45,954 nt of DNA, taken from assembly GCF_000342045.1 (NCBI RefSeq), contig NZ_AONQ01000038.1:1-45954 (forward strand), in the 5' to 3' direction. The notes under the pieces were generated by a model, which had not been told where the DNA came from, made no database searches, and was given only the letters and a program-made list of their open reading frames with translations. Within the stretch, counting starts at the first letter, position 1; every line of letters starts with the position of its first letter. The stretch is from Paramagnetospirillum caucaseum. Its GTDB lineage: Bacteria > Pseudomonadota > Alphaproteobacteria > Rhodospirillales > Magnetospirillaceae. Made by a program: the position numbers and the translations under genes. This document shows, in pieces, positions 1 to 45,954 of this stretch.

Positions 1-2
1 GA

Positions 3-269
3 GCCCACGGCATCGCCTGCAAGCTGCACAGTATGCGCGAGGAACGCGAGGCGGCAATGGTCCGCTCCTCGGGCCGCGATCTGGTGCCGATCAAGGCCTC
101 GGTGGTCGATGACGAAATGGACAGTCTGGGCATCAACTTCACCGTCAAGGGCAGCCGCGCGCGGCGTACCGTGCTGTCGGATGCCTATGAGGCGGGAAGC
201 GAAGCCGCACAACGCTTCGACATCTACCCTGGTCTGCACCATCGCCGAGGCCGACGACCGGAGCGGTGA
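3..269 (+). CDS. Partial phage-type DUF2786-like protein (C-terminal part)
   Basis: The frame is open from the window edge, so the true start lies outside. The readable part, with a stretch around VVDDEMDSLGI followed by SRARRTVLSDAYEAG and AAQRFDI, resembles the C-terminal region of phage or Mu-like prophage proteins carrying DUF2786 (function unknown). The last fifteen or so residues look out of frame, so the gene may be broken near 225. It is followed by a broken HU gene, a pairing seen in alphaproteobacterial prophages. Family assignment is by eye only and weak. Confidence 0.35.
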   Translation, partial: AHGIACKLHSMREEREAAMVRSSGRDLVPIKASVVDDEMDSLGINFTVKGSRARRTVLSDAYEAGSEAAQRFDIYPGLHHRRGRRPER

Positions 270-334
270 CGAGAATGGCGTTCCCCGGCAACTATCCACG
301 GCGCATTCTTCACGGCGGTCATCGGCGATCCGGT

Positions 335-533
335 GCTGGTCAAGGTGCCGCCGTCGAGGCGATGCTGTCCACCATCTTCGACGGGCGTGAAAGCCGATGG
401 CAGCTTCCGTCTGGCGGGCTTTGGTTCCTTCTCCAAGTCGGAACGCGCCCCCAAGACCGGCGAAGCCATCGAAATCGCCGCCACGATCGCCATCAGGTTC
501 AGCGCGGCGGCGGCACTGAAGACGGCGCTTTGA
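335..533 (+). pseudogene. Frameshifted remnant of an HU-family DNA-binding protein
   Basis: Two frames must be joined to recover HU similarity. Frame 2 gives VEAMLSTIFDG up to about 385. Frame 3 resumes at 387 with VKADGSFRLAGFGSFSKSER, the HU beta-arm entry, and ends in AAALKTAL at a TGA (531-533). Intact HU proteins are about 90 residues. Here the N-terminal helix is missing and a frameshift lies at about 385-387, so no functional protein is expected. Probably prophage debris together with the fragment upstream. Confidence 0.6.
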
Positions 534-775
534 AATCAGTTGATCCTCAGCATCTATCGGAAACGGTGTCGTTCTTCTCCGCCGCCACAGCTGTCGCGCC
601 GTGGAACGGGCGGAGGAAAATGCCCGCAGCCCGTCGGCCACGGGCGATTATCCTGCCCTGGATATGGCTCTGATGATTCTGACCGAAATCGAGCGCCATC
701 AGGGCTTCACGACACGTTTACGCCGATTTACCAGCTATACAGCTTTCAACGAGGCTTCCAAGGCTCCGCTGGCGC
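534..775. other. Gap with no recognised gene
   Basis: An open frame from GTG 601 to about 813 gives a 70-residue peptide beginning MERAEENARS. I do not recognise it. It overlaps the 3' end of the DUF2889 gene on the other strand. It may be another broken prophage gene. No promoter, RNA gene or repeat was seen. Confidence 0.3.
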
Positions 776-1300
776 TCACCTTTGCACGGCCAGTTCCGGG
801 AAAAATTCCTTGACGACCGGCCCGTCGGCCTGCCACGCCCGACAACCGTTCAGAAAATATGGCTCGATCCCCTTTTCCCGCATGTGACTCAAGGGGGCCG
901 TGCCGTTGAGTTCCGGGGCAAGCGAGACGGCCATGTAGGCGGCCGTCCCCATGGTGAACAACAATTCCATGTGGTGGGTGCAGCTCTCGCTGCTGCTTAT
1001 TTTCGCCCGGACACGCTGCTGCCAGCCCGGGGCGATCTGGATGCCGACCAGACCGAGCAACACATCCGGGTTGTCGTGGCAGGACGGAAATGGCCCCGCC
1101 TCCAGGGCTGGCCTTACACTGTGAATCGTGAGGTTCTGGTCGAAGGTCAGAAGCAGGGACATGACATGTATGGCGTTTCCCGACGCCTCCACCGTGTCGA
1201 TCAGCCTGCCTTCTATTTCGTACAGCCCATCCTCCCTCAGAAACGAGGCATACTCGATGCGGCGCGTATGGATTGGCCTGCGGGATGAATTATTGCTCAT
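776..1300 (-). CDS. DUF2889 domain protein
   Basis: A 174-residue soluble protein. It begins with RRPIHTRRIEYASF, followed by a DGLYEIEGRLIDT stretch, then GLVGIQIAPGWQQRV and SCTHHMELL. These are the conserved blocks of DUF2889, a family of unknown function often found beside aromatic and CoA-thioester catabolic genes (family knowledge). It lies 39 bases downstream of the deleted ridA remnant on the same strand, so the two were probably one unit. The ribosome binding site is weak. Length is normal and no damage is visible. No enzymatic role can be assigned. Confidence 0.75.
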   Translation of the reverse strand: MSNNSSRRPIHTRRIEYASFLREDGLYEIEGRLIDTVEASGNAIHVMSLLLTFDQNLTIHSVRPALEAGPFPSCHDNPDVLLGLVGIQIAPGWQQRVRAKISSSESCTHHMELLFTMGTAAYMAVSLAPELNGTAPLSHMREKGIEPYFLNGCRAWQADGPVVKEFFPELAVQR

Positions 1301-1339
1301 TTCAAACTCACAGAGTGGCGATCCAGCTTGACCATAGCA

Positions 1340-1510
1340 TTAGCCAGGAATCATCGCAGTGGTCTCGATCTCCAGCCTAGCCTGGTCCTCCATCAATCCA
1401 TTGACGACGACGGCCGCCATGCCCGCGATAAACACCATCTGGCCCGAACTCACAATGCAGTTGCTGTAGCCCTTGGGCTTCGGCCATTCCGGGGGATTGA
1501 TGAATTTCAT
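1340..1510 (-). pseudogene. Internally deleted RidA-family (YjgF/UK114) gene
   Basis: ATG at 1510 with GGAG eight bases upstream opens a 56-residue frame. Residues 1-31 (ending MVFIAGM) match the N-terminus of RidA proteins. The rest (AAVVVNGLMEDQARLEIE then TTAMIPG) matches the C-terminal strand. Compared with the intact RidA at 41020-41421, about 75 middle residues are missing and the join is in frame, right after the IAG motif. The conserved Arg that contacts the substrate carboxylate in RidA lies in the lost or damaged part, so activity is not expected. The reading frame is nevertheless clean. Confidence 0.75.
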
Positions 1511-1652
1511 TGAATTCGCTCCAGTTTAAAAACGTTAGGGAAGCAGGGCGACCTCAGCCCTCCGCACACATCGAGCCCCCCCCTCAGCGGAACTTGCGGC
1601 TTGCCCGAACGGGCTTCGGTCGAACCTAGCCACGCCCAACCCTATCCTATGG

Positions 1653-1707
1653 TTACACAAACGTAAATTATTCACATCATTGCGTAAGCATTTTTTACAC
1701 GGTTGTG
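1653..1707. promoter_or_regulatory. Putative operator region upstream of the TetR gene
   Basis: TTAC-ACAAAC-GTAA lies at 1653-1666. A second related site, TTTACACGGTTGTGTG, starts at 1693. The first contains ACACAAACGTAAA, identical to one arm of the perfect palindrome at 11689-11719. Their position 110-165 bases before the TetR start suggests autoregulation. The rest of the 1511-1819 gap holds no gene that I can recognise. Confidence 0.5.
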
Positions 1708-1819
1708 TGTCGCCGCATGCCTGGAGTAATCTTCATTCGTACGGTCAGGCTGGAAATTCGCGACCACCGCGCCCTGCATGCGGCCAGCCGCCTGCCGCAA
1801 CATAGGGAACCGCAAGACA

Positions 1820-2854
1820 ATGAGCAGAGAAGCCGACATCCTGAGGAAAGCAGCAAAGGTGTTCGAGAGGAGAGGCGTATCTCGCACAACAATCGAGGAC
1901 ATCGCGAAAGAAGTCGGCATAAAGCGTGAGGCGATCTACTATTACTTCAAGAGCAGGGAGGAGATACTCCACTCGATATTGATTCCGCAAGCCAGGAGCC
2001 TCAACACGGAGCTCGAGAACATCCTGAACTCGGGCAAGGGCCCCTTCCCCAAGCTACACGCCGCGATCAAGCACCACCTTTCCAGCTTCAATCCATCGGC
2101 GTATCTCGAGATGACGGTGGCTTTGCGGGAAGATCATTTTTTCGACGACTCCCCGAAGGCCATCGAGCTTCGGCAGCTATGGTCTGAAAACGGTCATCTG
2201 TGGACTGCTCTTATCCGCCAGGGGCAGGAAGAGGGGGATTTCAACCCGGAACTCAACCCCAAGATGGTCGCCTTTGGCATTCTTGGCATGTGCAACTGGC
2301 TCGCGCGGTGGTTTGACCCCCTGAAAGGCGCCGTATCGCTTGATGAAATCATCGAGATATTCTCCACGCTCGCCTCCAGTGGCGTGGCCGCGCACGGCAC
2401 GACGATAAAAGATCGGGTCAGCCATACCGTCAGCCCTGACGCGAGGGTCCCCAAGGGCCACCCTCTGCGGGCCATTCGCGAAATGGTCACGGATATCCTG
2501 GTGGAATCATGGGATAGGATTGAAGCGCTGAATGCAATGATCGGCCAATCCTCGATACCGCGTGACATGCTCTTGCGTGCGATGTTGCTTCAGGTTCTTT
2601 ACTCCATCCGCTCGGATCGCCAGTTAATGGAGCAGCTTGAACACAACCAGCTGCTGCGCTGGTTCGTTGGGCTGCATGGAAAGACCCATGCCTGGGATGC
2701 CACGGTCTTTGCGCAGAACCGTGAGCGCCTGTTGGCCCAGGAGGTCATTCGCGCCATCCTGACGACCACGCTGCAACGCCTCATCGAAAGCGGACTGCTG
2801 GCCAGCGAGCTTTTCTCCATCGACGACGCCCTGTTGCAAGCCTGGGGGGGATGA
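1820..2854 (+). CDS. TetR/AcrR regulator fused to transposase DUF772 domain
   Basis: ATG 1820 is preferred over the in-frame upstream ATG because the protein then starts directly before the DNA-binding domain. Residues 1-60 form a TetR helix-turn-helix (TTIEDIAKEVGIKREAIYYY), and residues 60-205 look like a normal TetR ligand/dimer domain. Ordinary TetR proteins end there at about 200 residues. Residues about 213-344 instead match the N-terminal DUF772 domain of IS5/IS1182-type transposases (HPLRAIREM, LLRAMLLQVLYSIRSDRQLM, LLRWFVGL, WDATVFAQNRERLL). The frame stops at a seven-G run just where the transposase would continue; the next frame reads on with MNFKT. The DDE catalytic part is absent. 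It is the likely regulator of the island through the shared operator motif, which is inference. Confidence 0.85.
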   Translation: MSREADILRKAAKVFERRGVSRTTIEDIAKEVGIKREAIYYYFKSREEILHSILIPQARSLNTELENILNSGKGPFPKLHAAIKHHLSSFNPSAYLEMTVALREDHFFDDSPKAIELRQLWSENGHLWTALIRQGQEEGDFNPELNPKMVAFGILGMCNWLARWFDPLKGAVSLDEIIEIFSTLASSGVAAHGTTIKDRVSHTVSPDARVPKGHPLRAIREMVTDILVESWDRIEALNAMIGQSSIPRDMLLRAMLLQVLYSIRSDRQLMEQLEHNQLLRWFVGLHGKTHAWDATVFAQNRERLLAQEVIRAILTTTLQRLIESGLLASELFSIDDALLQAWGG

Positions 2855-2889
2855 ACTTCAAAACGCTCGTCGGCACACGATCTCTCCAC

Positions 2890-2923
2890 AAAAAAGTAGG
2901 CCAGGCGACAAAGCCGCCTGGCC
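2890..2923 (-). terminator. Rho-independent terminator at the end of the thiolase unit
   Basis: A 9-bp perfect stem GGCCAGGCG (2899-2907) pairs with CGCCTGGCC (2915-2923) around a seven-base loop. On the minus strand it is followed by TACTTTTTTG. It therefore ends leftward transcription from the thiolase gene and lies between the two convergent genes. No T-run follows on the plus strand. Confidence 0.7.
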
Positions 2924-3043
2924 AAGTGGAGGGGAGACATTTGAGGAAACCTCGCATGCCCCACCGAAGCGCTACAGGGAGACAAAGCAGCGCACCAATC
3001 AGCGGCCAGAACTCATCGAACCATCCGCTGACATTCACATCCG

Positions 3044-4240
3044 TTAGGCATCGCCGACCTCGACAATGACCGACATCGCCGTATCGCCGGCCGCGCAGCC
3101 GGTGAACAGGCCGCGGCCGCCGCCGCGGATCGCCAGTTCCTCGATCAGTTCCATCACTCCGCGCAGGCCCATCGGCCCCTGCGGATGCCCGTAAATCAGC
3201 GAGCAGCCGTAATTGTTCATCCGGTCAAGCGGGAAGCCGGTTTCCTTGGCGAAATAGAGGTCGTTGACCGCAAAGGGATTGTGGGTCTTGACCGCATCGA
3301 TCTGGCCGATGGCCAGTCCGGCCTGTTCAAGAGCCCGGCGGGCGGCGGGAACCGGCGCCGCGGGCATATGGGAGGGTTCGACCCGCGCCAGGCCGAAACC
3401 GGCCAGGCGAATGCCGACCTTGCCCTTTGACAGCTCGCGCGCCTTTTCACGCGTGGTGACGAGCATCGCGGCGTTTCCGTCAGCGGGATGGGTCTGGGCG
3501 CCATAGGTGATGGTGCCGCCCTCGACCACCGGCCGGAGCTTGGCCAGGCCCTCGGGGGTCGAGCGGGTCAGCCCCTCGTCGCCGGACATCACCCCCGCCA
3601 CCTTGCCGAAGCGGGCATCCGGGACATCGAAGGGTAGGGTGATGTAGCGCCTTTGGAAGGCGTGATCCTCCGCCGTGGCCATGTCGTATTGAGTCTGGCG
3701 CATCAGCACCAGGTCATGCTGCTGGGCGGTGGTGAAGCCCCCCTTCCTCGCGATGTTCTCGCCGGTGACGACCATCGCCTGACCGGTGAACGGATCGCGG
3801 CCGAAATTGGCCAGCACCCAGTCCTCCGTCTCGCCGGTGCCCCCCATTCCCCGGGGATTGGGGTAATAGATGTGGGGGCCGTTGGAAAGACGGTCACAGC
3901 CCTGCACCAGCGCCACCGTCGCCATCCCGGCCGCGACCTCGAGGGCCGCCGTCTGCAGGCAGCGCACCGAGGTGGCGCAGGCCTGGCTGATGGTGGGGCC
4001 GCCGACGCCATCCGCGCCGATCATGCCGGTCAGCCAGGGCAGGCCGTAGAAGCAGGCGGTCTGCGGCACCGACAGGCCAAGCACGCCGAAATCGATGGCC
4101 TTGGGATCAAGGTTGCGGCGGGCCATTTCCGCCTTGGTGACATGCGCGGCGAACCTGATCGCGTGCAGATTGGCGAAGCTGCCCTGCCACTTCGCGAGGG
4201 GCGTGCTCCAGTACGCGCCATAGGGGATCCAGGCGCTCAT
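3044..4240 (-). CDS. Thiolase-family acyl-CoA acetyltransferase
   Basis: A 398-residue thiolase. The likely nucleophile is Cys88 in SQACATS. Further active-site positions are His320 in HNPFAVND (the place of NEAF in biosynthetic thiolases), His352 in YGHPQGPMG and Cys382 in TGCAAGDTA. The HNPF variant is typical of the degradative/SCP-x-like thiolase branch (family knowledge). ATG 4240 is chosen because a 20-codon leader with a good ribosome binding site ends in an ATGA overlap exactly there; a GTG at 4306 has poor spacing. Proposed role: thiolytic cleavage of 3-(2-aminophenyl)-3-oxopropionyl-CoA to 2-aminobenzoyl-CoA and acetyl-CoA, the last step of the inferred auxin pathway. It has its own operator-like promoter region. 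Confidence 0.85.
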   Translation of the reverse strand: MSAWIPYGAYWSTPLAKWQGSFANLHAIRFAAHVTKAEMARRNLDPKAIDFGVLGLSVPQTACFYGLPWLTGMIGADGVGGPTISQACATSVRCLQTAALEVAAGMATVALVQGCDRLSNGPHIYYPNPRGMGGTGETEDWVLANFGRDPFTGQAMVVTGENIARKGGFTTAQQHDLVLMRQTQYDMATAEDHAFQRRYITLPFDVPDARFGKVAGVMSGDEGLTRSTPEGLAKLRPVVEGGTITYGAQTHPADGNAAMLVTTREKARELSKGKVGIRLAGFGLARVEPSHMPAAPVPAARRALEQAGLAIGQIDAVKTHNPFAVNDLYFAKETGFPLDRMNNYGCSLIYGHPQGPMGLRGVMELIEELAIRGGGRGLFTGCAAGDTAMSVIVEVGDA

Positions 4241-4299
4241 CGCCCGCTCTTCACGGAGAGACCAACCCTGGCCAGCGTCGCGAAAATCAACCTCAACAT
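4237..4299 (-). CDS. 20-codon leader ORF coupled to the thiolase
   Basis: ATG 4299 follows an AGGGGG ribosome binding site by six bases. The frame encodes MLRLIFATLARVGLSVKSGR and stops with TGA inside ATGA, sharing the thiolase start codon. The peptide is hydrophobic and basic and has no recognised relatives. It may serve only for translational coupling. Confidence 0.45.
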   Translation of the reverse strand: MLRLIFATLARVGLSVKSGR

Positions 4300-4343
4300 G
4301 ACGCACCCCCTGTCACTTGCTTCGAGGCGGACCATAGCCCATT

Positions 4344-4370
4344 TTTAACATACTGTAAAATATTTTTTAC
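4344..4370. promoter_or_regulatory. Operator-like motif before the thiolase unit
   Basis: TTTAAC-ATACT-GTAAA at 4344-4359 is followed by a further TTTTTTAC ending at 4370. The site lies 45-70 bases upstream of the leader ORF, in the only AT-rich patch between livF and the thiolase gene. It fits the half-site pattern of the other operators in the window but is the least perfect copy. Confidence 0.45.
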
Positions 4371-4399
4371 ATGTAGTAGCGCGGCGACTGCCCTGCCCG

Positions 4400-5728
4400 T
4401 CACATGCCGAGATAGGCGCGGCGCACCTGGTCGTCGCGCAGCAGGTCCGCGCCCTTGCCTTCCAGGGCGACATTGCCCGTTTCAAGGACATAGGCGTAAT
4501 CGGCGATCGCCAGTGCCGCCCGCGCATTCTGTTCGACCAGCAGAATGGTTATGCCGGCATCCCGCAGCAGGCGGATGTTGCGGAAGATTTCCGCGACGAC
4601 CAGGGGAGCCAGCCCCATGCTGGGCTCATCGAGCAAAAGCAGCTTGGGCTTTCCCATCAGCGCCCGGCCCAGCGCCAGCATCTGCTGCTGCCCGCCCGAC
4701 AACACGCCGGCCGGCTGGTCATGCCGCTCCCGCAGGACGGGGAACAGGGCATAGACCTCCTCAAGGCTGGTCCTGATCTCCGCCGCCGGGCGGAGATAGC
4801 CGCCCAGTCGCAGATTGTCCTCGATGCTCATGGGCTTGAAGACGTGGCGGCCTTCGGGAACCTGGCAGATACCGGCCCTGACCCGGTTTTTCGCCTCGTC
4901 GAAGGTGATCGGCTCTCCGTGCATGGAAATCGAGCCGCGCGACACCGGCTGAACCCCGGAGATGCAGCGCAGCAAGGTGGTCTTGCCGGCCCCGTTCGCC
5001 CCGACCAGCGCGACCAATTGCCCCGGCATGATCTGCATCGAGACGCCGTGCAGAACCTCGATCCTGCCATAGCCGCTGGACAGACCCACGACCGACAGCA
5101 TGGCCTCGGGATTGCCCGACATCTGCTTCGGGGCGAGCGGGACGGAATCCTCCCTCGCGCCGAGGCCGACCGGAGCCGGCAACAGCCGGGTGATCCGGGC
5201 GCGCAGCAAGGCCATCGCCTCCGCCGGATATTCGTGAGTCAACGGATCGGTGCGGGAGGCGAAGATGTCGTTGACCTGCAGCCAATCCTCATCGATCAGC
5301 ACCTCGCGGGCCAGCGGGAAGCAGAACTCCTCCTCCAGCCGAAGGTGGTTGTCCATGCGACGCCGAAACAGCGCGATCTCGTCCACCAACTCGGCAATAT
5401 TCTGCTCGGCCCCCCGGTCGGGCCTGACCGCCATCTGCCTCAGCCTTTCGGTCTGCTGATAGGCCCCCCGATGATGGAGCTCCAGTTCGGCGAGAACGTC
5501 TTGCCCGCGATCGGTGCGTTCCCGGATACGCACGAACAGGACATCGGATTCCCAGGCATCGTGATAGAGATCCCTGAACCCACTGAAGTAATCCGCGATC
5601 AGCTCGATGGTGTGGAAGGTGGTGTCGTCCGCCGTTCCATCGGCGAACTGGGCACCCAACGCCGAAAGAGCGCCACCGACCATCCGCATGGTGCGGTGTT
5701 CCGACAAAATAATGGCAAGCGCCTGCAT
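4400..5728 (-). CDS. livF: Hemerythrin domain-LivF fusion, ABC transporter ATPase
   Basis: A 442-residue fusion. Residues 1-180 are helical with two HHE hemerythrin-type repeats; candidate iron ligands are His11, His56, Glu60, His85/His86, His128 and Glu132. Residues 210-442 are a complete LivF-type ATPase: Walker A GANGAGKT (243-250), signature LSGGQQQM, Walker B LLLLDEP, then a switch His-loop position occupied in LLVEQNA as usual for LivF. Ordinary LivF is about 235 residues and starts where residue 210 lies here. The start at 5728 has GAGGAA seven bases upstream and lies four bases after livG. A weak internal start at residue 203 or 210 could also give free LivF. The hemerythrin half may bind a di-iron/oxygen centre and make uptake redox-responsive; that is inference. 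Confidence 0.9.
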   Translation of the reverse strand: MQALAIILSEHRTMRMVGGALSALGAQFADGTADDTTFHTIELIADYFSGFRDLYHDAWESDVLFVRIRERTDRGQDVLAELELHHRGAYQQTERLRQMAVRPDRGAEQNIAELVDEIALFRRRMDNHLRLEEEFCFPLAREVLIDEDWLQVNDIFASRTDPLTHEYPAEAMALLRARITRLLPAPVGLGAREDSVPLAPKQMSGNPEAMLSVVGLSSGYGRIEVLHGVSMQIMPGQLVALVGANGAGKTTLLRCISGVQPVSRGSISMHGEPITFDEAKNRVRAGICQVPEGRHVFKPMSIEDNLRLGGYLRPAAEIRTSLEEVYALFPVLRERHDQPAGVLSGGQQQMLALGRALMGKPKLLLLDEPSMGLAPLVVAEIFRNIRLLRDAGITILLVEQNARAALAIADYAYVLETGNVALEGKGADLLRDDQVRRAYLGM

Positions 5729-5732
5729 GGGC

Positions 5733-6497
5733 CTATTCCTCGTCTTCGTCCCCGCCCAGATAGGCGGCGATGACGTCTGGATTCTTTCTGATTTCCTCGG
5801 GAGTCCCCTCGGCGAGTTTCTGTCCGTAATTGAGCACGAGAATCCGGTGCGAGATGTTCATCACCAGCTTCATGTCATGTTCCACCACCACGACGGTGAT
5901 CCCCAACCGCACCAGTTCTCCCACCAACAGTGCCATATCATGCGTTTCGGTGTGGTTGAGGCCGGCGGCGGGTTCGTCGAGAAAAAGGAGCCTCGGCTCG
6001 GACGCAAGCGCGCGGGCCACTTCCAGCTTCTTCAACGCACCATAGGGCATGGCCGAGGCGTGAGCGTCGATATAGGCCTTGCAGCCGACCTGCGTCATGA
6101 GATCGACCGCTCGTTCCTTGCAGGCCCGATCACTGCGCACGATGCCGGGAAACCGGAACATGCCGGCGAACATCCCGGAATTGAGCCTCGAATGCGCGCC
6201 GACCATGACGTTCTCGATGGCGCTCAGGTTCTTGCACACCTGCAGGTTCTGGAACGTGCGGCTGATTCCCATCCGGGCCAGGCTGTGCGGTGGAATGCCG
6301 GTAATCTCGGCTCCCTCGAATTTGACGGATCCAGCCGTCGGCGTGTAGAGGCCCGAGATCAGGTTGAACAGTGTCGTTTTTCCCGCCCCGTTGGGGCCGA
6401 TCACCGAATAGACCGATCCGGCGGGAATATGGAAGCCGACGTCCTGGACGGCATGAATCCCCCCGAACGACTTGGACAGATGATCAACCGTCAGCAC
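5733..6497 (-). CDS. livG: Branched-chain-type ABC transporter ATPase LivG
   Basis: 254 residues, normal length. Walker A GPNGAGKTT, the LivG-specific SRTFQN segment in the Q-loop region, Walker B LLFLDEPAAG and switch VVEHDM are all present. The signature motif is degenerate (YGALKKLEVAR), which is common in LivG proteins. It overlaps the end of livM by seven bases and is followed after four bases by the hemerythrin-LivF gene. It powers uptake through LivH/LivM together with LivF. In this context the substrate is expected to be an aromatic acid such as indole-3-acetate rather than leucine (inference). Confidence 0.92.
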   Translation of the reverse strand: MLTVDHLSKSFGGIHAVQDVGFHIPAGSVYSVIGPNGAGKTTLFNLISGLYTPTAGSVKFEGAEITGIPPHSLARMGISRTFQNLQVCKNLSAIENVMVGAHSRLNSGMFAGMFRFPGIVRSDRACKERAVDLMTQVGCKAYIDAHASAMPYGALKKLEVARALASEPRLLFLDEPAAGLNHTETHDMALLVGELVRLGITVVVVEHDMKLVMNISHRILVLNYGQKLAEGTPEEIRKNPDVIAAYLGGDEDEE

Positions 6498-7486
6498 GTC
6501 GCACCTCGCTTCGGCCGCATGGCGGCCGCCAGGCTCGGCACCAGGCCCCGGGGCAGGAAAATCATGGTTGCCGCCAGAATCACCCCAAACGCCACCACGT
6601 CCCAGCCATCGTATCCGGCCAGGAATTGCGGCAGAATGCCGATGATCACGGCTCCGATCAGGGCACCGTAGATCGAGGCCATTCCCCCAAAGACAACGAT
6701 GATGACCAACTCGGTCGATTGCACGAAGTCGGCGATACCAGGATTGATGTATCCGAAATAATGGGCCCCCAGGCTGCCCAGGATCGACGAGACCGTTGCC
6801 GACAGAACGAAGACATCCATCTTACGGCGACGCACATCGACCCCCGCCACCGTCGCCGCGACTTCCGACCCGTGCAGCGCCTGAAGAGCGCGCCCGGCCG
6901 GGGAGTTGATCAAATTCTGGGTGATGACGACGGTCGCGAACAGCAATACGGCAAAAACCCAATACCACTGCCGCTCCCCCGCCAGGGAATAGCCCAAGAC
7001 CGAGAATCGCCCCACCGGCATTCCGTCCGGGCCGCCGGTCCATTGCGCCTCATTGGTCAGGACGATTGTGATGATCACTCCCAATCCCAGGGTCGCCATG
7101 GCGAGATAGTGGCCGCGCAGGCGAAGAATGACGCGCGCCACTGCCCAGGAAAGGAGTGCGGTGACCACGGCTGACAGGATCAAGCCACCGAGCGGGGGAA
7201 CATTGTAGCGGGCCGTCAGAATCGCCGATCCATAAGCCCCAAGACCAAAGAAGCCGGCATGGCCGAGACTGATCTGCCCGGTATACCCCATCAGGAGATT
7301 CAGCATGATGGCGTTCATGGCCAGGATGGCCACACGGTTCGCCACATCGACATAGAATGTATTTGGAAGGAAGGCTGGCAGGATTATCAGGACGGCAGCC
7401 AGTGCCGCGAGTCCCCTGAAACGGTTGACCACCTCTTCAGGAAGGGAGCCAGAGTCCACGCCATTCGCACCTGGAAGCTTTATCAT
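6491..7486 (-). CDS. livM: ABC transporter permease LivM
   Basis: 331 residues with about nine hydrophobic segments. Conserved LivM blocks include GYTGQISLGHAGFFGLGAY, the RLRGHYLAMATLG segment and GGMASIYGALIGA. The N-terminal 25 residues are a soluble extension before the first membrane segment. ATG 7486 lies three bases after the livH stop. It forms the inner-membrane channel with LivH. No damage is seen. Confidence 0.92.
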   Translation of the reverse strand: MIKLPGANGVDSGSLPEEVVNRFRGLAALAAVLIILPAFLPNTFYVDVANRVAILAMNAIMLNLLMGYTGQISLGHAGFFGLGAYGSAILTARYNVPPLGGLILSAVVTALLSWAVARVILRLRGHYLAMATLGLGVIITIVLTNEAQWTGGPDGMPVGRFSVLGYSLAGERQWYWVFAVLLFATVVITQNLINSPAGRALQALHGSEVAATVAGVDVRRRKMDVFVLSATVSSILGSLGAHYFGYINPGIADFVQSTELVIIVVFGGMASIYGALIGAVIIGILPQFLAGYDGWDVVAFGVILAATMIFLPRGLVPSLAAAMRPKRGATC

Positions 7487-7489
7487 GAC

Positions 7490-8365
7490 CTAGATCCGAT
7501 CCGTTGGCTTGGCACCAAGCAATCCCTGGGGACGCAGCACCATGACGATGAACACCATGACGAAGGGCACCGCGTCCTTGTACGCAGAAGAGACGTAACC
7601 GGCGGTCAACGCCTCGACCAACCCAAGGAGCAACCCTCCGAAGACAGCCCCGCTTCCGCTTCCCAACCCCCCGAGCGTGGCGGCGACAAACCCTTTGAGG
7701 CCAAGCATGATACCGGTGTCATAGGCGACGGTGGAGATCGGCGTGACCAGAATGCCGCCGAACGCGCCGATGAGCGCGGAGAGAATGAAGCTGAGTGTCA
7801 GGACACGGCGGACATCGATTCCCACCAACTGCGCCGCCAATCGGTCATAGGATGCCGCCAGCATCCCCTTGCCGAGTTGAGTGCGGCTGAAAAACAGCTT
7901 CAGCCCAACCACGATCAACGCGGAAACCGCCAGAACCCAAAGGCTTTGCGGCAGGATTGTCGCCCCCGCGATCTCGATCGGCTTGTCCGAGGAAAAATGC
8001 GGCAGGCCGTGATTGGCCTTGCCGAAGAATATCTCGGTCAACCCCCGCACGATCATCGACACCCCGATGGTGACGAGAATCAAGGTGGCAACCTCGGCGT
8101 CACGACATTGGCCAACAGCCAGCCGCTCCATCAGATATCCGATCAAGCCCGCGGCCATCACACCGACGATACAGGCGAGGGGCAGCGGGATGCCCGCACT
8201 CACAAGAACGGAGGCACACATGCCGCCGATCATGATGAATTCGCCTTGCGCGAAGTTAATCACGCCGCTGGCATTGAATATCATCGAGAAACCGAGCGCC
8301 GCCAGCGTGTATGTTGCGCCAAGCGTAATGCCTGATAAGATGAATTGAATAAATTCAGGCGACAT
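7490..8365 (-). CDS. livH: ABC transporter permease LivH
   Basis: 291 residues, the standard LivH length, with eight or so membrane segments. Conserved blocks: GATYTLAALGFSMIFNASG near the N-terminus, NFAQGEFIMIGG, and GGLGSGSGAVFGG near the C-terminus. It follows the substrate-binding protein gene by 76 bases. It pairs with LivM downstream. Confidence 0.92.
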   Translation of the reverse strand: MSPEFIQFILSGITLGATYTLAALGFSMIFNASGVINFAQGEFIMIGGMCASVLVSAGIPLPLACIVGVMAAGLIGYLMERLAVGQCRDAEVATLILVTIGVSMIVRGLTEIFFGKANHGLPHFSSDKPIEIAGATILPQSLWVLAVSALIVVGLKLFFSRTQLGKGMLAASYDRLAAQLVGIDVRRVLTLSFILSALIGAFGGILVTPISTVAYDTGIMLGLKGFVAATLGGLGSGSGAVFGGLLLGLVEALTAGYVSSAYKDAVPFVMVFIVMVLRPQGLLGAKPTDRI

Positions 8366-8441
8366 CTTCGCCCCCTCTCACGCAAACCTCCTTGCACCAT
8401 CAATGATGCTTAACGGCACAAGGAGGCGGTTACGGGATGAA

Positions 8442-9593
8442 TTATTTTGCCAGCGTCCAGCCGCCATTCTTGATCTGGACCATTTTCAGACCAGACGAGT
8501 CGATGCCAAGATGATCCTGGGGCGACATGGTCACGATTCCGCTGGTGTCGGGGAAATCCTTGGTATTTTCCAGGGCATCCCGAACCTTGGCCTTGTCCGT
8601 CGAACCCGCCCGCGTGACGGCGTTCACCCAAAGCAGCCAGGCGTCACGGGCATAGGCGCCAAACGTGGACGGCGGAGTTTTGAAGCGCGCCTCGAAAGCC
8701 TTGGCATACTCCGCCGACAGTGCCTTCTGGGGATCGCTATCGGGAAGAACTTGGGCCACGATCACCGCCGGCGACGGCATACGTACCCCTTCCGACGCGG
8801 CACCGGTCAGGTTCAGGTATTCCTGGGAGGCCGACCCATGACCCTCATAGTGAGGCAGGGTCATTCCCAACTGCGCCATGCCCTTGGCAACGACGATGGG
8901 ACCCTGGCCGAAACTGGAGACGAACAGGGCCTGCACGGCCGGGTTATTCTTGATTTTCGCCAACTGGGCGGTGACGTCGGTATCTTTGACGTTGAATGTT
9001 TCGTCGGCGATGATGGAGACGCCGTACTTCCCGGCGACCGCCAAGGTCTCCTTGCGGCTTGACTGGCCGTAGCCGGTGGTGTCGGCGAGCAGGGCAATGG
9101 ACTTGTAGCCACGCCCGGCCATGTCCTGTAGGGCTCGTTCCGACGCCATGCGATCATCATGAGAGACCTTGAAGAGCCACTTCTTCACCGGATCGACGAT
9201 GACCCTGGCCCCCCCAAGGGAAATGAATGGAATCTCGGCTCGTTCCACCAGCGAGTACATGGCCATCGTCGCGCCGGTCGTGGTGCCTCCGATCAGCATG
9301 TCCACCTTTTCATCCTCAATCAGGCGCTTCACGAAGCCATTGGCCTTGCCGGGATCACTGCCATCATCGAACTGGATCAAGGCCACGCGACGCCCCAGCA
9401 ATCCGCCGGCCTTGTTGGTCTCATCAACCATCATCTGAAGGGTTTGCGCTTCCGGTTCCCCCAGCGGAGCGGCACCACCGGTCAGGGAAAGCACGGCCCC
9501 CACCTTGATTGGTTCCGCCGCAATGGCTTGATTCACGCCCGCGACCACCAAGGCGGCCAAGGCAACACCAAAGGCAATTGTTGATTTTCGCAT
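8442..9593 (-). CDS. Periplasmic substrate-binding protein, LivK/aromatic-acid type
   Basis: 383 residues with a Sec signal peptide (MRKSTIAF then a hydrophobic stretch ending AIAAEP, cleavage near residue 25). The mature part starts IKVGAVLSLTGGAAPLG, typical of type I periplasmic binding proteins (peripla_BP_6) that serve Liv transporters, many of which take aromatic acids. It captures the ligand in the periplasm for the LivHMGF complex encoded directly downstream. The 46-base gap before it, after the MoeA-like gene, and a CTCC/GGAG-rich leader suggest that it is read as part of the same transcript. Confidence 0.9.
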   Translation of the reverse strand: MRKSTIAFGVALAALVVAGVNQAIAAEPIKVGAVLSLTGGAAPLGEPEAQTLQMMVDETNKAGGLLGRRVALIQFDDGSDPGKANGFVKRLIEDEKVDMLIGGTTTGATMAMYSLVERAEIPFISLGGARVIVDPVKKWLFKVSHDDRMASERALQDMAGRGYKSIALLADTTGYGQSSRKETLAVAGKYGVSIIADETFNVKDTDVTAQLAKIKNNPAVQALFVSSFGQGPIVVAKGMAQLGMTLPHYEGHGSASQEYLNLTGAASEGVRMPSPAVIVAQVLPDSDPQKALSAEYAKAFEARFKTPPSTFGAYARDAWLLWVNAVTRAGSTDKAKVRDALENTKDFPDTSGIVTMSPQDHLGIDSSGLKMVQIKNGGWTLAK

Positions 9594-9640
9594 GACACTG
9601 TCCTCCCCATTCCGATTAAAGGTCTGTCAGACGTTCTTAT

Positions 9641-10684
9641 TCATCTAGATGATTGTTCTTGTTGTTGTTCTAATGTACTTGCAGTCAATGATGGGCATTG
9701 CTTGAGCAGACCGCCGACGCCCATGTCCATGATGTCGCTGGCCGTGACGGCGAGTCCGGCAAGCACCCGCCGCAGAACCAAATCCAGGCCGTTGAGGCTG
9801 GGGGACCGGGCGCAGCCGGGAAGGTCGATCACCGGCACCTGACCGACATGGCCCAAAAGCAGGAGGTTGCCGGGGTCCGCCGGCATGCCGAAATGGTCGA
9901 TGCCGCCACCCGCCCCTAGAATGGCGGCGGGCACGATATCGCGGCGATCAACGGTGGCCGAGGCACCGGAAATCAGCAGCAACGAGCACCCTTCGTCCAG
10001 GACCCGCCCGATCTCCACTGCCAGGGCCTCTGCATCGTGGTTACAGCGCCTCTCCGAAAGCCAAACACTGCCCAGCGCTTCAATGCGGCTCCGATTTGCG
10101 GCGGCGGCGCTCTGGAGAACACTTTCACGGGTTCCGGCAAGGGTGGTCTGGATCATCGCCACCTTATGCGGGATAAAGGGCCTCACCGAGATGGCAGGCT
10201 CCCCCGCCGAGGCAAAGTCCCGGCAAAGGTCTATCACTCGCCGCTCCACGGCGAACGGGATGATCTTGAGCGTCGCCACAACTTGGCCCGGTTCCACGAT
10301 CATCCACGGCTCGGCCGTCGCCACCGTTACGCCCTCATGGATCCGATTGAAGGCGCCGATCCGTTCGCGATTAATAATGAGCAGGCCATGGGCTTCCGCC
10401 AGCAAGTTACTGCGACCGGTCAGGGCCTCGCTGCGGCCGACATTGGCTCCGACCAGGACGTCGGCCACGGAATCGGCCGCCGCGTTCTCGTCAACGTCGC
10501 CGGCCTCAAGACGCGCACCGGTGATACGATGGATGTCCGCCGCAGTCAGCGCGGCGATATCGCCGGCACAGAGGGTGCGCCCCTTCCTTATCGACCGTCC
10601 ATTGGGGATCGATTCGGAGAGGTGAATCGAATAGGCGAGCACCACCCCCTCGGCCGCCTCGATCGGAAAGTCGCCAAAGATCAT
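9641..10684 (-). CDS. MoeA/MocA-like molybdopterin-binding protein without transferase domain
   Basis: 347 residues. Conserved segments (FPIEAAEGVVLAYSIHL, ALTGRSNLLAEAHGLL, ATLKIIPFAV, GASATVDRRDIVPAAI, GGGIDHFGMPADPGNLLLLG, GVGGLLK) match the N-terminal molybdopterin-binding half of an alphaproteobacterial protein that normally continues into a MobA/MocA-type nucleotidyltransferase. That second half is missing here. Such proteins load or mature the molybdenum cofactor of xanthine-dehydrogenase-family enzymes (family knowledge). Its presence fits the molybdenum hydroxylase at 17968-21706, so it is probably a dedicated cofactor insertase or nucleotide-donor partner. It ends with a Gln/Ser-rich tail. 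Confidence 0.8.
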   Translation of the reverse strand: MIFGDFPIEAAEGVVLAYSIHLSESIPNGRSIRKGRTLCAGDIAALTAADIHRITGARLEAGDVDENAAADSVADVLVGANVGRSEALTGRSNLLAEAHGLLIINRERIGAFNRIHEGVTVATAEPWMIVEPGQVVATLKIIPFAVERRVIDLCRDFASAGEPAISVRPFIPHKVAMIQTTLAGTRESVLQSAAAANRSRIEALGSVWLSERRCNHDAEALAVEIGRVLDEGCSLLLISGASATVDRRDIVPAAILGAGGGIDHFGMPADPGNLLLLGHVGQVPVIDLPGCARSPSLNGLDLVLRRVLAGLAVTASDIMDMGVGGLLKQCPSLTASTLEQQQEQSSR

Positions 10685-10755
10685 CGGCTTCGCTCCCTAA
10701 ATCCTCCGAATGGCGCAGCAGTGACCTCTCGCACTCCATCGCCGCCCGGTCCGGG

Positions 10756-11169
10756 TCAGCTCAGCATCACCCTTGCCGACCCCGCCAAGGTCTTCTCGCC
10801 CCGGCTGTTCCAGGCTTCGAGTTCCAGGTCGACCAGGTTCTCCCCACCCTCCTGGCACTTTCCGACCACCTTGCCGCGACAGATGATCGCGTCTCCGGGG
10901 TAGTTCATGGCGGCGAAGCGCGTGGCGAAGCTCCGCAGGTTCTTTTGCGGAACCCAGCCGGTCACCAGCTGGCCGAGGACCGCCATGGACAACATGCCGT
11001 GGATGATGGCGCCAGGCAGGCCGCTCGCCTTGGCGGCGTCCTCATCGACATGGATCGGGTTGTGGTCGCCGGAGGCTCCGGCGAACAGCGCCAGCTGCGT
11101 GCGCGTCACCGGCGGGCAGGTGAATTCGGGCAACACCTCGCCAATTTCCACTTCATCAAATCGTTTCAT
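10756..11169 (-). CDS. MaoC-like (R)-specific enoyl-CoA hydratase subunit
   Basis: 137 residues, one hot-dog fold. The hydratase motif Asp35-x4-His40 (GDHNPIH) is intact, followed by GAIIHGMLSMAVLG. The start at ATG 11169 is chosen because it gives a standard MaoC length; a longer frame runs back into the upstream gene. The neighbour directly upstream is a partner hot-dog protein without a full motif, so the pair probably forms a heterodimeric hydratase. Expected role: hydration of 2-aminocinnamoyl-CoA to the 3-hydroxyacyl-CoA used by the SDR. Confidence 0.85.
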   Translation of the reverse strand: MKRFDEVEIGEVLPEFTCPPVTRTQLALFAGASGDHNPIHVDEDAAKASGLPGAIIHGMLSMAVLGQLVTGWVPQKNLRSFATRFAAMNYPGDAIICRGKVVGKCQEGGENLVDLELEAWNSRGEKTLAGSARVMLS

Positions 11170-11179
11170 TTCCGATTCC

Positions 11180-11629
11180 TCAACCATTGCGAACGACAAT
11201 GACCGTACGCAAGTCACAGACATGGCTGCCAAGCTGATTTTTGATTTCAGTCTTGGTGACAATGAAGGTGAGGGCGCCGCCTTTCTTGTCATATGACTCG
11301 GCCACTGTTTGCTGCCCCGTGATGGTGTCCCCGGCGCAGATGTCATCGTGGTAGATGAATTCCTGCTCGCCGTGCACCGTGCGGGTTTTGTCGATGCCAA
11401 GCTGGTCCAGCACCATGAACGATTGATTGGCGTCCATGGCGATGGTGAAGCCAAAGGTCGGCGGCGCGACAATGCCGCGATGGCCTGCCGCGCGCGCGGC
11501 CGCCTCACTGAAATGGATGGGATCGCTCGCGCCGATCGAGCGCGCGAAGAACGCCACGCGCCCCTTTTCGACCTCGATACTGAACGGGTCGAAAACCTTG
11601 CCGACGATGTCCTTCACAGCCATGCCCAC
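11180..11629 (-). CDS. FAS1-like/MaoC N-terminal dehydratase domain protein
   Basis: 149 residues matching the MaoC_dehydrat_N/FAS1-like hot-dog family: FSIEVEKGRVAFFARSIG, then SDPIHFSEAAARAAG and PPTFGFTIAMD. The catalytic D-x4-H spacing is not intact (Asp36 and His39), so it is probably the structural half of a two-subunit hydratase with the next gene, 10 bases downstream. It is the first gene of the 11629-4400 unit, and the perfect palindrome lies 60-90 bases before its start. Confidence 0.85.
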   Translation of the reverse strand: MGMAVKDIVGKVFDPFSIEVEKGRVAFFARSIGASDPIHFSEAAARAAGHRGIVAPPTFGFTIAMDANQSFMVLDQLGIDKTRTVHGEQEFIYHDDICAGDTITGQQTVAESYDKKGGALTFIVTKTEIKNQLGSHVCDLRTVIVVRNG

Positions 11630-11684
11630 GCTTGCCTCCCTGGTAATTGCCGGACCACCGGCGTCGAGTTGAAGGCTACCCCTG

Positions 11685-11719
11685 TTTTACACAAACGTAA
11701 AGATATTTTACGTTTGTGT
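11685..11719. promoter_or_regulatory. Perfect 13-bp inverted-repeat operator
   Basis: ACACAAACGTAAA (11689-11701) and its exact reverse complement (11707-11719) flank GATAT. Each arm also contains a TTTAC-N6-GTAAA-like inner palindrome. It sits 60-90 bases upstream of the first gene of the 11629-4400 unit and just after the long 30441-11806 unit. The same arm recurs at 1656 and, inverted, at 32905. Confidence 0.7.
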
Positions 11720-11805
11720 GGGTTTCGGCATACCGTATCGGACGCCCATTCCCAGGACGGGTACCCACGCCAATTCCCGTGCTATCACCTCGTCCTTTTA
11801 ATCCG

Positions 11806-12729
11806 TCATCCCAATCGCTTCGCCAGATCCGCAGAGACCTCGGCGATGCGACGGAAGGGAGGCTCGAAGGGCGCGAGACCCAGGTTATCCACGCGCCTCA
11901 GCCCTTCGCGTCCAAATCTCTCACGTATTGTCTCGGCCAGATATTGCTCGGCCTGGGCATGCCGGATTGCGGCAAGATTTCCGTCAAATGCCAGAGAAAC
12001 GGCGTGTTCGTTGATGGCGGCCGCCAGTGAGGCAATCCCCGTGCCATGCTCCGCCGACACCGGCAGGACCGGCACCGTCCAACCATCCCGGGCCACGGAC
12101 ATGTGCAGGGCGCCGGAGACGTCGGAAAGGGCTCGGGTGGCGGCCTCTTTCATGTCGGACTTGGTGACGACGACAATGTGGGGGATCTCGACAATTCCGG
12201 ATTTCATGAACTGCAGGCTGTCGCCCGATCCCGGCTGGACGCAGAAAATCACCGTATCGGTAATATTCGCGACATCAACTTCTGACTGCCCCACACCCAC
12301 CGTCTCAATCAGGACATAGTCATAGCAAGCCCGCATCAATATCATTGCGGGGACGGTCAGTGCCGCCAGGCCACCCAGACGATCCCGTGCCGCCATTGAA
12401 CGGACGAAAACCCCGGTATCCGTCGGGTCGATGGCCAGACGTGTCCGATCCCCCAACAGAGCCCCCCCGGTGCGGCGCGAGGACGGATCGACCGCGATGC
12501 AGGCAACGGTTTTCCCGGCCCCCCGCCACGCGCCGATCAACGCACTCATCAACGTCGACTTTCCGACGCCGGGCGGGCCGGTCATCCCGACGACATGGGC
12601 GCGCGGCTGCTGATAAGCCGCGGACAGAAGGGTGAACGTGTTCTCGTCCTCGGCGGCCCTTTCCAACCGTTCCAGCGCCGCCGACAGATCGGCTTTCGTC
12701 TTGAGACCAGAGAGTGCTGAATCGGGCAT
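11806..12729 (-). CDS. meaB: MeaB/ArgK-family GTPase, chaperone for the B12 mutase
   Basis: 307 residues with Walker A GPPGVGKST, VDPSSRRTGGALLGDRTR, ETVGVGQSEVDVA and the guanine-specificity motif TKSD. This is the G3E GTPase family that protects and reloads adenosylcobalamin-dependent acyl-CoA mutases (family knowledge). It ends the long leftward run. Its presence in the same unit as a separate-subunit mutase (21828-23833) supports a dedicated chaperone. Length is close to that of MeaB (about 320). Confidence 0.9.
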   Translation of the reverse strand: MPDSALSGLKTKADLSAALERLERAAEDENTFTLLSAAYQQPRAHVVGMTGPPGVGKSTLMSALIGAWRGAGKTVACIAVDPSSRRTGGALLGDRTRLAIDPTDTGVFVRSMAARDRLGGLAALTVPAMILMRACYDYVLIETVGVGQSEVDVANITDTVIFCVQPGSGDSLQFMKSGIVEIPHIVVVTKSDMKEAATRALSDVSGALHMSVARDGWTVPVLPVSAEHGTGIASLAAAINEHAVSLAFDGNLAAIRHAQAEQYLAETIRERFGREGLRRVDNLGLAPFEPPFRRIAEVSADLAKRLG

Positions 12730-12756
12730 CTCGCATCCTCTTTCTTGTATATGGCG

Positions 12757-14211
12757 TCAGGCGGTTTGAGAATATTCCCTGGCCGCCTGATAAACGGGGA
12801 TTGCCGGCTCGATCACCACGCTGTTTGACGGTGGGCTGACCTGTCCGGAGGCGCCGCACGCACGCACGTAGTAGTGATAGCGGATGCCGCCAAGAATGTT
12901 GCCGTCGGTCCAGTTGGTTATCTTGAGCGCGTCCTCGATCTGAACCGCGCCGTCATCGTCGGCACGGTAGACTTCATAGCGGACGGCTCCCTCCACCTTA
13001 TCCCAACGCAACTTCGCCTTTCCGCCGTCGAGCGTCACGGTCAGGCCGCCCCTGCCCTCGCCCCACGACAGGGCACCGGCATTGGGATCGATCATCGGGG
13101 CCTGGATCTCTCCCTTGGGCCACAGGAAGCAGACCACTTTCTTGTGAGCGCCATCGAGCGCCTTGCAGACATTGCAATAGTCGCAGGCGATCAGCTGATC
13201 ATCGCGGCCTGCGCGGACCTTCTTCACCCAATCCGGGTCGGCGAGGAGACCGCGGGCAATTCCGATGAAATCACATTTGCCGTCAACCAGCGCCTTTTCG
13301 GCGACGGCGGGCGTCGACAGCTTGCCGGCCGCGGCCACCGGCAGATCGTACCCCTTCTCCATGAGGAAGGCCTTGATATCCGAAACAAGATCAACATGAA
13401 GACCCGGTGGAAACAGGCTGCCGGGCATGCATCTTTCGCCGGAATATCCGGTATAGGGGTGCGGAACCTGTCCGGGGATGTGTTCCGCATCCTCCAGCTT
13501 GCCGCCGACCGACAGCGACAGGTAGTCGAAGCCAAGCTGGGCGAGCCGAAGGGCGATGAGTTTCGTGTCGCTGGCGGTATTGCCCCCCTTGATGAATTCA
13601 TCGGCGAGGAACCGGACACCGACGGGAAAGTCGCGCCCGACCTTCCTGCGCACATCCTCCATCACCCGACCGATGACATGCAGGCGTCCTTCGAGGGAGT
13701 CGCCGCCATATCGGTCCGTCCTGGTGTTGCGCCGGGACATGAAGGATGCCAGCGTGTAGGCGTGGGCCGAGTGGATTTCGGCGCCATCGAAACCGGCCTC
13801 GCGGGCGCGGCGCACAGCGTCGCCGAATTGTCCGATGATCGCCTCGATATCCTCGTCGGACAGCATGTCGACCGTCTGACGCCAGCCACTTTTCGAGATT
13901 TTCATAAAGTGGATGATCTGGGGGACGACCATGGAGTCCGATGTGTCGTGAATCCGCCTGACCATGTCGGCAAGGCCGGGGACGAACTTGTCATCGGAAA
14001 TCCGCAGGAGGGGGCCAGAATTGGAGTGATGGATCGCCATCGCCTCGACCACGATCAATCCGACTCCGCCTTCAGCATAACGGACGTAGCGATCACTAAT
14101 TTCCTGGGTGACCCAACCTTCCTCATCGGCCAGCCGCGTCACCATGGCCGGGGCCATGACCCGGTTGGGCAGCACCATGCCGTTAATGTCGAGGGGTTCG
14201 AGCAGCTTCAT
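12757..14211 (-). CDS. Old-Yellow-Enzyme-type flavin/4Fe-4S oxidoreductase with FN3-like C-terminus
   Basis: 484 residues. Residues 1-340 form an FMN-binding barrel of the OYE/2,4-dienoyl-CoA reductase family (PNRVMAPAMVT, AEIHSAHAYTLASFMSRR, GYSGERCMPG). Cys343, Cys346, Cys349 and Cys361 give the CxxCxxC-x11-C cluster motif of Fe-S members of the family. In those members a FAD/NAD(P)H-binding half of about 300 residues follows; here there is instead a domain of about 90 residues (392-478) with fibronectin-III features (LRWDKVEGAVRYEVYR, YHYYVRACGASG). There is no signal peptide, so the FN3-like domain is cytoplasmic. The paralogue at 31443-32903 has the same architecture. Electrons must come from a partner. 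Possible role: reduction of an aminoaromatic CoA thioester (inference). Confidence 0.85.
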   Translation of the reverse strand: MKLLEPLDINGMVLPNRVMAPAMVTRLADEEGWVTQEISDRYVRYAEGGVGLIVVEAMAIHHSNSGPLLRISDDKFVPGLADMVRRIHDTSDSMVVPQIIHFMKISKSGWRQTVDMLSDEDIEAIIGQFGDAVRRAREAGFDGAEIHSAHAYTLASFMSRRNTRTDRYGGDSLEGRLHVIGRVMEDVRRKVGRDFPVGVRFLADEFIKGGNTASDTKLIALRLAQLGFDYLSLSVGGKLEDAEHIPGQVPHPYTGYSGERCMPGSLFPPGLHVDLVSDIKAFLMEKGYDLPVAAAGKLSTPAVAEKALVDGKCDFIGIARGLLADPDWVKKVRAGRDDQLIACDYCNVCKALDGAHKKVVCFLWPKGEIQAPMIDPNAGALSWGEGRGGLTVTLDGGKAKLRWDKVEGAVRYEVYRADDDGAVQIEDALKITNWTDGNILGGIRYHYYVRACGASGQVSPPSNSVVIEPAIPVYQAAREYSQTA

Positions 14212-14323
14212 CGCATGATCCTCTTGCAGATATCTGGAAGGCCGTCCAAATCCGACGGCGCGAATTTCTTTGACCGGGTCCCGCCGTCGTCTCGGCGACA
14301 GCGGAACCCCGGCCGGGCTTCCA

Positions 14324-15151
14324 TCACATCACGAAGCCACCTGCGGCCAGCAGGATCTCACCGCTGACGTAATCGGATTCGGGAATGCAGAACATGTAGA
14401 CGGCTCCGGCCGCATCCTCCGGTGCACCGGCCCGCCCCAGCGGGATTGCCTTGAGCGACGCCTCGATCATCTCCGGCTGAAGTCCCATCCGAATTTCGCG
14501 GCCACCGATATTCGCGACCTCCTGCCCGGACCCGATCGGCTTGGTGATGCGTGTCTGAATCATGCCGAACGCGACGCAATTGACGGTCACGTTGTAACGG
14601 CCCCATTCCTTGGCCAGCGTCTTCGTCATGCCGATCAGGGCCGTCTTGCCGGCGGCATAGCCCATCTGTCCGGCGTTCCCGCAGACACCGCCGATGGAGG
14701 AGACGTTGACCACCTTGCGGGTGACCACGCGTCCCTGCTCCTTCTCGGCCTTGGCATTGGCCCGGATGAATTCGGAGGCGGCGCGCAGAATCCGGAACGG
14801 GGCCGTGGCATGGACATCGATCATCGCGTACCACTGCTCGTCGGTCATCTTCTGGATGACGCTGTCCCAGGCATAGCCGGCATTGTTGACGATGATGTCG
14901 AGACCGCCGAACGCCTCCACCGCGGTGGACACGAAACGGGTGCCGAAATCGGGCGCGGTGACATCGCCCATGCAGATCTCGGCCTTTCCACCAGCCTGAC
15001 GGATCAACGCGGCGGTCTCGTTGACAGGATCGGCATCAAGATCGTTCAGGACCACCTTGGCCCCTTCGCCAGCCAGCTTGAGCGCGATGGCGCGGCCGAT
15101 TCCACGTCCGGAACCGCTGACGATGGCGACCTTGTCGTGAAGCTTGCTCAT
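14324..15151 (-). CDS. Short-chain dehydrogenase/reductase (3-hydroxyacyl-CoA type)
   Basis: 275 residues with the cofactor motif GSGRGIGR, NNAG, catalytic Ser in NVSSIGG and Tyr-x3-Lys in GYAAGK. The start at 15151 is preferred for its GGAG five bases upstream. An alternative start six codons earlier would overlap the CoA-transferase stop by ATGA. Classical SDRs in beta-oxidation-type aromatic pathways oxidise 3-hydroxyacyl-CoA with NAD. Here that would be 3-(2-aminophenyl)-3-hydroxypropionyl-CoA. A loop near residues 190-215 is longer than in FabG-type enzymes. Confidence 0.85.
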   Translation of the reverse strand: MSKLHDKVAIVSGSGRGIGRAIALKLAGEGAKVVLNDLDADPVNETAALIRQAGGKAEICMGDVTAPDFGTRFVSTAVEAFGGLDIIVNNAGYAWDSVIQKMTDEQWYAMIDVHATAPFRILRAASEFIRANAKAEKEQGRVVTRKVVNVSSIGGVCGNAGQMGYAAGKTALIGMTKTLAKEWGRYNVTVNCVAFGMIQTRITKPIGSGQEVANIGGREIRMGLQPEMIEASLKAIPLGRAGAPEDAAGAVYMFCIPESDYVSGEILLAAGGFVM

Positions 15152-15165
15152 GTTTTCTCCAATTC

Positions 15166-16356
15166 TCATGCGGGAATGACGCCGGCAGCGGCCAGGGCCT
15201 CAAGCTGCTCGGCGGTGAAATTTGCCTCTGACAACACGGAGTGCGTGTTCTCTCCATATCGAGGGGCAAAGGCGAAATGACTGCCGCCGTCGAGATCGAC
15301 GGCAGCCGGCGGCAAGCGCAAGACCCGGCCGTCCGGCATGGTGGTGGTCGTCAACCGCGACGCCACCGCCGGCATTTCGGCCACCTGCCGGATATCTTGA
15401 ATCTGTGCATGGGGAATAGTTGCGCCCCCCAGGTCGGACATCAGTTCCGCCGTGGCGTGGCCGACCGTGACGGCCGCGATATCCCGGTTGATCGCGGCGC
15501 GCTCGATGTGGCGCCCCTCGTTGGTGCGCCGCAGCTCGTTCGCTATTCCAGCAAACTTTGGGATCTCTGTGAGACGCCGCCATTGCAGATCGTTGCCGAT
15601 GGCCATGTAGATCAAGCCGTCCGCCGTGGGATAGGCGTTCGAGGGAATGAACTTTCGATGTTCATTGCCACAGCGCCCGACCTCCGTCGGGTCATGCTCG
15701 AAATTGAGGAGCGGCAAAGTCGTCACCAGCCAGGAGGCAGCCGCTTGCAGCATGGACACATGAATCGCCCGCCCCTGACCGGTTTCGTGACGATCAAGCA
15801 AGGCCGCCATCACCGAGGCGTAGACCTCGTCACCGGCTTTCAGGTCGATCAGGGGAATGCCCGACAACATGGGCGGGCCGTCGTGTTCACCGGTCAGCGC
15901 CATGAAGCCGGCCAGCGCCTGAATCGCCGGATCGTAGCCGGGAACGTCGGGATAATCGGGCCCCATCGCCGAGATGCCCGCCCAGATCAGGTCGGGCTTG
16001 AACGCGCGCAAGGTCTGGTAATCGATGCCCAGATCGGCGTAACGCCTGGGCAGGATGTTGCAGCAAAAGACATCGGCATCCAGTTCGGCGATCAGCTGGC
16101 CAAGCACGCGCCGGCCTTCGGGACATTTGAGGTCGAGCGCGATGGATTCCTTGCCGACATTCTGGGCGATGAAATAGGACCGCCGGTCGTCCTCGGCCAC
16201 CCGTCGGCCGATATAGCGGTTGGGGTCGCCGGGAAGACCCGTCGAGAAGGGCATGGCTTCGATCCTGATCACCCGCCACCCCCGATGAACGAAGCGGAGG
16301 GTGGCATGCGGCAGGGACAATGCCTGCTCCAGCGAGATGATCGTACGCCGTTTCAT
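15166..16356 (-). CDS. Class III CoA-transferase (CaiB/BaiF family), second copy
   Basis: 396 residues. The catalytic aspartate is expected at Asp171 in [10 protein letters not shown]. The CoA-binding N-terminal region contains [17 protein letters not shown]. It is very similar to the gene upstream along its whole length, so the pair is a tandem duplication. Its start overlaps the previous stop by ATGA (16353-16356), indicating coupled translation and probably a heteromeric enzyme like benzylsuccinate CoA-transferase BbsEF. The iaa cluster of Aromatoleum encodes a phenylsuccinate-type CoA-transferase. Proposed role: placing CoA on (2-aminophenyl)succinate from succinyl-CoA, or moving it between the two carboxyl groups. 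Confidence 0.88.
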
Positions 16357-17549
16357 GTCGGGATGATCGCGGAGGCCCGCAGGGATGCCTGGTCGGCCGC
16401 GGTATAGCCAGCATCGGCCAGAACCGAACCGGTGTGCTCCCCATACCTTGGCGGAAAGGCGAAGTGGAACGCATCTCCCTGCCTGTCGATGGCCTTCGGC
16501 TGCAGCCGCACCCTCTTACCCTCCGGGGTGATGGTGGTGGTCAGCCGGTCGGCCAGCGCCGGCAGTGCCTGCACCTGCGGAATGGTGAGAATGGGTGCGT
16601 GCGGCACCGTGGCCTGCCGCAGCATCTCGACCAGTTCCGACGTGCCGAGGGTCCGGGTCAGCGCCCAGATTTCGGCCTGGATGGCCTCGCGGTCACGCCC
16701 ACGGCCCTCGTTGGTCATGCGTTCCGGGCGCGCCAAACCGGCGAAGGGGGCAAGATCGCACAGCCGTTTCCATTGCCCGTCGTTGCCGATCGCGACGAAG
16801 ACGTAGCCGTCCGTGGTGGGATAGGCGTTGGTCGGCACGAATTTGCGATGCTCGTTGCCGCTGCGGGACATTTCCGCCGGCTGGGCCCCGAAGTCCAGCA
16901 GCGGCAGGGTCGTAAGCTGCCACGATGCCGCCGCTTGCAGCATGGAGACATTGATCTCGGCGCCCTCACCCGTCTCGGCCCGTTCGGCCAGGGCCAGGCA
17001 GACGGCGGCATAGACCTCGTCGCCGGCCTTGAGATCGACCACCGGCACGCCCATCAGGGTCGGAGCACCATCCGCCGATCCGGTCAGATCCATGTATCCC
17101 GCCATGGCCTGGACCACGGGATCATAGCCGGGCACCCCGGGATAGTCCGGCCCCATGGCCGATATCCCGGCCCAGATGATGTCGGGCTTGATGTCCTTCA
17201 GGGTCGGATAGTCGATCCCCAGCCCCTTGTACCGCGACGGCAGGGTGTTGCAGCAGAAGACATCGGCGTCCAGGGACTTGATCAGCCGGTGCAGGACGTC
17301 CCGGCCCTCTTTCTGCTTCAGGTTGAGCGCGACAGATTCCTTCCCCACATTGGGGGCGATGAAATACGACCGGCGATCGCTGTCCGCGACCATCGAGCCG
17401 ACATAGCGGTTGGGGTCGCCTTGCAGCCCCCCGTCCTCGGCGGTGAAGGCCTCGATCCGGATCACCCGCCAACCCAGGTGGGCGAAGCGCAGCGTCGCAT
17501 AGGGCAACGACAGCGCCTGTTCGAGCGAAATGATGGTCCGAGGTTTCAT
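16353..17549 (-). CDS. Class III CoA-transferase (CaiB/BaiF family), first copy
   Basis: 398 residues. Catalytic Asp172 lies in [10 protein letters not shown], and the [17 protein letters not shown] and [15 protein letters not shown] segments are typical. Both copies retain the aspartate, so neither is obviously a dead subunit. The start codon overlaps the stop of a 30-codon mini-ORF by ATGA. The partner gene follows with another ATGA overlap. See the second copy for the proposed reaction. Confidence 0.88.
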
Positions 17550-17638
17550 GCTGTCATACCGTTGTCGATGTCATGAAAGCGATGCCCGGTCGGGCACGCC
17601 CGGAAGGGTGTCACGCAATGGGCGAGAACGATGTTCAT
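17546..17638 (-). CDS. 30-codon mini-ORF with Cys/His, coupled to the CoA-transferase
   Basis: ATG 17638 has GGAGG five bases upstream. The frame encodes a 30-residue peptide containing [17 protein letters not shown], with two Cys and three His residues, and ends in ATGA over the CoA-transferase start. It is too short for standard gene callers. A metal-binding peptide or a coupling leader are both possible. No relative is recognised. Confidence 0.4.
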
Positions 17639-17685
17639 GCGGGCCTCCAACCAAGTTTCCTGGTGAATACGGATGGGATCGTCAT
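17635..17685 (-). CDS. 16-codon mini-ORF after moaD
   Basis: ATG 17685 is preceded by GAGGAGG six bases upstream, immediately after the moaD stop. It encodes [16 protein letters not shown] and ends in an ATGA overlap with the 30-codon ORF. It is probably a translational relay rather than a functional peptide. Confidence 0.35.
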   Translation of the reverse strand: MTIPSVFTRKLGWRPA

Positions 17686-17695
17686 GATGCCCTCC

Positions 17696-17947
17696 TCAGC
17701 CCCCCCCAATCGGGGGAGCCAGACAGACTTCGTCCTCGTCACACACAGGATAGTCGCGATCAGCGTAGTGGAGATTGACCGAGACTATGACGATGTCGAT
17801 GTACTCTGACGCCAGGATGAATCGTTCGCCCTTGGTCGGAAGCCAGTCGAGCAGCATCCCCACATTTTTGACATCTTCCGGCAAGACGATGTCTTCAGAG
17901 TCGCAGCCCATGCAGTCTCGAATCCAGGCAAAATACATAAGTTTCAT
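17696..17947 (-). CDS. moaD: MoaD-like molybdopterin synthase sulfur-carrier protein
   Basis: 83 residues, beta-grasp size. It starts MKLMYFAWIRD, the usual MoaD first strand, and ends PPIGGG; MoaD proteins end in Gly-Gly, which is adenylated and thiocarboxylated by MoeB. The extra final Gly is unusual. It lies 20 bases after the large subunit of the molybdenum hydroxylase, so it is probably a dedicated copy that boosts molybdopterin supply for that enzyme. No moaE accompanies it in the window, so it must use the housekeeping one. Confidence 0.8.
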   Translation of the reverse strand: MKLMYFAWIRDCMGCDSEDIVLPEDVKNVGMLLDWLPTKGERFILASEYIDIVIVSVNLHYADRDYPVCDEDEVCLAPPIGGG

Positions 17948-17967
17948 CTGAGCTCAATCCATCAAAA

Positions 17968-20316
17968 CTATGAAGGAATGACTCCGCCATCGGGAGACGT
18001 TGCCTGCACTCGCCTTTCGTGGATGGCGCGGGCAACCTTTTCCGGTGACATGGGAGGATTGAAGATCCGGACTCCGGTCGCGTTGTACAGCGCGTTGGCA
18101 ATGGCCGGCGCAATGACGATGGTCGGCAGTTCGGAGATGCCCTTGGCGCCATAGGGACCTTCGACGCAATAACTCTCGATGAAGTGCAGGTCGAACGTAG
18201 GTATCTCCGGCGCCGTGATGAGCTTGTAATCGCGGAAGCATGGATTCTTCAGCATGCCTTTCTCGATCCGCATGTCTTCACTCAGGGCATAGCCCAGGCC
18301 GATGGCGATACCGCCCTCGATCTGGCCTTCGAGCCCCATGCGATTGATGACCCTGCCGACGTCCTGTGCCACCGTGACCTTGTCCACCTTGATCTCGCCG
18401 GTCAGCGTATCGACGGTGATCTCGGCGATGTGCACGGCGTGGGAGTAGGCGGCCGAGGAATTAGAGCTGTACTTGGCCCCCTCGGGCTCGCTGTTCGGTT
18501 CGTAGTAGTCGGTGACCATCACCAGCTCGGGCTCGGGCTGGAAGTGCATCTGCCGCATCAGACGCTCGAGCTTGAGGAGCGGAGCACCGTCGCGGTTGCG
18601 AACGACCGAGCCGTCACGCAGGTCCAGATCCTCAGCCAGTTCGCCAAGTGCCCGTGCGGCGGCGTTCAGTATCTGCGCCCTGGCCTTCTGTGCGGCACGG
18701 CGCGTCCCGTTGCCGGCGATGAAGGTGGTGCGCGAAGCGTGCACGCCGACGTCCCACGGAGCGATGTCGGAATCGTTATTGACGATGGTGACGTGCTCGG
18801 GCGGCACGCCCAGTTCTTCGGCGACGATCATCATGATGACCACGTCGATGCCTTGCCCGATCTCGGAGGCGCCGGTGATCACTGTGACCCGGGCATAATC
18901 GTCCACCTTCAGAATGGTGCCGATGCCGTCCGACTTGTGGATCTTGGCTCCGCCGGCGTTGTGGATGGAAGAGGCGAGGCCGATACCCTTCTTGTAGCGA
19001 CCGGGCTTGTTCCGCTCGGCGGCGTACTCCTTGCGCTTGCGGCCGTAGTCGCTTGCTGCCGCTGCGGTTTCCAGGCACTCCACGAAAACGCACTCGTTCA
19101 GGATGGATTTCTGCGGCGTGACTTCGCCCGACTTCTGCGCGTTCTTCAGGTGGAATTCGAGGGGATCGATATCCACCAGATCGGCCAGCATGTCCATCTG
19201 CTGCGCGGTAGCCCAGGCGGCCTGCACGTTGCCGTAGCCGCGGAAGGAGCCTGCGTATGGGTTGTTGGTGTAGATCGCCTGTGCCTTGAAGTCGACCACG
19301 GGCACCCGATAATGACCAGAGACGGTGCGCATCATGACGACCGGGATAGTCGGCCCCCACGAGGTGTAAGCGCCGTTGTCCATCAGCACGTCGGCGGTGC
19401 GGAAGGTGAGGGTGCCGTCGCGGGTGCAGCCGGTGCGCATGTGGATGATCGCCGACTGGCGCGTCGGCGAGGCCTTGAACTCCTCCTCGCGCGAATACAT
19501 GACCTTGACCGGCCGGGCGGTTTTCTTCGCCAGCAGCGCGGCGATCGGCTCGTAGGGGTAGACGTCGAGCTTGGAGCCGAAAGCGCCACCCACGGGCGGC
19601 TGGATGACCCGGATGTTGCCGGGATGAATGCCCAGCGCCGGAGCAAGATCCATCTTATAGTTGTATGGGTATTGGGTCTGCGTCCAGATCGTCAGCTTGC
19701 CGTTATGGTCGAAGTCGGCGATGGCGCAGGAAGTGCCCATGCAGCAGTGGGTCACATGGTGCGGGCGGAACACGTTGTCGACGACGAAGTCGGAGGCTGC
19801 CTCGGCCTCGGCAAGATCGCCGTCCTTGAACTCGAAATGAAGGCTCTTGTTGCCGGGAAAGTTGTCGTGGATCTGCGGTGCCCCCTCCCTGGCGCCGTCT
19901 TCGGGGGTGAACACGCCGGGCAGGTCCTCGTACTCGACTTCGATGAGTTCGAGCGCACGCTGGGCAATCTCTTCCGTCTCGGCTGCGACGGCGGCGATCT
20001 CATCGTGTTCGCAGCGCACCTTATCCTTAAGCGGGACGTTGTCGCGCACGAAGCCGAACTTCAGACCGGCGACGTCCTTGCCGGTCAGCACCGCGTGAAC
20101 GCCGGGCAGTTTCTCCGCCGCCGTGGTGTCGAGGCGCGCGATCCTGGCGTGAGGCCGACCGGCGAACAATACCTTGCCGATCAGCATCTGCGGCAACACC
20201 ATGTCGTTGATGTAGCGCGTCTTGCCAGTCGCCTTGTCCGGGGCGTCGGGCTTATTGAGGCGCTGGCCAATCATGGTCTTCTTCGCCGTGAGTGAGGCGG
20301 TGGTGGTCTTTTCCAT
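17968..20316 (-). CDS. Molybdenum hydroxylase large (Mo-cofactor) subunit, xanthine dehydrogenase family
   Basis: 782 residues. Cofactor and active-site blocks are in order: PPVGGAFGSK, RGYGNVQAAWATAQQMD, GASEIGQGIDVV, a GQIEGGIAIGLGYAL segment, and the catalytic base Glu729 in GAKGISELP. ATG 20316 has GGAG seven bases upstream; a TTG further back has none. With the Fe-S and FAD genes directly upstream it forms an LMS-type hydroxylase. Proposed reaction: water-derived hydroxylation of C2 of the indole ring, giving the 2-oxo (lactam) form of indoleacetate or its CoA ester. 4-Hydroxybenzoyl-CoA reductase is the closest alternative, but the FAD subunit argues against it. Confidence 0.9.
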   Translation of the reverse strand: MEKTTTASLTAKKTMIGQRLNKPDAPDKATGKTRYINDMVLPQMLIGKVLFAGRPHARIARLDTTAAEKLPGVHAVLTGKDVAGLKFGFVRDNVPLKDKVRCEHDEIAAVAAETEEIAQRALELIEVEYEDLPGVFTPEDGAREGAPQIHDNFPGNKSLHFEFKDGDLAEAEAASDFVVDNVFRPHHVTHCCMGTSCAIADFDHNGKLTIWTQTQYPYNYKMDLAPALGIHPGNIRVIQPPVGGAFGSKLDVYPYEPIAALLAKKTARPVKVMYSREEEFKASPTRQSAIIHMRTGCTRDGTLTFRTADVLMDNGAYTSWGPTIPVVMMRTVSGHYRVPVVDFKAQAIYTNNPYAGSFRGYGNVQAAWATAQQMDMLADLVDIDPLEFHLKNAQKSGEVTPQKSILNECVFVECLETAAAASDYGRKRKEYAAERNKPGRYKKGIGLASSIHNAGGAKIHKSDGIGTILKVDDYARVTVITGASEIGQGIDVVIMMIVAEELGVPPEHVTIVNNDSDIAPWDVGVHASRTTFIAGNGTRRAAQKARAQILNAAARALGELAEDLDLRDGSVVRNRDGAPLLKLERLMRQMHFQPEPELVMVTDYYEPNSEPEGAKYSSNSSAAYSHAVHIAEITVDTLTGEIKVDKVTVAQDVGRVINRMGLEGQIEGGIAIGLGYALSEDMRIEKGMLKNPCFRDYKLITAPEIPTFDLHFIESYCVEGPYGAKGISELPTIVIAPAIANALYNATGVRIFNPPMSPEKVARAIHERRVQATSPDGGVIPS

Positions 20317-20367
20317 GGCAGGGCTCCACTCGAGAATATGCAATTCCAGTTTGGGGATGACGCGCGC

Positions 20368-20859
20368 TCAGCCGTGGCTACAGCGCCCGTTCTTGTCGGC
20401 CACGGCCTCCACCGCGTCCAGCACCTTGGTATAGCCTGTGCAGCGGCAGATATTGCCTTCGAGGCCCCGTTTCGCCTCCTCACGGGTGAGCGTAGGATTG
20501 TTCTCGAGCAAGTGCTGGGCCTGCATGATCATGCCGGGCGTGCAGAAACCACACTGAATGGCGCCGTGGTCGACGAAGGCCTGCTGCACCGGGTGCAGGC
20601 CTTCCGGCGTGCGCAGCCCCTCGACGGTCACGACCTCACGTCCATCGCAATCCACGGCGTACATCAGGCAGCTGTTGACGGTCTTGCCGTCCACATTGAT
20701 GGTGCAGGCGCCGCACTCGCCCTCGCCGCAGGCGTACTTGGTTCCGGTCAAGCCCAGCCTATCGCGCAGCATGGCCAACGCCTTCATTGTAGCCGGCACC
20801 CTAAGGCTGACTTCGCGGCCATTGAGCTTGAAGTTGATTTCAGTTTCGACGGACATCAT
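20368..20859 (-). CDS. Molybdenum hydroxylase [2Fe-2S] subunit
   Basis: 163 residues. The plant-type cluster uses Cys44, Cys49, Cys52 and Cys64; the helical-domain cluster uses Cys103, Cys106, Cys138 and Cys140 (CGFC and CRC). All eight cysteines are present. ATG 20859 has GGAGG upstream and overlaps the end of the FAD subunit gene by 20 bases. It passes electrons from the Mo site to FAD. Length is normal for the family. Confidence 0.92.
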   Translation of the reverse strand: MMSVETEINFKLNGREVSLRVPATMKALAMLRDRLGLTGTKYACGEGECGACTINVDGKTVNSCLMYAVDCDGREVVTVEGLRTPEGLHPVQQAFVDHGAIQCGFCTPGMIMQAQHLLENNPTLTREEAKRGLEGNICRCTGYTKVLDAVEAVADKNGRCSHG

Positions 20860-21706
20860 TGAGCACCTCCTCAACGAAAACTTGAATAAGATGGCTGCGA
20901 TACCAGGCACTGGCACGTACGTCATCGATAGGTTTGGCGTCCTCCGTCGTCGCCGCCACGGCCGCGGCGATGGTCGCGGCGTCGAGCGGCTTGCCTTCCA
21001 GCGCAGCCTCCACGTGGCGGGCGCGCAAGGGGGTGGGCGCAACCGCCCCCATGGCCACCCGAACACCGCGCAGCAGGCCGTTGGCGATACGAGCGCCAAA
21101 GGCTACCGAAACGGTTGAGATCTCCAGCGCGGGACGCGGACCTGACTTGCGGAACCTGCCGACGAAATCGACCACAGGCCGCTCGAACACAACGGCGGTC
21201 AGCAGTTCCTCCGGAAGCTTGGCGGTCTTGCCGGGACCGAGGAAGAATTCTTCCAGCGGTATCCGCCGCGTCCGCACGGCCCCCTCACGCCAGCAGGCAA
21301 GTTCGACCGCAGCGCCCAGGACCAGCAGGGGCGGGCTCATATCGCCGGCAGGTGAGGCGTTGCAGAGGTTACCGCCCACCGATGCCGCATTGCGGATCTG
21401 TTCGCTGGCGAAGTGCTCCGTCGCCTCGACCAGAACCGGCGCGATTTCTGCGAGCGCTGAGCTACGGCGGATTTCGCTGATGGTCGTCGTGGCACCGATG
21501 CGGATCTCGTGACCCTCGGCCTCAATGCCCCCCAATTCTTCGATGCGACGAAGGCTCAGCAGTTTCGCCTTGTATTGGCGCACGCCGGACTCAGTCTGTG
21601 GCGCGAGGTCGGTGCCGCCGCAGAACACAGTGGCATCGCCGTCCGCCGTCGCCCGCAATGCCTCGTCCAGGCGGCGAGGCGCCAGGTAGGTGGTTATCTC
21701 CTGCAT
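20840..21706 (-). CDS. Molybdenum hydroxylase FAD-binding medium subunit
   Basis: 288 residues. FAD motifs FCGGTDL near residue 30 and ASVGGNLCNASPAGDM near residue 100 are present, followed by the CO-dehydrogenase flavoprotein C-terminal domain. ATG 21706 has GGAGGGG four bases upstream; the frame extends further 5' without a better start. It lacks the roughly 40-residue insertion with four cysteines that carries the extra 4Fe-4S cluster in 4-hydroxybenzoyl-CoA reductase, so the enzyme is probably an oxidising hydroxylase. The 121-base gap to the mutase gene is the largest in this part of the run. Confidence 0.9.
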   Translation of the reverse strand: MQEITTYLAPRRLDEALRATADGDATVFCGGTDLAPQTESGVRQYKAKLLSLRRIEELGGIEAEGHEIRIGATTTISEIRRSSALAEIAPVLVEATEHFASEQIRNAASVGGNLCNASPAGDMSPPLLVLGAAVELACWREGAVRTRRIPLEEFFLGPGKTAKLPEELLTAVVFERPVVDFVGRFRKSGPRPALEISTVSVAFGARIANGLLRGVRVAMGAVAPTPLRARHVEAALEGKPLDAATIAAAVAATTEDAKPIDDVRASAWYRSHLIQVFVEEVLNDVRRN

Positions 21707-21827
21707 GTTTCCCCTCCGATTGCAACGTGGCGGCAATGCCGATGTGAATGGCCGAAACGCTGAGCACCGCTCGCGTGTGCCGGCCCGCCGGGGTCGAGGT
21801 GATTCGTGGAGTTGCCGTTCATGTCGA

Positions 21828-23435
21828 TCAGAACCTGATCGGTTCGCGGTAACGGCCGTAAACATTCACCAGCGTCTTGGTGATTTCACCGACCGTGGCG
21901 TAGGTCTTGACCGCCTCCATGATCGCGGGCATGACGTTGACCTCGGCGCGGGCATCGGCCTCGATGCGGGCCAGGGCCGCATCCACCTGCGCCTTGTCCC
22001 GACGGGCCCGCACCGCGTTCAGGGAGTCGATCTGGCGGCGGGCATCACTCTCATCGTAGGGATGGAATTCGACCTGCTTTTCTTCCTCCTCGACCCGGTA
22101 GCAATTGAAGCCGACCTTGCGGAATTCGCCGGATTCGAGCTTCTTGGCCATGTTGTAGGCCTGCGAGGATACCTGCGCCTGAATCCACCCCTCGGCCACG
22201 AGCTTCACGATGCCGCCACGGGCATCGACGTCGTCCATCGCCTCCACCATTTTCTGGCGCATCTGATTGGTGAGGGTTTCGACGTAATAGGAACCGGCCA
22301 GAGGATCGACCGTATCGGCCAAGCCCATCTCCTCGATCAGGATCTGCATCGTCCGCAAGGAGATGCGGGCCGAATACTCGGTCGGGATAGTGTAGGCCTC
22401 GTCATACGAGCACAGCGCCATGGTCTGGGTGCCCGACAGGGCGCTGATCAGCGCGTAATAGGCGGTGCGAACGATGTTGTTTTCCGGCTGCTCGAAGGTC
22501 AGGCCGCCGCCGCCGCCGCCGGCGATCATGCGCAGGCCCATGGAGGATGGCTTCTTGGGGTGGTAGCGCTCCTTCACGATCTTGGCCCACAAGCCGCGGG
22601 CGGCGCGGAACTTGGCCACCTGCTCGAACAGATTGCCGAAGATGTTGAAGTTGAACGACAGCCGGCCGGCGAACTCGTCGATGTCCAGCCCCCTGGCCAG
22701 GGCGCTGTCGATATAGGCGCAGGCGATGTTGAAGGCGTAGGCCATCTCCTGCACCGGATCGGCACCCGAATCCCGGATGTGATAGCCGCAAACACTGACC
22801 GGCGAGTATTTCGGGGCGTGTTTGGCGCAATACTCGACGGTGTCGGCCACCAGCTTGATGGAGGCATCGACCGGGAAGATCCAGGTGCCGCGCCCGATGA
22901 ATTCCTTGAGAATGTCGTTCTGGGCGGTGCCGCGCAGCTTGGAAATGTCGTAGCCGCGCTTTTCGGCCATCGCCAGATACATGGCGATCATCACGGTGGC
23001 CGACCCATTGATGGTCAGTGACACGGTGATCTTTTCCAGGTCGATACCGGCGAAGGCGATCTCCATGTCGGCCAAGGTATCGACCGACATGCCGACACGC
23101 CCGACCTCGCCCTCGGCGGCCGGATCATCCGAATCGAGACCGATCTGGCTGGGCAGGTCAAAGGCGACATTCAGGCCGGTCTGGCCATTGTCGATCAGGA
23201 ACTTGAAACGATTATTGGTATCCTGCGGATTGCCGAAACCGGCGTATTGCCGCATGGTCCACGGCTGCTTGCGGTACATCGTGGGATGAATTCCGCGGGT
23301 GAACGGATACTCGCCCGGCAAACCGATCATCTCGGTTCCACCCGAGGCGATGACGTCGTCCTGGGTATAGAGCGGCTTGATCTCGATGCCAGACTCGTTA
23401 ATGACCCGGCGCAGGCTAGGCTTTTCAGCGGTCAT
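21828..23435 (-). CDS. Adenosylcobalamin-dependent acyl-CoA mutase, large (substrate) subunit
   Basis: 535 residues: the TIM-barrel substrate half of a methylmalonyl-CoA-mutase-type enzyme without a B12 domain. Landmarks: PWTMRQYAGFG with Tyr64 (Tyr89 of Propionibacterium mutase), LRGTAQNDILKEF, Lys194 at the place of Arg207, and His219 in VCGYHIRDSG (His244). Keeping Tyr64 separates it from isobutyryl- and 2-hydroxyisobutyryl-CoA mutases, which have Phe or Ile there. A positive residue at 194 suits a substrate with a free carboxylate. Proposed reaction: (2-aminophenyl)succinyl-CoA to (2-aminobenzyl)malonyl-CoA. It overlaps the small-subunit gene by ATGA. Confidence 0.9.
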   Translation of the reverse strand: MTAEKPSLRRVINESGIEIKPLYTQDDVIASGGTEMIGLPGEYPFTRGIHPTMYRKQPWTMRQYAGFGNPQDTNNRFKFLIDNGQTGLNVAFDLPSQIGLDSDDPAAEGEVGRVGMSVDTLADMEIAFAGIDLEKITVSLTINGSATVMIAMYLAMAEKRGYDISKLRGTAQNDILKEFIGRGTWIFPVDASIKLVADTVEYCAKHAPKYSPVSVCGYHIRDSGADPVQEMAYAFNIACAYIDSALARGLDIDEFAGRLSFNFNIFGNLFEQVAKFRAARGLWAKIVKERYHPKKPSSMGLRMIAGGGGGGLTFEQPENNIVRTAYYALISALSGTQTMALCSYDEAYTIPTEYSARISLRTMQILIEEMGLADTVDPLAGSYYVETLTNQMRQKMVEAMDDVDARGGIVKLVAEGWIQAQVSSQAYNMAKKLESGEFRKVGFNCYRVEEEEKQVEFHPYDESDARRQIDSLNAVRARRDKAQVDAALARIEADARAEVNVMPAIMEAVKTYATVGEITKTLVNVYGRYREPIRF

Positions 23436-23833
23436 CGCACATTCTCCCGGATGAAGCTGGCGATATCGGCGAACTTAGCGCCGGTCGGGAAGATGCCGTG
23501 CAGGCCGATCTCGCGTAACACGGCGTGATCCGGGGCGGGCAGGTTGCCGCCGATAATCCACAGTTTGTCCTTGAGGCCGTTATCCTTCATCAGAACGGCA
23601 AGCTTGCGGCAGAACGGCAGGTGCGAGCCCGCCATGCTGGACAGGCCGATCACATCGACCCCTTCCTCGACGGCGGCGGCGCAGACCATCTCGGGGGTCT
23701 GGCGCAGGCCGGTGTAGATGACTTCGAAACCGGCATCCACCAGGGCGCGGACGACCACCTTGGCACCATGATCGTGGCCATCGAGGCCGGGCTTTGCGAT
23801 AAGAACACGGATCTTGCGGTCGGATTGGGTCAT
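23432..23833 (-). CDS. Acyl-CoA mutase small (B12-binding) subunit
   Basis: 133 residues. The cobalamin motif DGHDHG (Asp18, His20 as lower ligand, Gly23), GLSSMAGSH and IIGGNLPAPD are intact. It is the separate B12 module that pairs with the large subunit next to it, as in 2-hydroxyisobutyryl-CoA mutase and in the iaa-type mutase. It overlaps the acyl-CoA dehydrogenase stop and the large-subunit start, both by ATGA, so three genes are translationally coupled. Confidence 0.93.
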   Translation of the reverse strand: MTQSDRKIRVLIAKPGLDGHDHGAKVVVRALVDAGFEVIYTGLRQTPEMVCAAAVEEGVDVIGLSSMAGSHLPFCRKLAVLMKDNGLKDKLWIIGGNLPAPDHAVLREIGLHGIFPTGAKFADIASFIRENVR

Positions 23834-24963
23834 GCCGACAGCTCCTTGGCGATGATGAGTTTCAGGATTTCGCTGGTGCCGCCCCCGATCAGGGTGAAGC
23901 GGATGTCGCGAAGATAGCGCTGCACCGGGTATTCCATGGCGAAGCCGTAGGAGGCCAGCACCCGTGCGGCTTGGTCGGTGACCTTGTAGGCCGTCTCGGT
24001 GGCGAACAGCTTCGCCATGGCCGACAGCTGGTGCACCGGCTTGCCGGCATCCTTACTCCAGGCGGCATAGCGGACGAGATGAACCGCAGCTTCCAACTCG
24101 GTGGCCATTTCCGCCAGCTTGAGCTGAATGGCCTGGAACCGGTTGATCGGCTTGCCGAACTGTTTGCGCTCGCCGGCATACCGCACGGCCTCGGCCAGGG
24201 CGGCCTTGGCGACGCCGATGGCCATGGCGCCGGTGATGATGCGAATCTCGGCCAGAACCTTGCGCAGATGCTGCTCGCCGTCGCCCTCCTCCTTGGACAG
24301 GCGGTGGCTGTCGGGCACGAAGACGTCATCAAAGGCGACCTCGGAGGTGGGCAGCGCCCACACCCCCATCTTCTCGATGGACCGGCCGACGACCAGGCCA
24401 GGGGTGCCCTTCTCCACCAGGAAGATGGTCAGCTTCCGCTCCTCGCCGGCCCGGGCGAAGACGGTGAAGAAATCGGCGACCGGGGCCGCCGTGATCCACG
24501 TCTTCTGGCCCCGCAGGCGGTAGCCGCCGTCCACCCTCTCCGCCACGGTGGCGATGCCGGCCAGATCCGAGCCGGCATTGGGCTCGGTCATGCAGATGGC
24601 GCCGATCTTCTCGCCCTTCAGCGCCGGGATCAGCAACCGGGTCCTGATGTCGTCGTTGCCCAGGAGATAGAGAAAGTTCGTCCCCATCAGCGCCTGCATG
24701 GCGGCGGCACCGCCCACCGACAAGGAGCCGCGGGCGATCTCCTCCAAGGCCAGGCAGAACGAAGACAGGTCCAGGTTCAGACCTCCGACATCCTCGGAAT
24801 AGCGCATGCCGAAGAAGCCGAGTTCGGCCAACCGTCCAATCAGCGCCCTGGGATAGGCGTGAGCCTCGTCGAGGGCTTCCGCCTGGGGAGCCACTTCCCG
24901 ATCGCAGAAACGCGCGAACGTCTCCTGGATCGAGCGTTGTTCTTCGTTGAGTTCGAAATCCAT
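23830..24963 (-). CDS. Acyl-CoA dehydrogenase, candidate decarboxylating type
   Basis: 377 residues. FAD/substrate blocks are ICMTEPNAGSDLAG, a QKTWITAA segment, RKQFGKPINRFQAIQ and RDIRFTLIGGGTSEI. ATG 24963 is chosen for its AAGGTGA upstream rather than the GTG two codons before. The usual catalytic glutamate of the YEGT motif is Gly361 here. The alternative position used by isovaleryl- and long-chain enzymes, one residue before the helix-G Arg, is Ile. Loss of the base is compatible with a reaction started by decarboxylation. Proposed step: (2-aminobenzyl)malonyl-CoA to 2-aminocinnamoyl-CoA plus CO2. Coupled by ATGA to the mutase genes. Confidence 0.88.
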   Translation of the reverse strand: MDFELNEEQRSIQETFARFCDREVAPQAEALDEAHAYPRALIGRLAELGFFGMRYSEDVGGLNLDLSSFCLALEEIARGSLSVGGAAAMQALMGTNFLYLLGNDDIRTRLLIPALKGEKIGAICMTEPNAGSDLAGIATVAERVDGGYRLRGQKTWITAAPVADFFTVFARAGEERKLTIFLVEKGTPGLVVGRSIEKMGVWALPTSEVAFDDVFVPDSHRLSKEEGDGEQHLRKVLAEIRIITGAMAIGVAKAALAEAVRYAGERKQFGKPINRFQAIQLKLAEMATELEAAVHLVRYAAWSKDAGKPVHQLSAMAKLFATETAYKVTDQAARVLASYGFAMEYPVQRYLRDIRFTLIGGGTSEILKLIIAKELSA

Positions 24964-25008
24964 GGTCACGTCACCTTCTTCGCGAGGGGTGTTCCGGCGG
25001 AATGCCCT

Positions 25009-26706
25009 CTATGTCCGGGCAAGGCCATCGCTCCCCTCCAATCCGTAGATGTCGCGCGCCGCTTCCGGGCTGATCATGCCGTCGCGGACCTCGCGGGCCA
25101 GAAGGGCACGGTCGCGCTTGCGCGGGTCGCCATAGCCGCCGCCGCCGCCGGCAAATTGCTGATAGATCGTCCCCTTCGGGACGCCGACGATCAGGTCCTT
25201 GTTGCGGGGCACGACATTGCTGCCATCGGGATAGGTCAGGGTGATGGAATTCAGCGTTCCCTGACCGCCACCGAACAACCCGAATGCCGGCTCGAAATCG
25301 CCATCGCCGAAGGTCACCACCTGGGTATCGTCCGAGCCGATGCGGTAGACCGTCTCGACCCCGATGCCACCGCGCCACTGGCCGGCTCCGGCCGAGTCGC
25401 GGATATATTCATGCTTCAGCAGGAAATGGGGGGTCTGCTGCTCGAACATCTCGTAGTCCTGATCCATCAGCCCCCCCGAAGCGTCGATCATGCCGATGTG
25501 ATCATATCCATCGGTTCCGTTCATCGCCCCGGACCCGCCCTTCTGCGCCATGAAGCCGATATCGACATAGCGTTCGTTCTTGTCGGGATCGATGCCGGTG
25601 GTAAGGGCGCACAGCAGGTGGTTCCAACCTGCCGTGACACGGTCGGGGATCACCGGCGCCAGGGCGCGAACAATGGCGTCCGCGTTCGGCGGGCAGAGGT
25701 GATTGCCGAACGTCGTCGCCTTGGGATAGCTGGCGTTCAGGATCGTTCCCTCGGGGATCACGATCTCGATGGGCTGGATCATGCCCTCGTTGTGGGGCAT
25801 GTCGGGATTGACCATCTGGAGCAGGGTCAGCACCGTCGCCGAGGCAGACGATGTGAAAGTGCCATTGACGAAGCCGTCGGTCTGCGGATCGGTTTCGGAA
25901 TAATCGAACCGGATGGAGCGGTCCTTCACCTCGATCTTCACGCGGATCGTGTATTGCGACCCCAGATTATGGCCATCGTAAAAGACCTTGCCCTCACCAT
26001 AATAGGTGCCGTTCGGGATGGTGGCGATCTCGGCCTCCATCATCTTCCGCGTGGCATCGAACAGGGCAAGCTTGTGCGCCTCGAAACTCTCGACGCCGTA
26101 TTTGTCGAGCAGGTCGAGCATCCGCCTTTCACCCACCGTGGCGGCGCCCATCTGGGCGCGCAGGTCGTGCTGGACCATTTCAAAACGGATGTTGGCGAAG
26201 ATCAGGTCCCAGACATCCTTGCGCAACTTGCCCTTTTCCCAGACCTTGACCGGCGGGATCCGCAAGGCTTCCTGCCACACCTCCTTGGCGGCGGGGTTAT
26301 AGCCGCCGGCCACGGCGCCGCCGATATCGGCCTGGTGCCCCTTGACCGCGGTCCAGGCAACCAGCTTGCCTTCGAAGAACACGGGCTTGTAGACGGCGAC
26401 GTCGTTGTTCTGGTTGCCCATGCTGAAGACGTCATTATGGAAAATGACATCGCCGGGATGAATATCATCCCCGAAATACTGAAGAATGTATTTGCACACC
26501 GGCGCCAGCGAGAAGGCAAGAATCGGCAGGTTCTCCGTCTGCTCCAGCATATTGCCTTTTGCATCGTAGAGACCGGTGACGAAGTCCTTGGCCTCGCACA
26601 GAATGGGCGAGCGTGCGCTCTTCTGCACGGACAGGCTCATTTCATCCGTGATGGACTTGAAGGTCCGTGAATACACGGAAAGCAGGATCGGATCGATTTT
26701 GGTCAT
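25009..26706 (-). CDS. Hydantoinase B/oxoprolinase-family subunit (HyuB)
   Basis: 565 residues, the normal HyuB size. Typical segments are the N-terminal TFKSITDEMSLSVQKSARSP, ENLPILAFSL, HPGDVIFHND and GGGYGDPRKRD near the C-terminus. Its ATG shares one base with the HyuA stop (TGATG). With HyuA it forms an ATP-dependent enzyme. Family members either hydrolyse cyclic amides (hydantoin, 5-oxoproline) or carboxylate ketones. Next to a molybdenum hydroxylase, ring opening of the 2-oxoindole lactam to an aminophenylsuccinate is the best fit. Confidence 0.9.
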   Translation of the reverse strand: MTKIDPILLSVYSRTFKSITDEMSLSVQKSARSPILCEAKDFVTGLYDAKGNMLEQTENLPILAFSLAPVCKYILQYFGDDIHPGDVIFHNDVFSMGNQNNDVAVYKPVFFEGKLVAWTAVKGHQADIGGAVAGGYNPAAKEVWQEALRIPPVKVWEKGKLRKDVWDLIFANIRFEMVQHDLRAQMGAATVGERRMLDLLDKYGVESFEAHKLALFDATRKMMEAEIATIPNGTYYGEGKVFYDGHNLGSQYTIRVKIEVKDRSIRFDYSETDPQTDGFVNGTFTSSASATVLTLLQMVNPDMPHNEGMIQPIEIVIPEGTILNASYPKATTFGNHLCPPNADAIVRALAPVIPDRVTAGWNHLLCALTTGIDPDKNERYVDIGFMAQKGGSGAMNGTDGYDHIGMIDASGGLMDQDYEMFEQQTPHFLLKHEYIRDSAGAGQWRGGIGVETVYRIGSDDTQVVTFGDGDFEPAFGLFGGGQGTLNSITLTYPDGSNVVPRNKDLIVGVPKGTIYQQFAGGGGGYGDPRKRDRALLAREVRDGMISPEAARDIYGLEGSDGLART

Positions 26707-28820
26707 CAGTGTGTCCCCCGCAGAATCGAAGTGACGAGATCCTCGCGCCCCTTGCGATAGATGGCGAAAGAGCCGTTCTGGTCGCAAACGCAGTCGTAAT
26801 TGGCGCTGACGAAGATCGCCGTGGTCACCTCTTCGATCATCGCCGGACCGACCACGTGGTTGCCGTGGCGCATCTGGTGACCGTCATAGACGGGCACGCT
26901 GCGGAAGGCGTTGTCCTCGGGAACGTAGATGTTGCGCTCCCCCTTCCGGGCATGCTCCGCATCGGCGCCGGCATAGGGTTCCGACTGATATTCGGGCTTG
27001 TCGGTCAGGCCGACCACCTGCACCCGGACGTTGATGACCTCGACCGGCGAGTCCTGCTCTTCCAGCGAATAGCCGTAGAGGCGGTTGTGCTCGGCATGGA
27101 AGGCGCGCGCCAGGATCTTCACGTCTCCGCGCTCGACGATATCGGCATCGACCACGAACGAAACCTCGTGGTACTGCTTGAAATAGCGGCAATCGAACTT
27201 GATGAAGGTCTGGCGCCTCGACTTGGCGATCCGTTCCTCGTCGAGAAGAGCGTGGCCCTCGTTCACCATGCCCTCGATCAGGCCGCGCAGGCGGGGCCAA
27301 TCGATGGACGCCAGCGGTGAGACGAAGGTGCGCACGAGATCGTGCTTCAGATCGCTCATCAGCATGCCGTATGCGCAGAGAATCGAGGACTCGCGCGGGA
27401 CGATCTGGAACGGGATATCGAGTTCGTTGCAGATAAGGCAGGAATGGATGGGGCCGGCACCGCCCGCCACGATCATCGGGAACTCGCGCGGGTCGAAACC
27501 ACGCTTGATGGTGACCTCCCGCACGCCCTGGGCCATGTTGTTGCAGATCACCCGGTACATGCCGGCGGCGGCAACCTCGAGCGACATTCCAAGCGGCGTG
27601 GCGACATGGGTCTCGATGGCCCGCCGGGCGGCGTCGAGATCAAGCTTCATCCGCCCGCCGGCAAAATAATCCGGATTGAGATAGCCCAGCACCAGATTGG
27701 CATCGGTGGAGGTCGGGCGCTCGCCGCCGCGAGCGTAGCAGGCCGGACCGGGGGCCGCTCCGGCGCTGGCCGGTCCCATGCGCAGGAGTCCGCCCTCGTC
27801 GATCCAGCCGATCGAACCGCCGCCGGCACCGATGGTATGGATCCCCAGCATCGGCAGGGCGATGCGGTGACGGGCGATCTCGCCCTCGTTCACCATGATC
27901 GGGGTATCCACCGCCAGCGAGGCCTCGAAGCTGGTGCCCCCCATGTCGACGGTGATGGCCTTGTTGTGACCGTGGGCACGGGCGAAGATCAGCCCGGCCC
28001 CCGGCCCCGCCGCCGGGCCCGAAAGCAGGGTAAGAGCGGATTTCTGGCGCGCCACCTGCGGTGCCATCACGCCGCCGTTGGACTGCATGATCAACAGCAG
28101 GCCCTTGAATCCGATTTCGTTCAGCCGGCTCAGCAATTGGTCGAGGTAGTGGCTGAGCTTCGGTCCCACATAGGAATTCAGGGCGGTGGTGCTGATCCGG
28201 TCATAGAAGCGGATCGACGGCAGCAGGTCGGTCGATACGGTCAGATAGACCTCGGGCAGTTCACGCCGGATGATTTCCGCCGCCTGGCGCTCATGTTCGG
28301 GGTTGGCAAACGCATTCATGAAGCAGATTGCCACCGCCTCCACCCGCTCCTTCCGGAACAATTCGGTCGCGGCCTTGATTCCGGCGACGTCGAGGCTCTC
28401 CACCTCCCTGCCATCGCGATCCACGCGACCGCGCACGGCGGCCCGAAGGTGACGGGGCGCCAGCGGCGGAACATTGGTATAGCGGTTGTCGTAGCGTTCC
28501 TCGCGGATGCCGCGGCGCATTTCCAGCGCGTCGCGCAGCCCGTCGGTGGTGACCAGCGCCGTGCGCGCGCCGGTGCTCGTCAGCGTCGCATTGGTCGTGA
28601 CCGTGGTGCCGTGGACGATCGTATCGATCGAGGCGGCCAGGTCTTGAACCGACAGCGCCGGATTCATGCTCGCCGCGATTTCGGTCAATCCGTCGACGAC
28701 CGCGATGGACGGATCCTGGGGCGTCGACAGCACCTTGACGATTCGAGGAGCCTCGCCATCCTTGGCGACCAGGAAATCGGTGAAGGTTCCACCGACGTCG
28801 ATACCAATTTTCAGCGCCAT
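26706..28820 (-). CDS. Hydantoinase A/oxoprolinase-family ATP-binding subunit (HyuA)
   Basis: 704 residues. The ASKHA-fold ATP site is seen in GIDVGGTFTDFLV (residues 5-17), the TTVTTNATL segment and VDMGGTSFEASL. ATG 28820 has GGAG six bases upstream and lies 13 bases after the ligase stop; a longer frame would overlap the ligase. It activates the amide with ATP for opening by HyuB. Acetone and acetophenone carboxylases have related subunits, but no third or fourth carboxylase-type subunit is present here. Confidence 0.9.
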   Translation of the reverse strand: MALKIGIDVGGTFTDFLVAKDGEAPRIVKVLSTPQDPSIAVVDGLTEIAASMNPALSVQDLAASIDTIVHGTTVTTNATLTSTGARTALVTTDGLRDALEMRRGIREERYDNRYTNVPPLAPRHLRAAVRGRVDRDGREVESLDVAGIKAATELFRKERVEAVAICFMNAFANPEHERQAAEIIRRELPEVYLTVSTDLLPSIRFYDRISTTALNSYVGPKLSHYLDQLLSRLNEIGFKGLLLIMQSNGGVMAPQVARQKSALTLLSGPAAGPGAGLIFARAHGHNKAITVDMGGTSFEASLAVDTPIMVNEGEIARHRIALPMLGIHTIGAGGGSIGWIDEGGLLRMGPASAGAAPGPACYARGGERPTSTDANLVLGYLNPDYFAGGRMKLDLDAARRAIETHVATPLGMSLEVAAAGMYRVICNNMAQGVREVTIKRGFDPREFPMIVAGGAGPIHSCLICNELDIPFQIVPRESSILCAYGMLMSDLKHDLVRTFVSPLASIDWPRLRGLIEGMVNEGHALLDEERIAKSRRQTFIKFDCRYFKQYHEVSFVVDADIVERGDVKILARAFHAEHNRLYGYSLEEQDSPVEVINVRVQVVGLTDKPEYQSEPYAGADAEHARKGERNIYVPEDNAFRSVPVYDGHQMRHGNHVVGPAMIEEVTTAIFVSANYDCVCDQNGSFAIYRKGREDLVTSILRGTH

Positions 28821-28833
28821 GTCTTGCTCCGCC

Positions 28834-30441
28834 TTAACGTGTTGTTGCTTGTGTCTTGGATGCGGCGCCATGCGGAGACAAGGCTGCCTCCCCTTCATCG
28901 GCCGCAACCATCTTGCGGATTTCGCCCTTGAGAAGTTTCCCCGTGCCGCTGCGCGGCAGCCTATCGACGAATACCACCACCTTCGGCAGCTTGTAGCTGG
29001 CCGCCCGGCCTTCGAATAAGGCGAGGATTTCTTCGCCCGTAATCCGGCTGCCGGGTTGGCGAACCACCACGGCAATCGCCCGCTCGCCCCAATGCGGATC
29101 GGCCCGCCCGACCACCGCGGCTTCGCTGATGTCGGCACATTCATAAAGAATCGACTCAAGGGCGGCCGGATAGATGTTTTCGCCACCTGAAATAATCAGA
29201 TCCTTCTTGCGGTCATCGACGAACATGTTGCCGCTCTCGTCGAAATGACCGATATCGCCGCTATGGAACCAACCATCACGCAGGACTTCCGCCGAGGTTT
29301 GCGGATCGCCCCAGTAGCCGGCCATGACATTCTCGCCGCGAACCAGAATCTCGCCGCGCTCCCCGACCGGAACATCGCGTCCGATGTCATCGACGATACG
29401 GACATCGCAATGGATCGCCGGCCTGCCCGTTGAGGTGGGGAAGAGCCGCGCGTTGGCCGGCTGGCTGAAAACGGCGATCGGCCCTGTCTCGGTGCTGCCG
29501 TAGACCTGAATGAGATCAAGTCCTCGATCCTGTAGCGTTTCCGTCAGGGAACCGGGCACCAGGGTCGAGCCCGTCACCGCCAGTCGAATCGAGGACAAGT
29601 CCGCCGTCTTCCAGCGGGGATGTGCGATGAGCGCGTGCCACTGCGTGGGCACCAGTTGGATCAGCGTCGTTTTCTCTGCTTCGACCGTGTCGAAGAATGC
29701 ACTGACGTCGAACCGTGGATGCAACGTGACCGTCGCACCGGCGTGAAAAGCCGGCACGGTCTGAATGCAGAGTCCCCCGACATGGAACAGCGGCGAGCAG
29801 GTCAGTATCCTGTCCGTGCTGCGCAGGTCATGCATGTGGGCGCTGTTGACGGCGTTCCAGAACATGGCGCCCTGAGTCAGGACCGCCCCTTTCGGCTTGC
29901 CGGTGGTGCCTGAGGTGTAGCAGATCAGAACCGGCGAATCGTAGCCCCCGCACCGTGGCTCGGCGGCGCCCCCATGCCGAGTCACCAACTCGGTCAAGGA
30001 CGCCCACCCCACTGTCGAAGCATCCGCGCAACTGACCAGCCGCACCCCCGGGGCATGGCCGCGCACGGCCTCCGCGACAGCATGAAATGCGGGTTCCGCG
30101 ACCACCGCCACCGGTCTGGAATCGGCGACAATGACCGACAGTTCCGACTCGGTCAGCCGCCAATTGAGCGGGACCAGCATGGCGCCGAGCCGGGCGCATG
30201 CGAAAAGCAATTCCAGCATCCTCGGCGAATTGAGGCCGAGAAACGCGACGCGATCACCCCGCCCGACACCAAGGTCGATGCGCAGCACGCCAGCCATTCG
30301 GTTAACGCGATCAGCCAAGTCCGCGTATGTGATGATCTCGTCGCCATAACGGATCGCCGGCTTTTCGGGAAGATGGCGCGCCCAACCGGAAACCCAGTCG
30401 GACAGATCCCGCCCCCCCGTATCTGTGCGCCAATCGGCCAT
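28834..30441 (-). CDS. Acyl-CoA ligase (AMP-forming), candidate indoleacetate-CoA ligase
   Basis: 535 residues. Adenylation motifs are YTSGTTGKPKG, the aromatic YGSTET segment, HSGDIG and the C-terminal Lys in SGTGKLLKGEI. ATG 30441 is preferred over TTG 30477 because GGAGG lies seven bases upstream. It opens the long leftward unit, 110 bases after an operator-like site. In the Aromatoleum iaa cluster one ligase activates indole-3-acetate; this gene is the natural counterpart. Sequence alone does not tell it from other arylacetate or fatty-acid ligases. Confidence 0.85.
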   Translation of the reverse strand: MADWRTDTGGRDLSDWVSGWARHLPEKPAIRYGDEIITYADLADRVNRMAGVLRIDLGVGRGDRVAFLGLNSPRMLELLFACARLGAMLVPLNWRLTESELSVIVADSRPVAVVAEPAFHAVAEAVRGHAPGVRLVSCADASTVGWASLTELVTRHGGAAEPRCGGYDSPVLICYTSGTTGKPKGAVLTQGAMFWNAVNSAHMHDLRSTDRILTCSPLFHVGGLCIQTVPAFHAGATVTLHPRFDVSAFFDTVEAEKTTLIQLVPTQWHALIAHPRWKTADLSSIRLAVTGSTLVPGSLTETLQDRGLDLIQVYGSTETGPIAVFSQPANARLFPTSTGRPAIHCDVRIVDDIGRDVPVGERGEILVRGENVMAGYWGDPQTSAEVLRDGWFHSGDIGHFDESGNMFVDDRKKDLIISGGENIYPAALESILYECADISEAAVVGRADPHWGERAIAVVVRQPGSRITGEEILALFEGRAASYKLPKVVVFVDRLPRSGTGKLLKGEIRKMVAADEGEAALSPHGAASKTQATTR

Positions 30442-30530
30442 CTCCCTCCCTCCGAGCAGATCGAGAACCCGCTTCAAGGTTCACCCGCCCCTATAGGACT
30501 AGCTCCGATGGACCGGCCACGCAAACAAAT

Positions 30531-30566
30531 TTTACTCATAGATTGATTTTTTTTACGTCTCGTAAA
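30531..30566. promoter_or_regulatory. Operator-like motif before the 30441-11806 unit
   Basis: TTTTAC-GTCTC-GTAAA lies at 30551-30566, with another TTTAC at 30531-30535. The site is the only AT-rich stretch before the ligase gene and would control the whole unit. Confidence 0.5.
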
Positions 30567-30799
30567 TTCGATGCCGACTCACTCCTTAAATTCCCACCGC
30601 GGCCACCCGCCAGGATCACCATTGCGAGCGCGGACGCAGCTGGTCGTTCTCAGCGATTTCCATCAGATCGGCCATAGCGTCCGGTCAGGTGACATCGATC
30701 TGGGTAGACGGCCGACTCCGTGAGTGAACCGGACCAAGGGTACCGGTCGGCAATGAGCGCCTCAGCATCCTGAGCCTTGGTCATGGAAAAATATGGGTA
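30567..30799. other. Intergenic stretch without a recognised gene
   Basis: I see no recognisable gene or RNA here between the two divergent units. A minus-strand frame starting near 30784 (MTKAQDAEALIADRYPW, about 44 codons) is open but not recognised; it could be a transposase remnant. Confidence 0.3.
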
Positions 30800-30852
30800 T
30801 TGACACGACCGAAATTAGTTCATATGTTAACCATATGGTACATATACGAACC
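30800..30852 (+). promoter_or_regulatory. marR promoter with overlapping operator
   Basis: TTGACA (30800-30805), a 17-base spacer and TATGTT (30823-30828) form a sigma-70-type promoter. A dyad-rich segment (GTTCATATG, TTAACCATATGG, CATATACGAAC, 30818-30852) covers the -10 and the start point. This suggests self-repression by the MarR protein, a common arrangement in the family. Confidence 0.55.
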
Positions 30853-30927
30853 AATTACCTTTGATGATGAGCGCGGCCTTCCCGTTGGAACCGCTCGTAG
30901 ATATTCCAAAACATATGGAGTGATTTA

Positions 30928-31440
30928 GTGAGTAACCAGAATGAAAGTGACAGCCAGAAGAGCAAGCTACCGCTCAGAATTTGGATGCTGATGCTGACAT
31001 GTAACAATGTTGTAATAAGACTTCTTCGCCAGAGGGTGCGGGATGAATTTGGCATCACCATGCCTGTATTCGACCTCCTAACCCAGGTTCACCGACCTCC
31101 CGAGGGACCAACTCTTCGTGAATTGTCTGACAGGCTGATGGTCAGCAAGGGAAACATCACCGAGTTGTCGGATCGCTTGGAGCGCAAGGGGCTTATCCAG
31201 CGGGTTCCCGACCCAAATGACGGCCGCGCCCAAAGGGTCTTCCTCACTCAGGCAGGGAGGGATCTGGTCGAACGGATGGAGCCGGCCCATCAAGGCTGGC
31301 TAGACGAGATAATGGCCGCCCAAAGCACCACTACGCTTGAAAAGCTCCATCAGACGCTTGGCTCCTTCAAGGCGGACTTGCCGACAATGAATCAACGCCA
31401 CCGCGGGAGGCGCTCCGCTACATCACATGAGGAGGAATAG
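30928..31440 (+). CDS. MarR-family transcriptional regulator
   Basis: 170 residues from GTG 30928 with GGAG seven bases upstream. The winged helix-turn-helix covers about residues 55-110 (TLRELSDRLMVSKGNITELS, then DPNDGRAQRVFLT, the wing). It lies two bases before the flavin/Fe-S gene, so it is the first gene of the plus-strand operon. MarR regulators of aromatic degradation often respond to aryl-CoA thioesters (family knowledge). A likely effector would be an aminobenzoyl-CoA or related ester (inference). A basic C-terminal tail is not conserved in the family. Confidence 0.9.
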   Translation: MSNQNESDSQKSKLPLRIWMLMLTCNNVVIRLLRQRVRDEFGITMPVFDLLTQVHRPPEGPTLRELSDRLMVSKGNITELSDRLERKGLIQRVPDPNDGRAQRVFLTQAGRDLVERMEPAHQGWLDEIMAAQSTTTLEKLHQTLGSFKADLPTMNQRHRGRRSATSHEEE

Positions 31441-31442
31441 TC

Positions 31443-32903
31443 ATGAAGTTTCTGGAGCCGCTGGATCTTCAGGGAATGGTCATTCCGAACCGCGTGATGG
31501 TGCCGGCAATGGTCACCCGCCTTGCGGACGAAGAAGGCTGGGTCACGCAAGAGATCCAGGATCGTTACGTCCGGTACGCCAAGGGTGGTGTTGGTCTTAT
31601 CGTCGTCGAGGCAATGGCGATCCACCATTCCAACGCAGGGCCTCTCCTGCGAATTTCGGACCAGAAGTTCGTCCCCGGTTTGGCCGAAATGGTCAAGCAG
31701 ATCCATGGCGCCTCCGATTCCAAGGTCGTTCCCCAGATCATTCACTTCATGAAAATCTCAAAGTCGGGCTGGCGCCAGACAGTTGACATGCTGTCCCACG
31801 AGGACATCGACACCATTGTCGAGCAGTTCGGCGACGCCGTCGCCCGAGCCCGCGAAGCGGGGTTTGACGGTGCAGAATTGCATGCCGCGCATGCCTATAC
31901 CCTTTCCTCATTCCTCTCCCGAAGGAACATGCGCAAGGATGAATATGGCGGATCTATGGAGGGGCGGTTGCGAATACTCGGCCGGGTGGTGGAAAGTGTC
32001 CGCCGCAAGGCCGGAGCCGACTTCCCCGTCGGCATCCGTATCCTCGCCGATGAATTCATCACCGACGGCAGCACTGTCAGCGATTCCAAGTTGATCGCCC
32101 TGCGCATGGCGCAATTGGGGCTCGCTTATATCTCATTGTCCGTGGGAGGGAAGTTCGAGGATGCCGAGCATGCCGCTGGCCAGGTCCCCCATCCATACAA
32201 TGGATATTCCGGGGATCGCTGCATGCCGGGCGCCCAGTATCCCGCCGCTCTCCATGCGGGGCTGACCCGTGAAATCAAGGCGTTCCTCAACGCCAAGGGC
32301 TATCAGGTCCCCGTCGCAGGCGCGGGAAAGATCTCCGACCCCGATGATGCGGAAAGGGTCCTGGCCGACGGCTCCATGGACTTCGTCGGCATCGCTCGAG
32401 GGCTTCTGGCCGACCCGGATTGGGTTCTGAAAGTCGCCAGAGGAGAAATCGACCGCATTGTGAAATGCGACTACTGCAACGTCTGCAAGCATCTGGACGG
32501 CGCGCACAAGAAGGTTGTCTGCTTCCTGTGGCCCAAGGGCATGATGCAGGCCCCCGATGACAACGCCCAAGGCTCGGCGCCAGGTTGGCCGAACGGGAGT
32601 GCCAACCTTCGCGTCGGCTTGAATGGCGACACCGCGACCCTTCAATGGGACAAGGCGGAGGGAGCCGCCCGCTATGACGTATACCGTGCCAGCGACGACG
32701 GTGACGTGGTTATCGAGGATGCCGTCAAGGTGACGCGCTGGATGGATAATTCCATCCTTGGCGGACTGACCTATCGGTATTACGTGCGCGCATGTTCAGC
32801 GAGCGGACAAGCTGGCGCCCCGTCAAACGTCGTGATGATCAAGCCCGATGGGCCGAGCGTGGAGCGAGACCGCGAAGCTGATCGCGCCCCTGCGATGGCT
32901 TGA
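31443..32903 (+). CDS. Second OYE-type flavin/4Fe-4S oxidoreductase with FN3-like C-terminus
   Basis: 486 residues with the same layout as the minus-strand paralogue: FMN barrel, cluster cysteines Cys342, Cys345, Cys348 and Cys360, then an FN3-like domain (about 393-475; LQWDKAEGAARYDVYRA, YRYYVRACSASGQ). By eye the two are well over 60% identical, most strongly in the first 180 residues. GGAGG lies just upstream of ATG 31443. There is no dinucleotide-binding half, so an external electron donor is required. Its position in an operon with an aminobenzoate-CoA ligase and RidA suggests reduction of 2-aminobenzoyl-CoA. This is inference. Confidence 0.85.
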   Translation: MKFLEPLDLQGMVIPNRVMVPAMVTRLADEEGWVTQEIQDRYVRYAKGGVGLIVVEAMAIHHSNAGPLLRISDQKFVPGLAEMVKQIHGASDSKVVPQIIHFMKISKSGWRQTVDMLSHEDIDTIVEQFGDAVARAREAGFDGAELHAAHAYTLSSFLSRRNMRKDEYGGSMEGRLRILGRVVESVRRKAGADFPVGIRILADEFITDGSTVSDSKLIALRMAQLGLAYISLSVGGKFEDAEHAAGQVPHPYNGYSGDRCMPGAQYPAALHAGLTREIKAFLNAKGYQVPVAGAGKISDPDDAERVLADGSMDFVGIARGLLADPDWVLKVARGEIDRIVKCDYCNVCKHLDGAHKKVVCFLWPKGMMQAPDDNAQGSAPGWPNGSANLRVGLNGDTATLQWDKAEGAARYDVYRASDDGDVVIEDAVKVTRWMDNSILGGLTYRYYVRACSASGQAGAPSNVVMIKPDGPSVERDREADRAPAMA

Positions 32904-32958
32904 TACGTTTGTGTAAAAAACAAATACAAAGACAGACGACTAAAAATAAATTCGTCTG
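32904..32958 (+). promoter_or_regulatory. Operator-like motif and hairpin before the transporter genes
   Basis: TAC-GTTTGT-GTAAA (32904-32917) is the reverse complement of the arm found at 1653 and 11689. It is followed by a 7-bp hairpin CAGACGA/TCGTCTG (32933-32939/32952-32958). The transporter genes may thus have their own regulated promoter inside the plus-strand operon. Confidence 0.5.
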
Positions 32959-32982
32959 AAAACCAAGAGGGAGGGTTTTGTC

Positions 32983-34149
32983 ATGCTTAAGGCTGCGCTA
33001 CTGATCTCAACATCTATTGCCCTACTTTCTTTTCCTGCCTCGGCCGCGCAGGACAAGGTAAAGATCGGCTTCATCTCCACTTTTTCCGGGCCGCAGGGCG
33101 TTCTTGGTCGCGAGCTTCTGGACGGCTTCAATCTGGGGCTTAAGCATCTGGGCGGCAAGCTGGGGGGAGCCGAGACGGTGATCATCCAGGGCGACGACCA
33201 GGCCAAGCCCGACATCGGCGTCCAGTTGGCCGAAAAGATGGTCGAGCGCGACAAGGTGGACGTCATCACCGGCATCAACTTCTCCAATGTGATGCTGGCG
33301 GTGGCCAAGCCAGTCTTGGAAAGCAAAACCCTTCTATTGTCGGTCAATGCCGGCCCATCGCAGCTTGCTGGCAAGGAGTGCCACCCGTATTACTTCAGCA
33401 TATCGTATCAGAACGATAATGTTGCCGAGGCGATGGGCCAATTCCTGGCCGCCAAGGGGGTTAAGACGGTTTATCTGATGGCTCCCAATTATCCGTCGGG
33501 CAAGGATCAGATGAATGGGTTCAAGCGCTTTTACCACGGCCAGATCGTGGGCGAAGTCTACACCCAATTCAACCAGCCCGATTATGCCGCCGAATTGGCG
33601 CAAATTCGGCAGACGAAACCCGAGGCGGTGTTCTATTTCTACCCTGGTGGGATGGGCATCAACTTCCTGAAGCAGTACGCGCAGGCTGGGTTAAAAAGCG
33701 AAATCCCCCTGTATGGACCTTCGTTCTCACTGGATCAGACCATCCTGCCGGCGGTGGGAGACGCGGCCTTGGGTGCGTTCAGCACCAGTTTCTGGTCCGA
33801 GACCATGGACACGTCCCTCAACCGAAAATTCGTCGCCGACTTCGAGGCCACTTATGGTCGCGTTCCCTCGCCATACGCCGCGACCGCCTATGATGGCGCG
33901 CTTGCCCTCAATTCCGCCATCAAGGCCGCCGGTGGATCGAAGAACCGTGAAGCGGTTCGCAAGGCCCTGGAAACGGTGAAGCTGGACTCCGTGCGGGGCG
34001 ACATCAAGTTCAACACCAACCATCACCCGATTCAGAACTACTACCTCTATGAGGTGGTAAAGGATCCCAAGGGGCGTCTGACCAATGCCCATCGGAGCGA
34101 GGTCTTCCGCCAGCACAAAGATGCCTATTTCGAATCCTGCAAAATGTGA
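32983..34149 (+). CDS. Periplasmic substrate-binding protein of the second Liv-type transporter
   Basis: 388 residues. A signal peptide ends near SFPASAAQDK (cleavage about residue 23). The mature protein begins KIGFISTFSGPQGVLG and belongs to the type I periplasmic binding proteins often used for benzoate- and hydroxybenzoate-type acids. GGGAGG precedes ATG 32983. It is only distantly similar to the minus-strand binding protein, so the two transporters probably take different ligands; 2-aminobenzoate is the obvious candidate here from the ligase downstream. Confidence 0.9.
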   Translation: MLKAALLISTSIALLSFPASAAQDKVKIGFISTFSGPQGVLGRELLDGFNLGLKHLGGKLGGAETVIIQGDDQAKPDIGVQLAEKMVERDKVDVITGINFSNVMLAVAKPVLESKTLLLSVNAGPSQLAGKECHPYYFSISYQNDNVAEAMGQFLAAKGVKTVYLMAPNYPSGKDQMNGFKRFYHGQIVGEVYTQFNQPDYAAELAQIRQTKPEAVFYFYPGGMGINFLKQYAQAGLKSEIPLYGPSFSLDQTILPAVGDAALGAFSTSFWSETMDTSLNRKFVADFEATYGRVPSPYAATAYDGALALNSAIKAAGGSKNREAVRKALETVKLDSVRGDIKFNTNHHPIQNYYLYEVVKDPKGRLTNAHRSEVFRQHKDAYFESCKM

Positions 34150-34211
34150 CAGCCACTTGATCCAAGGCGGCGGTCATGTTTGGCCGCCGCCACAAGCGGT
34201 GGGGAGGCGAA

Positions 34212-35084
34212 ATGGGAATCCTTCTTTTTCTCGAACAATTGCTGAATGGACTGCAACTGGGAACCATGCTGTTCCTGATGGCGTCCGGTCTGACGCTGGT
34301 GTTTGGCATCATGAACTTTGTCAACCTGGCGCACGGTTCACTTTACATGATGGGGGCCTATTTCGCGGCAACCCTGTTCCAGTTGACCGGGTCACTTCTG
34401 TTGGCCTCCGCGGGGGCCTTCGTGGGTGTTCTCATTCTCGGCATGGCACTGGAAGCCATAATCCTGCGAGGCTTCTACCATCGCGACCACCTTGATCAGG
34501 TCTTGGCCACCTTCGGCCTGATCTTGTTCTTCAATGAACTGGTTCGCATGATTTGGGGACCGCAGGCCTATTTCCTCGCATTGCCGGAGATGCTGAATGG
34601 CTCCATCGAGCTGATTCCCGGCGCCCCCTATCCGGTCTATCGGCTGTTGATCATTCTCATCGGCGTGGCGGTGGGGGCGTTCCTCTACATGCTGATTACG
34701 CACTCTCGCCTCGGCATGTTGATCCGGGCCGGCGCAAGCAATCGCGGCATGATCGAGTCGCTGGGCGTCAACATCCGCATCCTATTCACCCTGGTGTTCG
34801 GCCTGGGAGCGGCGCTGGCCGGACTGGCCGGCACCTTGGCGGGGCCGCTGCTGGCCGTGCAGGTCGGGATGGGTGATGGAGTGCTTATCACCACCCTGGT
34901 TGTGATCGTGATCGGGGGGATCGGCTCGGTTCGCGGGGCTTTCCTCGCCGCCCTGCTGGTCGGCTTGGTTGATACCTTCGGCCGCATGCTGCTGCCTGCC
35001 TCTCTGGCAGAGATGTCCATTTACATCCTGATGGCCGCCATTTTGTGGCGCCGTCCCCAAGGACTGTTCCCCGCACATGGTTAG
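34212..35084 (+). CDS. livH: ABC transporter permease LivH, second transporter
   Basis: 290 residues. ATG 34212 is chosen for GGGGAGG four bases upstream; an in-frame start twelve codons earlier lacks one. The LivH blocks ASGLTLVFGIMNFVNLAHG and GGIGSVRGAFLAALL are present. It overlaps livM by eight bases. Confidence 0.92.
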   Translation: MGILLFLEQLLNGLQLGTMLFLMASGLTLVFGIMNFVNLAHGSLYMMGAYFAATLFQLTGSLLLASAGAFVGVLILGMALEAIILRGFYHRDHLDQVLATFGLILFFNELVRMIWGPQAYFLALPEMLNGSIELIPGAPYPVYRLLIILIGVAVGAFLYMLITHSRLGMLIRAGASNRGMIESLGVNIRILFTLVFGLGAALAGLAGTLAGPLLAVQVGMGDGVLITTLVVIVIGGIGSVRGAFLAALLVGLVDTFGRMLLPASLAEMSIYILMAAILWRRPQGLFPAHG

Positions 35085-36048
35085 AAACCGCATCCTCGGT
35101 ACTCTGCTGGCCATTGCCCTCCTTGCCCTGCCGCCGGTGGCGCAGGCATTGGGCGAACCTTTCTACATCGGGATCGCCAGCCGCATGCTGGTCTTCGCCC
35201 TGGCCGCCATGAGCCTCGACCTCATCTTGGGGTATGGCGGTATGGTCTGCTTCGGTCATGCCGCCTTCATCGGCATCGGCGCCTATGTGGTCGGCATACT
35301 CGGTCACCATGCGGCGGAGGAGACCCTGCTGCTGGGATTCATTCCCGGCACCAGCAGCGGCTGGATCACCTGGCCGCTGGCCATGCTGTGCGCCGGTATC
35401 TTCGCGTTCCTGGTGGGGGCGGTGTCAATCCGCACCCAGGGACTCTACTTCATCATGATCACTCTGGCCTTTGCCCAGATGGCCTACTTTTTCTTCGTGA
35501 CGCTCAAAGGCTACGGCGGCGACGACGGTTTGAGGCTACCGCAACGCTCTCAGTTCTCCGACCTGATTTCCCTTCGAGACAAGACGACCTTCTATTATGT
35601 CGCCCTCGGCGTATTGACTGCGGTTTATCTGCTGTTGCTGCGGGTTACCAGATCCCGATTCGGCATGGTGCTGCGCGGCGCCAAGGAGAATGAGCGGCGC
35701 ATGCTTCATATCGGCGTCCCGACCTACCGCTACCGCTTGGCAGCCTTTACCATTGCCGGCGCGCTGGCGGGCCTTGCCGGGGCCTTGATGGCCAACCAGG
35801 CAAACTTCGTCAGCCCGGCCATGATGCATTGGACACGCTCGGGTGAGCTGATCGTCATGGTCATCCTGGGTGGGGTGGGCTCACTGCTCGGTCCGGCGAT
35901 CGGGGCAGTGGCCTTTCTCTCCTTGGAGGAGGTCCTGTCGGCTTATACCGAACACTGGCAAATAGCGCTAGGGCCTCTTCTTCTGGCTGTAATTTACTTC
36001 GCCCGCCGAGGCATCTATGGCGCATTGGTCACCAGGAGGGTGCTATGA
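35077..36048 (+). CDS. livM: ABC transporter permease LivM, second transporter
   Basis: 323 residues. Membrane protein with GYGGMVCFGHAAFIGIGAY, SIRTQGLYFIMITLAFAQM and GGVGSLLGPAIGA. The overlaps with livH (35077-35084) and livG (36045-36048, ATGA) indicate coupled translation. Confidence 0.92.
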   Translation: MVRNRILGTLLAIALLALPPVAQALGEPFYIGIASRMLVFALAAMSLDLILGYGGMVCFGHAAFIGIGAYVVGILGHHAAEETLLLGFIPGTSSGWITWPLAMLCAGIFAFLVGAVSIRTQGLYFIMITLAFAQMAYFFFVTLKGYGGDDGLRLPQRSQFSDLISLRDKTTFYYVALGVLTAVYLLLLRVTRSRFGMVLRGAKENERRMLHIGVPTYRYRLAAFTIAGALAGLAGALMANQANFVSPAMMHWTRSGELIVMVILGGVGSLLGPAIGAVAFLSLEEVLSAYTEHWQIALGPLLLAVIYFARRGIYGALVTRRVL

Positions 36049-36800
36049 GCTGCCTGCTCCAAGTCAGGGGGCTGGTCAAAATCTTTGGCGCGCTGGTGGC
36101 GACCAATGATTTGCACCTCCAGGTCATGCCGGGAGAGGTCCATGCCCTGATCGGTCCCAACGGCGCCGGCAAGTCCACCCTGGTCGCGCAATTGGCCGGT
36201 GAACTCGCGCCTGACAGCGGCTCGATCTTGTTCGAGGGTCTGGACATCACCAATCTACCGGTGCCCGAGAGAGTTGCGCGAGGAATTGTCCGTTCCTTCC
36301 AGATCACAAGCATCTTTCCGCAATTTTCAGCCCTCACGAACGTCTCACTGGCCGTGCAGGCCCGTGCGGGTCACAGCTTCAAATTCTGGCGCGATGCCAG
36401 CACGGATCCGACATTGAGGGAGCCCGCCCAGGCCTTACTCGACCAAGTCGGGCTTGGCGTCCGCGGCAACGTCCCTGCCGGCGAGCTGGCTTATGGAGAA
36501 CAGCGCCAGTTGGAGATTGCCATGGCCCTGGCGACCAAGCCACATCTGCTCTTGCTCGACGAGCCGCTTGCCGGCATGGGCCGCGAGGAAGCTCGGGTCA
36601 TCGTCGATCTTCTGCGACGCCTGCGTGGCGGCCCAACCATCCTGCTTATCGAACACGATATGGACGTTGTGTTCAGTATTGCCGACCGGATCACCGTGCT
36701 TGTCTACGGCACGGCCATTGCCACCGACCGACCTGACGCGATCCGCGCCAATGCCGAAGTGCAGCAGGCTTATCTGGGGGGGGAGATGGATCATGCTTAA
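36045..36800 (+). CDS. livG: ABC transporter ATPase LivG, second transporter
   Basis: 251 residues with Walker A GPNGAGKST, RSFQITSIF in the Q-loop region, signature AYGEQRQLE, Walker B LLLLDEPLAG and switch LIEHDM. It overlaps livF by eight bases. Confidence 0.92.
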   Translation: MSCLLQVRGLVKIFGALVATNDLHLQVMPGEVHALIGPNGAGKSTLVAQLAGELAPDSGSILFEGLDITNLPVPERVARGIVRSFQITSIFPQFSALTNVSLAVQARAGHSFKFWRDASTDPTLREPAQALLDQVGLGVRGNVPAGELAYGEQRQLEIAMALATKPHLLLLDEPLAGMGREEARVIVDLLRRLRGGPTILLIEHDMDVVFSIADRITVLVYGTAIATDRPDAIRANAEVQQAYLGGEMDHA

Positions 36801-37479
36801 GGTCAATGGCCTGGAAGCCGGCTACGGTCGCAGCCAGGTACTCTTCGGCATCGATCTTTCGGTCCGCGCCGGAGAGGTCGTCACCATGCTCGGCCGCAAC
36901 GGCATGGGCAAGACCACCACCATCAAGGCAATGATGGGAGTTCTGAAGCCCGGACGCGGAGAGGTCCATTTTACCGGAAAACCCATTACAGGTCTGCCTG
37001 CCCACAGGGTCGCTCGTACCGGGATAGGACTGGTTCCCGAAGGGCGACAGATTTTTCCCAATCTTACCGTTGAGGAGAACATGTTGGCGACCCAGGTCAA
37101 GGGCGAATGGACCTTGGAGAAGGCCTACACTATGTTCCCGCGGCTACGGGAACGCCGTTCCAACCTAGGCAACAAACTGTCGGGTGGAGAGCAGCAAATG
37201 CTGGCGATCGCCCGTGCCCTCCTGACCAACCCAAAGCTGTTGATTCTGGACGAGGCCACGGAAGGATTGGCACCCCTGGTCCGGGCTGAGATCTGGAACT
37301 GCCTGACAGCTCTTAAGCGTCTCGGCCAATCGATTCTGGTGGTCGATAAGAATATCGATGCCTTGATCAAGATTGCCGACCGTCATTTCGTGATCGAGAA
37401 GGGACGGACGGTGTGGGCAGGCAATAGTGGCCAATTGAGCGAGGCCGACGATATCCGCCAGCGATATTTGGGGGTCTGA
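36793..37479 (+). CDS. livF: ABC transporter ATPase LivF, second transporter
   Basis: 228 residues from ATG 36793, the usual LivF size and without any N-terminal extra domain, unlike the minus-strand LivF. Walker A is GRNGMGKTT, signature LSGGEQQML, Walker [11 protein letters not shown]. The residue after the Walker B aspartate is the usual Glu. The usual VEQN motif is VVDKNID here, a mild variation. The chemoreceptor gene follows after two bases. Confidence 0.92.
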
Positions 37480-37481
37480 GC

Positions 37482-39299
37482 ATGGCTGACATCGACACCA
37501 CAATTGTCATTCAACGCCTTGCCAATGAGGGTGCTGGGTTGGGTATTCAGGTGGCGGAGGTCCTGACTCGCGTGGACCAAGTATCCGCGCATGTCGGCCA
37601 ACAGTCCTCGGTCATGGAGGCAATCGAACACCGTATGACTGCCTTGGGGCAGGAAACCGGAAAAATCGTTCTCACCGCTGGGAATAGCCGCTCGCTCGCA
37701 GCAGAGGCGGTGGCAACAATGGCGGCTTCAAAGGAGGAGATTGGGAAATCTCTGTCCGATATCAAGACGCTCTCCGAGATAGTGCTGGTTGGAATGAACC
37801 ACATCACCACCCTGCAGTCCGCCCTGCAACAGGTAGAGCAGGTGGCCTCATCGATCGAAACCATCGCCCGCATGACGAACATGTTGGCGCTCAACGCTGC
37901 CATCGAGGCTGCGCGAGCCGGCGAGGCGGGCCGCGGCTTCGCCGTCGTTGCCGCGGAAGTCAAGGAACTGGCGCGTCAGACCTCCGCTTCAACAGGCGAG
38001 ATCCGGCAGACACTGGGAGCACTCCAGTCGGTGGCATCAACAATGGCCTCTGAGAGCAACTCCAGCGTGATCCGTGCCCAAGAGGTCAATACCAGCACAG
38101 CGACCATCGGCAAGCACGTTGATGCCATCCGCAGCGTCGTCGAGCACATCTCCAACGATTTGGAAGTGGTATCGGAGCAGGCGGCCATCATAAAGGCGGA
38201 CGGTGATAACCTCCAAACCTCGGTATGCGGCGCGCGGTCCGGGATCGCGGCGGCGGCCAAAGATCTTGATGCTGCCACGGAATCGCTTACCACGATGCGC
38301 GTTGCCGGCGAACGGATGATCGCCATCGCCTTCGATGCCGATTGCCAGACCCCTGACACGCCATTCGCCAATGAGGTCCGGCGGTTGGCCCAACTCATTG
38401 GAAAGAGTATGGAAGAGGGCATATCCGCCGGGGCCATCTCTATCGCCGATCTGTTTGATGAGGATTACAAGCAGATTGCGGGGGGCAAACCTCCGCAATA
38501 CGTCACCCGCTTCACAGGATTCACCGATCACGCGATCCAGCCGCTATTGGATCAGGCTTTGTCGTTTGATCGCCAGGTCGTGTTCTGTTGTCTTACAGAT
38601 CGCAACGGATATGTCCCTACTCACAACAGTCGATACTCCCAACCGCCTGGTCCAGACCAGGACTGGAATGCCGTGCATTGCCGTAATCGCAGAATATTTG
38701 ACGATAAAGTTGGCTTGGCGGCCTCTCGCAATATTGAAGGGGTGTGGCCGCAGGTCTATGTCCGCGACATGGGCAATGGCAGGACGGAGCTCATGATGGA
38801 TGTCTCCTCACCCATCTTCATTCAAGGCAGGCACTGGGGGGGCGTTCGCCTTGGATACGCCGCAAACCAAGCCTCGTATAGCTCAGCCCGGCGCGGGACG
38901 CCGGAGGAGGCGCAAGCCATGGTTGAGCAAGCCGAAATATTTTTTCGCACCAACGGCCGACCAAAATTTCTGGACGCCATTATCGACAAATCAGGACCGT
39001 TTCATTTCAAGGACCTCTATGTGGTCGTTCTGGATGCCAATAATGGAATGATAGTTGGCCAAGGGGCGAACCCGAAACTGGTCGGCATGGATGGAAATAC
39101 GCTGAAAGATGCAAATGGGAAGCTTTTCTCTCGCGAGACACGTGAAATAGCAATACGGAATGGATCGGGCTGGACAGAATACGTTTATGTTAACCCAACA
39201 ACAAAAGTCCTTGAGGACAAATCTTGCTTTTCGAAAAAAGTCGATGACATTGTAATTTGTGTTGGCGTGTACACGCAGCAATCGAGCGCATCAAGTTAG
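37482..39299 (+). CDS. Soluble methyl-accepting chemotaxis protein with C-terminal Cache domain
   Basis: 605 residues with no membrane segment. Residues about 30-260 are coiled-coil with the highly conserved signalling tip [20 protein letters not shown] followed by [14 protein letters not shown]. Residues about 340-470 form a domain of unknown ligand with [12 protein letters not shown] and [20 protein letters not shown], found in several alphaproteobacterial receptors. Residues about 490-595 look like a Cache_2 sensor ([29 protein letters not shown]). In most receptors Cache is periplasmic and N-terminal; here it is cytoplasmic and C-terminal. Embedded between the transporter and the ligase, it may guide cells by the internal level of the substrate or its CoA ester. 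The function is inferred. Confidence 0.88.
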
Positions 39300-39354
39300 C
39301 AACGGATGACGCTCTCAGTATTTATTTTGCTATTTTCTATTTTTGGAGGCGAAG

Positions 39355-40989
39355 TTGGTTGCCGACAAAGTGAAGTCCGCCCATATCGATCAGTTTGCGC
39401 GACGAAATTTGCCGCTGGCAGAGCTTTGGCCCGATATGGCCATCGACGAGCCGCCGCTCTCCTTGATCTCCCCGTCGATCAATGCCGCCGCTCTTCTTTT
39501 GGACGATATGGTGGCGACCGGTCATGGGGGGAGTCCATCCTTCCTTTACGAAGATGTCGTATGGAACTATGAGCAGTTGCTGGATCGCTCCAACCGGATC
39601 GCCAACGTTTTGGTACAAGACATGGGGCTTGTTCCCGGCAATCGGGTCCTGCTGCATGGCTTCAATACGCCGATGATGGTGGCGGCTTGGTTTGCCGTCT
39701 TGAAAGCCGGGGGGATTTGCGTAGCGGCCATGCCTCTCCTGCGCGCAAGGGAACTTGGCTATATATGCGACAAGGCCGAGATCTCCCACGCCCTCTGCGA
39801 TTCCAGCCTGGTGGCGGAAACCAAGACTGTCCAGTCCCTGAGGCCCAGTCTTCGTCACGTCATGTCGTTTTCTGCCCTTGGTGGCGATCTCGATGCCGCC
39901 GGAACTCTCGATCTAGCCATATCGAGAAGATCAAGCGCGTTTACCAACGTACAAACGGCCGCAGACGACGTTGCCATCATCGCCTTCACCTCCGGAACCA
40001 CCGGTCAGGCCAAGGGCACCATGCACTTTCACCGCGACCTGATCGCAGCCTGCGAGTGTTTTCCAAAGCTGCTGAGCATCACCCCCGAGGACAGGTTCTG
40101 TGGCACCCCGCCCCTGGCCTTCACTTATGGACTTGGCGCACATGTGCTGTTCCCCATGTATCACGGCGCCTCGGTCGTATTGAGGAAGAGCTTCTCTCCC
40201 GAAGATTTGCTGGAAACGATCGCCAGATATCGTGTCACCGGGCTTTACAGCGCACCGACGGCCTATCGGGCCATGACGGACCTTGTGGCCGGCCGCGATA
40301 TTGCCAGCCTTCGGCTTTGCGTGTCTGGGGGCGAGCACCTGCCTCTGGCCACCTGGGACCGCTGGCTTGCCGCCACCGGCCTGAAAATCGTCAACGGTAT
40401 TGGCGCCACGGAATTGCTCCACAATTTCATCTCGGCGTCTGGTGACGATATCCGTCCCGGTTCAACAGGCAAGGCTATCCCCGGCTACACAGCCTGCATC
40501 GTCGATGAGGAGGGCCGCCCGCTCGCTCCCGGAAACATCGGGCGCTTGGCCATCAAAGGTCCCACCGGATGCCGCTACCTGAGCAATATCGAACGCCAAC
40601 GAAGCTATGTATCCAACGGATGGAACCTGACGGGCGACATCTACAGCATGGATGAAGATGGTTACTTTTGGTATCAGGCGCGTGGTGACGACATGATTAT
40701 CTCGGCCGGATACAACATCTCGGGCCCCGAAATCGAGAATGTGCTTCTGGAACACCCCGATGTGGCTGAATGCGCGGTTGTCGGAGTTCCCGACCCCGAA
40801 CGCGGCCATGTGGTGAAGGCATTTGTTGTTCTCAAGCGCCCATCGGATGCTTCCGAATCCAAGGCAAAGCAACTACAGGACTTCGTTAAATTGCAAATCG
40901 CGCCATACAAGTACCCAAGGCAGGTTGAATTCCGAGAAACGCTACCTAGAACACCAACTGGCAAGCTACAGCGCGTGGCATTAAGATAG
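39355..40989 (+). CDS. 2-Aminobenzoate/benzoate-CoA ligase family protein
   Basis: 544 residues. The N-terminal AHIDQFARRNLPLAELWPD and VPGNRVLLHGFNTPMMVAAW segments are characteristic of the 2-aminobenzoate-CoA ligase branch of benzoate-CoA ligases. P-loop FTSGTTGQAKG and C-terminal PRTPTGKLQR are intact. TTG 39355 is taken as start because GGAGG lies five bases upstream; no ATG fits. It forms aminobenzoyl-CoA from imported acid, giving the same product as the proposed auxin pathway. It is followed after 30 bases by ridA. Confidence 0.85.
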   Translation: MVADKVKSAHIDQFARRNLPLAELWPDMAIDEPPLSLISPSINAAALLLDDMVATGHGGSPSFLYEDVVWNYEQLLDRSNRIANVLVQDMGLVPGNRVLLHGFNTPMMVAAWFAVLKAGGICVAAMPLLRARELGYICDKAEISHALCDSSLVAETKTVQSLRPSLRHVMSFSALGGDLDAAGTLDLAISRRSSAFTNVQTAADDVAIIAFTSGTTGQAKGTMHFHRDLIAACECFPKLLSITPEDRFCGTPPLAFTYGLGAHVLFPMYHGASVVLRKSFSPEDLLETIARYRVTGLYSAPTAYRAMTDLVAGRDIASLRLCVSGGEHLPLATWDRWLAATGLKIVNGIGATELLHNFISASGDDIRPGSTGKAIPGYTACIVDEEGRPLAPGNIGRLAIKGPTGCRYLSNIERQRSYVSNGWNLTGDIYSMDEDGYFWYQARGDDMIISAGYNISGPEIENVLLEHPDVAECAVVGVPDPERGHVVKAFVVLKRPSDASESKAKQLQDFVKLQIAPYKYPRQVEFRETLPRTPTGKLQRVALR

Positions 40990-41019
40990 ACAATTGTTTA
41001 AGTTGGAGGAATTTTCATA

Positions 41020-41421
41020 ATGAACACCATCTTGCAGCCTGATGGCTGGGTAAAGCCACTCGGTTACGCCAACGGAGTTGCTGCCGAAGGACGTCATGTC
41101 TTTGTCGGTGGGCAGATCGGTTGGAATGCCCAAAGCCAGTTTGAAAGCGACGATCTGGTCGAGCAGACTCGTCAGGCACTGACCAATATCCTTGAAGTGC
41201 TGGCCGTGGCGGGCGGTAAATCGGAACATATTACTGCCATGACTTGGTATCTGGTGGACAAGCAAGAATATTTGGCGCGCTTGAAGGAAATTGGGCAGGC
41301 ATATCGTGATGTAATCGGCCGCCATTTTCCGGCCATGGCTGCCGTCCAGGTAGTGGCATTGATAGAAGATCGGGCCAAGATTGAAATACAGGCCAACGCA
41401 GTCATTCCAAAATCGCCATAA
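41020..41421 (+). CDS. ridA: RidA-family enamine/imine deaminase
   Basis: 133 residues, normal length, with GGAGG before ATG 41020. RidA proteins hydrolyse enamines or imines to ketone and ammonia. The family's conserved carboxylate-binding Arg lies near the C-terminal strand (here around EDRAKIEIQA). Next to an aminobenzoate ligase, it could release ammonia from a reduced aminoaryl-CoA, or simply detoxify an enamine. RidA genes also occur in aerobic 2-aminobenzoate (abm) clusters. It is a full-length relative of the deleted copy at 1340-1510. Confidence 0.9.
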   Translation: MNTILQPDGWVKPLGYANGVAAEGRHVFVGGQIGWNAQSQFESDDLVEQTRQALTNILEVLAVAGGKSEHITAMTWYLVDKQEYLARLKEIGQAYRDVIGRHFPAMAAVQVVALIEDRAKIEIQANAVIPKSP

Positions 41422-41476
41422 TACATGGCGTAATCGGCTTGTGGCTGCTCTCCATCTGGCAACGGGGTATACCGAC

Positions 41477-41620
41477 CTATGAAATGACCTTCTTGATCCA
41501 GGGATAGAAGGCGAGGCTGGTGATCCTTTGAGCGTCTGCGGCTAGGGCATTCCAGGCGTCGCAACATGCGTCGATGATGGCGTCCAGGGGGCACGTCCCG
41601 CTGAGTGGTGTAGCAGCTTT
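41477..41620 (-). pseudogene. 3' remnant of an IS630-family transposase
   Basis: The minus strand encodes PLDAIIDACCDAWNALAAD, then AQRITSLAFYPWIKK and a stop at 41477, the usual C-terminal end of IS630 transposases. The rest is missing; a palindromic repeat begins three bases beyond. Confidence 0.5.
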
Positions 41621-41622
41621 TA

Positions 41623-41690
41623 CCTGGGGATGATGGCGTAGGGCGCGTAGCGCCCGGAGACGTCATCCCCAGGCAGCCCCGATCTCGGGG
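41623..41690. repeat. Nested palindromic repeat
   Basis: CCTGGGGATGA (41623-41633) pairs exactly with TCATCCCCAGG (41663-41673), enclosing GGGCGC-GTA-GCGCCC (41641-41655). A further CCCCGA-TC-TCGGGG follows at 41677-41690. It may be a small mobile palindrome inserted in the IS630 remnant. It could also work as a transcript end for the ridA operon, although no T-run follows. Confidence 0.55.
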
Positions 41691-41762
41691 TGGTCATCGG
41701 GAGATCTTCGGTAGGGTTTGCAACACCAACAACCGAACCAAGGATCAAACCGATTACCAACG

Positions 41763-42249
41763 GTAAGCGTCCCCTGACGGCTGCGGTTTCTCCGGCTTGA
41801 CGGAGGCGGTCAGGCGGCGGCAGGGATGCTGGCCGGGGCGCCGATGGTCCAGGGCAGGAGGTCGGCGATCCGATTGATGGGGTGATCGGCGATGCGGCCG
41901 ATGACGTCGCGCAGATAGGCTTCGGGATCGCGGCCGGTGGGGGTGTCGGTCTCGATCAGGGTGTAGACGGCTGCTGCGCGGTCACCACCGGCAGCACCAC
42001 CGGCACCAGGCCTGGAGTCATCGTGTCGATTCCGGGCGGGCCAAATCGCTTCCGCCAAGTAAAGAGCTGATTGGCGTTGACCTCGTAGCGTCGCGCCACC
42101 GCCGCGACAGAAGCTCCCGGCTCGAACGTCGCAGCGACGATCTCCCGCTTCAGCGCCTCCGGCCAGGACCGGTTGCGACGCCGAACCACCGAACTTCTGT
42201 CCAGAAACGAATTTGTGGACACATCCGCCACCACCAACGCCAATCAGGC
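41763..42249 (-). mobile_element. IS66-family remnant, right end, internally deleted
   Basis: It begins with the terminal sequence GTAAGCGTCCCCTGACGGC at 41763. On the minus strand a tnpA fragment (about 41991-42243; SWPEALKREIVAATF, VAAVARRYEVNANQLFTWR) runs straight into the last 60 codons of a tnpC (41810 to about 41990; stop at 41810). The tnpA type differs from that of the full copy at 42378. The junction is in a GGTGGTGACCGCGC stretch. The younger IS66 nest interrupts its upstream end at 42249. Confidence 0.75.
42242..42249 (+). repeat. Left target-site duplication of the IS66 nest
   Basis: AATCAGGC here and at 45799-45806 flank the 42250-45798 nest. Eight bases is the duplication length of the IS66 family. 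Confidence 0.8.
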
Positions 42250-42306
42250 GTAAGCGTCCTCTGACGGCGTAAGCGTCCTCTGACGGCGTAAGCGTCCTCT
42301 GACGGC
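42250..42306 (+). repeat. Three head-to-tail copies of the 19-bp IS66 terminus
   Basis: GTAAGCGTCCTCTGACGGC occurs three times without a gap (42250-42268, 42269-42287, 42288-42306). The third is the left end of the IS66 copy that follows. Confidence 0.85.
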
Positions 42307-42377
42307 TGCCTTGTCGTCGGCCTCCCAATCGGCCTGAATGGCGTGCTCGGGTTGAGCGTGGCAAGGATGGCAAAGGG

Positions 42378-42761
42378 ATGCTTATGGTCTGCGATGGCAG
42401 TAGCGATGAGCGCCCGGCCCGCCGCCGGCATTGGCCGGAGGCGGAGAAGCGGCGGATGGTGGCGGAGGTTGAGGCGAGCGGCCGGTCAGTGGCCGAGATT
42501 GCGCGGCGTTACCGTCTTGCTTCCAGCGTTCTCGGCCGCTGGCGTAGCCGGTATGGGGCGAAGATGCCGCCAGCGACAGCCCCGTCTTTCGTCCCGGTGA
42601 CGGTTGCCGCGTCTGCCACGGAGATGAACGAGCCGGACGGCCCCCGGCGTAGTGAGGCACGGATTGAGATTCTGCTCTCTCATGGTCGGCGGCTGGTGGC
42701 GGATGAGGGCATTGCGCCCTCGCGTCTGCGCCTGCTGATCGCCGCCATCGAGGGAGCATGA
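42378..42761 (+). CDS. tnpA: IS66 accessory protein TnpA
   Basis: 127 residues with a helix-turn-helix ([20 protein letters not shown]) as in IS66 OrfA. The stop overlaps tnpB by ATGA. Needed with TnpB for transposition in the family. Confidence 0.85.
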
Positions 42762-43105
42762 TCACCATTCCCGCCGGGGTGCGCATTCATCTGGCGATGG
42801 GCGTCACCGACATGCGCAAGGGCTTCGACGGTCTGGCCATGCTGGCGCAGGAGGTGCTGAAGCAGAATCCGTTTTCCGGCCATTTCTTCATCTTCCGGGG
42901 ACGTCGGGGCGATCTGGTGAAGGTGCTGTATTGGGACGGCCAAGGCTATTGCCTGTTCGCCAAGCGGCTGGAGAAGGGCCGGTTTGTCTGGCCGGTGACG
43001 CGCGAAGGCTCGGTGGTGCTGACCACGGCCCAGCTTTCCATGTTGCTGGAGGGGATCGATTGGCGGCTGCCGGTACGGACCTGGCAGCCGGTGGCGGCGG
43101 GCTGA
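42758..43105 (+). CDS. tnpB: IS66 accessory protein TnpB
   Basis: 115 residues containing [35 protein letters not shown] and the [15 protein letters not shown] region, diagnostic of IS66 Orf2. Appears intact. Confidence 0.92.
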
Positions 43106-43170
43106 GAATTCCGCCAATCATGGCGTTAAATCAATGGCTTGGCGCTCTCTGTCGCGTTAAAATCGCGGCC

Positions 43171-44792
43171 ATGCTCGAAACCGTGTCTTCCCTTCCCGAT
43201 GACGTCGAATCCCTGCGCCAGATCATCGCCGGGTTGACCGGAGAACTGGCGGCGGCGAAGGCCGGTCTGGTCACCAAGAGCCTGGAAATCGAGACGCTCA
43301 AGGTGCAGATCGCCCGGTTGCGGCGGCAGCAATTCGGACGTTCCTCGGAGAAGCTGGACCGCCAGATCGAGCAGCTCGAACTGGTGCTGGAGGATCTGGA
43401 GGTCAGCGCCGGCGCGGATCGGCCCGCGAGCGAGGCAAGCGCCGAGACTCCGGCGGCCGAGCCGGGTCAGCGCCGTCATGGCGGTCGCCGCCCTCTGCCT
43501 GCGCATCTGCCGCGCCGCGAGGTCGTCCATGCCGGGAGCTGCGCCTGTCCGGCCTGCGGCGGGGCGTTGCGTCCAGTCGGCGAGGATGTCACCGAGATTC
43601 TCGATTACCTGCCGGGCCGTTTCGAGGTCGTCCGCCATGTCCGCCCGGCTTTCTCGTGCCGGACGTGCGAAACCATGGCGCAGGCCCCGATGCCGAGCCT
43701 GCCGATCGAGCGGGGCCAGCCGGGTCCCGGTTTGCTCGCCCATGTGCTGGTCGGCAAATTCTGCGATCATCTGCCGCTCTATCGCCAATCCGGCATTTAC
43801 GCCCGCGACGGCGTCGAGCTCGACCGCGCCGATTGGGTCGGCAAGATGGCGGCGCTGCTCAAGCCCCTGGTCGGTGCGGTGGAGCGCCATGTCCTCGCCG
43901 CCGACAAGCTGCACGCCGATGACACTCCGGTCCCGGTTCTGGCGCCGCGCGCGAAGGCGCGCAGTTCAAATGATTTGGCGGCAAAGCCGCCGGGGATGGG
44001 CAAGACCAAGACCGGGGGCTGTGGGTCTATTTGCGCGACGAGCGGCCCCACGGTGGCAGCGAACCGCCCGCCGTGTTCTACCGCTACAGCGCCGACCGCA
44101 AGGGCGAGCATCCCCGCCGTCATCTGGCGCGATTCTCCGGCTTTCTCCAGGCCGATGGCTATGCCGGGTTCGGCCCACTCTATGAGGATCGGGACGGCAT
44201 CCCCGCCACCGTCAGCGAAGTGGCGTGCTGGGCCCATGTCCGGCGTAAATTCCACGACATCCATCTGGCTGCCGCCTCGCCGCTGGCGGCGCAAGCCCTG
44301 GAGCGGATCGGCGGGCTGTTCGGGATCGAGCGCCAAGTGAACGGCCAGCCGCCGGAGGTGCGGAAACAAGCCCGCCACGACCATGCCCGATCACAGCTCG
44401 ATGATTTGGCCGTCTTCCTTGATGCCGCCCTGGCCAAGATCCCCGGAAAAAGCGAACTGGCCGCCGCCATCCGCTATGCCCGCTCGCGCTGGATGGCGCT
44501 GTCGCGCTATCTCGACGATGGCCGCCTGGAGATGACCAACAATGCCGCCGAGCGGGCAATCCGCCCCCTGACCTTGGGACGCAAGAACTGGCTATTTGCC
44601 GGCTCCGATGCCGGTGGTGACCGCGCCGCCGTCCTCTACACCCTGATCGAGACCGCCAAGCTCAACGGCCGCGATCCCGAAGCCTACCTGCGCGACGTTA
44701 TTGGCCGCATCGCCGGCCACCCCATCAACCGGATCGCCGACCTCCTGCCCTGGAATATCGCAGCCCCGGCCAGCATCCCTGCCGCCGCCTGA
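43171..44792 (+). pseudogene. tnpC: IS66 transposase TnpC, frameshifted
   Basis: From ATG 43171 the first frame carries the zinc-finger-like CPAC and CRTC region and the first catalytic Asp (HADDTPVPVL). Around 44015-44030 the frame shifts: the family sequence KTKTGRLWVY is restored by adding one base in the GGGGGC run. The second frame carries the second Asp (QADGYAGF), WAHVRRKF and the catalytic Glu in NNAAERAIRPL, ending at 44792. An in-frame insert of 16 or so codons lies just before the shift. Confidence 0.85.
43947..43991. repeat. Double mini-hairpin inserted in tnpC
   Basis: GCGCGC-GAAG-GCGCGC (43947-43962) and GGCGGC-AAA-GCCGCC (43977-43991) flank a 14-base linker. The encoded residues (RAKARSSNDLAAKPPG) are absent from the usual TnpC sequence between VLAP and GKTKTGR. 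Confidence 0.5.
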
Positions 44793-44839
44793 TAGACTCC
44801 GTCAAGTCGGAGAAACCGCAGCCGTCAGAGGACGCTTAC

Positions 44840-45798
44840 GCTAAGGATGGCAAAGGGATGCTTATGGTCTGCGATGGCAGTAGCGATGAGCGGCCCGCCC
44901 GCCGCCGGCATTGGCCGGAGGCGGAGAAGCGGCGGCTGGTGGCGGAGGTTGAGGCGAGTGGTCGCTCGGTGGCGGAGGTTGCGCGGCGTTACCGTCTTGC
45001 TTCCAGTGTTCTCGGTCGATGGTGTGCCCGGTACGGGACGAAGATGCCGCCAGCGACAGCCCCGTCTTTCGTCCCGGTGACGGTTGCCGCGTCTGCCACG
45101 GAGGCGAAGGAGCCGGACGGCCCTCGGTGTGGAGGCGCGGATCGAGATCCTGCTCACCCATGGTCGGCGACTGGTGGCGGATGAGGGTATTCTGCTGTCC
45201 GGCGTAAATTCCACGACATCCATCTGGCCACCGGCTCGCCACTGGCGGCGCAAGCCCTGGAGCGGATCGGCGCCCTCTTTGGCATCGAGCGTCAGGTGAA
45301 CGGCCAATCCCCGGAGGGGCGAAAACAAGCCCGCCAGGCCCATGCCCGATCACAACTCGATGACCTGGCCGTCTTTCTTGACGCCGCCTTGGCCAAGATC
45401 TCCGGCAAGAGCGAGTTGGCCGCCGCCATCCGCTATGCCCGCTCGCGTTGGGCGGCGCTGTCGCGCTATCTCGACGATGGCCGCCTGGAGATGACCAACA
45501 ATGCCGCCGAGCGGGCCATCCGCCCCCTGACCTTGGGACGCAAGAACTGGCTGTTTGCCGGCTCCGATGCCGGTGGTGACCGCGCCGCCGCCATCTACAC
45601 CCTGATCGAGACCGCCAAGCTCAACGGCCGCGATCCGGAAGCCTATCTGCGCGACGTCATCGGCCGCATCGCCGACCATCCCATCAACCGGATCGCCGAC
45701 CTCCTGCCCTGGACCATCGGTGTCCCGGCCAGCATCCCTGCCGCCGCCTGACCGCCTCCGTCAAGCCGGAGAAACCGCAGCCGTCAGGGGACGCTTAC
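44840..45798 (+). mobile_element. IS66 deletion derivative fused to the preceding copy
   Basis: It starts directly at the right end of the full copy, lacking its own left terminus and leader, and ends with CCGTCAGGGGACGCTTAC at 45798. Only tnpA' and the 3' part of tnpC remain. Confidence 0.8.
44858..45751 (+). pseudogene. tnpA'-tnpC' remnant
   Basis: The tnpA part ([20 protein letters not shown] onward) is nearly identical to the full copy, then shifts frame near 45130. At about 45200 it joins tnpC (CRRKFHD-type region). The tnpC tail is clean from 45296 to the stop at 45751 and includes NNAAERAIRPL. The 3' end of tnpA, all of tnpB and the 5' two thirds of tnpC are gone. Confidence 0.8.
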
Positions 45799-45806
45799 AA
45801 TCAGGC
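45799..45806 (+). repeat. Right target-site duplication of the IS66 nest
   Basis: AATCAGGC, identical to 42242-42249. Confidence 0.8.
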
Positions 45807-45954
45807 TGGCAGAATCTCAGAGCAAGGGCCGCTCGAACAGGCGGCCGTCACCGGGGGGATACCCAGTGCCAGACTACGCCACACTTCTCCGTCCGGTGAA
45901 AGGCGGCCCTCGGCGAAGGCTTACGCCGATTGGGAGGCCGACGACAAGGCAGCC
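45807..45954 (-). mobile_element. Start of the older, interrupted IS66 element
   Basis: About 30 bases at 45925-45954 are the reverse complement of the leader of the full IS66 copy (42304-42333). The left end of an inverted IS66 element therefore lies at or just beyond the window edge. It is probably the other part of the remnant at 41763-42249, split by the younger insertion. Confidence 0.5.

Follow-up and report, generated by a model that had tools for sequence, protein, structure and literature searches.

An intact gene cluster of Paramagnetospirillum caucaseum very probably encodes the iaa pathway that converts indole-3-acetate to 2-aminobenzoyl-CoA without oxygen, and is a mosaic in which a Mo hydroxylase/moaD cassette stands in place of the Aromatoleum-type hydroxylase. 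This reading comes from an analysis of the forward strand of contig NZ_AONQ01000038.1 (assembly GCF_000342045.1), positions 1 to 45,954, hereafter the window (45,954 nucleotides).

The iaa-type cluster and its proposed pathway

The cluster lies at positions 3044-30441, entirely on the minus strand. The open frames of the catabolic genes were uninterrupted, and those of OYE1, MeaB and moaD were open as well. In Pfam and NCBIfam scans, the cluster enzymes matched the families expected for an iaa set, in agreement with the one-strand enzyme set described in the initial annotation. Judging by its genes, the cluster looks like a complete set for auxin breakdown without oxygen. Remnants of transposases flank it at both ends. 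The features are as follows (percentages are identities; C29 is the contig of the same genome that carries a second iaa cluster, and L-numbers denote loci compared).

28834-30441, minus: acyl-CoA ligase, IaaB-like (proposed indoleacetate-CoA ligase); AMP-ligase families, none listed over cut-off; 52% to C29, 53% to A. evansii
26706-28826, minus: HyuA, hydantoinase A-type (proposed ATP-dependent oxindole lactam hydrolase); PF01968; 70% to A. evansii
25009-26706, minus: HyuB, hydantoinase B-type subunit; PF02538; 80% to A. evansii, 83% to C29
23830-24969, minus: IaaF, acyl-CoA dehydrogenase, orthologue of the decarboxylating benzylmalonyl-CoA dehydrogenase; GGG replaces YEG; in tree with Rhodospirillaceae iaa loci
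23432-23833, minus: mutase small subunit, B12-binding; TIGR00640 over cut-off
21828-23435, minus: mutase large subunit, proposed (2-aminophenyl)succinyl-CoA type; TIGR00641 over cut-off; Tyr/Arg
20840-21706, minus: Mo hydroxylase FAD subunit, first gene of cassette IIb; PF00941; 82% to L047, 53% to A. evansii
20368-20859, minus: Mo hydroxylase 2x[2Fe-2S] subunit, cassette IIb; PF01799/PF00111; 88% to L047, 61% to A. evansii
17968-20343, minus: Mo hydroxylase large subunit, cassette IIb (ATG probably 20316); 88% to L047, 55% to A. evansii; tree
17696-17947, minus: moaD, molybdopterin synthase small subunit, GG end, cassette-borne; PF02597 over cut-off, TIGR01682 below cut-off
16353-17549, minus: class III CoA-transferase 1, IaaL-like; PF02515; 66-68% to Rhodospirillaceae iaa copies
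15166-16356, minus: class III CoA-transferase 2; 63% to CoA-transferase 1
14324-15169, minus: SDR, proposed 3-hydroxyacyl-CoA dehydrogenase; PF13561
12757-14211, minus: OYE1, FMN oxidoreductase; PF00724; 71% to OYE2
11806-12729, minus: MeaB-type GTPase, mutase chaperone; PF03308
11180-11629, minus: MaoC half 1; PF13452
10756-11187, minus: MaoC half 2; PF01575
9641-10684, minus: MoeA-like gene, stand-alone N-terminal half of a Mo-cofactor maturation protein; fused homologue in L145
8442-9593, minus: substrate-binding protein; PF13458; 50-51% to second-cluster and Magnetospirillum L026 counterparts
5733-8365, minus: LivH, LivM and LivG, permeases and ATPase of a Liv-type ABC transporter; names assigned by reading and position, without family scan
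4400-5728, minus: LivF ATPase with fused N-terminal hemerythrin domain; PF01814 and PF00005
3044-4306, minus: thiolase, IaaA-like (ATG probably 4240); PF02803/PF00108; 66% to A. evansii

In the proposed pathway, whose steps follow from orthology, indole-3-acetate would be taken up and activated with CoA, and the Mo hydroxylase would hydroxylate the indole ring at C2. HyuAB would open the oxindole lactam in an ATP-dependent step, CaiB-type enzymes would move CoA within (2-aminophenyl)succinyl-CoA, and the B12 mutase with its MeaB chaperone would produce (2-aminobenzyl)malonyl-CoA by rearrangement. Oxidative decarboxylation by IaaF, hydration by the MaoC pair and oxidation by the SDR would lead to thiolysis into 2-aminobenzoyl-CoA and acetyl-CoA, and the adjoining plus-strand operon would activate and process 2-aminobenzoate. 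We infer that the cluster is used anaerobically; the genome's two class I benzoyl-CoA reductase sets, one of them split between contigs, fit such use.

Evidence for the iaa assignment

Aromatoleum evansii KB740 is a known anaerobic degrader of indoleacetate. The iaa cluster of this strain and of A. aromaticum EbN1 is named in PMC9613470 and PMC8360864; our Aromatoleum comparisons were measured on A. evansii KB740 only, as a stand-in for A. aromaticum. The analysis covered the best 80 of 357 IaaF relatives. The sequence set numbered 88, with IaaF in 88, the mutase large subunit in 78, the CoA-transferase in 66 and the Mo large subunit in 65, excluding hits with less than 80% query coverage or more than one stop.

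The window and A. evansii are collinear over ligase-HyuA-HyuB-IaaF-MutB-MutA-Mo hydroxylase-CoA-transferase, save for moaD and the second CoA-transferase, and this agreement in gene order exceeds chance by far. They also share the binding protein and the thiolase. HyuA, HyuB, IaaF and both mutase subunits were 70-80% identical to their A. evansii counterparts. The GGG motif, by which PMC8360864 distinguishes the benzylmalonyl-CoA dehydrogenase subclass, was present in all 88 IaaF rows. In a tree without outgroup dehydrogenases, the window IaaF grouped with Rhodospirillaceae iaa loci (99/87); identities were 65-81% inside the group versus at most 42% among the plasmid matches listed. Moreover, the methylmalonyl-CoA-mutase-like Tyr and Arg, residues for binding a dicarboxylyl-CoA, were found in 78/78 mutase large subunits. 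The nearest solved structure of the mutase was 2-hydroxyisobutyryl-CoA mutase; this identity was rejected, since the Ile and Gln of that enzyme are replaced by Tyr and Arg in the window. Gene order, identities and motifs thus support the iaa reading of the initial annotation. That annotation would have fallen had the best hits been to acetophenone carboxylase or 2-hydroxyisobutyryl-CoA mutase and had iaa relatives been lacking; such relatives exist in A. evansii, at 70-80% identity.

The ligase was only 48-53% identical to the ligases compared, so its substrate may differ.

The adjoining operon and accessory genes

The following genes flank the cluster.

1778-2854, plus: TetR regulator, C-terminus running into a transposase fragment (DUF772); PF00440, PF17932, PF05598; 59% over 190 aa to the second cluster's regulator
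30928-31440, plus: MarR regulator belonging to the neighbouring 2-aminobenzoate operon; 38.8% to the C29:51307-51819 protein across 147 aa; label by reading, without family scan
31443-32903, plus: OYE2; PF00724; 71% to OYE1
32983-37479, plus: second ABC transporter, Liv/urea-type
39343-40989, plus: proposed 2-aminobenzoate-CoA ligase; 64% to C29 copy
41020-41421, plus: RidA-family protein; PF01042, TIGR00004 below cut-off

For the proposed 2-aminobenzoate-CoA ligase next door, already named in the initial annotation, the nearest structure was the anthranilate-CoA ligase 4wv3. An OYE-family flavoenzyme, absent from that annotation, sits inside the iaa operon. The gene occurred in 18 other genomes, and in 7/7 neighbourhoods fetched from these the family adjoined a 2-aminobenzoate-CoA-ligase homologue and a MarR gene. 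Because the OYE1 family is found beside this ligase, 2-aminobenzoyl-CoA is supported as the product.

The predicted transporter was recovered, its binding protein and LivF-type ATPase by family and LivG, LivM and LivH by reading. The hemerythrin domain fused to the ATPase had likewise gone unlisted. Of the two cofactor genes proposed earlier, moaD is real. The MoeA-like gene kept its place in Mo-cofactor maturation, as a half protein, and gave no Pfam or NCBIfam match at E<=0.001. Its homologues occurred in 177/385 genomes at E<=1e-20, among the rows listed mostly within open frames of about 540-670 aa; the one scanned (L145) has a C-terminal MocA-type cytidylyltransferase (NTP transferase) domain, which the window copy lacks.

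The tandem pair of CoA-transferases was unique to the window among 66 loci with the gene. In the CaiB tree, both copies were on long branches and neither fell in a starred group; the idea that the second copy arrived with the Mo cassette was dropped on that ground. The MaoC pair was found in 10/88 loci, namely the window, C29, five named alphaproteobacteria and three of unstated class. A fused hydratase/dehydrogenase of the C29 type was considered as the enzyme that MaoC plus SDR might replace; at E<=1e-30 its one match in the 88 sequences was to the contig that carries it.

A distant Mo hydroxylase cassette in the iaa operon

Compared with Aromatoleum, the window differs in its type IIb Mo hydroxylase with moaD, two CoA-transferases, MaoC pair with SDR, own MeaB, OYE gene within the operon, thiolase at the far end and TetR regulator. 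A. evansii has two iaa clusters, both with type I Mo subunits. The C29 cluster and that of Phaeospirillum sp. GS7 (L042), 94-97% identical to each other from ligase to CoA-transferase, share with the window the MaoC pair, thiolase, SDR, TetR and whole core, but have a type I Mo hydroxylase, one CoA-transferase and no moaD that we could find. The C29 cluster resembles A. evansii more than the window does in HyuA, HyuB, MutA and CoA-transferase, and most markedly in its Mo hydroxylase, with 60/64/73% versus 53/61/55% for the three subunits; for IaaF, MutB, ligase and thiolase, the window comes out 1-3 points higher.

Identities of the window Mo-hydroxylase subunits were 76-88% with their counterparts in a subset of betaproteobacterial iaa clusters, versus 51-61% with Aromatoleum and the genome's own second cluster. 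In a quick tree of the large subunit, the window grouped with 13 betaproteobacterial rows (SH-aLRT 100), outside the Aromatoleum clade although at the same operon position, and an AU test spoke against forcing it with Rhodospirillaceae (p 2.6e-59). By this tree, the Mo hydroxylase is not orthologous to the Aromatoleum enzyme. The mosaic make-up of the cluster, which the initial annotation did not notice, shows in the grouping of its Mo subunits with betaproteobacteria and of its IaaF with Rhodospirillaceae. The label "alphaproteobacterial-type" accordingly fits the MaoC pair, TetR and IaaF tree but not the Mo hydroxylase module.

moaD lay directly behind the type IIb Mo hydroxylase in 14/14 loci and in 0/51 others, and the window copy was 65-76% identical to those of 13 betaproteobacterial loci. 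Such clusters, for example L047 (a Zoogloeaceae MAG) and L094 (Ramlibacter lithotrophicus), have moaD behind the large subunit as in the window, with large subunits of 84-88% identity to it; L047 was the sole type IIb cluster compared over all genes, and its remaining genes were not clearly nearer the window than their counterparts in other iaa clusters. From these comparisons, the Mo hydroxylase genes and moaD appear to have been swapped as one block for a distant version. The same exchange recurs in betaproteobacterial iaa operons: in-place replacement was also seen on comparing related betaproteobacterial loci in four pairs chosen by hand (two pairs share one member). Apart from the hydroxylase, several type IIb loci reach about 90% identity to type I loci. 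Type changes were counted on 74 labelled rows, 15 of them type IIb. In a sample of 398 genomes of the phylum, the Mo subunit had matches at E<=1e-220 in two (its own and G551), both with iaa clusters. A plasmid-borne cassette was rejected, as the large subunit had no PLSDB match at E<=1e-150. No mention of the cassette exchange was found in the titles and abstract openings of the literature searched.

The nearest solved structure of the large subunit was 4-hydroxybenzoyl-CoA reductase (1rm6), in the known case a reductive dehydroxylase; the window subunit scores 569 bits, far below the NCBIfam equivalog cut-off of 995. Hydroxylation of the same ring is the probable task of the cassette too, with added capacity for its own cofactor.

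Alternative readings

The window cluster might act on a related indolic or aryl acid and leave indoleacetate to the C29 cluster. That one genome holds two full clusters whose ligases share only 52% identity, that their Mo hydroxylases differ in type and that the window has two divergent CoA-transferases would suit this division of labour. However, the two clusters share 75-83% identity in HyuA, HyuB, IaaF and the mutase large subunit, with like motifs; A. evansii too has two clusters, both of type I; and the near-identity of several type IIb loci to type I loci also argues against it. We regard this reading as unlikely. Decay of the window cluster into a spare of C29 is considerably less likely still: the transposase remnants and the long CoA-transferase branches would be expected of it, but the catabolic frames are intact, the motif residues are retained, and OYE1, MeaB and moaD are likewise open.

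Least credible is that HyuAB is an acetophenone-carboxylase-type carboxylase and that the cluster degrades a ketone or another aromatic compound. HyuA and HyuB do also match acetophenone carboxylase subunits, but it was the best family match of neither and was rejected: HyuA scored 693 bits with the caprolactamase alpha model, short of that model's cut-off, versus 328 with acetophenone carboxylase gamma; the caprolactamase models scored about twofold higher for HyuA and more than threefold for HyuB. Since caprolactamase was best for HyuAB and 5-oxoprolinase was the solved structure nearest HyuA, HyuAB is placed nearer lactam hydrolases. The identities of HyuA and HyuB to the A. evansii iaa locus (70/80%) and the IaaF and mutase motifs also agree with iaa.

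Significance

The pathway is already in print, as are alphaproteobacterial iaa operons (Rhodopseudomonas palustris). What is new is the ring-hydroxylase step as an apparently swappable module with linked moaD, and a genome that holds both types, which offers a natural comparison of their differences. To our knowledge, an enzyme family has been proposed for this step and the enzyme has not been purified. It is conceivable, though we lean against it, that the iaa operon offers a standard socket into which either of two non-orthologous hydroxylase cassettes fits interchangeably, that the MoaD of type IIb moves cofactor supply along with the enzyme, and that genomes like this one keep one of each; exchange would then alter the operon's abilities, be it through different auxins or oxindoles, a different electron acceptor or a different oxygen range. 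By removing auxin without oxygen, bacteria could influence the signalling of plants where soils and sediments are waterlogged.

Gene content and identity of the iaa cluster

The window is one entire contig (G000:C38), and the gene list of the initial annotation was borne out, since intact minus-strand frames with family matches run from 30441 to 3044. The order is ligase, HyuA, HyuB, IaaF-type dehydrogenase and the small (MutB) and then large (MutA) mutase subunits, followed by the FAD, FeS and Mo subunits of the Mo hydroxylase, moaD, two CoA-transferases and an SDR, and finally an OYE-type flavoenzyme, MeaB, two MaoC halves, a Mo-cofactor protein, a Liv-type transporter and a thiolase.

3044-30441, minus strand: iaa cluster
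12757-14211, minus strand: OYE1, flavoenzyme inside the iaa operon
31443-32903, plus strand: OYE2, paralogue in the adjoining 2-aminobenzoate operon

The iaa pathway and its alphaproteobacterial occurrence are already in print; the accessible text of PMC8360864 describes IaaF enzymes, a Rhodopseudomonas palustris member among them, as a separate branch with genes within iaa operons and with GGG at the YEG position of most acyl-CoA dehydrogenases. We found GGG in 88/88 IaaF rows, including the window's. Window IaaF matched 7 of 385 genomes of the class at E≤1e-80 (its own and six others at 65-69%), and the same search gave a second copy in its own genome, 81% identical. Plasmid records yielded 425 matches at E≤1e-60, all below 60% identity and at 39-42% among the twenty listed. 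The best 80 of 357 relatives were kept from a named-genome scan with IaaF, in which Aromatoleum evansii KB740 had two entries; this sample is skewed to near relatives of the window, with archaeal and sulfate-reducer clusters absent and A. aromaticum not among the best 80. Identities between the window and A. evansii locus L045 were 70% (HyuA), 80% (HyuB), 78% (IaaF), 72% (MutB), 77% (MutA), 61% (first CoA-transferase), 53% (ligase) and 66% (thiolase), and gene order from ligase to CoA-transferase was common to both except for the window's moaD and second CoA-transferase.

The alternatives named in the initial annotation were a 2-hydroxyisobutyryl-CoA mutase and an acetophenone carboxylase. The former was not upheld, since the window keeps the Tyr and Arg found in 78/78 mutase rows, where 2-hydroxyisobutyryl-CoA mutase has Ile and Gln. 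The mutase loop is glycine-rich (AAGGGGGL or near variants), compared to bulkier residues in methylmalonyl-CoA mutase, and may make room for the aminobenzyl group; the functional roles of the Tyr, Arg and loop positions are presumptive. HyuA scored 693 bits to a caprolactamase subunit versus 328 to acetophenone carboxylase, and HyuB 411 versus 122, none over the model cut-off. Among solved structures, HyuA was nearest to a 5-oxoprolinase, at 490 bits, compared to 310 for acetophenone carboxylase gamma. An acetophenone carboxylase identity was thus rejected for both proteins, outscored by the caprolactamase models and, for HyuA, also by the 5-oxoprolinase structure, and a relationship closest to lactam hydrolases fits oxindole ring opening. 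The window is a sound iaa cluster.

Among the compared loci, L015, L041 and L087 carry IaaF together with the two mutase subunits, yet match HyuA/HyuB at just 29-37%, and L015 and L087 have no Mo subunits in the stretch examined; they perhaps represent a related pathway for a different aromatic acid. L093 resembles them, but is cut short. The iaa locus of a Burkholderiales MAG (L082) carries a second HyuA/HyuB pair behind the CoA-transferase, 49/57% identical to the window's.

A mosaic cluster and its Mo hydroxylase cassette

Two deep clades emerged in a quick-method tree of 65 Mo large subunits. The window's subunit (type IIb) grouped with 13 betaproteobacterial rows (support 100), and that of C29, a second contig of the same genome, joined those of Phaeospirillum and Magnetospirillum in the clade including Aromatoleum (type I). 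In the IaaF tree, the window grouped with C29, Magnetospirillum and Phaeospirillum (99/87). Constraining the window's Mo subunit to these same relatives was rejected (p-AU 2.6e-59). The three Mo subunits were 82, 88 and 88% identical to those of a Zoogloeaceae MAG (L047), compared to 63-80% for the remaining iaa genes, save the ligase at 48%; against Phaeospirillum, they were 51, 60 and 56% identical, and the remaining genes 63-84%, save the ligase at 53%. Identities of the three Mo subunits to the window's across 14 other type IIb loci (including L097) were 76-83, 81-88 and 84-88%. The large-subunit types differ at 78 alignment positions (≥97% agreement in 44 type I rows, full in 14 IIb), and both retain, close to the C-terminus, a presumably catalytic glutamate, as GISE in the window and as GVGE in C29.

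The presence of moaD was followed by tblastn of the window MoaD over 88 sequences. It lies ≤65 bases behind the large subunit in 14/14 loci (window counted) whose large subunit is ≥80% identical to the window's, with MoaD at 65-76% in the 13 others, and in 0/51 remaining loci that have a large subunit, of which 44 are type I and 7 are of an intermediate type, "IIa" (62-74% to the window's). L097, whose large subunit is below the coverage limit, gave no tblastn match, and three additional short matches were rejected as spurious. Contig C66 of the genome carries another moaD adjoining a gene that we read as moaE-like, and the cassette moaD is therefore an additional copy.

Exchange in place was investigated in 18 hand-picked locus pairs. 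In all eight pairs of a type IIb with a type I betaproteobacterial-type locus, the core was more alike than the Mo subunits (HyuA-MutA genes compared, 74-97%; Mo subunits, 49-63%), most clearly in four.

Identity (%) in the four clearest exchange pairs and two same-type control pairs
Pair; types; HyuA to MutA; three Mo subunits
L074/L055; IIb vs I; 91-96; 49/63/55
L063/L035; IIb vs I; 89-94; 49/60/54
L040/L035; IIb vs I; 89-97; 49/58/54
L047/L058; IIb vs I; 88-94; 50/62/55
L055/L035; control, both I; 83-90; 70/74/84
L074/L063; control, both IIb; 80-90; 79/85/87

Nucleotide profiles of three pairs dropped from 78-96% to 57-77% near the MutA/MoM border and returned to 79-92% at the CoA-transferase. 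A second drop towards or just beyond its 3' end occurred in two of the three, and pair likeness therefore does not extend throughout downstream. Two same-type control pairs kept at least 86% nucleotide identity across the Mo stretch. On the IaaF tree, a single type IIb clade was rejected (p 1.2e-68; 14 rows labelled, without L074). Type IIb required at least 11 changes there (15/74 rows labelled), little below the 12-15 of 50 label shuffles, a count that poorly supported branches may inflate; the sister-pair evidence for exchange is independent of it.

CoA-transferases, importer and regulator

The tandem CoA-transferases are 63% identical and both contain DLKAGDEVY, whose aspartate we take to be the nucleophile; such a pair was present in 1/66 loci with the gene. 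According to the accessible text of PMC11659651, IaaL performs intermolecular and intramolecular transfer, and the two copies possibly divide labour. A literature search of titles and abstract openings, with subscription journals mostly uncovered, returned no account of tandem CoA-transferases, of the OYE insertion or of a swapped Mo cassette with linked moaD.

The LivF ATPase of the predicted auxin importer (4400-5728) carries a fused hemerythrin domain. The whole 442-aa protein had no other match at E≤1e-90 in 385 genomes, a threshold that weaker fusions would escape; the fusion could tie uptake to oxygen or NO. The TetR regulator at 1778-2854 continues in frame at its C-terminus into a DUF772 transposase fragment.

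End product and lower pathways

OYE1 and OYE2 are 71% identical, with homologues in 19/385 genomes of the class, own counted. In 7/7 neighbourhoods examined among the 18 other genomes, homologues of 2-aminobenzoate-CoA ligase and of the C29 MarR lay in the same run; one (G122) also had a 70% homologue of the C29 monooxygenase/reductase described below. The plus-strand ligase of the window has anthranilate-CoA ligase as its nearest solved structure. These neighbourhoods, together with that nearest structure, support 2-aminobenzoyl-CoA as the predicted end product. Within this operon, a chemoreceptor (37482-39299) has its signalling domain N-terminal and its sCache_2 domain C-terminal, an uncommon order.

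C29 holds a second complete iaa cluster, 94-97% identical over the ligase-to-CoA-transferase stretch to that of Phaeospirillum sp. GS7, an identity that points to a Rhodospirillaceae host; A. evansii KB740 likewise has two (L045, L061), both with type I Mo subunits. Adjoining the C29 cluster are a second 2-aminobenzoate-CoA ligase, a MarR gene, a paralogue of benzoyl-CoA reductase subunit B, a RidA-like gene and an enzyme of 756 aa. The last scores above the NF006101 cut-off (model name, salicylyl-CoA 5-hydroxylase/oxidoreductase), and we take it from gene context as 2-aminobenzoyl-CoA monooxygenase/reductase. Benzoyl-CoA reductase subunits A, C and D occur on both C5 and C24, and subunit B on C5 and C29; our guess is that C29 runs on into C24. 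The second reductase set, divided over contigs (C29, 18041-19752; C24; C5), has the RidA-like gene beside subunit B and the ligase nearby, and is a candidate for a reductase dedicated to 2-aminobenzoyl-CoA, accompanied by an enamine/imine deaminase. Given the C29 monooxygenase/reductase and the benzoyl-CoA reductase genes, aerobic and anaerobic lower routes therefore both appear to be encoded in P. caucaseum.
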